In this document: piece by piece, positions 1 through 64,000 of the stretch
How positions within the stretch are numbered: the stretch's first letter is position 1
Layout of the letters: each line of letters begins with the position of its first letter
Origin: Antedon mediterranea
Lineage: Eukaryota; Echinodermata; Crinoidea; Comatulida; Antedonidae
Length of the DNA: 64,000 nt
Direction of reading: 5' to 3'
Assembly: GCF_964355755.1 (NCBI RefSeq)
Contig: NC_092678.1
Location: 3,606,922-3,670,921 of the forward strand
The notes under the pieces: model-generated
Told to the model about the DNA's origin: nothing
Databases searched by the model: none
Seen by the model: only the letters and a program-made list of their open reading frames with translations
Program-made: the position numbers and the translations under genes

Positions 1-1568
1 GGTGTTTTGTGTTTTATTATTACATTTATTGTTGATTTTAATATTTTTTTTCATTCAGAATACATATTTTGTCTTCATTTTTACCCTTTATTTCTTGTTT
101 ATCCGAACTCAAATATAAACATATTTTTTTCATTTTATTTAAAGATGTATTGTCCCCCAAAAACATCAAAAATGAATATTAATTAAATCAGACTTTAAAT
201 ATGTTATTTTGTAGTTTTAATCAAGTTAATCACTTCCATAGAAAATAAAATGAAAAAGAAAAATATTTTCACTTAAATTCAACCAAAAATGGCAGCGAAT
301 TTGACCATTTTTTGCTTTAAATTTTGTCAGGTAAATCCATCAAATTTTTGGTCAAACTATTATCAGGGTGGTTACTACTCCCTGCTATTAATTATTATTA
401 TTAAATATAAAAAAATGTTTTACTTTTAGAATTATTTTTTTAGTGGGGAAATACATCTTTAATTTAATTATGTGCAAATATGGAGAATAAAAAGGAAATA
501 GTGAGCAAAATATATCCAAAAGCGAAACACAAACCAAATTTGAATTTCTAACAAATTTTAATCAGTACTTTACTGTATTTTTTGTTTTGTCCATTTCAAT
601 TTAAATTGAATGCAACATACGATGGTCACTTTTGGATGCGCACAAAGATCGGTTTGCTTTCTCTGCGCATCATTTAAATATTGAGGGCGCTATGTTTGTA
701 AATAACAAAACACAACAAACAAATGAAGAGAGGAGAGCCTGCCAGAGATTTCTTTCAAGTACGTACGTAAATATTTGTTTAAAATTGTTTCCTAATAATT
801 ATAACTAAACATATAAAATAACCAACTAAAGCTAGGCTAGGCCTTGCGTATGAATAGTAGTACTAGGCCTAGGAGGCCTAAATAAATGATGTGTAGGCCT
901 ATTTACCAAAATCATACAGCTAAGGCCTCCCACACTGCACAGCCGATAAAGGATGAGGCACGAGCAGGTCCTCCCAGGTACATACATGCGCATGGTCTGT
1001 CTCGGCCTACAACAAGCCTTGCTCTAGTAAGACCTAGGCCTAGCTATGTAGTACGTAGAGGCCTAGTCTTATTTATTAGGCCTAGAAAGGTAGGCCCGGC
1101 TAGCTATCTGGTGAACTAGCTGTAATAGCGAAGTAGAAAAGAAGAGAATGTCAGCTGATTGTTCGGGTAAAACAAAATTGGTCATGCATGTACGTAAATT
1201 TTGGAGAAATAAAACACAACGTTTAGGACTGGTTCGTTTGATCAACTTGTTGGCGTAATGATGTGGTTAGGAAGCTAAGGGTTGTGGTTCGATTCTTGTA
1301 TTTAAAAAAAGGATGACTTCGGTGCAGCTATGTAAATTTAAAAAACCTCAATATTGTCAATAAATTTAAAAGTTGTGGGTTGTTATTATTTCAAATTACC
1401 TACAGTATATACCTATTTTCTCCTAATTTTATCTCCTATTCTAAAAGTAGGCCCTATGCCAGTGCTATTTCTTTCACTATATTGATCCATTTTAGAAGTT
1501 GCAACTGCTTTGAGAACCAAGTATCACTACTTTCTAATCTCTCTATTCTACTCTTTCTCTTCCTGCAG
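1..1568. other. Upstream region of the zinc-finger gene
   Basis: This is AT-rich non-coding sequence. It holds one MITE (139-462, listed separately) and a cluster of TAGGCCTA-type palindromes at about 830-1090. Open frames here, such as 886-1119, look like by-products of those palindromes and encode nothing I recognise. A pyrimidine-rich acceptor ending in CTGCAG at 1563-1568 lies just before the zinc-finger start codon, so the gene probably has a non-coding first exon somewhere in this stretch. I could not place that exon or a promoter. Confidence 0.5.
139..462. mobile_element. MITE with terminal inverted repeats, copy 1
   Basis: The left end begins TTAAAGATGTATTGTCCCCC and the right end, read on the other strand, begins TTAAAGATGTATTTCCCC, so the ends form terminal inverted repeats around an AT-rich centre with no coding capacity. 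A second shorter copy of the family lies at 13611-13762. The superfamily is not clear because I cannot define the target-site duplication in such AT-rich flanks. Confidence 0.6.
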
Positions 1569-1589
1569 ATTTCATAGCAATTTCACATT

Positions 1590-3716
1590 ATGGTTAATCC
1601 GGTGATTCTTCCGAATTCAGTTAGCAGTAAAGACTGGTCAGTTGCTGAAGAAAACCTAGACATTGTACTTATTCAGTTTTATCGCTGTAAATTATGCAAT
1701 AACAAGTTTAGCTCATTAAGTCGGTCTGTTGTAATTGCTCATATGATTGGAGTTCATGAATCGGAGTGGAAGGCAGCTTGTGTGAAGGTCAAAGATTCGA
1801 AAAATAACAAAGGGCTGGTAGATAATACAAGCAGTAAACAACAAGAAGTCATCAAAAATATATCAAGGGAACAGCAAGAAGTTATCGAGAATCTATGCAA
1901 ACAGTATTCTCCAACAAAAACTAATTTATCGTCTCCACCAAAAAGTTTACACACACGGATTATACTTGACAGTGATATGGTACCTCGTCCCACAAGTGCC
2001 AAGAAAACATGGAAAAGGTCTGCAGAACCCACATCAGAAAATGAACCACAGAATAAAAAGATTGATATAACAAAATCATACATTAGCAAAAGTAGTGCTA
2101 CAGACAAAACAACGGTGGACTCTTTATCAGTTAGTACTGGTTCTGTAGGACCATTGTTTAGCAATACAACTATGCCGCGGGCTATTTTGAGTGTTCAAAA
2201 TGGTGTTACCTATGTGACACATATTAACCAGCCTACTGTCACTTTAGAACAACCTGTTGTCACTATTGGACAACCTGCTGTTACCCTTGGGCAACCTGCA
2301 ATCACACTTGGGCAACCTGCAGTCACGCTTGGGCAGTCTGCAGTAGTGCTTGGGCAACCTGGCATTACTCAGGAACAACCTTGCCTCACTCTTGAACAAC
2401 CTGTGATTAATTTGAAATTAGTTTCTACAGATGGCAAAAACTTAGAACTACCTCAAGACTGTTCACCAGCAAAAGATAAGGAGATCTGTTGTAAGCAGTG
2501 TGGCTTTAAGTGTTCAAGCTGGAATGAACACTGGTCTCACTCGCACGAGCATCTACCAACCACTGAAAAAATACGATATCAATGCCAGACATGCAAAGTC
2601 AGCTTTGCTAGATATGGTAAGCTACATCAGCATCAGGAATCAACACCAGAATGTCGGGTACCACAGGGAAATGGAGTCTCACTAACAATTAGTTGTGCAC
2701 TCTGCAATTTCACAACAAACACCAGACATTCTTTAAATATCCATATAGGGATGCAGCACAAAGAGAAACCAAAAGAAATAAAGATTGTGTATTGTACTGG
2801 TTGTAATGCCAGATTTAATTCAAACAAATCACTACGCAGACATCACAAGAATGGAAGATGTGGCAAAAAAAGAGGTCGTCCAAAGGGAGTTAAATCAAAA
2901 ACTCCTTACAAAAGAAAATCTTGTCCACCACCAACATCACAACCAGAAATTGTCTGTGACCTTTGCAACAAAATGTTCAGAAAAAAATCGGTATATCGCG
3001 ACCATTATACCTCTCACTTTGAGGAACGAAAACAAAAATGTAAGGAGTGTGACAAAGCTTTCAAAACAAAGAGATCACTTCGGCAACATATGGTGGTGCA
3101 CAAAGGAATAAAACATTCCTGCGACCTCTGCGATTTTGACTCTTTCTGGATTGATAGTATTAAAAAACATAAAGAACTGAAACATTTCAGTGAAAATCTA
3201 CCATACCATACATGTTCAATTTGTCCATACAAAACGAAAGATTCACAAGCTTTAAAGGCTCATGTTAAGTATACTCATCTTGAGACAAAGAACTATATTT
3301 GTGAGACTTGTGGCAAATCATTTAAGTTGGCATCGGCATTGAAGTGCCATCAGGAGACCCACAACAAAGACATACCGTACCCATGCGATAAGTGCGACTA
3401 TGTAGGACACACACGATTCAGTCTGTACAGTCATAAGAAGGTGCATATCACTAAAGATGAGATGAAATATAAATGCAATCAGTGCTCTTGGACTGGCCGT
3501 CGGAGCAATGAGCTTGCGCGACATAAACAGAAGCATTCGGATGACAAACTTTTCTGTTGTCACCATTGTGGGTTAAGCTACAAACATAAACATGGGCTCA
3601 CCAGACATCTTAAAGAAAAACATGTCGGGCACAACTTTACAACTGTTGAAATATCGGAGCCAGAGGAAAGTATATACACAGATGATATTATAGTAGCACA
3701 AGTATTTGAAGTTTAA
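1590..3716 (+). CDS. C2H2 zinc-finger protein with AT-hook and heptapeptide repeats
   Basis: A single open exon encodes 708 residues. The start is the first ATG after a strong 3' splice site at 1568, so the 5' UTR is probably split by an intron. An isolated C2H2-like finger sits at residues 33-56 (CKLCNNKF then H-x4-H). Residues about 214-275 are a run of seven-residue repeats of the type V/I-TLGQPA. From about residue 300 to 680 there are roughly twelve C2H2 fingers, split by a KKRGRPKG AT-hook-like basic patch near residue 425. Several finger linkers deviate from the TGEKP type. This suggests a nuclear DNA-binding regulator; target and orthology are unknown. The N-terminal finger and the residues before it match a segment of the neighbouring THAP protein. 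An AATAAA signal lies at 4041. Confidence 0.88.
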   Translation: MVNPVILPNSVSSKDWSVAEENLDIVLIQFYRCKLCNNKFSSLSRSVVIAHMIGVHESEWKAACVKVKDSKNNKGLVDNTSSKQQEVIKNISREQQEVIENLCKQYSPTKTNLSSPPKSLHTRIILDSDMVPRPTSAKKTWKRSAEPTSENEPQNKKIDITKSYISKSSATDKTTVDSLSVSTGSVGPLFSNTTMPRAILSVQNGVTYVTHINQPTVTLEQPVVTIGQPAVTLGQPAITLGQPAVTLGQSAVVLGQPGITQEQPCLTLEQPVINLKLVSTDGKNLELPQDCSPAKDKEICCKQCGFKCSSWNEHWSHSHEHLPTTEKIRYQCQTCKVSFARYGKLHQHQESTPECRVPQGNGVSLTISCALCNFTTNTRHSLNIHIGMQHKEKPKEIKIVYCTGCNARFNSNKSLRRHHKNGRCGKKRGRPKGVKSKTPYKRKSCPPPTSQPEIVCDLCNKMFRKKSVYRDHYTSHFEERKQKCKECDKAFKTKRSLRQHMVVHKGIKHSCDLCDFDSFWIDSIKKHKELKHFSENLPYHTCSICPYKTKDSQALKAHVKYTHLETKNYICETCGKSFKLASALKCHQETHNKDIPYPCDKCDYVGHTRFSLYSHKKVHITKDEMKYKCNQCSWTGRRSNELARHKQKHSDDKLFCCHHCGLSYKHKHGLTRHLKEKHVGHNFTTVEISEPEESIYTDDIIVAQVFEV
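2232..2410 (+). repeat. 21-bp coding repeats in the zinc-finger gene
   Basis: Imperfect 21-nt units encode seven-residue repeats ending in GQP or EQP. They lie between the isolated N-terminal finger and the main finger array and read as a low-complexity spacer. Unit number may vary between alleles. Confidence 0.75.
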
Positions 3717-4169
3717 AGAAAAGGTTTCTATATCGAATATAAAATGCTTGGCTTGTTGATGCAACTAGTTTGAGCAGTTAGTGACCTTTCATGTTCGTGG
3801 CACGTCACTAGACTAAAGGGGCTTACGTCGAAACAGAACTCAACAAGAAGTTTAAGCGTTATGTGCATGCGCAACAGATTATGAGTTCAAAAAGTAGAAC
3901 GAAACAAATTGTTACAGTTAAATAGTTATTAATTTTATTTGCAATATTAAAATTGTTTCAGAAAACTACTGTTTTTGTAAGCTTTGTGTGACCAATCTCT
4001 ATAGACATGCATACTAAAACAATTTACAAATTACGGGAGCAATAAATATTTTACAGAGTACAGGTACTGGACTTTATTAAGTTGAAAACATTTTAAAGTT
4101 TTTACTACCTGTCATATTATAAATACCGATCACAATCATTTTCCAACTTTTTAAATTACAAAATATCTG
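3717..4169. other. Convergent 3' region between the zinc-finger and THAP genes
   Basis: No coding sequence is visible. The plus-strand AATAAA at 4041-4046 and the minus-strand AATAAA (read from 4078 down to 4073) lie within about 40 bp of each other, so the two convergent transcripts probably end close together or overlap slightly. Confidence 0.5.
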
Positions 4170-5404
4170 TTAATTGTTTTTTGACATTGATGACCCCAAT
4201 CTGTAGGTCGTCACCGTCTGTCCATCTCCCTGTACTTGCATTGTTTTCTCAACATTTCGATTTGGAAGCTTATTGACGATCGTTAAACCGTGCTTAAAAC
4301 TTAAAGTAGGAAAAGTTGTTTCTTGTTTAGGAATAGATTTATATACTGGCTGCGGAACACTCGTCACATTTTTAGCTTTATTACAGGCTTCGTTCAAAGC
4401 AGATTTTAAGATTTTCTTTTTTTTACTTTGTTGTTTAGTTTGTAGGTTTGATGAACATTGGGCTTTATACCACATATTTGGATGAGATTCTTTCATGTGT
4501 GTAATCATGTCTGGCTGACTCATTGTGCCAAACTTGTTACATAACTTGCAGCAATATAACTGTACAAGATACACGTTGACGTTCGCCGCTGCAGTTGTCC
4601 AATCGTCCGCACTTGCACCTTTCGGTAAAATTTTTGGTAGAGGTTTCGTTGATTTTGTTGATTCAGGCAAATTTAAGTCTGAAAATAATAAAGAATGTTG
4701 TATTTTATTGTAATAATATTTGCATATTCAGGTGTAGGTGTAAAACAAAATTAGGATGGGAGACATGATCTTTGTTTACCTGAACTTCTACCTGCACGCA
4801 TTTTTTTATTACTGATAATTTCTATTTCTTCAGACTCCCTCGTCCTTTTATCAATTTCCGCAACCTCAACCAATTGTTCCAATGCTGACGCTTCAATCCA
4901 TGTTCCTTCGTTATCTTTCTCTATGTCATCTGTACCAACAGATACCAACTCGACGTCGCTTGTTGCGCCATCGTCTTCATTATCAGATGATGAAGCAGTC
5001 CTTTTTCGTGGCATGTATTTTTGTATTGTTTTGCTTTCAGTGTTTTGTTTAATATGGCCACAGAACACGTTTGGAACATAGTCCGGGTTTTTAGGGTCGT
5101 AAGATGCCTTGCCTGTGAAAATATATAAACAAATATTATTAGCATTGATAATCTAGGAATGTAGTGCGTTCATAGACTTTACCATTTATAGATTGGGGTA
5201 TTGCGGCAGTGACTTACCAGAAATGAAATGTTGACTACAGACTCTAACACGTGCAAGACTTGCTATTGGCAGGTCATTCACCTTCAGAGCATCTATCCAT
5301 AACTTTCTACGTTGTTTTTCGACTGGAATCCGATAATAGCTCACATTTTGTCCACCCTTGCCTCCTCTATTTTGGCACCCAACAACCTTACAAGTGTATG
5401 GCAT
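4170..5404 (-). CDS. THAP-domain protein with a zinc-finger module, three exons
   Basis: Exons read 5404-5218, 5112-4780 and 4678-4170, all with GT..AG ends and phase 1 junctions, giving about 342 residues. The start ATG opens a canonical THAP domain: C5-x4-C10, then C54-x2-H57, the conserved Trp, and after the first junction the family's ASYDPKNPDYVPNVF-type end. THAP domains are C2CH zinc fingers that bind DNA. An acidic, Ser-rich linker and a basic KKKMRAG-like patch follow. Exon 3 carries a DDW-containing segment with CKLCNKF and H-x4-H, closely resembling the N-terminus of the adjacent plus-strand zinc-finger protein. The C-terminal tail is short and unstructured-looking. Likely a nuclear regulator; no transposase domain is seen, so this is not a P-element transposase. 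Confidence 0.87.
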
Positions 5405-6537
5405 TTCTGTTTTTTAATTTTTTCTGCTGAGAAATAGAAATAAAATAAGCAGATAGGTTACTTCAAGTATGCACATCAGATGTAAGCTAAATAATATTAT
5501 AAAATTACTAAACTCGCCCAGGCAGAAGGAAAGCAGCTGTTTGTCTTTACACGACAAGCACACGTCGCTGGGCCGAGCCAATCTACTCGGCTAGGTAATT
5601 TTGTTTAAAGCAGCATAGCTAGCTAGGTAGTGGCCTAGCTAGGCCTCGATTATTGTATACATTTATTCTTATTTTACAAATAAATTATACGTTAAATTAC
5701 ATTGATCATTTCTGTGTGTATTTCCTTGAAGGTTCCCCTCATTATTTAATCAAAATAGCTTTAAATAAGTGGTAAATTAACCAACAAAAATACAAATTAA
5801 CAACAATACTTACGACGTACACTACGGATTTGTTGATGTAGAACGCCCTCAATTTACGGGGAAAACAGATTCAAGTTACATACATTAAAGGGTGGTTCCG
5901 GGTTTAATATTTCTAATGTTTTAATTATTATGAACTCTTACAATTAAATTGTTTATTATAATATATGATTCACATTTTACAAATTTCAGAAGTGTACATT
6001 GTTATTAATGTGCCTATCCTAGATTAGAACAAGAATATTTCTTACAAAAAACGCTGCTCGCTTATTGTTATTGCTAAGGTCAAGTCTGGGGGTCACTTCA
6101 TCACGCCTAGATACTTCAAGTATCCTATTACAAACAAAAACTTCAATGGACTGTTTTGATAATAATTCAATGATTATCTGACAGCGAATTATATCATGGG
6201 ACTCATTTAAATACCAGAATGCTTTGGGATTTGTCGTTAGACTCTTTTCTCAGCCGTTTTTGGATTCAACAGGTGGTACCAATAAATTATAGTGGAGTTT
6301 CCATTTTAACAAAAATGTCAAAGTGTAGTACTATAAAGCTGCTTGATTTCATCTAATGAATGAGTCATCTCGTGTGACGTAGCGGGCTAGAGCAGCAGCG
6401 TGAAAAAAATACAATTGAATGCAATTCATTTTCTGTACTGTAATTATTTTAAATAATAAATACATTTATTTGTAATGTATAGACCTAAAATAGCCTATAG
6501 TGTGTATACAGTATTTATTGCATAAGTTGCATCCCGA
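5405..6537. other. Intergenic region upstream of the THAP gene
   Basis: This holds the presumed THAP promoter and 5' UTR and the 3' UTR of PLC-like gene A. A minus-strand AATAAA lies at 6480-6475, about 60 bp after the stop codon of gene A. TAGGCCTA-like palindromes occur around 5630-5650. I see no further gene. Confidence 0.45.
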
Positions 6538-9500
6538 CTAGCTAACTATGAAACTTAATGATATTAACAAAATACATTTTAGTATCGATGACGTCAGTGT
6601 ATTTCCAATTGAGGATGGTGTAGTGCTGATTGTTGTCTTTAGCCACGGGTTGTAATTTATCCAAACTTTCTCGTGTAAGCCGACTGTTTCCAGAACCTAA
6701 TGAACAAAGATGTAAACATTGTAATATGTGCAATTTGTTCCAGAAGATGTTCGAAATTGTATCAAAATTGGTGGACAATTTACCTTTTGTTGCCTGTAGC
6801 CTGTTTGTGGTATACTAAAGACGTAACCATCTTTGCATGAGCTGTCTCTGTATGGGCCAACCTCATCACTGATAATCCACTCATCGCGATCCGTGGTGCT
6901 CTGACAAGCGTACGGGAGTTCGGTTTCACAATATTCTGGTGTGAACCACCTTCCGACAGAAGTGCTAGATTTTAAAAAAAATTGAAAACTACATTAATTT
7001 CTATAAAAGCTAGTCTTATTTGCCTAAATATACAGTCCTATAGTTTTAACCCCTTTGACCTTTCTAAAAAACACATGCAACCATAATACTTGTCATTAAC
7101 CACTTGTCGTATTGGAAAATATGGGTTGTGTTTTACTTACTTTAGATAGACACATGCTCCTTCCGTAAGTGGCCGACTTGGTTGCCCACTTGCCCATGTG
7201 AATACAGCAGTTGCCATTACCTGGGGCGTTATTGGATCGACGGCTGGAAACTGGATTCGGCATTTGACGAACTCCGACAAATCTAGCGTCGTACCGACTT
7301 GTGTAGGTCCATCGTAAGCTATTCTGTATTCAAATTAGATAAAATATATTCACTAATGGTCCCTTAATTATTTACCCAGGAAAGTTGGTCTCATGTGCCC
7401 AATTATCGCAACTTTGATGGTGGTGAGTAGAAACTGACTTACCTGGATCCGAGATGAAAAAGCCTACAAATGTGATTAAATTATTTTACAATGGAAGTAA
7501 ATTGATACTTACCGATAGTGAGTGCTGTCGCTGTAAAACCTAAATGCATTTGTACTATTTTTACCCCCACAATCGGGATAGTCTGTAAACTGAAAAAAAA
7601 AACCATACAGTGTGTTAATTTCAAATTTTTGGATAAGTTTATGTTTTTTTGTATTCCGCCAGAGTAAATCAGTTCGGTTGATTATTCAAAATATTGGCCC
7701 ACAAATCCAAGATGTTTCCGATATAGATTGTCAATTGGTCCTTTCGTCGTTTTGTTCAGGTTATAGTGGATTCATTGTTCTTTTACATATTAATACTTAA
7801 TACTTATACTTAATACTTAATACTTAATGTTTGATGGAAATAGTTTAGGCTAGTGCCTATTAGATTCCATTTCTAGCCGAAAATAGTTGTCAAGTCTAGA
7901 CTTAAAGATGTTCACTGAAGAGGCTTGTATTACATATTCAGGCAGAGAATTCCAGTGATGTATGACTCTGATGGTAAAAAAGTTGACCCTGCACATAAGA
8001 TTTCCTCTAAGTTTTGGACGATATAGTTTTAAGCTGTGTCCCCTGGTTCTGATGTTGTGAGACAATTTAAATAAATCTTTTCAGTCAATATCCTCAAAGC
8101 CTTTCAAAATTTTGAAAGCTTCAATCAAATCTCCTCGTAGTCTTCTTGTCTCTAATGGTTGAAGATCAAGATATTCTAACCTTTTTTCATATGGTAAATC
8201 ACTTATTGACTTGACCATCTTTGTAGCTCTTCTCTGCACCTTCTCCAATATTTCTTTGTCTTTGTTATAGTAAGGAGACCAGGACTGTATACAGTATTCC
8301 ATATGTGGACGGATGTATGCCTTGTACATGACCTGAAAACTTTCTTTGTCAATATTTTTGAATGTTCTTTTGACAGTTCTCATACTATTCGTCACTCTAG
8401 CTGCTGCTGCTGCTGCAGCACACTGTCGGCTTGGCTTGCAGTCGCTAGTGAAGATAACACCAAGGTCTTTAACGTTTCTCCATTTAGACAATATTCTGAT
8501 TTCTCTGTCTTTCTACCAACATGGAGCACTTCGCATTTCTTGGTATTGAATTTTAGCAGCCAGTCCTCTGACCATTCCTGAGCCCTATCAAGATCAATTT
8601 GAAGTTTTCTTGAATCCGATTTTTCTTTGATGGTCTTTATAATCTTTGCATCATCTGCAAACATGTTAAAGTCTGCGCTGATAATTTTATCTGGAAGATC
8701 GTTTATGAAGAGGATGAATAGGATTGGGCCAAGGACTGATCCTTGTGGGACTCCACTCACTACATCTACCGGCTTGGATGTTGTATTTCTTACAATTACT
8801 TTCTGTGTTCTTCCTGTCAGAAACTCAGCTATCCAATTTATAGTCTTATCAGATATTCCATAGCCTATCAGCTTGTGAATTAGTCTTCGATGTGGAACAC
8901 TATCGAACGCCTTCATATAATCAAGGTATACGATATCCACATCTTCACCACTATCTAGAGCTTCAGTGACTGTTTCGAATGTTTGTAGCAAATTTGTTAG
9001 ACAAGACCTACCACTTAGGAATCCATGTTGACACCTAGACAGCATTCTACTTCCTTTAACAAAGCCAAGCACATTGTCTTTGATGATTGATTCAAAAACT
9101 TTACATGGTATTGATGTTAGGCTGATGGGCCGATAATTTTCAGCTTTCTTCTTGGATCCTTTCTTGAAAATTGGTGTGACATTTGCAGTCTTCCAATCTT
9201 TTGGTAATTTACCTGTCTCAAGTGAGAGCTTGAAAATGATAGTATTATTACTATAGTATATATTACTTCTCACTTCCCTGATAATACTAAACCGTACTTA
9301 CATAATGACGTCGTTTATCTTGCCAGTAGGATGGATGGATATATACGTCTCCGTGTGTATAGACAAGACCACTGCCTGCTGTTGAACTGGATGCTACAAC
9401 AACTGTTTTACCATCCTAAACGAAAAAACATAAAAATAAAAATCATACCAAGCATCGTAATAACCGTTCTATCTGGATACAAAACCCCGGACTAGGAAAC

Positions 9501-12108
9501 AGAACTTAGCATTACATTTTATGAATTTATATATGAATTGACGTCTTTACCTGTATCATTTGTCTAGCAGTTGGCCAAACTCCATCGTACTTTTCTTTGA
9601 GATCTGATGGTGTTAACATGCGTGTTCCGAGAAAATCCGAAAGTGCCTCATTCATTTCAAAGTCATGTGATTGGTTGAATTTTTCCTATTAAATCAAAAA
9701 GCAGTCTTTCATTACGACTCTTTGAGTAAACTCACAACAAAGTCTTACTAATGTTTAATTTATTTATATCCTACTTATTAGCAGAAGATATTTGTTTTTA
9801 CTAACGTTTAGATAGATCCTTATTATCTCGTTTACGTTTTCTTCTCGAGACAGCCACTGTCCAATTTCCTGCAGGCCATCTCGGAACGATCGATGGATTG
9901 GAAGGCAGGAAAGAGATAATTCAGATGACGAATGCGCCATTCTCATCTGTACTTAAAAAGATTGTTTAACTGTTAACAGAGCCCGAGTATTTGGCTTTAT
10001 ATGCATTGTGTTGACCATGAAACTTTCGTTCAAAACATTCGTATTATAGGTTTTGTGTCCTCACATACGGGTTGCAACTTTTGTACAACTTAACCAAGGC
10101 AATCAAACAAGAAGATGCTGAGCTCCAGAGACCAAAGAGTTTATCTGTGACTGACATGATCAGTTCCACGCCCTTAACTGCACTGCACTGCACACCGCGG
10201 CGGAGAATATGTACAAAGTACAGTACTGTTGGTATTTGTCGCAGCCAGACTTAAGATCAAATGACTGTTACGAGTTCCTATCTTGGCAATGCGAGCTCAG
10301 TGTCCTGATGTTGTTAGATTTCCTTGGATTAACTTACCACATTGTAACAGAACCAGTTGTCAATCTCGAGTCCCCTAACACCCAAGTTGAGCATATCTGT
10401 GAATGTAAACTCCTGATTGGCCAAGTTGGTGCAATACCTAGAATAGGGCGGTGGCCAGATACAGCTGTCATTTTCTGTAATAAGTCAAATAATATATAAA
10501 TCACATATATTATTATGTATGTTTGGTGGTAATGGTACATTCATTTTTATTTTCTTCTTTTCTTCTTTCCTGGTTTCGTGTTCCTGTTTCTATTTTATAC
10601 TCACTTAGTGACTGTAGACACTGTATACATATCACGCATAATAGTAGGCCTAGTTTTGGCTGAGATTACAATACAATTGTAATCTCAGGTTTTGGATAGC
10701 TACTCTATGTGTATCCTTATTTTTTTCAACATATCACGCATAATAGTAGGCCTAGTTTTGGCTGAGATTACAATACAATTGTAATCTCAGGTTTTGGATA
10801 GCTACTCTATGTGTATCCTTATTTTTTTCAACATATCACGCATAATAGTAGGCCTAGTTTTGGCTGAGATTACAATACAATTGTAATCTCAGGTTTTGGA
10901 TAGCTACTCTTTGTGTATCCTTATTTATTTCAACAATGTCAGTTTATTGTGTAATTACCTCCATAGCCAGAGGCTCTGCTGTTGTACGCATTATGAGCCT
11001 GAAAGAAGGAACAAATAGTTGTTGAGCAGCACATTTTGATTAATACGATGAAATTTAATGGTTGATTATTGAATTAAAAAAAATCTTACGTCAAACATTT
11101 GAAGGTGATCTAATGGTTCATCAATCTGAAAATCAATAATAAATTAATGTGTTATTTCAAAATGTTATATGTTCAAGGCGTATTGAATGATATTATTGCA
11201 ACTTTCGATGACGTCATATGTTAACTAATCTTTAGAAAATGAGGGTACATAGTTCAAGTTTATCCACACCTGTATGTCTCTTTGTGTCTTGAGAGCAAAC
11301 GCCACCCACGGGTCCACAGGAACTGTACCTTTTCTACAATAACCGGCTTCATTACACTGTAAAACAACCAGTAAAATTAAGTTAATTTGGCGTAGTCAGA
11401 TACGCTATCACAGCGCCGATTAATATGTGACTATGCGCATAACTTGTGATTAATGTATAAGAGTTTAAAAGCATTTGTTACCTCACACCCAACAGTCTCG
11501 CTAATACTGTCCTTTTTGCATGTGTCGGCGTCTACGAACTACAACAAATAGTACAAATATCAAATTGACATTTTTGTATTCTTTAATTATTTGTACTGTA
11601 CGCTCAGTAAGTACTCCACTATATAAACGTAATGCTAATAATAGACCCGTATCTATTTGATAAACATTATATCGACAATACGGTAATCGATGTTAAATAG
11701 TTTCTATACCACTGATTTTTTCAGTATATAATATATTTTTAGCTGTTGAATAATATCTGACATATTATATCGATATTTCCTGATGACCAGATTAATTTTT
11801 AGACTATTCAGTATAAAATTATTAAATCCCCCCACAACAAAATACACAAAAAAAATATCTGCCTACTACAAATGGATAGAAAACATCAATACGTTAGAAG
11901 TGATATAAAACAAAGTGAGGCATACGATTATGATTGTATATTTCGAACTTTATTTGTCCATTAGTATATTAATAATGATATATCCGGAGTTGTAGCCTAC
12001 ATCAGAACATAGAAAGACCTACAATCTTATTGGTAATAGTGTTCTACTTACATTTTCGAAGTTGAAAATGACTGCAATTGTTACCAGTAACGCTATGGTG
12101 GATTTCAT
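6538..12108 (-). CDS. Secreted PI-PLC-like phosphodiesterase, gene A
   Basis: Fourteen exons join cleanly: 12108-12052, 11538-11482, 11356-11270, 11125-11090, 10998-10959, 10474-10338, 9946-9806, 9685-9551, 9415-9302, 7589-7513, 7463-7443, 7323-7141, 6964-6784, 6696-6538, giving about 474 residues. Residues 1-19 are a signal peptide beginning MKSTIALLVTIAV. The catalytic region resembles the PLC-like phosphodiesterase TIM barrel: AHNAYNSRA supplies one His (about 81), GVRGLEID the Arg/acidic segment, and MRMAH (about 143) the second His, followed by FRDGLQEIGQWL. The Cys-rich C-terminal half ends in a hydrophobic tail after an ST-rich stretch, which looks like a GPI-anchor signal. Substrate is unknown; related bacterial and parasite enzymes cleave phosphoinositides or GPI. 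A LINE sits in intron 9. Confidence 0.85.
7785..9275 (-). mobile_element. 5'-truncated CR1-like LINE in intron 9 of PLC-like gene A
   Basis: The minus strand encodes reverse transcriptase. From 9273 the blocks are YRPISLTSIPCKVFE, VYLDYMKAFDSVPH, GVPQGSVLGP and the catalytic FADD (Phe in place of the usual Tyr), then the thumb and C-terminal region to about 7850. The frame shifts near 8400-8420 at a GCA/CAG triplet run and meets one in-frame stop near 8081, so the element is inactive as it stands but little decayed. The 3' end carries a TAAGTAT-type tail at about 7795-7825. It has the same orientation as the host gene. No endonuclease domain is present, so the copy is 5'-truncated. Confidence 0.85.
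10627..10935. repeat. Three tandem copies of a 102-bp unit with internal palindrome
   Basis: Units begin at 10627, 10729 and 10831 and are almost identical. Each contains GAGATTACAA, a five-base spacer, then TTGTAATCTC, which is a perfect 10-bp hairpin stem, and one TAGGCCTA octamer. The array lies in intron 5 of PLC-like gene A. The near identity implies a recent duplication. Confidence 0.9.
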
Positions 12109-12535
12109 GGTGGTAACTATCTACCTTCTGATGTTCATTTCAATTTGAAAACAATTAAATATAAATGTATATACATTAAACAGAAGCTCTAAATAAATAC
12201 ATTAGTAGTCAAAGTTCAAAATCAGTCTTTCAATGATTAACTAAAAGTTTAACAATAAATAAAGCAACGGCGTAACAGTGAACTACTTTATATATGGTTT
12301 TCGTTTTTAAATAACTTGCAAAGTTAATAAATTTAGGATAATTATCTTAAGTAGATCTTTAATCAAGCAAGTTTACTATTGTTTTTTCTTTGTTGTTGAA
12401 CAAACTTAAGTCTAAGCTTAGTTGTATTGCAATACATAGCCCTATTGCAATTTTATCTTATTTCTCATGATATGAAGTATAGCTAGTAACGGTAAATAGA
12501 TATAAAGTATCTTAAAATGTATTGCAAACGTAAGA

Positions 12536-15500
12536 TCATAGTAGAAATATTAACCCTAGGACAATAGTAACTTTTATAAGTGTTTGCCCAATCGTAGTTA
12601 CTGATTTTGCTCCTGAACCAGGATCGGTATCGTCAGGAAGCCACGGCTCATAGTTAATCCACACCTCATCAGAAGAAGATGATTCCATCTTTTCTAATAT
12701 CTAGAATATATAAGGTATCTGAATGTTACTATTTGATAAAAATCGTTTCATTTTGCAATATCTTATTTCAGTTTTCTTTACCATTTCTTGCTGGAACCCG
12801 TTCTTAGGAATGCTGTATTCATAACCTTCTTGGCACTCACTACTGTCATAAGCTGGACTCTGTCCACTTAGTGTCCAGTCGTCTGGGTCAGTCCTACTCT
12901 GGCAAGCACTTGTCAAATTTCGTTTACATTCGTCTGTTGCGTGCCAACGTCTTGTAGATAGTCTAATATTCGGAGAAACATCAAAATAGATATCGAACAG
13001 GATTTTTTAGGAAGTTTTTCTTCAGTAGAGAATTATTTTTGACTGGTCTCATACTGTATTACAGAACTTAGTGAAGTTCTAAATATGGAAAGCCATCAAG
13101 CTATGGTCTAAAGTTCGGATTATTTTGAATGGTAACCAATGGGCTATGATAATAATATTAAAATAATTAATTAGTATTTATATTATTAGTCATGATAGAA
13201 ATTCAGTTTGGTTATCATCTTTACCGAATATAGACGCATGATTGTGACGTCAATTTGATACTTGGTTCATTTTCGGCCCACGTGGAAACGGCAGTGCGCA
13301 TGAGTGACGGGTTGAGCATATCTGCAGACGATATTTGAACGCCGCAACGCACAAGCTCGCTGAAATCAGTGATGATACCAGTGGACCGTGGTCCTGAGTA
13401 GAATGGTCTGTAATACAATGGTAAAACGTTATCAACAAGACAATTATGTGATTGTGTTGCGTGATTAGAATGAAGCAAAAAATATTGATATACGAACCCA
13501 AATTTAGTTGCGTCACCATAGAAACGTAAAGTAGTGTTTCTGTAGTACCGTCCACCACAATCGGGATAGTTTTTAAACTATGAATTGCAAGAAAAAATCA
13601 AGAACATATTTTAAAGATGTACCGTATTGTCCCCAAAAACATGAAAAATAAAGATTATTAAATTCAGACTAGGATCAAAGTGAATAACTATTATGTGACA
13701 TTAAAATGGAATATTAAACAAAAATTTAAACAAAACAATTTTAGGGGGACAATATATCTTAAATTTTCGTAACGAATTTCAAATTTGTATTTATTTTTTC
13801 TGAATCCACTCTCTTGAAAAAAAGTGGAAATACGTTTACTTACGCTTTTCATATTTCTACCGTCCCAATATGCAGGATGCATGTAAACTTCACCGTGCAA
13901 AAAGGCGCCATTTCCATTTATTACAATTGTTTTTCCAGTCTGAAAAAAAAAAATAGTTTTTGGAAAATATTGACTAGTGAAATTGTTTTCAATTTAAAAG
14001 TTTTGTATTTATTTGATAACTTAACCGGGGTAGTCCTAATAATGTGCACCCAGAACACCTCCAGAAGGATTTCGAACGCATTGAGTCGGATGCCTCTCAT
14101 CCTCTCCACAAAGTGATCATAGACCAACTTAATCCAAGTGGTAGATTGAGGCTCCTCAGTGTGAAAACAAATCGATTTGCTAAATCCTTTATTCCCTCCG
14201 GTATCATCCAGTACAACAGGAAGTCAAGAAGAAAATTTTTTCTTGTAATTTTTTAGATGTTTTTATATGAATGGTTTTATGCTATATTTGTTTTTATTGT
14301 GTTTTCTTTGTTATTATGACGAGCAATGAATTTCCTTTTTGAGGATCAATAAAAGTTATCTTATCTTATCTTATGTGCAGCGCATTGAGAACTTGCTAAT
14401 TATATGCGCTATATAATAATGAACTATTATTATTTTTACCTCTCTCATGCGTCTCATGGTAGGCCATTGACCATTAAACTCATGTTGTAGATAGTCTGGT
14501 GTCAGAACTCGATCTCCAATAGTTGATTGGATTATTTCGTTTACTACTGCATCGGTCGTTTGAATATAATCTTCCTAGAAATAAAAATATGTGAGTTTTT
14601 ATATAGGCATATATATCGACAATCATTGATTATTCATATGACGTCAGTTGTTAGCTACTGATTGGTCGAAAGTACGAGTATATTATCCACCTCAACTTGT
14701 TATAATTGTTATGCGCATGCGTTGAAACATGAATGATTCATACTAACATCAATCATTATGCGTATAATTTCATTTTCGTTGCCAGGCATATTAAGCCAAT
14801 CTTCGATCTCCTGTAGTCCGTCTCGAAAAGGTCGGTTTGTCGGTAGGCACAACAGAGCAGCTTCAAGATTAAGATGAGCCATCCTCAACTACTCCAAATG
14901 AGAAAAGAAAATACTGTATTTTAGCAATATTGATATTAGATATGGACTGCTCCCAAGAAAAAATGTATAGAATCATTATCAATTGTTCTTTTTATGTAAC
15001 TAAGTTAAAGTGTGGAGGTATAGTTTTGTACCTCCCAAAGTATGGAGCATATTGAACTAAGTAAAATAAACCTCTCTAAACAATCCGCTTACCTCGTCGT
15101 AACACCACCAAAGATCAATCTCAAATCCACGCACACCCATGTTCAGCATATCCGTGAATGTAAACTCCTGGTTAGCCACGCCTAAACACAGTGGGTCGTA
15201 AGGGGGTGGCCATTCGCATGTGTCATAGTCTAAGAAAAAGAAGTAAATATTTTAGGCCTAGAATGATAACATTCCATGATCTTTGTGATGGTTGTATCAC
15301 TGGAGATTAAACGGAACGGCTTTGGTACCATATAGGCCTACAATAACATATTCATCATTTATTCATGATTATTTGATACTCACCTCCATATCCATCTGCT
15401 CTAGTACTGAATGCATTATGTCCCTAATGTAAAAACACAATAAAGAAACATACTATTTGTTGTGTTTTGTCATATTAAATGTCCCCAATGTAAAAACAAA

Positions 15501-16855
15501 CTCACAATTTGGAAAGCTTGAATATCGAAGTATAAAAAAACTATTCAGCAACTTTTTAAATATATAAATTACCTTTTGATTTTTTTTTTAAACATGCATA
15601 TATAAACAAAAAGAAAAAACACTTTAAACTTACGTCAAATATTTGTAGCATCGTTAACGGTTCATCTATCTGGAAAATTACAGTGAAATCATTATTTTAA
15701 GAAAAGTTAAATCATCGCCGAATCTGTTTATGATACAGTGTGGAATATGATACAGTGTGAGAATGGAATATGTACCAGCCTTCTACTAACATAGGCATTG
15801 CCTACCTGAACTTCTCTTTGAGTCTTGAGGGCAAAGGTAAGCCAGGGGTCAATCGGAACTGACCCTCTGACGCAGTGTCCACCGCGCGTACACGTAAGAG
15901 TGCCGTTGTAAACGCCAGGTTGAAACGGATATGAATCCGGTAGACATGGTTCACGCTCGGTACACTATCATTAAAATAGTAAAACAAGTTATTGAATGAT
16001 TTATTACATACATATTAATTGAAGGAAGAGAGGTGGTGAAAGTTTAAAATTTTGTTAGGCGTACTTAGAAGGCACTATCATCATTCTGTCAAGATATTTT
16101 TATTTGTCCACTACACTGTATATATTTTTTAACAACAAAATATGAGTTAGGACTTGAAATTGGAGTAAAATATGTGCACATTTAATGTTCTAGTAAGGCC
16201 TACAACAAAACTTATTTGAAACTGTATATGGGTCAGCCCAAAATATTTGTTATTTTAGAAATGAATGCTTTAGAAAAGTTACCGCTATTATTTAAGAGCT
16301 GTATTGTTGCTGCATAATCTTGCCGACACAACAGATAACAATGGTAAACTGATACTGATTATTTTAACAATAGGCCTAGGCCTAAGCATTGTTTGAATAA
16401 AGACTGCCGTACCTGGTTACACCCAGTAGCAGCACTGAGTGGATCGCATGGTTCTATAGGCGGTACGCTTGATGTTGATGAGTATACCCTTGCTGTTGCT
16501 AAAAGCAGGCATAGCTTATATCAAACATAAAAAAAGTATAAAAATAATGAGGCATCATCATAAATTTCAGAGTGAAAATTTAGATCGTTTTACTTTATTG
16601 TTTTATTCTCCATGACGAGATCGATCGAAACTCCATACCTTTATGCATTAAAAAAAAAACATTGTAATCGTTATAATTGTATATCTTCTTTATATTGTTT
16701 ACTTCTTTATCATGATTGTCGTCCTTTTTAACCCATACTGTCTGGGTCACTCCTTGTAAATAATTTATGGTGAAATAACAAAAAATAGATATAACCAGGT
16801 TGAGTATACCAAAACAGAGCCAGTTTTTCCAAAACACAATGATCAAATATTTCAT
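12536..16855 (-). CDS. PI-PLC-like phosphodiesterase, gene B (tandem paralogue)
   Basis: Supported exons are 16498-16413, 15964-15806, 15669-15634, 15423-15384, 15229-15093, 14888-14748, 14574-14440, 13939-13844, 13577-13498, 13407-13225, 12962-12782 and 12700-12536, giving about 479 residues plus a 5' exon. The architecture mirrors gene A: GHNAFSTRA and LRMAH carry the two His residues, with GVRGFEID between, then FRDGLQEIEDWL, a Cys-rich half and a hydrophobic C-terminus (TIVLGLIFLL). It adds a Thr/Ser/Pro stretch and an extra Cys-rich segment before the catalytic part. The first exon is uncertain: an ATG at 16855 with a hydrophobic start and a phase 1 donor fits; an ATG upstream at about 16890 with a strong AAAG-GTAAGG donor is an alternative. 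It probably arose by duplication with gene A. Confidence 0.8.
13611..13762. mobile_element. MITE, copy 2, in an intron of PLC-like gene B
   Basis: It opens TTAAAGATGTACCGTATTGTCCCC and closes with the reverse complement of a TTTAAGATATATTGTCCCCC end, matching the terminal repeats of the element at 139-462. The internal sequence is shorter. It lies between exons 13577-13498 and 13939-13844. Confidence 0.6.
14010..14385 (+). mobile_element. LINE 3' end in an intron of PLC-like gene B
   Basis: The plus strand encodes the last part of a non-LTR reverse transcriptase ORF (HPLHKVIIDQLNPSGRLRL, then SVKTNRFAKSFIPSGI) followed by a short 3' UTR and a TCTTATCTTATCTTA tail at about 14355-14375. It is severely 5'-truncated and opposite to the host gene. 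Similar tails occur near 58385 and 63240. Confidence 0.75.
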
Positions 16856-16899
16856 TCCTTACCTTTATACTTTTAAATATGAAGTACTTCATTGTAGAC

Positions 16900-17980
16900 A
16901 GAATTAGCTACCGCTCCACACGGAATCAGCACATCAACGGCAATAATCTAGGCCTATATCATGATTTTTGGCCTAGTATTATCTAATCCCATTACGTAGA
17001 TAACAAACTCATCGTTATACATATCACTTGAAATTAGTAACCTGAACATGCAAATTGAATATTAGACTTTCATGTATTTACTTAAATTATAACAATGCAT
17101 TGCACATGTGCAAATAAGATTACGAACTTTATGTCTGTTTGAATTCATTTAAAAAAAATTCGATCAGATAAGAACATGAAGAAGACAGCTGACATTAGTA
17201 CACAATACATGCAGTTTATGATAACGATGGAATATTCAGCCCGATGAAAATGGTCATATACCATCATGTGTAATATTTCAATGTTCTATTTTGAAAATAA
17301 ATTAAACAATATGTAGGCCTGTATGTTAAAATCTTTCCCTTTTATTGTATATGTTATATGTCAGATGATAAATATTGTATATATTGTGTATTATGTATAT
17401 ATTGTATGTGCACAGCCAAATTAAAGTCTAGTCTAGTCTGAACTTTCCTTTTGGCTAGCTGTGCACGAAATATAGTAGGCCTTCGTGAATGAAGTTGAAC
17501 TGATGAAAACGAAATGATTTATGCCAACTAAAAGGGTCCTACAAAAAAACGAAGCTACAGCTTTTTTATGCAGGATCCCTGTTTTCAGTTGTACTGTAAT
17601 TATGATGTACTGTAATTGATGACTAAATAAATGTGGAATAAATAAATAAAATAAATAAATAAAAGAAAGACATTTTTATAGACCAATTTGCGATAATTTA
17701 TATAATATAGTTTTTTGATAGGCATAATCGTTTATATTTAAATTACTTGTTATTGAAAAAAAGCTACGATTTAATACATCATTTGTGTGCTGTTATTAAA
17801 ACAAACACAACTTCAATTTAAAACACGATACAAAATAATAAATACGAAAATGATTTGAATTACAATTTTATTATAAATAGTTGTGTTGAACTGAATAATA
17901 AAAATAAATAGATATTTCCTGCCAGGGATTAAGTTTAGATTCGAATGTATTTTTTAGCATATTTTGTCAATAGTTTACTA
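16900..17980. other. Intergenic region with retroelement 3' tails
   Basis: No gene is recognised. A short element ends at about 17430 with a TCTAG repeat tail (TAAAGTCTAGTCTAGTC), and another ends at about 17600-17665 with an AAATA repeat tail. Both look like 3' ends of non-LTR retroelements in plus orientation. The rest is AT-rich. Confidence 0.4.
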
Positions 17981-17983
17981 TTA

Positions 17984-18169
17984 ATCAACAGCGTATAGGG
18001 TGTTTCCCAATACTCGTGCTATTGTTGTATTCAAACATCCCGCCATTCTGGTCAGCCCACCGCATTGTATGTAGTCGGCAACGCTTTTACTACATAAATT
18101 ATTGTTCAGCATTGTGGTACCGCGCTTCTTAGGATGTTTGCAGGGCGTAGTGCATGCAGTCAGGACCAC
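17984..18169 (-). CDS. Possible Cys-rich exon of an unrecognised small protein
   Basis: An open frame of about 61 residues follows a possible 3' splice site (TTTAG at 18176-18172) on the minus strand and begins VVLTACTTPCKHPKK if spliced, or at an internal ATG. It has five Cys residues and ends with a TAA-type stop near 17981. Spacing suggests a secreted disulphide-bonded peptide, but no upstream signal-peptide exon was found and no family is recognised. It could equally be a chance frame. Confidence 0.25.
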
Positions 18170-18271
18170 CTAAACATCATTGTTAAAAGCAGTAACAATA
18201 TTAGCCAATGAAAACAAGGAGTAAAACTTGCTGTCCAATAGCAGGATCTGGCTGAGTGAGTAAGAGAATAT

Positions 18272-18280
18272 AAATCACAA
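18272..18280 (+). promoter_or_regulatory. TATA-like element upstream of the homeobox gene
   Basis: AATATAAATC lies about 90 bp before the homeobox start codon, at a plausible spacing for a short 5' UTR. No other core-promoter element was checked, so this is a suggestion only. Confidence 0.3.
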
Positions 18281-18366
18281 CATTTTTTACATTTTGCATC
18301 AAACTTGTCCTACACATCACAACCAACAGAGCAAAATTTATTCGTATCATTCAGAAGTTAAACGCC

Positions 18367-19875
18367 ATGGAGAACCAGAGTAAACTTGAAGCCATCTCTT
18401 TTGATGTAGGCCTACAATCTCAACCAAAATATGGTAAGTTTTTATACTAAATAGATCCCTTTTTGTAGCTTTAAAGGTTTATGCAAACTTGGCTCCTCAT
18501 AAACTAAATGATATATTTTTATAATTCCCTAAAGATTGACGGAGTAAATATTGTGGTTTTAGCCTTTGGGCTACCTTACATTATATGATAAATTTTGCAA
18601 TGCAAATCAATATTTTTTTATTTATATATTAATTGACTATTTTAGCCCCACCAAATAGTTGACTGTTGGTTACTGCCTCCTGCGCGGAGCGCAACTACTT
18701 GTTCAGGAGAAAAACAAATTTACGATAATCGCATTTTAACAAACTGTTAATTGTATCTAAAATATTTTTATTTCATTTCAGTAATTCCTGAAGGAGTATT
18801 TGATGGCCCACCACTTAAAAGACTTCGTCGTAAACGAACTGTGTACAGTGACCAAGAGGTGCATCTTCTGGAAAGCGTCTTTAAGACTAATCGTTATCCT
18901 GACATTACCATAAGAGAAACCATTTCCGGCGTCATTAAAATCAACGAATCTAGAATACAGGTACGCGTATCATTTATTATTTGATGATATCCTTTTAAAA
19001 ATTAAATTTAAAGCAATATTATTGTAAAGTGACTGATTGCCGACGATCCCTTTTTGTTACAGATACTGTTAGTCACTTTTTGCCGACAAACTGTCAATCT
19101 TTTTACTACACTACTAGCTAACTTTCATGTCGTCCTCTCCTGTCTCAGTGACAAGATTGGAAATGCTGTAGAATGTTCGCTCACATAAGTTTATTAATAA
19201 TTGAATTACTAATTACTTATGTATATATTTTTTTCTTAGACGTGGTTCCAACATAGACGAAGACGTGAACGCACCGAAGTTCGAAACTATGTTCGTGAAA
19301 TCTTGCCCACTTCAAACGAAGATGCTACTAAGATTCAGAAACCAAAACAAGAACAGCCATCTCCTCAACAACCACGATCATCATCTCCTGAGAAACCAAC
19401 AATGGAACCAAAGACAGCTTTTCCATTCGCGCCAGTGGCACCACACGTAGCAACCAAACGAAGCCTTCATCATGTACCTACTTCTGTATGCAAAACCTCA
19501 AAGCAAATTCCACATCCATTGATTTTGAAGTCTGACAAATTGAGGTCATCCGTTCATGAGAAACGCCCTTCAGTACCATCATATATCTATCCTAATGTTC
19601 CAGTACCTTTTGTAACTTATCCTGTGTACTATCGTGTACAGAGAAGTCGCTTACCTCAGTGTGTGCACCTACCAATCGTACCATCAGCTCTCCCTGCTTG
19701 GCCACTGGAGCCTCATCATCGAAGAACCGCTGATCCACCCATTAGCTTAGACATAAAGCAACCACAATCAGCTCTCTCTGCTTGGCCACTGGAGCCTCAT
19801 CATCCAAGAACCGCTGATCCACCCATTAGCTTAGACATAAAGCAACCACAATTCTGTAGACCGTGGTCTAATTAG
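18367..19875 (+). CDS. PRD-class-like homeobox protein with N51H homeodomain
   Basis: Exons 18367-18433, 18782-18960 and 19240-19875 join in frame to give about 293 residues. The homeodomain spans roughly residues 36-95: R5, L16, F20, Y25-P26-D27, R31, W48-F49-Q50 and R53 are present, and the exon junction falls between positions 46 and 47, a common site in PRD-class genes. Position 51, normally Asn and contacting adenine in the recognition helix, is His (TWFQHRRRRER). The arginine-rich tail of helix 3 should still give a basic, nuclear protein. The rest is Pro/Ser-rich, with a 28-residue tandem duplication near the C-terminus and no octapeptide or OAR motif that I can see. I could not assign a named family; the fast-evolving sequence resembles diverged PRD-like genes. 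AATAAA lies at 19892. Confidence 0.85.
19684..19851 (+). repeat. 84-bp tandem duplication in the homeobox coding sequence
   Basis: Two copies (19684-19767 and 19768-19851) differ by only a few bases and keep the frame, giving two 28-residue blocks starting SALPAWPLEPHH or SALSAWPLEPHH. The near identity indicates a recent slippage or unequal-exchange event. Confidence 0.92.
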
Positions 19876-20443
19876 ATAATCCAAACTCGAAAATAAATTA
19901 GATTATTATGCTTACAAAATTTAAAATAATTGTTAAAAATGACGCTTGAATTAATTATATTAGATATTATTGTAAAATAATTTGTGATAATTCTGATTGA
20001 ACTTAATAAACAACTGTTAATTAATTATTATCATGCAAAGTATTACTTACATTGTAACTTTTAAAAATATCGTTGATGTTAATAAATAATAATTATTAAT
20101 TTTAAATGAATGTTCCTTTTTATTACATTTTCATTCCAATGCTTTTCAATTTAAATTTCAATCAATTCAATTAAATGTTTATTTCAGACAAGTCCATATC
20201 AAGAGAAAAAAGCAGTAATACATATAATAATACAAATAAATAGTTGCATAAGGAGATTCGACTACAGAAAAGAGAGTTACATGATTGTTAACAAACAAGG
20301 TTGCCTATTAAAATATTTTTGTTGATTTTACTTGCTGCTATTTTACAAAGTTGTTGTCATTATCCACCGTTTGAGGGCGCTTTTTAATGTTAAATTGATG
20401 AAAAAAGCTACAGTGCGCACGACGTAAACAAACAATAAACGTA
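19876..20443. other. Homeobox 3' UTR and FBXO7 upstream region
   Basis: AT-rich sequence follows the homeobox stop codon. A CAATT-rich stretch at about 20140-20200 resembles a minus-strand retroelement 3' tail. The last 100 bp before the FBXO7 ATG are less AT-rich (GAGGGCGC, GTGCGCACGACG) and are the likely promoter/5' UTR. Confidence 0.4.
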
Positions 20444-23400
20444 ATGAAATTACAACTAAGATTTGAGAAAAATATTGAACGGGTTGAGCTGAATGGGAGT
20501 GAAAATGAAACATTAAAATCATTAATTGATGCGGCAGAAAACTGTTTTAGGTATGTGAACAATTCTATATAATGATAAAACCAATCTAAATTCCAGGATC
20601 GCTAGGCCTATGTGTGGCGGTTGTACTACTTCCCGTACGCCGCGATAGGGTCGCGTCTGTGCTTGTAAATGTCATAAGCAGGCAGGTGAGGTTCAGCCTA
20701 GCTAGGCCTAGGTTTTTTGGCTAATAGTCTATGATTGATGAGCCTAGCTATGCTTATTATAGTAGTAAGTAGCTAGTAGTAGTAGTATCCTACAAATCAT
20801 ATTTTATATTAAGTATTTATTTGCGACGTATAGGCCTAGCCTAGGCCTAGTTTTTATGGGGATATGACCGGTTGGGCCGCCGACAAGTTGAGCCGCCGGT
20901 GATTTCTATGAAACGCCCAGTGCATGCGTCTTTTACGACATTTCGCGTAGTGATTAGGATGGTGTCCTAGTACATAAGTTCATGGTCTTGGTTTATTGTG
21001 TCATGAAAATAAATAATATATAATTACATATTATAATTAACAACACAGCAAAGGAAAGTAGTAATATTTAATAATGTAATTGTTTTTAATCTTTCGAGGA
21101 AAAAATTCAGTGCACTCATAATTTTTTCTCGCCGCGTGTAGGCCTACCACGTAAAGTCACGTTGTCCTCTCTCAGGACTAATTAATAGAGTATTAACATT
21201 CTTCGAATGAGGTTAAATAAATATTATTTTTTATTTACTAATCTTTTAATATCATATTTTATTGAATTTTACAATGTTAATACACAAAATATTTTACTAA
21301 AAAACGTGATTTTATGTAATTATTTTACCGAAAAATGGAGTAAGCCTACCTAGGCCTAGTTGTTTACGTCATTTTTGGCACTTTCGGTGATGTTTTATAT
21401 TTTGGAATCTACAAGCCAGATTTTCATAATTATTTCTTTAATTATACTATTTAATAATATATATACTAAAAACCATGATATATAAACTTTTGAATGTACA
21501 TCGATCCCTAATATAAATTGAACGAGCACCGGCGAAAGTTAGCATTTGGCGTTCCATAAAAAATAACGTTTTTCTGGTGGCGGCTCAACTTGTCGGCGGC
21601 TCAACTTGGCCTAATCCGTTTTTATGGAATGTAACATTAGGTCATTTATTGTGTATGGAGCGCCAAATATGCATTTGGTCATTGTCACTATCAGTGTTGT
21701 AACTGGCAATCTTGACCTTTTTGATATGTACTTCTGAAACAGAATTCTTAGATTTTTTGTTATAATACTATCCCAGGTAGGGCCTACCTTGAGTAGCATA
21801 ACAAAGTTTCAGCGATTCATTTTGCGAATAGCATAGCGGTGTCATATGTCTAAAATTTGACTCATCTGGTGTACTGTACAAACATAATTTTTCCCAAAAG
21901 CCAGTATATTATATATTTTATATAATTTCATATATATTTTTTTTTAGTAAATTACTACTATGATTTGGTAGTCATCTTGATTTATAGATTATTTAGGAAT
22001 TTGTAAAACTTTAATGTTAAATGTTAGAAACTTTTCCATCACTTCTGACGCAATCTGTTAATTGCATTAACTTTCAATGAAATAACAGTAACTTTACTGT
22101 AAGTGTAAAGCTTTTTAATCGTAAGCTGCTGCTTACATTTTAGGCAAAAGTTGTTAAAATCTATCCAAAAAAAAACTTTCCGTTAACATGTGTAACCTCT
22201 GAAACAGGTTTAATACGGTTTATTGTATTTTATTACACAATAAATATTTGTTTAACCTCCTCTTTATTCCACTTAGCTTCACAAAAAATAGTAGAAATCG
22301 GTGCTTTCAGAGCTTCGTGATCTTTATATATTTCTTCACCATCCTCTTATTACTCCGAACTCTTCTATAACTGGAGAGATCCTCCACTATTGAGATCATC
22401 AGACGGCATCCAACAAACATGCAGCGTTTCAACCCTGAACCATAACGCTTCCTTGTTGGTGGATCATCTGTGTCGCCCCAACAATTCTGTGAACCTGGTC
22501 ATTCTCCTTGCAGCTATTAAGTAAGTCCTGAGGCGGATTGCAATATAAAGACTTTGTCTTAGGCTTAGATCTAAGCCCCTAGCGAAAGTCTTAGTTAAGC
22601 CTCTCAGCAAAGTCGATTGCAATATAGCGGTCTTAACTGAGACTTTATTAGTAAAGAATTTCAAACAATCAAACCAGCCTATAGTTACCGACAAATGAGG
22701 GCGCTATACCAACAAGTGCAAATAGAGTAAGTTAACAATAAGGAGTAGCGACAAGCTCCTCAGTAGGACATATTGAGGCCATTTTAATGCATGAATGGAC
22801 ACACTGCCTATTCAATAGCGTTAAGATTACGTAAATACTAGGAGATTTTAGCAAATAATTTAAAATATTGGCAACAAAATTGTATGTAATTTGATAGTAA
22901 ATATTGGTTAATTAATACATGCTTAAAGTTTAAAAACAAATACTTAAAAAAAATAAATTTTAAATATGCTACTATGTAGTCTTTTCTTGGTCAAAATAGT
23001 GTAGCGCTAGGCCGCGTATGGAGAATATGTGTACAGCTTGTTGGTGCGGTTGTGGACCGCTAATAGTAATTGATCGTCAGGTAGGTGTGGGCCTATACAG
23101 ATTTTATCTATTGAAACAATTGGTAGACAAAAATAATAATACACATGTCTTATAGTTCAATACCCCTTTTCTACACTAGTATCATAAAATCAATTCACAG
23201 CAATATTTAAAGAAGTTAATTTCGCCATGATATTACAAGCTAGCCTAGGAGCGCTCCCGTCGCGCGGTTAGCGTAAGCCTGCCTAGAGGAGGCTTAGAAT
23301 CTAAGACCACGGCGCTGAAATTCTAAGCCTAAGACTTCTTATTGCAATGGTCTTAAATCTAAAACCATCGTTGCTAAGGGTTTCATCTTGGGCTTAAGTC

Positions 23401-26400
23401 TAAGACCGCGGTTAAGACCTTTATTGCAATCGGCCCCTGGTACTTTGAATACTGTACTTTCTTTCAATACAATGGAACTGTTAACTCGATTATTATCAGT
23501 ATCTTTGATTCCTCCAACCATAACACTGCATCTGGTCTCAGTGTAGTTCGAACAACTTGAGGAAATTGTAATTTCTTACCCACATCAGCTTCATTTAACT
23601 GCCATGATTGTGCTGTCTGTGGTGGATTTGTTTTAGTAACCGTTGTGGTTGGTGCAATTGCCTCAGATCTGATACTATTAAAATTGGACTGTGGCTTTCA
23701 TATCTTGGTGAAACCCAATCAATAATGAGAGTAAAATAGCCCAATGTTTTAAGATAGACCCGTTGGGTCCAGGCCTACAAGATTTACACGAAGATCCACA
23801 CGGCCAATTCCCTTTTTATTGAAACTTTTATGACTTGAAATATACGAATGTATTCATGACAGCACGTTCTGCTTTGCACCTGTTTTTAATCTTTCAACAT
23901 CTTTGATTGATATGGTTCTATATATTTGTCCATATTTGTCGAACACTTTGTAGCAAAGTATCATTTTTCATAGAGTAGGTCCCCAGCAATCGCTTAAACA
24001 ATTCTTTCTCAAAGGCCATAGCAGTGATTTGATGTATTCTGGTGCATCAGTTGTATAATTTGCCACGGATGAAACCATTAAGTGACCCCTTCTGCCAGTA
24101 TGACTAATTGAACCTTCATGGAGAGCGGACACGGATAAAATAGTGCTGTGGAAAGTGTCCTAAATCCGACCAAATTGGACTTTAATTACTAGTTAACGAC
24201 CATATTGAGAATTATAGACGCACAGTCTCAACTAATTTATATATTTTGTGATTTGTTTTGCTCTATTTTACTGGTTTTCCGAATTTTAAAACCATGACTA
24301 CCAACGAGGCCAGTAGTAGACGTACCCGCAGTAGCCAACCGGACCAGGTAGACAATGAGGTAAACATGCATACTTTGCATGCATTGTTAACCAAATTAGA
24401 CGCTGATATGAACTCCCGGTTTGACGCGCTAGCGTCTCAAATGAGCAAGGTTAATGCAGACATTAAAGGCATTCGAACTGATATGGCTGACTTGGAGACA
24501 GGGGTGAAGCATATGGACAAAGATATTCTTGAAATTAAGGAGGAAACCATACCAAAGTTGGAGTCAGAACTTAAGGATAAAATTCAAGAACTGAATGCTA
24601 GCAGGTTAGAGTCGGAGTTTTACAGTAAAAAAGCAAATTTATTGTTCTTTAACATCCCTCAATCCAGTGCAAGTGAGGACACAGAGAATGTCCTACGGAA
24701 GGTGCTGACCAAAGTAAACACCGCTGCTGACGATATCGAGTTTGCAAATGTCCACATCTGCCTACCAAGTCTGTAACGACTACTAAGCCCATCATAGCAA
24801 AATTTCTTAAAATGAAAGATCGTGAGGCCGTTTTGAATTACATTGCTGGGAAACCGGTTGTTGTTGTTCCACATCTGCCTACAGCCATGCAACAGGAACG
24901 GAAAAGGCTCATTCCAATTCGAAACAAGCTGTTAGACAGTGGGAAGAACGCCAAAATACGAGTTCAAGGCACCAAGGTAGCTATCTTCGTTGACAAGGTA
25001 ATATGGAAAGAGAATTTGTAAATTGTTTACTATTCCATTTCAACATTAACTCATTTTTTAACTTCGAAATGCCGGACGGTACTGTAGTCGTTTTATTTGC
25101 CATTTTCAACATTTAATTTATTTCATGAACTTCCCAACTGTTTAATGAACTTCCGTACTGTTTAGAATGAGAATCGTTTATTTTCCTTTATTTATTGAAC
25201 TATGCAAATGCCGGCAGTACTTTATGGAGTGAGAAACTGTAAATTGTTTGTATTTCCATTCTCACATTAATTAATTATTTCATAAATTTTTAAAATGCAA
25301 GTACTGTAGTATGAGATTTCATTGATCTTTCTATCTGTCCACACGTTAAATTCAAACATCATACAGTATGGACCTTTCCCCAGTAACACATTGTTCTTGT
25401 CCTCTTCGTTTTTCACTTTCTGCCTAGATAAGTATATGTGTTTAAGTGTGTATAATATGTTATATGTTGGCATGGTACTCTTTTTTTTTACATATATATT
25501 TCATTATGCGTTATATTTAATGACCTATTACATTCCATTTTATATTATTCAAGTAAATGACTAACTATTGTAATTGCTGTTCAAAAGACATTAGAAGTCA
25601 TCAGTCAACGATTGTTTGTAATATTTGTAACTCTTTTTACCATACACATTGTATTTATACCGATGTTAATGCTAATGAAGACTGGTTTTGTTTTCAATGT
25701 ACTGGAAATGTCTTTCCTTTCAACCATTACATTGACGACGATGAATTTAAATTTGCTTTATTCAGTCTTAATAATACCCTTGAATATAATAGAATGTTAA
25801 ATCTGAAATTTAATCCATTTATCTTTAACGATGTGATAAATAACTCTAATAATTTAATTGATTATGACAATACCACATTCATGTTCTTATACCTTTGATC
25901 ATAACATCTCAGCTACATGTGAAAAGGACTTTTCCATCTTACATATAAATCCACGAAGTTTCAATAAAAACGTTTATTGATTAGCACGTTCCTCACTAGT
26001 TTAAGGCATACCTTTTCGATTCTAGCTTTATCAGAAACCTGGTTTAAAGAGGATGGTTCCAATTTAATCCACATAGATAACTATAACTTGGTTAATACAC
26101 CACGCTGTGGAAGAAGAAGTGGTGGTGTTGCTATCTATGTTCATAATACAATCTCATTTCGAATTCGGAATGATTTAAAATTAATTGACAAACCGTCTGA
26201 GCACTTTGATCATTCTGAATCTATCTTTATTGAAATAACAGTTCCCGGTAGTAAAAACATTGTCGTTGGCAATATCTATCGTGCTCATCGTACCAATATT
26301 GAAACATTTTTTTATGATCTTACAAATTGTCTCACAAAAATTAATACTGAAGAAAAACAATGTTATATATCCGGTGATTTTAATCTTGACCTTCTACATT

Positions 26401-29400
26401 CTAATGACAATCACATTACTAATGAGTTCCTCTCTATTTTTTATAACCATAATATGTTTCCTCTTATCGATAGACCCACCAGAATTACCCCTTCAACAGC
26501 TTCCTTAATTGATAACATTTTCACTAACGTTTTTACTCATTATATAAAATCGGGTGTTGTTATTGCCGATGTTTCTGATCATTATCCTGTTTACCAAATC
26601 ACTAAATCAACTCCAATTAGCAACGCAAATACCGCAAATAAAATTTCCACTCGTTTATTTAACCAAACTAGAATTCAACACTTTTTTGAAAATTTAAGCT
26701 TGGTTGATTGGAGTTGTATTACTGATCTTGATTCTTCTGACCATGCATATAATGTTTTCATCGATAAATTCACAGAGGTCTACAATGTACATTTTCCCAT
26801 CTCTAAACATTCCAACAACAATTCCCGGCGTCGTTGTATTCCTCAAAAACCTTGGATTACTTCGGCGATCCTAAAATCAATAACTCGAAAAGATAAATTA
26901 TACAAAAAGTATGCAAGTAACCCTACTGAATCCAACAAAACGTCTTATGTTAATTATCGTAATAAACTTACTTTTTTAATCAGGATTTCTAAACAGCAGT
27001 ATTATGCTGAAAAGCTTGAGGAAACAAAATTTAATTCAAAACAGACTTGGAATGTTCTCAATAACATTATGGGTAGACAAAACAATAAACACATATCATC
27101 ATTTTTTTAAATAAATGATATACATACAGTATATCTGATTCTCAAATTATTGCTGATAACTTTAATAATTACTTTGTCAACATTGGTCCTGAATACCTAC
27201 GTAAAATTCCTCAATCTGATATTACTTTTAATTTTTTTATAAATAACATAAAATCACCCGTTAGCTCTCTGTTTTTTTTACCAACTGATAAAGATGAAGT
27301 ACTCACAATATTCAGAAATCTGAAATCTGGTGCTAGCAGCGGTTTCGATGACATTAAACCAGATATTATTAAATCTGTTGGGGAATTAATAGCATCTCCA
27401 CTTGTTCATATTTTTAATTTATCACTAGCTACCGGTATTGTCCCGGAGAAGCTGAAAATTGCCAAGATAATTCCCGTCTTTAAAGCCCCATTCCCTACGT
27501 TTTTTAGATCTAATTTAAGATCACAAACTATATTGAATGTAAAAATAATACTATATGGTCCTATTGCGATAACTTTTTTCGTCTTTAAACGGTTAAAAAT
27601 GTGAAAAATAAGCCGATTCTAATAATTATAGCGGCCCGCTATAAATCCCAAAATGCATTGCGCGCGGATTGATATTTTTGTTTTTCACCTGTAATTCGCC
27701 CACTTTTCGATCGATCGTGAGGCCAAAACAAATGGAAGACTCCTAATTTTTCAGCGAAAATACCGGGTTTTCCCCAATTTGTATCAACGGGGTCTGGCAA
27801 AAATAGAAAGACAATTAATGCAGCAACTATACAACGTCAGGCTAGGTATATAGCTCGCGTACGATGTTCGTACGTTACCGATGTTTACCAGCTAGGCCTA
27901 CAAAACTAAGCCTAGCTAGGCTAGGCCTAAGACCGTCCACGAGAGGTCGATCGCCGCGAGCTACTTAGGTAGTGCATTGTTTCTCACTTTTTATCATAAT
28001 TTACCATAAAACGTACATTTAAGACAAGGAATGACATGGTTTAATGTTTTTAAAGTGATATATATGTATTATTTTCCAAAAAACGTCCAAAATTGCAGGG
28101 AAGGGGTCTTTAAACATGGTGAGACTGATAAATTTAGCAATTATAGGCCCATCTCGGTACTGCCCGTTTTCTCCAAAGTTTTAGAACGTATAATTCATAA
28201 AAGACTCTATAATTATTTTTCTCGATTTAACTTATTGCAAGAGAACCAATTTGGTTTCCGCCCAAATATGTCTACTGAAATGACTGTTCTACAAGCATAT
28301 GATAACATAATCTCTGAATTAGATAAGAAAAAGCATGTTCTTGGGATATTTCTGGACCTTTCAAAGGCCTTTGACACCGTCAATCACGACATTCTCCTGT
28401 CGAAACTACAGCATTATGGTATACGTGGTGTTGCCTTTGATTGGTTCAGAAGTTACCTGACGGATAGAAAGCAATTATATCTCTTTTAATTATCATAGTT
28501 CTTCTTCTTTAAACATTTGTTGTGGTGTTCCACAGGGCTCAATTTTAGGCCCGCTACTCTTTATTATTTACATTAATGATTTAGCAAACATCTGTAAACA
28601 TCTTATTTTATATGCAGATGACACTAACCTTTTAATTTCAGATAATGTTTTAAACCGTCTAGTTGATAATGTTAATTCCGATCTCTCGACTATCTCGAGT
28701 TGGTTTAAAGCAAATAAGTTATCGCTTAATGCTAATAAAACTAATTATATGATTTTTAAGAACAGATATAGTAACCGTGTTTACAATGACCTTAACATTT
28801 TCATTGATAATAATAACATCTCTCGTGTAACTAGTTGTAAATTTCTTGGTGTAATAATGGACGAATGCTTAACCTGGAATCAACATAACTGTCGCCTTGA
28901 AACTGTTTATCGCAAACAAAAGCGCATAATGCGTTTATGTACAAATTCTCAATTCCTTGAGCATTCACCACCATTATTTGCTAGTCTTAACAACTTACTG
29001 TAACTGTGTACTGTATGATATTCATAAGATATCAAAAGGTGTTTTCATGTACAAATTTAAGAATAATTTATTACCAGCTAACTTTTATAATTATTTTGTT
29101 AAAGTAAACTCAGTTCATAATTATGGCATCAGGTCCTTTGATACTTATCGTCCTTATGTAATTTTGTTACCGATATGGGTAGAAACACTATCAGAGGACA
29201 TGGTCCAATTTTATGGAACAGTATTGATGCTTCTATTCGTAATTCATCATCTGTCAAAGTATTTAAAAAGTTGTATAAAAATAATTTGCTCTTAACTTAT
29301 CAATGAGTGTTACAAATATGTTTACATGTACATTGTTCTTTTGCTTTTTTGATTTTATCGCACTATCTTTGAGTTCATATGCCAACATGTTTAGCTAGTA

Positions 29401-32400
29401 TTGTCTCGTCCTGTGCTTCAATTATGTTTGTATCATGTATTAATTATTTTGTTAAGGTGGCCAAATACTGTACGAGCTTTGCTCTTTTTTGGTCATCCTT
29501 CCATTTTTGCTATATACAGTATTCATGATCCTTGTTTATTATTGGAAAATAAAAACTGAAACTGAAACTGAAAAGTATACCCGATTCAGTTCCCAGAATC
29601 AGAAATGTATGTTCCAACCGCTCCAAAAAATGCCCCTTCGATATGAAAGTGACCAATTAAATCAAAAGCTGGTGCCGTTAGCACCTGTATTGAATAAGCT
29701 TTAAGTGCCACTGCGAGATCATATGTCTCATCTGCAACTTTAAGAGATCGAACCATTGTCTCTTGCACAATATCATTTCTTGTTGGTGGTTGTAAAATTG
29801 GGTTCATGTATACAATGGAAGTTAAACGCAATGGATCGTTAAACGCAATGGATCGTTCACGAACGTTGAGTAAAAGCCATTGAACAGAGGAAGTTTTCGA
29901 TTAGATGATAAGATTAGCCAAACTAAATCTAGGCTTTTCCATCTTACAAGAGAATAACTTGCATCGGATTCACTTATTTGTTCCTGGTCTGTTTCTTCAA
30001 ATTTAAACTTGGCCAGTTTTAGATTTGAATAAAATAGTGGTACTATTTTCTCTGCTCCGTCAAATTTCCGCCTAGGTCTTCCAGTGACCGAATTGACCGA
30101 CAGTCCTTCCATCTCAGTGGTTTGCCCCTGAAGGACATTCTGATACGCAATGCCAACTGTAACATGGAGAATATTGAAAGAATTGTTTCATCATTTCATT
30201 GAGGTCTTTTAACCGTGATTTAGCTGTTTCCAGCCTTGTTTGAGTCTTTGCTAATATTTAATCTATCTCTAAATGTGGTCATTAATTTAGTAACTAATGG
30301 CTGACAAGCATAGGGACGAATATCATCGTCAGTACCTCCGCCTGCCTTATACTGGTCTTTGTACAAATCCATGATTTTACAGGCATATTTTGGTATACGT
30401 TTACAAATTATTTCCTTTTCAACGTACCTCACCATCCCTTTGTATGCTTATTAACTACTTTCTGGGGCAACTTACAGGATAAAGTTGCTGTCATGTGTAT
30501 TTTTGTCTATCCTAAGACAGAACAGTTCCAATAAAAAAGGAATTGGCCTTGTGACTCTTCGTGTGATTAAATCTTGTAGGCCTGGACCCAACGAGCATTT
30601 CTGGGCTACTGTCTGAAGCAACTTATTACAGGATAAAGTTGCTGTCATGAGTATTTTTGTCTATTCTAAGACGTAACAGTTCCAATAAAAAAGGAATTGG
30701 CTGTGTGGCTTTTCGTGTGATTAAATTTTGTATGGCCCAACGGGCATTTCTGGGCTACTGTCTAGGGCTATTGTTTGGGGCATCTTACAGGATAAAGTTG
30801 CTAACAATGATATTTTTGTGCACCCCAATGTGTAACAGTTGCAATGCAAAAGGAATAGTCGTGTGGCTCTTGACATGAATAACACCATTTTTTAGTGGTC
30901 ACTAATTGGGGCTACTGTCTCGGGCAACTTACAGGATAAAGTTGCTGTCATTGCTGTTTTTACATTGTATACACATATGGGAACAATGTCCAACAACTTT
31001 TATCCGTGTGGCTTTTCACATGATTAAATCCATTTTTTACCCCTCCTATTTAGTGTCCCCAGGGTAAACTTACAGGATAGGACCCGGCAGCAATATTGAT
31101 TATTGAATCTTGGCCATATATCTACATAATCAGCCCATCAGACCTTTTGTGGCTTTTCACATGAAAAAATCTTCTGGGCGCCCGGTCTAGTTGTTAGGAC
31201 ATCCCCACCTATTTTAAACAGGCCCAGGAGATTTGTTGATTTGAATGGCTAGTTCTACCTCCTCTTTGGTGATATTTCTGTCAAGGTCATGCATAATAAT
31301 TCAACATTTATTAGTTTCTATCAATGGTAAAACAATATAATAAAAAAGAATGATAATTATGAGAAAATACAAAAAATACCATTAATAGAGGATCTTGCAA
31401 GAAGAGAATACTTGTCACGCAAGACCCATAAACAAAAGAAAAAAATACATTTGTATATAATTATTAAATAAAATTAAAAAGTCATGACAAAAACAGTTTG
31501 AAGGTCTAGTTTGAGTACAATGATAACAACTTTTAAGTTTTTTACGAAAAGTTGGGAGAGAGGAAGCGTTAACAATATTAGTATCTAATTGATTCCAAAT
31601 TAAAGGGCCAGAAACATAAATAAAGTGGGAAGATAGTTAATCTTAACAAAAGGAATAGTTAACTGAAACTTATGAACAGTACTTCTTAAATTATGACCAT
31701 GGTTGAAATCAGCAGTGTTAAATAAATTCATCATGGGAGAAGGAAGATTGTTAGAAAAATATTGAAAGACAAAAGAGGCACTTTGCAATGTATGTATATC
31801 TCCTAACTTCAGTAACTTAAGTTCATAAAATAAAGGTTCAGATGGAGTAATGCAAGACGTAAAAGTAATATTTCTAATAGCACACTTAATCAGCTTATTA
31901 AGTTTATCAAGATGAGATGGATAGTCAGCAGCCCAAATAATGTTACAATAATAAAGATGAGGTAAAATTAAAGAATTATATAATGAAAGAAGGATACGCC
32001 GGGGAAAAGTGTGCTTAAGATTATTTATAATCCCAATTGTTTTAGAAATTTTATTTGCAATATGATTCTGATGACTGGTCCATCTCAAGTTTTCCTGGAA
32101 CATCTTTTCTTCTTTTTCCAGTGCTGTGATGATTATGATATTTAATTAGATCAATATTTATATCTCCCATAATGTGACACTTCTTATTTTCAGAATCAAT
32201 TTTACTTAGAACACTGTCTAGTGATTCAGAAAAATGGTCAATACAACTTCCAGGTGGACGGTATATTATACCGACAACAGTAGATTTTTTTTTATGAATA
32301 GAGATTCATAAGGCAGAGGAAGCAAGATGTCATGTCTGATTTTAACATTTATATCATTATGAAAAAATAAAGCAACACCACCACCAATTCTAGTTGACCT

Positions 32401-35400
32401 ATTTTTAGAGAAAAAGTATAGTTATGTATTAAAGGAGGGAGTAGGCGAGTTATCATGTAGCCATGTCTCTGAGAGACCTACTTTAAACTACTGAGAAATC
32501 AATGCTTAAATTGTCTAAAAGACGTATGAGTGGGTCTACTTTAGTTTTAATACTTCTAATGTTCAGATGAAAAGGGGAAAGGCTAGTATTGGAATCATTT
32601 GTGAAGGTTGAATTAAATTTGTCACAATCATAATGAGCAGTTATCAAGAGTAGTTGATCTCGAGTTTAATTGATCGATTAAATCTGCTGACTGCTCATCA
32701 AAATTATCAAGGTTGTGAGTTAACGGATTAAAGTTCGATAGATTTGAAGTTACACTATCAATCATTATACAGTTGAACAATTAATATTATATATAATGTA
32801 CATGACGCAAAAAAATAAATAAAACATAAATAAATAAATATACATACATAATTAATAAAAATATGAATACATTGCAAGTTCATTACAAAGTAAGTATTAA
32901 GGTAGAATATACGATTATATAAAATAGGCCTACACTACGTGTCAATGTGCGATAAATACTTGAATAGCTATTCAAATTACATTCTGATTGCGTCATTAGG
33001 ACTATGCACAATAAGGCATTCCATCTATATACAATGTGCCGTTACGAAAAGGCGGGTGCTTGCCTGCTAGATATGTCTTCGACATTACAGTACATCCTTT
33101 AGTTGATGTTTTTTTTTTCACATCAGATAGGGGTAGGTCTTCCATGACATAAAAGCTTTTTTTCTTTATTTTTTAGTCTTTGATAAGATAGAGAACCTTT
33201 GCGGTCTGTATAGAAATTTCGCTATTATGTGTCTGGGAACTGTTGTTTGCGATCCGGTTTTAGGCCTACCTGTTCTGTGTGCGTTTTCAATGGTAACGCC
33301 TGCTAAGTCAAGTTCATTATCTATTAAATTTGATATTTCATCTATCGGATTTTCTCCTTCTTTTTCTGGGATGCCTCCAAATCTTAGATTGAAACTCCTA
33401 CTATATCTTTCCATTTTGAGTAATTCCTTTTCCAAAACGCTGATTCTGTCACCCTTTTCTTTCAGTTACTCTAGCCTCCAGTCCAGTCACTTCCGTTTTT
33501 ATTTCAGTTTTATTTTCCGAAACAAATTCCAGTGATTTTTCCATAACAGATTGCATGGGTGTTAGCTGCTGAATTTCCTGAAGTGCACTAGAGTTTATGT
33601 CTGTGTCTGTAGCGTAAATAGAGCTGAAGTGCTCCATCCATCGTTTAAGTTGATCTGCAGCTTCGATGAGTATAACACCATTTGAAAGAAGTGGTGCGCT
33701 TTTTTTTTGGAATAGGACCAATTGCTTCCTTTATGCCATTGTATAGGCCATGCAGGTCACCGGTAGTTCAGTAGCGATGTAAAGCATTTCTTGTAAGACG
33801 CTGAACCATGCTCTTTGCTGACTTGTACTGTAATCAGCTTTTGCAGACAAGTGTTTTTCGTCTGCATCTTATCTCTTGCCCTGTTGAAGAGCTGGTAGTA
33901 ATGTTCCAGCATTTTCAATGAACCAACCTTGCTGCCTACATGAACAAATGGACAAAAATTACAAACTTAACATTAACTTTCTTCCTTCGTAAGTTCATAT
34001 ATTAAAGTTAAAAGTATATAGTTTGAAAGTGCATCATTTTTAACATTTTTAAAGATGCCATAATAGTAAACAATTATAATTCATTGCGGTATGTAATAAT
34101 CTATCTGCACCAAAGTGGTTACTGCATAGTAAATACATGGAGGAATCTTTCTACAACTTTTAGTCAGTTGTGTATGGCTCGGTGGTCTGTGCTCGTGTCT
34201 ATGGCACTCAAGTTACCCAGTTCTAGTCTCACATTGGGAAACGAATTTTTATTATCCGTATTGTTTGTTCAATTTTATTTTTTAGTGTATAGATTATACA
34301 CATAATTTATAATGAAATCTATTTAAAAAGTAATTAATGCCTTTCAGTATATACTTATATGTAACAATTTGGTTTATGACATTATACGCAGAGGGATCTT
34401 TGATCGGATTGTTATACCGGCTATTGTATTCCCGTTAGCAAGATCCTATATTATATTATAATAATTAAAGAATCTGAGAAAATCAATCAATCAATATATC
34501 AATTATCTTGATTTAAATTAATGCAAGCCATATAACCTATAATTCGTCATAGTGAAGAATTAAATCTAGTTATTGTTATTATTATTATGGTGACCGAATA
34601 CTGTTTGGATTTTACATTGATTATTTATGTATAATGATATTATATAAACACAGTAGGCAAAGAACATTAATTCTAAACCGCCCGGTGATATACTGAAATT
34701 TTAATTAATTAATTTTGAAACGATAAAGATGAGGAAATCTGTGAGAATGAGAAAAAGTCGCCCCAACCGAGACTCGAACTCGGACCGCCTGCTTGATATG
34801 CAGATGTCCTAACCATTAGACGACTGGGGCTTTCATGGTATTGTTCAAACTCGATTGGATAGCGACTCTTTAACATTCTCGATGTGGTACGGCGGAACAG
34901 CACTAGTCCTCAGTTGTACAGTACGCACGCGCACCAGAGATCAAATTGATACGCCCTCATCTTTCAGTATTTTTATTCACGAGGCGGGATCTCCGAAGAG
35001 GTACAGTACTTATATAAACACATCAGGCAATGAACATTAATTCTAAACCGCCCGGTAATATACTGAAATTTAATTAATTAATTTTGAAACGATAAAGATG
35101 AGGAAATCTATGAGAATGAGAAAAAGTCGCCCCAACCGAGACTTGAACTCGGACCGCCTGGTTGATATGCAGATGTCCTAACCATTAGACGACTGGGGCT
35201 TTCATGGTATTGTTCAAACTCGATTGGATAGCGACTCTTTAACATTCTCGACGTGGTACGGCGGAACAGCACTAGTCCTCAGTTGTACGCACGCGCACCA
35301 GAGATCAAATTGATACGCCCTCATCTTTCAGAATTTTTATTCACGAGGCGGGATCTCCAAAGAGATACTTATATAAACACATCAGGCAATGAACATTAAT

Positions 35401-38400
35401 TCTAAACCGCCCGGTAATATACTGAAATTTAATTAATTAATTTTGAAACGATAAAAATGAGGAAAGCTGTGAGAATGAGAAAAAAATATAAAATATATAA
35501 ATAATAAATGTAAAATCCAAAATCACTTGCACTGATGAAGGGCTAGTGTTGCCAGAAAGCTGCTCTGCTAACTTTTCTGGCTGTTTTACTTTATCGTTTT
35601 GATTTAGTTTTTTGCTTTTTTTTTTTGTCCTCCATTGAGATCCAGCCACTGATGATACCCACAGCATTGTCATTTTGTCAGTAATTTGCCTTTGGATTTA
35701 TAATCTAGGAGAGCAAGACAGGATTTGCAATTCCTGTATAAATGTCTTACTTCTAAAGTTTGATTGTAATCTTGTTTCGTTGTTTTATTTTAATGTTCCT
35801 GTTCGTAATCTTCGTAGTAAACCCTTTCTTCATGTTAAATTTTCTTGTGTCAATGTTTGTAAAAATGGTATTTTCTGTAGACTCTCGTCTTTGTACAATT
35901 TGTCTTTTAAAAAATAATTCTTTAGATATCTTTAACTGTAATTATTATATTGATTGTACCCTCAGCAATCTAGTAAGTACTGTAAATAGTAGTTCTCCGC
36001 CAAGGAGGTATGTAATCGATCGTGTGTGTCTGTTTGTTTGTTAGCAGCAGATACTCAAAAAGTTATTGCAAGATCTAATACCAAAATAAAAATACAGATA
36101 GATACAGTATGTGGTCAACGACAACTCCATTAGATTTTGGAGGCAATCCGGCCCACAGTCCCAATTCTTGACCGCTTTTTAGTATTATTTTCAGACCTGT
36201 TAGTGTTAAAAGATAAAACAGAATTTTCAAAAGCAGACGAGCAGTCTTAAAAAGTAACAATTAAACTGAAATTGCATTTTCCCAAGAACAAAAAAAGGCC
36301 TTCATTTTTGTAAAAGAGGCAAGAGTTATAAGTTGTGATTGGTAATTTTAAAACATAATTTGATTTAATGTACAGGTTTTTTTATATGAGTATTTTCTTT
36401 TCAAATTCACCAGTTTGTATTTGGCGTTCCTGTAGTCAACTAAAAATCCTAACACCCATTTTTTCTCGAATATTTGAAAGCCTCTTAGCGGATAACTAAT
36501 GATATAAAAGATTCTTTAGATAGTAAGCAATTTAGTTGTCGTAGAGGCTCATCAACTTCACACTACCTTGTAGACCTTATAAATTCTGTTGTATCTCACC
36601 TGCAGTTAGTTCATTTTTTTTTTATACTGGGTGACCTCTTCAGTCAAAGACTGATCTCCCAGAGAGCCCAGTTGGTGATCAGTGGCAGTGATGTAATAGG
36701 TTCTTTAAAGTGCACACAAGCAAGTTGTGTACACTGGACCTACGGTTTATAGTCCTTATCCGAGAAGACTCGTTCTACCACCAAAACCATAGAGTGAGTG
36801 AGCTTCGAACTCTTGCCGATGTTATGGCTACCCACTCACAGGGGTAGTAAATATTTAAACTTATGTGCTGTAGACTTTACCAAGGCATTATGATCGTGTG
36901 GATCATAATGTTGTCATAAATAAATTAATATCCATAGGAGTGAGGCCGTCCATTCTTCCTACCGTTTGTAGTTTCCTCTTAAATCGCACATGCAACAATA
37001 CCAAAGTTAAGGGAGCCCCTCTTCTAATTCTAATATTACTTGCGGGGTGCCCCAGGGCACGAAGTTGGACCCCCTTTTCTTTTTGGTGTTAGTCAATGAT
37101 GTTGCTGAGGGAACTGACAGACAGTGGAAAAATGTGGACGACCTCACTTTATAGTGAAGTAGTTAAAAGTAATGATAGACAATGACAGACTTGATGATTG
37201 GTGTTTGATAAATAGAGTTCTTCCCAAGCCATCCAAGTGCAATGTGATGTGTATTTCCTTCCTAAAGTCTGACTGTCCTTCTCCCAGTTTCATTCTAAAT
37301 GGCCATGATCTTAAATGTGTAAATCACATCAAACTGCTTGGTGTCACCTTGCAGGATAACCTTAAATGGGATATGCATATTCATATGGAACGCCGTTTAC
37401 GCAACATTTCGATGATATGAATTTTATGACGCGATATGTGAATGAAATGCATCTATATGAATTAAATGGTGCGATATATGAATGAAATGTTTTGAATTGA
37501 ATGCTTTGAATTGAATATTTTGAATGAAATGTTTTGAATGAAATGTTTTGAATGAAATGTTTTGAATGAAATGTTTTGAATGAAATGTTTTGAATGAAAT
37601 GTTTTAAATGAAATGTTTTGAATGAAATGTTTTGAATGAAATGTTTGAATTGAATTGAAAAGTCAAACTATTGGTGGCGTATGTCATTCTCGCTCGCGAT
37701 TATTTTCTCAACCTCTTAGGCCTAAGCCTGGGTACCCTCATCTCCTTTCTTCCACGCTGCCTTTACAGAGAATCCTAACAGACCTGGGTTCGGAAATATG
37801 TATTCCAATGTTTCAGATCTGTTAGGGAGTCTCTGTAAAGGATTCATATTGATGACAGCGTTGAAAGGAGATGAGGGTACCCATGCTTAGGCCTATTAAG
37901 AGGTTGAAATAAAATCGCGAGCGGGAATGACATACGCCGCCAATAGTTTGACTTTTCAATTCAATTCAAACATTTCATTCAAAACATTTAATTCAAAACA
38001 TTTCATTCAAAACATTTCATTCAAAACATTTTATTCAAAACATTCAATTCAAAACATTTAATTCAAAACATTTCATTCAAAACATTCAATTCAAAGCATT
38101 CAATTCAAAACATTTCATTCATATATCACGCCATTCAATTCATATCGATGCATTTCATTCACATATCGCGTCATAAAATTCATATCATCGAAATGTTGCG
38201 TAAACGGCGTTCCATATATTCATGATATCATTGCTAAAGCATGTCAACGTTTGTACACTTTGATTATACTTAAGAATGCCAAGGTGCCTTCTAAAGATCT
38301 ACTACAAGTATTTAGTTGAATATGCATGCCCTGTGCGGCACAGTTCAATTATGAAAGACCAAACTAAGTCAATAGAAAGAGTTAAAAAAGAGCTCTACGA

Positions 38401-41400
38401 ATCATTTATGGCATGAACTATCCTACGAGTCTGCTCTTAAATTGTAAGACCTTAACAGAAGAGTCCAACTCTTACTGAAATTTGGTAAAGGAATAATAAA
38501 GTCATAAAGATACATTTAGAACCATTCTTCCCCCTGTTCGTGACATAAGCAGAACCCTTCAATCTTATGTCAGAGAATTTTACAGTAGGTTGAGGTATGC
38601 ACTCTTGGAGTGGCTTTCTAGTTTTGTACTGTAACCTGAAACAATTTAATTCATAAAACAAATTTGTCAATAATGCTTTTATTACAGTTTAATTCTAAAC
38701 ACTTCTTACTACACTTCTGGACTAACAAGTAACAAGTAACAAATTGCAATGTTTCAGCATAATTTATGCCATGTTTTGCAATTATTACAGTTTCAAATCG
38801 TTTTCAGTTTTTGCAATAAAACATAAATTAGTAGTTTAGATAGAAAGCAGTAAATTCAAGTTAAACTATAACTGAATCGTTGTGATTAGGGTTTTTAATA
38901 CTAATATAGTATCACTACACGGTCTTTTTCTGCCCTGTGAGGTTATATACTTTGCATGGAAAACAATAAAAGTCTTCCCTGATAAAAGAACTTTGACAAA
39001 TTATTAAAATAAAAACAAATTGTATCAAGAATAAAATTCAGAACTACTGTATTTATGGCGGCCATTGATTTTGTTATACACTATCTCTTCACTTTGAAAT
39101 ATGTAGAATAAAAAATGAAAGCAATACTGGATATGGAACTTTATACTTTACTTTTGACTGTTCTGTTAAAGACGCTAAGAAAAATTTTGCTGTGTGAATT
39201 AGATGATGCGCGCAGACACTAACGAAAGTATAAAATGCCAAATTATATTATTTTGGGTGTTTTTGTGGTTATTAATTATTTGATACATAGGCCTACAGAT
39301 TAAATAAAAAAGTTTAACATAAATCAATGGAAAAATACATTGCTGCGGAAACACGAATTGTTAAGTTGTTTTCATGTTCAACAATATAAAACCATTTGGA
39401 ATCGTTGTTTGTGTGTGTTCATTTTTATTAATTTACATTTTATTTTTATTTCAATGGTTATGATATTTTACAATTTTTTTGTTAACTATTTGCTACTTCT
39501 GTAATTAAATTGTGGTCTATAGTAGTAATATGTAGAATAAGCAGTAACACGATCTTGCCTGCCTTAATAAAAATTTGCATGGGATGAGTAAGTATAAAAG
39601 TGCAATACTGGATATGGGATATGAAAGTGACAACGTGCATGAGAGGTGCATGTTGAAGTATGTCAATCAGACGGCAGATTATAACATTTAATGTTAAAAT
39701 ATGAATATGAAATAATTAGTTATAGAATAATAAAACTACAGCTGCTTACGGACACAAAAACTGTCCGAAATTAAATGTTGCGCTCTGGGTTTTTTTGGGT
39801 GTTGATATGTTGAGGAAACACAACACCCATTTGGATTTGTTTTATTTGTGTATATGTTTAGTATGCAGGAGATACATAAAATACGTGAAAAATATTTATT
39901 AATATACTGTATAGATTACTGTTTTTATTATTAATTGCAGTACTGTTGTTTTAGGCCTCAATATTTTTTCAAAACTATTTAAAAAGTTTTAAATTGTGTA
40001 GTCTCTGAAACAAACACTGATTAGATTGAATCATTACCATTAAATAATTACCAATAATATCATTTAATGAATTCATTAAAATAAAATATGAATGGCTAAT
40101 CTATAAATTTACCTAAGGGCAAAATTTGGTATATCGCACGTTACTTGTAGAATGTTTAATCTCTGGTATATAAAATTAGTTCGTACTTTCAGTACTGATT
40201 TTAACCATCTGATGTAACCCTGTTTACTAATTAAATTGAGTTAGATAATTAGTTATTGACAATTAAAACGAATTTAGGTTTGCCCCATATATGGATGTTT
40301 TCTGATTGTGGTACACTGTCTAATAGATGTCCATCTTGAAAAATACCTGCACACAATAATCTGAGGATGCTTTTGCATTTACCTATCTCCTTCTACGATA
40401 ATTGTTTTTAATAGCTGAAAACCTGTTGAATAGCTCGAGTACAGCATCATAATGTTGAAGACTGGCCGAATTTCTTTAAAAGATACTATTTTGATAGATT
40501 TAATATACGTTTATACAAATGTATTGATTTGCAATGAATGGAACGTTCCAATCTCTCAGTCTCAGTATAATTATTTGGTTTAAGACAAGTAGGTAAATTT
40601 ATGCGTGTCCTTGGGATAACCATTAAACCTTTAGATAGTATTGCAATACTTTGACAATACTGTATTGCAATACTTTGACAATACTGTATATACGTATTAA
40701 CCATTTTTGGTCGCCATTTGAATCGCAAATGTCTTACTGTGAGTGTCGGTACTGTTAGATAACACATACAGTATACAGATAAACTGTATTACTGTGAGTG
40801 TGGGTACTGTTAGATAACACATACAGTATACAGATAAACTGTATTACTGTGAGTGTGGGTACTGTTAGATAACACATACAGTATACAGATAAACTGTATT
40901 ACTGTGAGTGTGGGTACTGTTAGATAACACATACAGTATACAGATAAACTGTATTACTGTGAGTGTGGGTACTGTTAGATAACACTCACAGTAATACAGA
41001 TAAACTGTATTACTGTGAGTGTGGGTACAGTAGCCCCTACTGTTAGATACAGTATATAAACACATAATATACAAATAAACTTTATTACTGAACGTTTGTA
41101 TTAATTAATAATTACAAAAAATATAAACTTCGTAATGCTGTGTCGTTTGTACTTTACTATTTCAATCGACTATGACAGTGACAGTTTTAACAAAGTATTA
41201 AATTGCAAATGTTTTAATGTATTTAGTCGTATATTATTTATAGGCCTATAAAAAAATGAAAACATATTTTGTTTAAGTGGTTAAAGAATGTATTTAAAAA
41301 TTGTTCTTCTTTGTACCCATCCTCTTCCCCATCTATCAACCTAAAACACAATTTGGGTTTGTTTAAATGAATTCAAATAAAAAATCTGGACTCATTTTAT

Positions 41401-44400
41401 GACAAGTTTCTCTTTCGGAAGTAATTCCCAGGGTGCCATTGTGTCTTTTTATTCGTTTCTATAAACGACAACGTATGTGTATTCGAGAACCATCTGTGGG
41501 CACATCCTAGAAGAATCTATTAATCTATAATTTACACAATGTAAATTGTTTTGCAAGTTGACATTTCTAGTTGTTAAACGGAGTTACTTTTTTTCTTTGA
41601 GGGAATGCTCAATTCAATATAAATTCATAAAATGTTTAATGTGTTCATATACTATTGTGTATTACTTGCCACGATACAAAAATAATTAGGTTGCTAATCA
41701 TTTAATGTGATTACCAAACTAGGACAATACAGTAGGTAGTGTTAAAGAAAAATTAGTAACTTTCGAAACAAGTTAAATTGTTAACCAAACCTCCGAAACA
41801 CCAACATATAAAATGTTCCACTCAATAAATAATTTGCAAATTCTTTTGAAACTTTTTTCTTTTTGTAACCCATTAACCCTTTCACTGCGGAGCATATTTA
41901 AGAAAATAATGTATATTTAAGAAAAACATATGGTATTTTAATAAATTGCAAAAAAATACTAATTAAGATAATTGTGTAATTATTTTTGTGGTGTGTGATG
42001 GGCAAAGGGTTAGTCTACAGTTAGGTATACAAAAAAAAGTAATTTGCATATTGATGACATCATGTGACGTCATTACAGGTATTTTGGATTTCGTGTTTTT
42101 TATCGAATCAATGATAAAAACTATATTTTCTATAAGAAATTCTTATGGAATACGTTTTTCCAACTGGATATTGATGAAGATACGTATAACAAATAAAAAT
42201 ATAAACAAAAATTGAATTATTTTTATTGTTTTTTAAAAATTATGCACAAATCAAAGTTTTGGGGCAAAATCGTGAAAATAATGACATTTTCCAAAAATTC
42301 ACTATAGTACAAAACTAACTATTGTTTCAGAATTTTTTTTTTGCCGTGTTGTGATAAACACAATGTTGCCCTATTGGGGCTGGTAAATTTTGGTTACTTT
42401 CAAAATGGCCGCCATTACGCTACTCAAAACAACTTTCCAAGATAGAATACTATTATATACACTATACTATATATAACTATAACTATAGAGGGCGCATGAT
42501 TTTCAAGACAATAATACAGCTATAGAGGACCGTTTTTTTTGCTGGAAAAATTTTTTAATGACTTGCAAAAATATTCAAGTTCATCGAACAAATATAGAGG
42601 GTGCTATATATTATAGGCAAATACGATTAAATCATTGTTTTGCCCATACCCGGTATTACCGGGTATACGCACTTCAACGACGTTTGTTTATACCGGGTAT
42701 ACGCAGTGAAAGGGTTAAGGTGAAATCATACAATGATTTTGGACGTGACAGTACAAAGGTTACACCAAGTTTGATTGTGAAAATGACCTTTTAGGAAAGA
42801 AAACTGTATTTACAGTATTACTTGTCTACTCTATGCTCCATTTCAGAAATCTTTGATCTGCCCTGGCGACTCAAATGATTAGTTACTAAATTGAGCCGGG
42901 AAAAATAATTAAATAATTGAATGTTTTCTTTTTAAAGGTTGCAAACCGGGACATTCTTTGTAAGTCTTAACAGAAAAGATGAACTCAGAGGATCTGACAA
43001 TGCCCCACTATCATCATTTGACATTGTGTCAGGAGATAGAATATTTGTGATTGAAAGAGACAAAAGGAAAAGAGAGAAAGAAAAACCTGGAAAATCCAAA
43101 GCAATGAGTCAAAGAGAACCAACACCAACAAAAACATGTAAACCTTCAAATTCAGAATCAGAACATGCCTCCACTTCGGGCACAGCAACAGCAGGACTGT
43201 CCAATGATAAACAACAGCCTGAACGACCAGTAAAAGCTGAAGAACAATTTGAATGCATTTCCTTGGAGCCAATGGTGATAAGAGACTCTACAGATGATAA
43301 AATACCACTAAGGTTGAGAACTCTTCTGGAGAAAGAGATGCCGCAAAATGAACAAGAAGTTCTAATATTGATTTGCCACATTCTACTCCTTGAAACTGGT
43401 TTTAATATCAAAGTAAGTTGTTATCAGATTACCTCAGACATCACTTCTTTTCTTGGGAAAAAATGTCTCATCAATCCATCTGAAGCTCCACTTTCACAAT
43501 TTTTTTTCTGTCAGAACATTTCATTAGAACACTCGTTTTCATTAGAACAACATCCAAGTATTCATTCATTCTTTCAATCTTTTATTTCTGAATCTCTGGT
43601 CCATAGAAAGTAAAATTACATATAAATTTAGTTAGTGAGTGAGTGAATGGCAGAGCGGTTAAGACAGTCGGAACAGTAATACGTAGCCATAACATCGGCA
43701 AGGGTTCGAGGCTCACTCGATCCTTGGTTCTGGTGGTACTGTAGAACGAGTTTTCTCAGATAAGGACCATAAACTGTAGGTCCAGTGTACACATCTGTCT
43801 CATGTGCACTTTCGAGACGACTTGGGGGTTACGCCGGTGTACACACAGTCACTGTCGCATACTTATCATATATATACAGTACACTGGGCCCTCTGGGACG
43901 AACAGTCTTAGACTGAAGAGGCTACCCAGTTTAAAGAATAAATAATTAATTAATTAATTAAAAATAAACAAGCCTGTACTAATTATTACTACTCATCTCA
44001 CGATGGCATTCCACCTTGAGATCGAGCATCTTTGACTTATAAAGACTATAATTTTTTAGACTAAAACATTTACACATGAATTGAATCAACACATCAGGCC
44101 ATAATTTTCTTAAATTCATAAAAAGAAGGGATTCTACATTCCATAATCATGAGGCTGGCACTACAATATCGAGGCCTTTGCAACAACATTCTAAAACCCA
44201 TTATTGTAGCATACCTGGCAAGATCGCAAGGTACTCTGATTATAGTTGAAATGAATTGAAATATTTTATTTATACTGACTGACTGATCTCCCAGAGGGCC
44301 CAGTTATGATCAGTGGCTGTGATGTACTAATACACCAGGGGTACGAGGTTCGTTAAAGTGCACATGAGCTAGATGTGTGTATAGTCCTTATCCGAGAAGA

Positions 44401-47400
44401 CTCGTTCTACCACCAGAACCATGGAGTGAGTCAGCCTCGAACCCCTGCCAATGTTTGTTATGGCTACTTAATTACGGTTCCACTGTCTTAACCGCTCGGC
44501 CACACACTCATTGTAGCACAATTATACATGTGTTCCTGCAACTTTATTGTACTGTACGTTTAGTATGATCTTTTTCAAATTTTTCTTTCTCGTTCTAAGG
44601 TTAAAGGTGATACAGGGAATGACGACCCTACATTACTGGATACAAGGAACAAAGGATCTTACAGTCTTACGTATTCTCATGATTATTGTGAGCAATCCAC
44701 AGTGACCATAGTGTTTGTTCCAATGTCCAGTATGCTGGTTGCACATGGTAAGTAAACTTATATAACTTACTTAAAAGCCTATTCTTTAATTTAAGACTCG
44801 TCATTGTTACAGAGAATGTCTGCTAGCAAAAATGAAATGATAGAATGTAGTATGGTATCATCATTTGAATCATCCAGGCTCCATTACAAAATGATGCAGA
44901 TCCTGAGATGATCTGATAACGGTGTTTTTTTTGTGTGTGTTAGCCTTTTTATTTAAACTTGTTTTTTCTAATGCGATGCAATTGGACTATGGACGTACGT
45001 ATCCGAATTAAAGTAAAATAAATGAATGAATAATTAATAAGCATTACAGTAGCAATGACAAGGTTTTCATACTTACTCATAAGTATACCACTTTTTTTAT
45101 TCTTAAATTTATTTAGCCAAATTGACGGGCACGAGTGGTGCTGTTTCACCTCTGCAACTGCAGTTTACTGATTACATTGGAAACGTTGTACAAGGTAAAT
45201 TTGGTGTTTTTTTATTAATAATTTACACAGAGAAGCGTTTACCAAAAAAGAACATTCATATAAAATAACAATTACATTAACTGAAACATATGATGACTTG
45301 TACCTGCTTTTGATTTACACTCAGTAATATATGTAATTTTATTTTTCGGATAAAAAATTAAAAAACAAAACATAAGACATAAGATATACTTTATTATCTC
45401 CAAACAGAAGAAATTACAGGAGCTTCACAAACAACAAGATTTATATAAAAAGAACAGAATAAAAACCAGCAAACCAGTCAAAAGTACAACCGGTTTTGTA
45501 CAAGCTGCCCACCTCGAGAACTCGCAAAATAGTATAGTAATTGTTTTATTATCTCCTTTTTAAATTATAGGGTATCCCTCCACATGGAAACATTTGTCAT
45601 CCTTATCCCAGATATTTAAGGATAATTTTGCTCTGCCGATTTTAGCAGCTATGAGACAAAGTAAGTTATCTTTATTGGGTTTTTACACACTAGGTATAAA
45701 AACAAAATTGGTAATTGCTGGTTATAAAACAGAATAACAATAACAACATATTAAAAGTTCAAGAAATATAGAAAACTCACAATAAGTAAAAGATAGAATG
45801 TAATTTGAAATCAACATTTCTATACACTAAAAGCCCTGTTTTCGATTCTAAAAACACAAGATGTTTTTAAATTATTGACATACTATTGTTTTTTTTTTAG
45901 ACCTCAACTTACCAGTGTTATACGGATTTCTTGCCCTTATGCCCGAGATACAGGTAATCAAAATTGGTAATTTCTTGGAAATAATAAAGTGAAAATGTTA
46001 CAATTCAATGTTTAAATTTGTATCTGGACAACTACCCCCTGGACAACTACTCCCCGAACAACTACAACCCAGACAATCACCCCTAGGACAACTACTCTCT
46101 AGGACAACTACCCGCTTAAGACAACTACCACCCAGACAACTACATCCTAGGAGAACTGCCCAATAGGACAACTACCCCCTAGGACAACCACACCTCTAAA
46201 ATAACTACACCTTAGGCTTTTCATGTATTTTTTTTTTTTAATAATAAATTATATTACACTTTGATTAATACGATCTTGTCAAAATTACTGATCTTCAAAA
46301 CATAGGAAGAGAGATTGATCTTATGTAAGCTTTTGAATCTGTTCTTTGACAAACGAGAATCAATAACGCTCCAAATTACCTTAAAACATATTTATTCTTG
46401 CGTGACATGAAGGTGCTATATAGAAATCTAGGAATATACAGTTTACCTATCTGCACCAGTCAGTTGAAAATCATATAAAAAATCAGTAATATGGAATATT
46501 TGGCTGTTACTACTGTACTTCATAGAGGAACTTTAATTGAATAATTATACCCATGATGTGTTTATGTCTATCTTGAACATTTCTACTTATTTTAGTTTCT
46601 TCGTATTCTACAGCTAAGAACCTCCAAATTTGGTTTGGATTTTTAAAAAAGCCTACAATATTAATTAATTGATTACATTAGACAATTTGAAAATCAATCT
46701 CTCTCTCTCTTTCAACAGGTTCATAATTTCCTTAGTCTTCCTAATTGTTAAAACATAGCTAACTGTGCCAATTGAGGAAATCGTTTTCAGGTTGTGTCAT
46801 ACACATTGTTTGTCCTAGAAGTTTTCTTTTAAATAAATATCGCTACAGTTATTACAAAATAGACTAGATATGTAAGTTACATATATTGATATAAGACCGG
46901 TAGAATATGTTAATAAATATCATGTCAAATATTGTAAAATGCATAGTGTGGTACACCGTTCATGTAGTCCACTCCTCACACACAATTTGATTTACAATTG
47001 GCACCAACAAAAGCAGCTTGTTAATTTAGTTACCAATTGTAGTTGTCCAGGGTATAACTTTCCTAAGCTGTAGTTGTACTAAAGGGGTAGTTGTACTAAA
47101 GGTGTAATTGTCCTAGTGGGTAGTTGTACTAGTGGGTAGTTGTCCTAGCGGGTAGTTGTCCTAGCGGGTAGTTGTACCAGCGGGTAGTTGTAGTAGCGGG
47201 TAGTTGTCCTAGCGGGTAGTTGTCCTAGCGGGTAGTTGTACTAGCGGGTAGTTGTACTAGCGGGTAGTTGTCCTAGCGGGTAGTTGTCCTAGCGGGTAGT
47301 TGTCCTAGCGGGTAGTTGTACTAGCGGGTAGTTGTACTAGCGGGTAGTTGTACTAGCGGGTAGTTGTACTAGCGGGTAGTTGTACTAGCGGGTAGTTGTC

Positions 47401-50400
47401 CTAGCGGGTAGTTGTCCTAGCGGGTAGTTGTCCTAGCGGGTAGTTGTACTAGCGGGTAATTGTCCTAGAGGGTAGTTGTACTAGTGGGTAGTTGTCCTAG
47501 AGGGTAGTTGTCCTAGAGGGTAGTTGTACTAGCGGGTAGTTGTACTAGCGGGTAATTGTCCTAGAGGGTAGTTGTACTAGTGGGTAGTTGTACTAGTGGG
47601 TAGTTGTACTAGAGGGTAGTTGTACTAGAGGGTAGTTGTCCTAGAGGGTAGTTGTCCTAGCGGGTAGTTGTCTTAGCGGGTAGTTGTACTAGCGGGTAGT
47701 TGTACTAGCGGGCAGTTGTCCTAGCGGGCAGTTGTCCTAGCGGGCAGTTGTCCTAGCGGGCAGTTGTCCTAGCGGGCAGTTGTCCTAGCGGGCAGTTGTC
47801 CTAGCGGGCAGTTGTCCTAGCGGGCAGTTGTCCTAGCGGGCAGTTGTCCTAGCGGGCAGTTGTCCTAGCGGGCAGTTGTCCTAGCGGGCAGTTGTCCTAG
47901 CGGGCAGTTGTCCTAGCGGGTAGTTGTACTAGAGGGTAGTTGTACTAGCGGGTAGTTGTCCTAGAGGGTAGTTGTACTAGCGGGTAGTTGTACTAGCGGG
48001 TAGTTGTACTAGCGGGTAGTTGTCCTAGAGGGTAGTTGTACTAGCGGGTAGTTGTACTAGCGGGTAGTTGTACTAGAGGGTAGTTGTCCTAAGGGGGTAG
48101 TTGTACTAGCGGGTAGTTGTACTAGAGGGTAATTGTACTAGAGGGTAGTTGTACTAGTGGGTAGTTGTCCTAGAGGGTAGTTGTACTAGCGGGTAGTTGT
48201 ACTAGAGGGTAGTTGTCCTAAGGGGGTAGTTGTACTAGCGGGTAGTTGTACTAGAGGGTAGTTGTACTAGCGGGTAGTTGTCCTAGAGGGTAGTTGTACT
48301 AGCGGGTAGTTGTACTAGAGGGTAGTTGTCCTAAGGGGGTAGTTGTACTAGCGGGTAGTTGTCCTAAGGGGGTAGTTGTCCTAGAGGGTAGTTGTACTAG
48401 TGGGTAGTTGTACTAGAGGGTAGTTGTACTAGTGGGTAGTTGTACTAGCGGGTAGTTGTACTAGCGGGTAGTTGTACTAGCGGGTGGTTGTCCTAGAGTG
48501 TAGTTGTACTAGCGGGTAGTTGTACTAGCGGGTAGTTGTCCTAGCGGGTAGTTGTCCTAGCGGGTAGTTGTAATGAGCGGTAGTTGTACTAAGCGGTAGT
48601 TGTACTAAGGAGTAGTTGTCTTAAGGGGTAGTTGTCCTACAGTAAGCAGTAGTTGTCCTAAGGAGGTAGTTGTCCTAAGAGGGTAGTTGTCCTAAGAGGT
48701 AGTTGTCCTAAGAGGTAGTTGTCCTAAGAGGGTAGTTGTCCTAAGAGGTAGTTGTCCTAAGAGGTAGTTGTCCTAAGGGGGTAGTAGTTGTCCTAAGGGG
48801 GTAGTAGTTGTCCTAGGGAATAGTTGTCCTAGAAGGGTCCAGGAAGTAATTGTCTGGGTAGTTCCAGGGGGTAGTTGTCCTAGACTCGTTTGAATTGAAA
48901 GCCTAAATAAAATAGATGGGAGCTTTGATGTATAGTCTGTCGTTATTATTTTGAACCTAAAAACTAACAAAAATGAGGAATGAATGTTTGCGTACAATAA
49001 ATTAACAAGACCTTTCTTGTGCCTTGATCGTTGCAAATTTTGTAAGTTTTAATGCTGATTTTATACTGTTTATTTTGGTTTTTTTTATTTTGTTAATTGT
49101 TTTTTACTATGTTTATCTACAGCTCAAGATTCTCAGTTTTCTCAATGTACGTGATCTGATGTCATTATCTTCTGTCTGCAAACACCTGCATAGTCTTTCT
49201 AATGACAGTGCCCTCTGGAGAAGATTAGCCATAAAAGACTTCAGTTTGAGAAAAAACAAGGACACAAATTGGAAAAGGGTAAATAGAATTATAAATTATA
49301 ATTGACCACTAAAACATTTACTTTAAAAAAAATTTCCATCAATATAATTATGTTTACCTTCCATATTTAGGTCTATATTCAAAATTATCATTACAAACTT
49401 GAAATGGAGAGGAGAAGACGAATGAAATTACATCAAGATTACCCAGTGCAAGTGGTACCTCCTAGTTTTGGTTTGGTACCGCAATATCCACAACCTTTTC
49501 CTAATGCTTTTCCAGGAATCAGGTAAACAAACATTTCCACTATAGTTTTTTTAGATATTATCAATTATAAACTGGGTCCATGTGTGCGTGTGCAAACTAC
49601 TGCAACAATACCAGCTACAGTCAAACTACAAGGCATAGGCTTATGGCCAATTAGCCGTTCACATCCAAATAGTCTAGAACAGTAACACTACTTAATTGTT
49701 ATAATAACGTACATAGTACTCCCACGTATCTCTAGCAGGAATAAAAAAACTATCTACTATTAGATAATAAGCGAGATTTCTCGCAAACAATTCTTAACAA
49801 CCAAAACTAAACATTCACGCCCCCGAAATGTTCGAAATCGGAAACAAATTAACATGATTCACAGTACAAGGATTTCGAAAAATAATAACCACAACAAAAG
49901 TGAATCTTGATTTAAATACAGTAGTAAATGTTCACAAGTCAAATCGATAGTTACGTTGTAATCAAAGCATTCTTATTTAGAAGAAAACCCATGGTTAAGT
50001 TCTCCCACAGTTGCAATCATACATAGCTTTATGTACAGGCCTTTTCTTTATCCACTACACCTACACACCGACATGGTCATACATTAGACTTGCTGATCAC
50101 TCATTCATCTGATCCTCCTGTTTTCTCAAACCTTAATGTCATTGATGGTATATCAGATCACTATGCAATCACATGTAACCTCAAGAAGCCGCCCGTAATC
50201 ACCAAATCCATCAAAACTCGTCATTGGAGTGCTATAAATTTTAAAACATGTAAGGATATCACACAGTCTGATCTCGGAATGTCGCTCTCAAATCTTGTTT
50301 TATTAAGTAAAATATGACTATATGCCACCACTTTGAGTGAACTTCTTGACAAACACACACCCCCAAAAAAGAGAACAGTAGAGGTCCGACCAAACACTAG

Positions 50401-53400
50401 TTGGTATAACAATGATGTCTAGGCTGAGAAATGAACGTAAGCTTGAAGAGAAATGGAGAATCTGGAAATAGATCTTCAAGCTTACAGTGCACAGAAATAT
50501 TCCATGGTAAGGAAGGCCAAAGCCAACTACAACATTGGCTTGTATGTAGAACATGCAGCAGATCAAAAAGGACTTTTTAAAATTGTTAACCAACTCCTTT
50601 ATCATTGTCAGGTATCACTTCTCCCAGATAGTCATTCTCACTTAGATCTTGCGAACAGTTTTTCACAGATTACTTGAAAACTGATGACATGTCTTTTGAT
50701 TAGCCTGTGACAGCTGTTCACCAGCATCTCAAGATGATGATGATGAAATCACCAACAAAATCATGCAGGTTAGATCCAGTTGAACTGAAAATTGCTCACG
50801 TCCTTTAATAAAAAAGCAAACTTAGATCATATCACGCTGAAAAATTACCACCCGGTGTTGAACCTTCTTTTCTTGGAAGACTCTGGAGCGTGTACTGACA
50901 TCACACATTACTTTATATCTTCAAGAGCATAATTTAAATGAGAATTATCAGTCAGCATATCGTGCATGTCATAGCAAGGAGAGTACCCTTTTAAAGAAGA
51001 TTACAGAATGATTTATTACAAGGAATGAATGATGGGAAAATAATGTATTGGTGTTGTTGGATTTGTCATAATGGTGTTGCTCTTAACTGGTTCCAGTCAT
51101 ATCTTACAGGAAGACGTCAGCTAATCTGTATCAATGATGCATTCTCAGATGAAGCTTGCCTGGAATAGGGATCAGTAATTGGGCCTGGCCAGTTTTCCAT
51201 TTATACGCTTCCTCTTGGTGACGACATTCGCAAACACAGTCTACATTTCCATTTCTATGCAGATGATTTACAGTATGTGTCAGTAAATCCAGGGATGTTT
51301 ATCAGACCGAGTTTATCATCGTCAGGTCTAAATGCAACATATCCAAAATCAACATCACACATATCGGAATCGGAAACTCTAATATTGCTCCCTCATCGGT
51401 GGTCCGGAATCTGGGAATCATGCTGAATGGAAGAACAAATAACAGCTGAATCTAAAGCAGCATGTATATCGATCAGGAACCTTGGTCGTATTCGCAGTAA
51501 TCTTAACAATTAAACAGCTGAATTGATTGAACACTCATTTGTCACTTCTAAAATTAACAAGCCTTGTTGTATGACATACCAAAATCTCAAATACAACGTT
51601 TGCAGCCCTTGCAAAATATGGCAGCTAGAATTGCGACTTACACAAAATCGAATGCTCACTGTTCTGATGGATTTGCATTGGTTGCTGTTCAACAACGTAT
51701 TAAGTATAAATGACAGCGCTCTAGCATACTTGTGGATCGTTATGAATCATCCCGAAGAGACCTACGATCATTGTTACGTAACCTTCTTTCAGTAGTGTGA
51801 CCAGTTTCAAACCAACCTGAACACTTTGCTATTTGCTGATGTACTCGCACGTTGTTAATGCACAAAGTGCTGGCCCTATATTGTTGTCTACATGTTGTCC
51901 ATGTGGAAAAAGAATATCATTACCATTAATTGGCATTGATCCAAATGGTTCAGGCCCAACCTGGGAACAATGGCCGTGAGTTTATAAGATATGTTTACTT
52001 CACTCAAAATAGTCTGCCATTCAAGAGCACTAAAACGGCAATGGTGGTAATCGCCTAGGGCGTCCAGACCTTTACGGCAACTCCTTATATTTTAATCCAA
52101 TTTCTCAACTTCTTCTGAGTGCCTACAAAATTGCAGCCATGGTCACTAAAAGCGGTTACTGGGTGGATCCTCCACGAGCAGACAAATCGTCTCCAAGCAT
52201 TAATGATAAAGAATTCACCAATTCCAATGAGATAACTCATGTGGTCATGCAGGTCACTATCAGAATTTTGCCTTCAGTATTGGTATTACGAGTGGAATTG
52301 ATAGAATTTGGTCCAAAGAAATCAAGAGCTACGCTAAAAAAGGGTGGTGTATGTGGATCACCTCTAAAACTGGGAAGTTCTCCTATGTCGGGTTCGACAG
52401 AACATACATTTGTCAGCAATATCTTTGAACAATTTAGGTCCTCCGAGTATGTAAATTCAATGTTTAAATATGCTTGCAACGGCCACTCGGTATCCCTGAT
52501 GACCAATCGTCTTATGAATATATTTGGCAAACAACTCTACCAGAAACGATCCTCTAAGAAGAAGAATTGACTCCTTTTGTTGTTCAGGGATATGAAGCTT
52601 CCTTCAACCACTCTCGTTGTTGTACTCTAAGCATCCAAATGATCGTTACCAGTGCACTGACAAACGTAGAAGAGTAACAATTCAGCATTTTGCAATTCAA
52701 AAAGGGGGTTTTTTGATCAATTTTCAAAATGAATTGACGACAGTATGCAATTCAGTGAAGCAGCCAAGTCCAGTTTGACACGGTGTTGATCAACAGGTCT
52801 TCAAATGTAGGCCTACATCTGACAAAGCTGTAACATAATTTGTTCTATGTAGAGACTCGTTGTGTACTTTTTTACGACCATTTGTTTTAATGCCGTGGTT
52901 AGGATTCCGGCACCGGAATTCAACTGCCCACCGATATTGCGCATGCGAAGTAATTATAGCTTGCACACACTACGCCAAGAGTCGGAGTAAATTAATAATT
53001 AAAATACGACTACGCCACGCGTTAAAATAATGATTATGATATTTGATATGAATCAGTATCTATCTAAGAATCATCAACAAATCAACTTGCATGTTATTAC
53101 AGCATGGAGGCTAATTTTATACCTCCATGATTACAGTATAATGCGTTATATGAAATCTTTTATTTTGTACTTAAAAAATCATAAAACTAGTCATTTTTAA
53201 TTCATAATTATATGAAGTTTATATATGAATGAAGCAACCACTTTTTTAATTACGAAATAAATAGGCCCACTGGTCACATCTAGCTGGTAAGCCTACTAGT
53301 ATTAGTTAGTAGGCATCTAGGCTAGTTCGCCGTGGGCGCAGCTATTAAATGATCCATCGCTGTTAGTCTGTACGTAGATAGCTGAGTCGCCGATTACCTC

Positions 53401-56400
53401 GCTCTGGGGCATGCGCAATAGTGTGTCGGATTCCCTAACGCTGGGCAGTTGAGTTCCGGTGCCGGAATCCTAACCACGGCGTTGTTTTAATGCTGTGTCA
53501 TAATCGAGTTCATTGGTTAGAACTTTGACAAAGAAAATATGGCCCTTCAATCCATTTCTGAAGGTCACTTGGGTATATTGGCTTGGTTAACTGATCCGCT
53601 TGATTGACGTTAGAAAGGATATAACATAAGGTGAGTGATCTAACCCAAACAGGACAACTCCAAGTACCAGTTTAGCATGTCGAGCCATTATAACAACCGC
53701 AGTCTATAGTCTTGGAATTGATCTTTTCTTTATCGGTGCATTTGCTAAACAAATGTCAATGTAACTCCTCGTAGGGTAACCCAAACACAGCCAGATAACA
53801 TAACCAAATGCAGCCTCACTAGCGTCACTGAAACAGTGTAACTGAGGGTACTCAATAGAATCCTCAGGTGTTAGCTGGCGTGAGAAAGAGAAACTTGATG
53901 ATATGGAGACGAGGGGTGTGATTAGGCGGACAGACAAACCAACAGAGTGGGTCAACAGCCTAGTGTTGGTTGAGGAACGAGATGGATCCTTGAGGTTGTG
54001 TTTGGATTCGCGTGATCATATGATACCAACCGCTAAGAACGTAGTGAGTCAGCTGTCAGGTAATACACTGTATTTGACCAGAAAGATGCGCAGATATATG
54101 TACATTCAATACTCCCTTCGGACGTACAGTTTTCTAAGAACGGCAATTGGTATCTACAGTGCTAGTGGGATGTTGCAGAAACAAAACCAGCAAATATTTT
54201 TTGTCATATACCTACTATAATGTACACATAATATTTGATGATATGATTATTGCTACAGGTAGTGAAGCAGAGCACAATGTAAACAATACAGATGGATACG
54301 GCTAAAGTGAACAATGCCAAATTCAGCGGAAGCAAGCTGAAGTATAAGTATAGGTCTGACTTACATTGTATAATGGGAATGTTAAACTATCTCTCACAAT
54401 TCATACCTTATTTGTCCAGAGTAAGTGCGCCTCTCCAGGAATTACTCAAGAAAGACGTCGCATGGTTCCGGGGTCCAGAACAAGCAGAATCCTTGAGACA
54501 GTTATAGGTATTGATTAGTAGCAAAACAGAAACCAACCATTATCCAATGTGATGCATCATCCCCAGGGTTTAGAAGTTTGCCTGTAGGTCGTTAACATTA
54601 GCCAAAGTTTATCACTCACAAATAGAAAAGGAGATGTTGGCGATTTGCTTTTCTGTACACAAACACCACCTATATATATAGTCGACCTGTTGAAGTTCAA
54701 ACTGATCACAAATCACTTGAAACAATCACACATAGACCACTACTTAAAGCTAGTCGTAGAATACAACAAATGTTGCTCAAATTAATAAAGTATGAACTTG
54801 ATGTTAAGTATGTTCCTGGAACGTATACGTACATAGCTGATGCTTTCAGTAGAGCATATCCTGATACGGTAGATTGTGATGCCTAACCCCTTGAACTTTT
54901 GAAGTACAATGCATAGTCTAGACGAAATATTGCCCATGAGTAAAGCTAAACAGGCAGATGTGGTACTCTAATCATGCAAAGCATAGATGGGGTGCACCGG
55001 AGCAAGTTAGGCAGTATTGGCATCTTTGTGATGAGATACATGAAATTGATGGTCTTGTGTTCTTAGGTTTTGGTACGCAGAGTAAGTGGACTACTGGAGA
55101 AACACCATCTTTCAATTTGATGTCATAAGAATCTTGATATTTACCTAAACCTGTGTATGGGGTAGTTGTACTATGGGGTAGTTTTCCAGGGGGTAGTTGT
55201 CCTAGACCCCATCTTTATAACTATAGGTTAGTTTTAGAATGATATACTTTAATGTTCTCATGTCCTAGTAACGTTCTAAATGTCTCGAGAGGTATGCAGT
55301 TAGCACATGCTCCTGTGTCAAGCTTCATCTTTAACACATCATAGAACCAAACGTTCTATTACTGTTATCTTTTAGAATGTCAATATAAAATTGTATGTAC
55401 AACTCTTCCATGTCCACGACCGCATCCTCGTCTGTGATGATGATGATTCATCGTAGCATGTTTTACCATACGCTGGACAATGACGAAGTAGATGTGAAGA
55501 ACCCCACCTGCTTCATTTAACTTTGGCTGCACCCGCAAATCTCTGATGATTCTGTTGATTTGGTTTTGCTCAATGCATAAACCTTCGGCTTACAGTCACT
55601 TGCAACACTGGCCATTTCAAGCTTGCGTCATTCAATGTATCACAGTATCAAGTGTAGCGTTTCCATCATCGCACAAAACTTTCATCTTCATATCTGGATT
55701 TGTTGCAGAAAGCTTGTCACGAACTGTGCTGTCTTGATCCACAAACTCATCCAGACCCTCCGGGTCCAATATGACCTTAGCCTACAAGAGCATTAAGCGT
55801 AAAGTTGTTGTAAATATCTAAGCCACACCCTTCCAATGTAGTAATTACAATTGTTACCTTTATTTCACTACTTTTACGTCACTGCCGGTCGCTTTCAGGA
55901 AAAATGTGAATCACTGTTTCCACCTTTTCCAAGCATCAGATACACTAGTACCATCAAAATCAAAGGGCTAAGGCAGCTTAAATATCAACGGGTAACAAAA
56001 TAACGGTATGTGACAGTGACCCCCGGATGTTGTGACATCATCATATGGCCACCGGAATTGAAAATGAAAAATTACACATTTTAAAATGCGCACATCGCGT
56101 AAATAGTTTGACAAGAGTTTTAACTAAATCATATGGCCACACAATTTTTAAGTAGGTGTTTGTTGTTTGTTACTAGTTAATTAAATGTAATACAGCGCAT
56201 CCCGCTTATTTGAATCAAGTATCTTTCATAATTTCTGTTTAAACTGATGATCTGTGGACCTCATATTTCTCTTCCTTGTTAATAGGGACTTTATAAAACA
56301 CGGCGGTTAGGGAAGGACGACAAATATCCTGTGTTCGCTATAGTGTAAAATCATATACAGTCAACATAGCCGTTTAATTAGTTAAGCACCCTTGCACAAA

Positions 56401-56868
56401 GACGACGACAGGCGGTATATCTCTCCGATCCCTTCCCTGTCTTGTCTTGGTTCTGGGCCTAACCTTCCTAGCATGCAAACGCCGCTTTTAACACAGCCAT
56501 TTTAACCCAATTAAAATGTTATTTCATTAAAATTGAACTTCAAATATTATTTAGAGTTTTTAAAATTCCATGTTTAAGTGTAATTTGAAAATGTCGAGTA
56601 TGTGTATTATCATGTTTTGAATGTGCCACTACGCTTTTTTTCTTTTATTTTCAGAGGAGGAGACTATGATCTAGATCCATTTTCACAATCGCCAACCAGT
56701 CTGTTCAACCCACGAGGTATCGGAAGTTTACCAAATTCAGGACCTCTACCTGGTGCAAGATTTGACCCATTAAATCCATTTAGAGATCCATCTAACAGAC
56801 CCGGAAGAGGTGGTGGACTCCGCGATAACTACCATAATCGGTTGAACTTTGGGGGTGGGTTTTTCTGA
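20444..56868 (+). CDS. FBXO7: F-box only protein 7 (FBXO7)
   Basis: Nine exons join in frame to about 490 residues (human about 522): 20444-20550, 42938-43412, 44600-44747, 45117-45194, 45571-45660, 45901-45953, 49123-49278, 49371-49522, 56655-56868. Exons 1-2 form the ubiquitin-like domain (about residues 1-80). A charged linker follows; exons 2-6 encode the FP dimerisation domain shared with proteasome inhibitor PI31, including the [14 protein letters not shown] segment. Exon 7 is the F-box ([20 protein letters not shown] ... LWRRL). Exons 8-9 give a Pro/Arg/Gly-rich tail with GGDYD and FDPLNPF, matching the family's C-terminus. FBXO7 is an SCF E3 ubiquitin-ligase adaptor that also supports mitophagy and proteasome regulation in vertebrates. 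Intron 1 is about 22.4 kb and hides the first 35 residues far upstream. AATAAA is at 56913. Confidence 0.93.
20860..21618. mobile_element. MITE with 9-bp target duplication (Mutator-like size)
   Basis: TTTTTATGG occurs at 20851-20859 and again at 21619-21627, flanking a 759-bp segment whose ends are inverted copies containing GCCGCCGACAAGTTGAGCCG. The direct repeat is 9 bp, the usual length for Mutator-like elements. No transposase is encoded; it lies in FBXO7 intron 1. Confidence 0.82.
21640..22440. other. FBXO7 intron 1, unassigned stretch
   Basis: AT-rich intronic sequence with no coding potential or repeat that I could define. Confidence 0.4.
22445..23680 (-). mobile_element. Degenerate retroelement fragment split by a MITE
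   Basis: Read on the minus strand, the pieces on either side of the MITE at 22531-23436 give [20 protein letters not shown], then an ELTVP-like segment and [13 protein letters not shown]. This resembles the LTVPWE-type C-terminal domain common in reverse-transcriptase-bearing elements of marine invertebrates. Stops and frameshifts make it dead. Confidence 0.45.
22531..23436. mobile_element. PIF/Harbinger-like MITE with CTG target duplication
   Basis: The 906-bp segment is flanked by CTG at 22528-22530 and 23437-23439. The left end reads AGGCGGATTGCAATA and the right end, on the other strand, GGGCCGATTGCAATA; the subterminal sequence repeats GTCTTAG/CTTAGAC-type words in both orientations. 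A 3-bp duplication with G-rich inverted ends fits the PIF/Harbinger group. No transposase is encoded. Confidence 0.75.
24258..29571 (+). mobile_element. Nearly full-length LINE with ORF1, PHD finger, APE and RT
   Basis: ORF1 starts at about 24294: a Ser-rich head, a coiled coil (about residues 40-120) and an RRM-like part ([10 protein letters not shown] ... [14 protein letters not shown]), with a one-base frameshift near 24760. A second ORF begins at about 25557 with a C4HC3 PHD-like finger (CNCCSKDI ... WFCFQC), then an AP endonuclease ([28 protein letters not shown]; 25900-26620) and reverse transcriptase ([40 protein letters not shown], catalytic YADD near 28612). Several frameshifts and stops make it inactive. 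A 621-bp MITE interrupts RT. The 3' end has an ACTGAA tail at 29548-29571. It lies in FBXO7 intron 1, sense orientation; the exact 5' end is not defined. Confidence 0.85.
27485..28105. mobile_element. MITE inserted in the LINE reverse transcriptase
   Basis: GTCTTTAAA occurs at 27476-27484 and again at 28106-28114. Removing the 621 bp and one copy restores the reading frame from IIPVFK directly to [14 protein letters not shown]. The ends are imperfect inverted repeats (GCCCCATTCCCTACGTTTTTT against CCCTTCCCTGC...ACGTTTTTT). The duplication is 8-9 bp, although a TTAA core also sits inside it. No ORF of its own is seen. Confidence 0.85.
29572..30440 (-). pseudogene. Unrecognised degenerate ORF block
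   Basis: Three minus-strand open stretches (30435-30220, 30112-29822, 29831-29586) have ordinary amino-acid composition and probably belong to one decayed ORF. A segment near 29640 reads [19 protein letters not shown] recognise no domain. It immediately follows the LINE 3' end and probably represents an older mobile element; a cellular pseudogene is possible. Confidence 0.35.
30460..31175 (+). repeat. Degenerate tandem repeat, unit about 137-157 bp
   Basis: The word ACAGGATAAAGTTGCT recurs at about 30474, 30630, 30787 and 30932, with a decayed fifth start near 31069. Each unit also carries GGAATTGGCC-, GTGTGGCTTTTC- and GGGCTACTGTCT-like words. A single unit in inverted orientation lies at about 23755-23825. 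This looks like an old minisatellite or the terminal repeats of a large element. Confidence 0.75.
31290..32770 (-). mobile_element. Internally deleted LINE: endonuclease joined to RT C-terminus
   Basis: On the minus strand, 32520-32130 encodes AP endonuclease pieces ([33 protein letters not shown]), and 32103-31600 encodes the RT thumb/C-terminal region ([19 protein letters not shown]). The palm and catalytic motifs are absent between them. The 3' region runs to about 31290. It lies in FBXO7 intron 1, antisense. Confidence 0.75.
32780..33160. other. FBXO7 intron 1, AT-rich stretch
   Basis: No coding sequence or definable repeat beyond simple AAATA-type runs near 32815-32850. Confidence 0.4.
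33166..33960 (-). mobile_element. LINE fragments: ORF1-like and linker region
   Basis: The minus strand at 33540-33166 encodes a coiled coil plus an RRM-like segment ([23 protein letters not shown]), typical of LINE ORF1 proteins. At 33720-33541 a different frame encodes [20 protein letters not shown], typical of the segment between endonuclease and RT of other LINEs. The two look like unrelated remnants brought together. Confidence 0.6.
33961..34655. other. FBXO7 intron 1, unassigned stretch
   Basis: AT-rich. A CAATCAATCAAT run at about 34480-34492 may be a retroelement 3' tail. Nothing else is recognisable. Confidence 0.35.
34759..34830 (-). tRNA. tRNA-like gene, anticodon ATC (probably tRNA-derived)
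   Basis: The minus strand folds as a full cloverleaf: acceptor GCCCCAG/TTGGGGC, D stem GTCT/GGAC with TAATGGTTA loop, anticodon stem TCTGC/GCAGG with loop ATATCAA, and T stem CCGAG/CTCGG with loop TTCGAGT. The loop gives anticodon ATC, formally Asp (GAT codon), but eukaryotic tRNA-Asp normally uses GTC. The variant anticodon and the repeat setting suggest a tRNA-derived repeat rather than a working gene. A pyrimidine-rich TTTTTCTC downstream could act as a Pol III terminator. Confidence 0.55.
35128..35199 (-). tRNA. Second tRNA-like copy, damaged anticodon stem
   Basis: It is the same cloverleaf in the second tandem unit, with two changes: the anticodon stem 3' side is CCAGG, which breaks pair 31-39, and the T loop is TTCAAGT. 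It is probably a decaying duplicate. Confidence 0.5.
35500..35990 (+). mobile_element. LINE C-terminal fragment
   Basis: In shifting frames the plus strand reads [15 protein letters not shown] and then [18 protein letters not shown] followed by [10 protein letters not shown], the usual end of many non-LTR RT proteins. It is a short decayed 3' fragment in sense orientation to FBXO7. Confidence 0.55.
36620..36848 (-). mobile_element. tRNA-derived SINE, 5'-truncated
   Basis: It shares the GATCTCCCAGAG, AAAGTGCACA, GAGAAGACTCGTTCTACCAC and box-B words with the copies at 43640 and 44270. The box-A end is missing. It sits between the YLVDL and DHNVV segments of a LINE. Confidence 0.75.
37385..38215. 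mobile_element. Fold-back element, 831 bp, with 8-bp target duplication
   Basis: ATATTCAT occurs at 37377-37384 and 38216-38223. Between them the whole segment is one long imperfect palindrome: the left arm starts ATGGAACGCCGTTTACGCAA, and the right arm is its reverse complement. The arms contain runs of AATGAAATGTTTTG-type units and the centre keeps pairing (TACCCTCATCTCC with GGAGATGAGGGTA). Removing it restores the LINE protein [11 protein letters not shown]. An 8-bp duplication would suit hAT-like mobilisation; no transposase is present. Confidence 0.9.
38670..40730. other. FBXO7 intron 1, unassigned stretch
   Basis: AT-rich sequence without recognisable genes. A phrase like GCAATACTGGATATGG occurs near 39123 and 39602, hinting at an old dispersed repeat. 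Confidence 0.35.
40736..41040. repeat. 54-bp tandem repeat
   Basis: About five and a half copies of a 54-bp unit containing TACTGTGAGTGTGGGTACTG and ACACATACAGTATACAGATA. The last unit is modified, with ACTCACAGTAAT replacing part of the unit, which creates a local inverted repeat. Confidence 0.88.
41877..42714. mobile_element. piggyBac-like MITE with TTAA target duplication
   Basis: TTAA at 41873-41876 and 42715-42718 flanks an 838-bp segment with ends CCCTTTCACTGCG and its reverse complement CGCAGTGAAAGGG. TTAA duplication with CCCT-type ends is the hallmark of the piggyBac group. The right subterminal part has two copies of ACCGGGTATACGC. No transposase is encoded. Confidence 0.85.
43640..43965 (+). 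mobile_element. tRNA-derived SINE, full-length copy
   Basis: The 5' part looks like a tRNA-Ser/Leu promoter: box A GGCAGAGCGGTTAAGACAGT and box B GGTTCGAGGCTCACTC. A conserved body (GAACGAGTTTTCTCAG, GGTCCAGTGTACAC, GTGCACTTT) and an AATT tail at 43948-43963 follow. It lies in FBXO7 intron 2. Confidence 0.82.
44255..44516 (-). mobile_element. tRNA-derived SINE, minus copy
   Basis: On the minus strand, box A TGGCCGAGCGGTTAAGACAG (44501-44482) and box B GGTTCGAGGC lead into the same body as the 43640 copy, ending in AT-rich tail sequence near 44260. It lies in FBXO7 intron 2, tail to tail with the 43640 copy. Confidence 0.82.
45375..45535 (-). mobile_element. Retroelement 3' end in FBXO7 intron 4
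   Basis: ATAAGACATAAGATATACTT reads on the minus strand as a short repetitive tail after AATAAAG-like sequence, the typical 3' end of a 5'-truncated non-LTR element. No coding part is visible. Confidence 0.45.
46022..46210 (-). repeat. Short inverted counterpart of the 16-bp minisatellite
   Basis: Units such as GGACAACTACCCCCTA are reverse complements of the large array at 47034-48890. They are more diverged and number about eleven. It lies in FBXO7 intron 6. Confidence 0.85.
47034..48890 (+). repeat. 16-bp minisatellite array, about 1.85 kb
   Basis: More than one hundred units of GGGTAGTTGTCCTAGC and variants (TACTAGCGGG, CCTAGAGGG). A homogeneous block of GGGCAGTTGTCCTAGC units occupies about 47709-47905, and the edges are more diverged, as expected from unequal exchange. 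It lies in FBXO7 intron 6. Short pieces of the same unit recur at 55155-55205 in intron 8. Confidence 0.95.
49523..50075. other. Start of FBXO7 intron 8
   Basis: No coding sequence or repeat is recognised in this part of the intron. Confidence 0.35.
50076..51830 (+). mobile_element. Decayed LINE in FBXO7 intron 8
   Basis: The plus strand carries an endonuclease end ([15 protein letters not shown], 50110-50170), then RT remnants: [18 protein letters not shown] near 51090 and the catalytic box FYADDLQYV near 51255, with a C-terminal part to about 51830. Numerous stops and frameshifts make it inactive. Confidence 0.75.
51870..52620 (-). mobile_element. BEL/Pao-type integrase fragment
   Basis: The minus strand reads [15 protein letters not shown] (52410-52300), then an MTT-type strand and, after frameshifts, NAWRRF and [10 protein letters not shown], which match the catalytic core order of BEL/Pao LTR-retrotransposon integrases (first Asp in DFFGP, second in SDHG). 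The plus-strand ORF at 52139-52570 is its shadow. Confidence 0.6.
52894..53481. mobile_element. MITE, 588 bp
   Basis: TTGTTTTAATGC lies at 52882-52893 and again at 53482-53493. The ends are inverted copies of CGTGGTTAGGATTCCGGCAC continuing into CAACTGCCCA. The centre is AT-rich with a few TAGGC words. The superfamily is uncertain; a duplication of about 9-12 bp would be near Mutator-like length. Confidence 0.75.
53704..53890 (-). mobile_element. BEL/Pao RNase H fragment
   Basis: The minus strand encodes [18 protein letters not shown] and IKKRSIPRL, matching the start of RNase H in BEL/Pao elements. It abuts a plus-strand Ty3/gypsy fragment, so the junction is a rearrangement. Confidence 0.65.
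53896..55120 (+). mobile_element. Ty3/gypsy RT, RNase H and integrase N-terminus, decayed
   Basis: RT start: [20 protein letters not shown] and LRLCLDSRD (53912-54010). RT thumb: [13 protein letters not shown] (54382). RNase [31 protein letters not shown] and [11 protein letters not shown] (54610-54830). Integrase start: [19 protein letters not shown] (55010). The RT catalytic part is deleted and several stops are present. It lies in FBXO7 intron 8. Confidence 0.78.
55210..55990 (-). mobile_element. Ty3/gypsy gag-protease fragment
   Basis: The minus strand encodes a retropepsin-like [11 protein letters not shown] site near 55300 and, upstream, the second half of a CCHC zinc knuckle ([15 protein letters not shown], near 55480). 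The gag part further upstream (55990-55520) is frameshifted. Orientation is opposite to the adjacent RT fragment. Confidence 0.6.
55991..56654. other. End of FBXO7 intron 8
   Basis: No gene or repeat is recognised. The acceptor TTTATTTTCAG ends at 56654. Confidence 0.4.
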
Positions 56869-58118
56869 TCGCTACTCGTGATTGTTCGACTATTCTAACA
56901 TAGTAAAAGTAAAATAAACAAATGTATTGTAAATATTGTGTTCAAGTATGTTTGACCTTTGAACTTTGACCTTTAACTGACCTTTGAACTGTGACCTTTA
57001 ACTGACCTTTGACCTCTTGGTTTAGATGCTGTATTGTTGTACAGGTTACTTGTAATTAAAACGCGAACAACCAGATAATTGTCGTCATGTGTTTCAGTCC
57101 CAATCATATTTGGTAGAAAATAACACCAATAAGATAATTGATCATACAATACATACTTTATTATACTATGATTATTCTACGTCTACTACATTCTTGACAA
57201 ATTTGGGTATTGTTCTTTTTTTGCATAGTAAAAAAAAATTACACATTCAAAAATAACTTACAAACTATGAACTGAAACTATATTAAATAACTATTATTTT
57301 GAGTCTCGTCGGGGCATTTTATCACACAATTTAGGGACTCTATCCGCATTGAGAGATACTCAACAATCATTCTTTAAATCTATTATATAATTAACTACAC
57401 ACACATAAGGTGAATATGAATCTTAATGGAAACATAATGCAGCTAGTAATCAGCGCAGTTGTGTCTAGATCTAACCGGGTTCCCATTCCTGGGTGAAGAG
57501 AGGCGACAGTTGGATTCGAACCAGTAGTAGTAGTAGTCAACACACTGCGCCACACGCCCTAGTGTACCCAACATAACAATAAAATAATGCTTTAACCAAA
57601 AGAATCATTAAACCGATAATCAAAATAATTTGTTCTCCCTTTTTGTGATTTTCAATTTAAACTGTTTTAAAACTCTACATATGCCACAATCTTTTACACA
57701 CAGTGTATTTAAAAAACACAACTAAAATCCAACTACAAAACCTTCTATTGCTTATTATTATTTTTGCTGGTCATTATAACGCTATATAATAAGTGATTTA
57801 AATACAAATATTACATAAAAGAGGCCTCATTACTAGTGATAACTGCAGATATTCATTTATAGTACGATACTGCGCCAAACGGCAACGTATTAAGTATTCT
57901 GAATGTTTGGGAGCTGATGACAAGCTAAAGGGAATAATCTGCGTGAAGAGAAAGAATTGTTTCTCTTGCCAAGGAACATGCTAACCACAAAGTATTTATC
58001 ATTGTTGCTCTATAAGAGGCACATTCTTAAGCATGGCGCATATGATTGAATTAAAGGTCAAAATTTTTTTTTTTAAACTTAAGGCTCTCTCTCAGAACTA
58101 CATTCAATAAGCAGATAA
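56869..58118. other. Convergent 3' region between FBXO7 and synapsin
   Basis: It holds the FBXO7 3' UTR (AATAAA at 56913) and a likely synapsin 3' UTR (minus-strand AATAAA at 57162-57157). A run of TGACCTTTGAAC-like words occupies about 56953-57026, and a tRNA-like SINE piece lies at 57485-57565. Confidence 0.5.
57485..57565 (-). mobile_element. tRNA-like SINE fragment
   Basis: The minus strand has a box-A-like GTGTGGCGCAGTGTGTTGAC and a box-B GGTTCGAATCC, separated by an ACT repeat in place of a normal anticodon arm. It is therefore a decayed tRNA-derived sequence rather than a gene. Confidence 0.5.
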
Positions 58119-59642
58119 TTATATATCACCAAAAATGGTAGCAAATGTTTTTTTCAAGTTTGTAAGTGTGTCCTCTTCATCGTGAAGGTCCAGAGTAGGC
58201 AGGGGTGGTGGGTTCGTCTGCGTTTTTGTTGGTGTACCGGAAAGTGCTGGTTTCTGATTGGATGTTGGTGTTCCTACTTTTGATGTGTTGGGGCTGTTGC
58301 TTTGTGAAGTACGTTGCAGATTTGGTAGGCTTGATGCGCTGGTTAGCATTGTGGCAGATCCAGTTCTGCTGATAACAAACAAAATTAAGATAAGATAAGA
58401 TAAATCTTTATTGTCATGAACGCAACAAGGCGAACATGAAATTGGTTTTCCTTGATGCTTAAAAACACATACAATATATAAAACATTAAAAATATCAATA
58501 CAATACATTAAAACTATATACAGTAGTAAACAAACTATCTTTGGAATGTTGTGTTGGAAAATGATTTCCTATATCGAGTGGTATTGCACATTAAAGGATG
58601 AATTCTACCTGATTTATTAACAACATATTTATTATTCAATGGGTGTCAGTTATCTTCCATTATTTTCTTAACTTGGCTAACATCGAGCCTGTAAACTGCG
58701 TCAATAACATTGACATTCCTTCTATGCTATTTTACTAGCAGTTTTCATAGTACGGTCAAGTTTCTTTTTATCATTAGCACTCAGACTATTGTATTAGTAA
58801 CGTCAACTCTTCCAATACTGGACTGTCTGAAAACCTGTCTTTTCTTGAGGCTCAAAAGGTCCCAAATAAAAACAAATTCTAAATACCAGACTTTCTAGAA
58901 AACCAGATAGCCCAAAGGTGTCTGGTATTGGGAGAGTTGACTGAATAAAAATTAACATTTTAAAATCATTAAATCTAAATTCTTTTAAATCCATTTAAAT
59001 TCAAATATGTCCTTATACTGTATACATCATATGGAAATTAACCAGTTACTTAAAATGTCAATGGTCACATGACTTACTGCATAACACAAGCATTCATCTT
59101 TTGCAATACCAACTCTGCGATATGTTTTCGGTCTTCTTCTTGATTCTCACCGATCAGCTGCATCGACGAATCATTGACCTTAAAAAAAGCCGCAATAAAG
59201 AAAGGAAATACAATGGTTATAATTAAATCAGTACATAATTATTCAAATTATCCAACAAAAAATGATCATCCGGCATTATACTGTATGTGTTACTAAGCAG
59301 GATTATTCATTCAAAATAAACAGGAATGAGGGACTGACCTGGGAATTCAAAATAAGGGCTGACCTGAGAATTTAACTTAATTTGCAATTAAAAAAAAGTT
59401 TTGGGCGTCTGCTCAACAAAATTATTTTTCAGTTACGCTTGAATTACAGAGAAATTGCTAATAACTATTTTTTTGTTACTAATTAATATCATTAGGATTC
59501 TAGGAATGTGTTTTACAAAAAAAATGTGAGTGATACTACCTCTATGATATAATTCTTGCTATCTTTGCCATGTATAGCTTCCACAGATACGATATCTAGG
59601 CCACCGAAAAGCTCACTGCATTCATCTACCCACAGCTTGAAT
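58119..59642 (-). CDS. SYN: Synapsin, last three exons (partial)
   Basis: Exons 59642-59540, 59178-59078 and 58368-58119 (or 58365) join in frame. The first two encode the end of the conserved ATP-grasp-like C domain: [14 protein letters not shown]-type (here SELFGG), [20 protein letters not shown] and [20 protein letters not shown]. The last exon gives a Ser/Thr/Pro-rich region and ends [17 protein letters not shown], the conserved C-terminal E-domain motif (vertebrate RSLRKSFASLFSD). Synapsins coat synaptic vesicles and regulate the reserve pool. The N-terminal exons lie beyond position 64000. The last exon has a tandem CAGCAG acceptor, so one residue may be optional. It is tail-to-tail with FBXO7. 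Confidence 0.92.
58380..58520 (-). mobile_element. LINE or SINE 3' end beside a synapsin splice site
   Basis: On the minus strand the element ends GACAATAAAGATTTATCTTA with a TTATC-repeat tail, reaching within about 20 bp of the acceptor of the last synapsin exon. The tail therefore forms the pyrimidine-rich part of that acceptor. Confidence 0.65.
58521..59077. other. Synapsin penultimate-to-last intron
   Basis: AT-rich. A short inverted pair, CAACTCTTCCAATACTGGAC near 58803 and its diverged complement near 58920 (CTGGTATTGGGAGAGTTGAC), forms a hairpin of about 140 bp, possibly a small MITE. Confidence 0.4.
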
Positions 59643-60480
59643 CTGACGGTAAAAAAGAATACAATTTTATGTCTTTAAATAGACATGTTTTAAATTGATA
59701 ATGCAGATGACTGGATGCATAAAGTACAACAATTTCTATACATTAAAATAATGTTAGCTTGGTTTAACAATTGGACATAATGCAAGGTAGTACTTTGCAA
59801 TAAAAGTAAATGGATGAAAACGACTGCCATCTATCATCCTGTAAGTACGAGTACATTTAAATTCATGACAATAATATACAGACATACAGCATTGAAACAC
59901 CGGTTCTTGACCAAAGTTAATTAGCAATGTTGGGCCCGGTTGAATGACTGTCTGAAATCACAGCTGGTGCTGTATATACCGGAGAGTGATGGTGTAATGA
60001 TAATATCGGACTAGTTTACTACTTTACTCTCATTGACTTATCCTTTGGACAGGAAGTAAATCTGTTGGTCCCGCGTACATAGTGCACATTAAAGAACTAT
60101 TTGCAAATAGTAGGGGATCATATCTCAATGTGCTGATCTGTTTAGTTGCTGCATTACTGGCTGCCGTGGGTCCAGTTAAGCTTGAGGACAAACATAAATA
60201 CCTTTACCTTTAAAGAAAAGGATTAACAATAAACATCAATGAAAGTATAAATCTTCTCTTCTGTTAAAAGATGTGATGTTCTTTACCGGTTACAACATCT
60301 TCTAACTTCTTGTCACTCTCATTTGTAGCCACAAATGTTTTGTCACATTCATACCGGGCACTACAGGTATTAAAAGGCGAACATCAAGAGAAATTTGTAC
60401 ACATCTATTCTTCTTCTTCTAATAAGTTGATGCCTTCAAAAAGTTGAAGATTTTGAAACTACAGTAGTAGGCCTAGCATG
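59643..60480. other. Synapsin intron with a possible dispersed repeat
   Basis: No exon is recognised. The stretch 59920-60215 has the density and GTGCACATTAAAGAACT wording of the SINE family but no clear box A or B. An open frame at 60363-60285 has splice-like ends but matches no part of synapsin. Confidence 0.35.
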
Positions 60481-60489
60481 ACAGTTGCT

Positions 60490-60725
60490 GTGAGTGTAGT
60501 ACACTGTAGTAACCCCTACTCGTCTCAAAAGATGTACTAGGTTCTTTAAAGTGCACACAAGCATTTTGTGTACACTGGACCTACAGTTTATCCAAGAAGA
60601 ACCATGGAGCAAGTGAACTTCTAACTCTTGCCGATATTCAATTTTTATTCATTCAACATTTATTTAGATATTATGGTTACGGTTATGGTTTTACGGTCTT
60701 AACCACTCAGCCACTCACTCGTGTG
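60490..60725 (-). mobile_element. tRNA-derived SINE with internal insertion
   Basis: It contains AGTGCACACAAGC, GTACACTGGACCTACAGTTT and, on the minus strand, a box A like TGGCTGAGTGGTTAAGACCG. A short AT-rich insertion separates box A from the box-B region. It is a fifth member of the family at 43640. Confidence 0.72.
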
Positions 60726-60839
60726 TAACACCATATATAAAAGATATGTAAAGGAATTGGAAATGGACTGTTTGGTCCTTAACTAGTTTAACATATTTTT
60801 AAAAATTACGTCAGATTAGGGCAATGCGAGAAGGTATCT

Positions 60840-61200
60840 TGCATTGAGAGAACATGTATGATCACAAGTGGAGACGTCAACCAGTGGAGTATAGAATGAC
60901 ATCTTCTCCTGCTTGCGTCAACATGCCTTTAAGACAAACAGCTTTAGTATACAGTAGATGAAAACAACTAAACAGCTTTAGTACAGAAGACGAAATCTCG
61001 CAGACGTTACTACGGAGCTTCTATGTTGACGATTGTTTGAAGTCCGGTGGATCAACATCTGATGGTATAAACATGGTGTGTGCCAAGGGTGAGTTTAATC
61101 TAGCTAAATTTACCAGTAACAGACGAGACGTCATCAACTCGGTTGCAGTTAGGTCAAAGGAAGTGCAACTAGTCCATAAGAAAGTCAGAAAAACAGTCTG
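60840..61200 (+). mobile_element. BEL/Pao RT fragment
   Basis: The plus strand reads TLLRSFYVDDCLKSGGS, with YVDD as the RT catalytic box, then GEFNLAKFTSNRRDVINSV, the standard BEL/Pao spacing. It is a short orphan piece in a synapsin intron. Confidence 0.7.
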
Positions 61201-63230
61201 GTAGGTGGGAAAGCTTCAAGGTCGCAAGCATGACAGGGAAGCTGGTTCATCCCGAATCTGGATGTTAAACGGATCATTATGAACATTTCAATAAAGATGC
61301 GTTCCTGCTTTAGAAATGAGTGCTTGGAATCCGGGTGCCCTGTCAGCGCGAGTTGGGGCCCATCAAGAGGATTGAGCTCAACGCACATTTGGAAAAGAGC
61401 GTCACATAGTGTGTTATGCTGTTTATTGTTAAGAAAACATGCGACTGTAAACTATGTTACTGCTTTTCTCACGATCGGTATGGATTGACGATTTTGTTTC
61501 TTGATATCTGCAGTTTCCGGTGGGTTGCCTGTAGATCGTTTGATAGAGGCCTTTAGGAATTTGGCATAGTGTGGCGCATTGGTGGCAAGCTGAGATGGTG
61601 ACTTCGATCGTTCATGGATTAATGAATAGACGGATATGCATCAGTTTGAGATCAAAGCTTTTTATGTCCCTTGACAACAGGGCGCATGTGCCATTAAACT
61701 GTCCGATGTACGTCAACGACAACATGCATCATAGCTATCTGCTTAACTTCAAGAAAATGGCAGAAGCAAATGATAGTACATGGACGAAATAATATACAGT
61801 CGATTGCATGATTTCAAATTCAAACGAACAACAAATATGTGATAAACAGGCCCGGTGATGACATAACCACTAGCCAATCACCAGGCACTACAATACAAAT
61901 ATAATCACATTGATAATTAAGGAGATTCATGAAAAAAACCACTGCTTAGCCATATATCAAAAACACATTTATTGTACTGCACACAACTACACACGGTAAC
62001 GACACATACATGGTCACATGCATAATTTAATATTCTATAGATTAGCGCAATTTGTAATTTCAGCAGGTTACATGAACAATATGATAATTCAAATATAAAA
62101 ATTGCATCTTTTATTAATATTACCAACTACTTAAAATTACAGTTGTAAGAAAGTTAACTTTTCATAGATTGTGAAGAAATTAAAACTAATTGTTCAGCAA
62201 TATCTCCTTGTTGTCAATTAATCCTTGACGCAGACATCTCAATAAAATAATCAGATTGCATTATACAATTTCTACATAGATAGGTAGTGCCATGGTTAGA
62301 GACATGGCATTCACAGAGCTTGTTTGTTTGATTAACAGCAGTTCTTTAGTAGGCGATCGCATTGCAAAATTGTTTGATGTCACTGTCGATACATATCCAT
62401 CTATCATTAATCCACTTATCCATGTTGAGGGTATAACAATATCGATGTGCGATTTGTTTGAGCTGACAAGTTGGGTGGTATAATCAGATGTGTAAGGCAG
62501 TATGCTGGCCATGCGAGGACTTGGATTAGGCGGGTAAATCTGGGCATTCAGATTGTAGTGAAGCCAGGCGGAGCTGCTTGTGAAAGGCAACTTGGATTGT
62601 CCTGTGATGAAATGGTTAGATGCGATTCTTTGTACAATCGACTCCTAAGAGCGCTGGACAAAGGAACATACCTGGCAATTGGCATCAGTGCATTCAGGAG
62701 CGTTGCGGCTTGTGACATCTGAGGGAACATTCGCAGAACCAGCCAAGTGTCTAACAGATACCTAGTATCGGCTAACAGAGGACAGGAAGGTAAATAATCT
62801 GGGGCTCACAGAAAATTCACCTTAACAAAGCGTTTCAAAAGTCTGAAACCACAGGTTTACTGTCAGTCAAGACACAGGCTCGTTTAGTTGATTGAACGGC
62901 ATATGGACCAAAATTCTTCAATATAAAAGCGATTGTGAGGGCTTTGATTTCACACGAAAGTCATGAAAGACCAATTTACACAGACGCGCGGTAACGGTAA
63001 GCGGAAAACCGCGTATCTTGTCCCTTGTAGAACCTGTATCTATCCTGAGTGGAAACCGCCTGTCCACTCTGTGTTGTGTGGTAATAAGGAATAACATAGA
63101 TTCTATATTTTTATTACTGACTGCTCGTCTGTGTAAATTGGCGTTTACCTTTAAGGGGAAGAACATGTAGCGAGTGTCGAAATACGATGGGGATTGACCA
63201 CCCATGGATAGTTGTAGTTTATGGACGGAT
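61201..63230. other. Synapsin intron, unassigned stretch
   Basis: Several open frames of 60-109 residues occur on both strands (for example 62590-62261 minus) without recognisable domains. Composition is less AT-rich than normal intron, so decayed mobile-element DNA is likely, but I cannot name it. Confidence 0.35.
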
Positions 63231-63237
63231 GAATTTT

Positions 63238-64000
63238 TTTATTTACAAGATACAAGATACAAGAAAACTTTATTCATCCCAACTTGGGAAATTGTGTTGC
63301 TGTCTTATAACAATGCCGTATTCAAAAGAGAAACGATAGGCCTAATACATAAGTGTGATAATAATAATAACAATAAAAGTGTATCGTAATAAATTCCCCT
63401 ATCTTTGATACCTTTCATTATAGTCTCGTATGCCCCTTGGGAGGAAGGAGAGACGATGGCGTTCAGTGGATCCCTGTGGCGGCCTCAGTCTACCACTACG
63501 TTCCATAAGGCAGTCGGCAATGTCCGAGTTAAGGGGATGACTAACATCATTCCATATCACTCAAAACATATTGCGCAACCGTTCATGATAGACCGAGTCC
63601 ACCACAGGTAATTCACATCCAACCATCCTCCCTGCCCTCCTCACCAACCTGTCTATTCTATCCCTATCTCCCCTACCAACATTCCCACCCCAACCCAACA
63701 GACAATATCCCCAAACAAAACTAATCACTGACAAATAAAACATCCTAAGGATGTGGCTATCAACATTAAATGAGCGTAGTTTACATTGACAGTCAGTGTG
63801 TGACAGACAGTACATGCGTGAATTTAGTTTCTTTATAATGTGATCTATGTGTTCCCCCCCCCCCCCCATGGCAGATACTCAACAAAAACCACCTCCAGAT
63901 ACTTAAAACTAGATACCCTCTCTACTTTAGCATTTTTATAAGCACATCTTTAGCCTCGACCCTCTTTTTAGTCCGGAAATCTATCACCATCTCTTTGGTT
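63238..64000 (-). mobile_element. LINE 3' end, continuing past the window edge
   Basis: The minus strand encodes an RT C-terminal region (LNSRMYCLSHTDCQCKLRSF, YLSVISFVWGYCLLGWGGN, DRIDRLVRRAGRMVG), then HPL-type and RSGRLRPPQGSTERHRLSFL segments and a TACAAGA-repeat tail at 63245-63265. A run of about 15 C residues at 63846-63860 is notable. The 5' part lies beyond 64000. Confidence 0.72.

Follow-up and report, generated by a model that had tools for sequence, protein, structure and literature searches.

In the crinoid Antedon mediterranea the genes for FBXO7 and synapsin are immediate neighbors, as FBXO7 and SYN3 are in mammals, and converge on each other with stop codons 1,251 bp apart. 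This adjacency has probably been retained from the ancestral deuterostome gene order, which we consider the best explanation of the data described here. The window analysed comprises 64,000 nucleotides of contig C9 (NC_092678.1:3,606,922-3,670,921) in a genome of 354 Mb and 18 contigs, of which C9 makes up 7.3%. The initial annotation had placed FBXO7 at 20444-56868 of the plus strand of this window and the stop codon of synapsin at 58119 of the minus strand; these coordinates proved exact to the base, and the convergent orientation and the distance of 1.25 kb that it reported are confirmed as well.

FBXO7 (20444-56868, plus strand) was rebuilt from the sequence as nine exons with AG/GT borders, which join in frame to give a protein of 490 amino acids. 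Exon 1 (20444..20550) begins with the ATG, encodes the start of a putative Ubl domain and joins exon 2 in frame via a GT donor. Exon 2 (42938..43412, AG/GT) contains the rest of the putative Ubl domain, the linker and the start of the FP domain, the FP part being alignable to human FBXO7 (PDB code 4L9C). The FP domain continues through exons 3 (44600..44747) and 4 (45117..45194) into exon 5 (45571..45660), where the domain draws to its end; all three have AG/GT borders and align to 4L9C. For exon 6 (45901..45953), which comprises the FP end and the start of the F-box, a single candidate both keeps the frame and matches the human FBXO7 residues in 4L9C. The F-box itself is located in exon 7 (49123..49278), whose reading frame is matched by Pfam F-box-like at 1.5e-11. 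The proline-rich C-terminal region can be read directly in exon 8 (49371..49522, AG/GT, in frame) and exon 9 (56655..56868), the latter carrying the C-terminus and the stop codon as well as a weak match to PI31_Prot_C (0.026).

In the joined protein the F-box is recognized by Pfam F-box-like at 2.5e-12, over the cut-off, and the FP domain by PI31_Prot_N at 1.6e-5 (25 bits, cut-off 21). Comparison with the PDB returns human FBXO7 (4L9C, 7.3e-16) as the sole match below 1e-4. The N-terminus resembles the human Ubl domain by eye, and Pfam gives a sub-threshold match to UN_NPL4 (0.055) for residues 12-72. As read from its sequence, the gene is a complete FBXO7 ortholog with the predicted domain order Ubl-FP-F-box-proline-rich. 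It is present as a single copy, a genome search with exons 7-9 returning this locus alone. PI31_Prot_N has one other match in the genome, on contig C1; this candidate was not accepted as FBXO7 and was taken as PSMF1/PI31 because of the name of the family and because it lies elsewhere in the genome. Two of the introns harbor transposon sequences. In the 22-kb intron 1, remains of a non-LTR retrotransposon are found at 25557-29003, with a PHD-like ORF, an endonuclease (1.7e-6) and a reverse transcriptase recognized by eye, while Ty3-like pol fragments were likewise recognized by eye in intron 8 at 53846-54886.

Synapsin is encoded on the minus strand, and the window holds three of its exons, corresponding to the last 1.5 kb of the coding region. 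The last exon (58119..58368) was delimited by its borders and stop codon and presumably encodes domain E, an assignment based on the sequence and on the C-termini of other synapsins. The two exons preceding it in the direction of transcription, 59078..59178 and 59541..59642, have suitable borders and match the Synapsin_C profile at positions 171-202 (Pfam 4.1e-7) and 137-177 (Pfam 1.5e-15), respectively, as well as synapsins in the PDB; the exon start at 59642 is a canonical acceptor. The only PDB entries matched by two joined stretches of the predicted protein are synapsins II, III and I (1e-41 to 4e-38). Together with the domains and the PDB match to human FBXO7 described above, this bears out the identities that had originally been assigned to both genes.

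Outside the window, profile searches locate upstream synapsin exons on the minus strand at C9:3673207, 3678359, 3678662, 3864716 and 3867990, and the most 5' exon recognized, found by eye, lies at C9:3869757-3869998 on the same strand. The gene thereby spans about 205 kb up to about C9:3,870,000, that is, it extends about 200 kb beyond the window. Genome-wide, the matches to the profiles of the N- and C-terminal ATP-grasp domains of synapsin form one colinear minus-strand gene, with PF02750 over the cut-off in six exons and PF02078 in one. A search of viral contigs for synapsin returned no relative. Just past the most 5' exon, the interval C9:3870000-3879999 contains 5,000 N, which could hide further 5' exons.

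Like other metazoan synapsin genes, that of A. mediterranea contains TIMP genes. Plus-strand matches to the TIMP profile extend over C9:3685293-3832995. They are flanked by the minus-strand synapsin exons at 3678730 and 3864716 and thus lie in tandem and antisense within a single synapsin intron of about 186 kb. The count is taken from profile matches: six separate matches cover the same C-domain stretch (profile positions about 90-140), and therefore at least six nested TIMP genes are present. Two more TIMP matches occur on opposite strands at 23.72 and 23.74 Mb of C9. Nesting of TIMP in synapsin has been described across metazoans, with ten nested TIMPs in the synapsin gene of Strongylocentrotus purpuratus, and has been argued to be under strong stabilizing pressure (PMC2825198); many TIMPs are also known in echinoderms (PMC10381214). 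The crinoid locus agrees with this description in that its TIMPs are antisense in one synapsin intron and multiplied as in the sea urchin. Neither FBXO7 nor flanking synteny is mentioned in that study (PMC2825198), and a paper on TIMP evolution contains nothing on synapsin or synteny (PMC10755359).

The interval between the two stop codons (56869..58118), which includes both 3' UTRs, contains no ORF of at least 80 amino acids and hence no gene detectable by this measure. As in the whole window, no N bases are found there. A misjoin of the contig between FBXO7 and synapsin is hardly credible, given this unbroken sequence and two genes that are complete up to the interval. Moreover, the human-linked genes RTCB, RAF and TIMP are located on the same contig, and an accidental misjoin would be very unlikely to reproduce the mammalian arrangement.

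Within the interval, one poly(A) signal is predicted on the plus strand at 56913 (AATAAA) and another, facing it, on the minus strand at 57162, about 250 bp away; judging from these hexamers, the mature transcripts of FBXO7 and synapsin may end about 0.2 kb from each other. Such proximity, as well as the stabilizing pressure already argued for the synapsin-TIMP nesting, would fit a regulatory cause of the adjacency, either synapsin or TIMP enhancers located in or beyond FBXO7 or an interaction of the convergent transcripts at their 3' ends. However, the transposon fragments in the long FBXO7 introns indicate that insertions are tolerated, and the gap between FBXO7 and SYN3 in mammals measures kilobases and not hundreds of bases, so that, judged by distance, an interaction of the 3' ends is not conserved. 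We therefore regard regulation as a rather unlikely cause of the adjacency.

The corresponding mammalian locus, RTCB-BPIFC-FBXO7-SYN3(TIMP3), is located at 22q12.3 in human, on SSC5 in pig and on CHI5 in goat; in human, FBXO7 is a plus-strand gene and SYN3 a minus-strand gene. For goat the published order is RTCB, BPIFC, FBXO7, SYN3, TIMP3 (PMC10762050), and in pig the same five genes are listed in reverse (PMC11366516). The crinoid chromosome differs from this locus in that RTCB is 17 Mb away from the pair (C9:20780215-20783452), several TIMPs are found instead of one, the gap is 1.25 kb and the BPI family, to which human BPIFC belongs, has no match anywhere in the genome, a missing match being weak evidence. 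Common to both are the immediate convergent neighborhood of FBXO7 and synapsin and the antisense TIMP within synapsin. The likeness to the mammalian FBXO7-SYN3 neighbors that the initial annotation had pointed out is thus upheld, the mammalian order being that of the goat and pig papers. The pair is not known to persist in Drosophila, where ntc and Syn are located at different places on 3R, which counts against the ancestral reading.

Besides RTCB, RAF is found on C9 (7846651, i.e. 7.85 Mb), at a distance of 4.2 Mb from the pair, and the presence of both genes on this contig is consistent with an ancestral linkage group common to the vertebrate synapsin loci. An RBD match on contig C4 was rejected as RAF, its sequence resembling the RGS12/14 type by eye; beside this exon a long open frame of tandem repeat (PDSYLSIFSFFAIFVQIDSSLYM) is observed, probably a minisatellite. 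LARGE is unlinked to the pair, with matches on C10 and C11, and heme oxygenase, sought as a further marker of 22q12.3, gave no match. That conservation stops at the pair, with RTCB and RAF megabases away and LARGE on other contigs, speaks against the ancestral reading. The chromosome is common to both lineages; its internal order is mostly shuffled, and FBXO7-synapsin(TIMP) is the fine order that remains among the genes tested.

Other genes surround the pair. To its left, a single-exon C2H2 zinc-finger ORF of 712 amino acids, stop to stop, occupies 1578-3716 of the window and carries a repeated stretch of the Q-P-A-V-T-L-G type, and still further left, outside the window, an amino-acid permease exon is located at about C9:3,595,090 (AA_permease_2, 1.1e-15). 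Beyond the 5' side of synapsin, at about C9:3,898,000 on the minus strand, lies an EF-hand gene resembling calaxin/EFCAB1. To our knowledge, neither the zinc-finger gene nor the permease nor the EF-hand/calaxin-like gene is a neighbor of FBXO7 or SYN3 in mammals, a further point against the ancestral reading. A tektin exon has its best PDB match in 8SNB, a sea urchin sperm doublet (175 bits, compared to 136 bits for the runner-up). Together with the nested TIMP array, this match points to an echinoderm or a closely related ambulacrarian; a search for COX1 returned no mitochondrial contig.

The shuffling of C9 also bears on the origin of the adjacency. FBXO7 and synapsin, ancestrally on the same chromosome, could have been joined separately in the echinoderm-like and in the vertebrate lineage by intrachromosomal rearrangement, and a chromosome in which RTCB and RAF have come to lie many Mb from the pair is one where shuffling can create adjacencies. 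In contrast, the chance of an exact convergent adjacency under random gene order is about 2e-5 genome-wide and 2-3e-4 given the same chromosome, both rough estimates that assume 20,000-30,000 genes and that lose about a factor of ten because the pair was singled out post hoc. Even with about ten noticeable pairs in the window the chance on C9 stays well under 1%, and we consider separate joining improbable. Shared ancestry is likelier than coincidence because RTCB and RAF sit on the same chromosome, and since chance amounts to about 3e-4 even given a common chromosome, the data are best explained by an ancestral adjacency that was retained. We thus infer common descent of the adjacency. Two lineages enter this comparison, the window on the one hand and goat and pig on the other, so that the age of the pair is bounded by the echinoderm-vertebrate split only if the adjacency is homologous.

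Under retention, a single synapsin gene would have existed before the vertebrate duplications, with a TIMP nested antisense in one intron and FBXO7 as convergent 3' neighbor. In the echinoderm lineage this reconstructed arrangement would have been kept while the nested TIMPs multiplied and the introns were inflated by transposons. Of the vertebrate copies, the later SYN3 would have kept FBXO7, and the later SYN1 and SYN2 would have lost it. We know of no second vertebrate copy of FBXO7; if there is none and the adjacency is ancestral, it is reasonable to regard SYN3 as the vertebrate locus that kept the ancestral neighbor. RAF is linked to SYN2 as well as to SYN1. For the latter, linkage of human A-RAF to SYN1 and TIMP1 is given by Derry 1992, as cited in PMC1867822. 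Since it is SYN1 and SYN2 that have kept the RAF linkage, none of the vertebrate loci alone has retained the full set.

The reason for the persistence of the pair, as we infer it, would most likely be passive: the gene ends are close, which leaves little room for a rearrangement breakpoint between them. Selection would also act against breaks within the long synapsin gene because of the nested TIMPs, and shared regulation would not be needed. A more far-reaching proposal, which we hold to be unlikely, is that FBXO7-synapsin(TIMP) forms a three-gene block of bilaterian or older age under shared regulation, with FBXO7 as a bystander of the synapsin/TIMP regulatory domain. If true, FBXO7, a Parkinson gene, would have one cis-regulatory neighborhood in common with a gene of synaptic vesicles in most animals.

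Our literature search found no paper on FBXO7-synapsin synteny; subscription journals and supplements were mostly outside its range, and genome-wide microsynteny tables may list the pair. Ancient metazoan microsyntenic pairs were reportedly described by Irimia et al. in 2012, and the present pair resembles them in that two unrelated genes are kept adjacent across phyla. FBXO7-synapsin would be a new instance of such ancient microsynteny and a modest extension of the known synapsin-TIMP block.

If the adjacency holds in other lineages, the synapsin-TIMP block would gain a conserved outside neighbor, and adjacency to FBXO7 would mark the synapsin locus as it was before duplication. The three vertebrate synapsin loci would then be polarized, SYN3 having kept FBXO7 and SYN1 and SYN2 having kept the RAF linkage, and the introns of FBXO7 would be places in which to seek enhancers of synapsin or TIMP.
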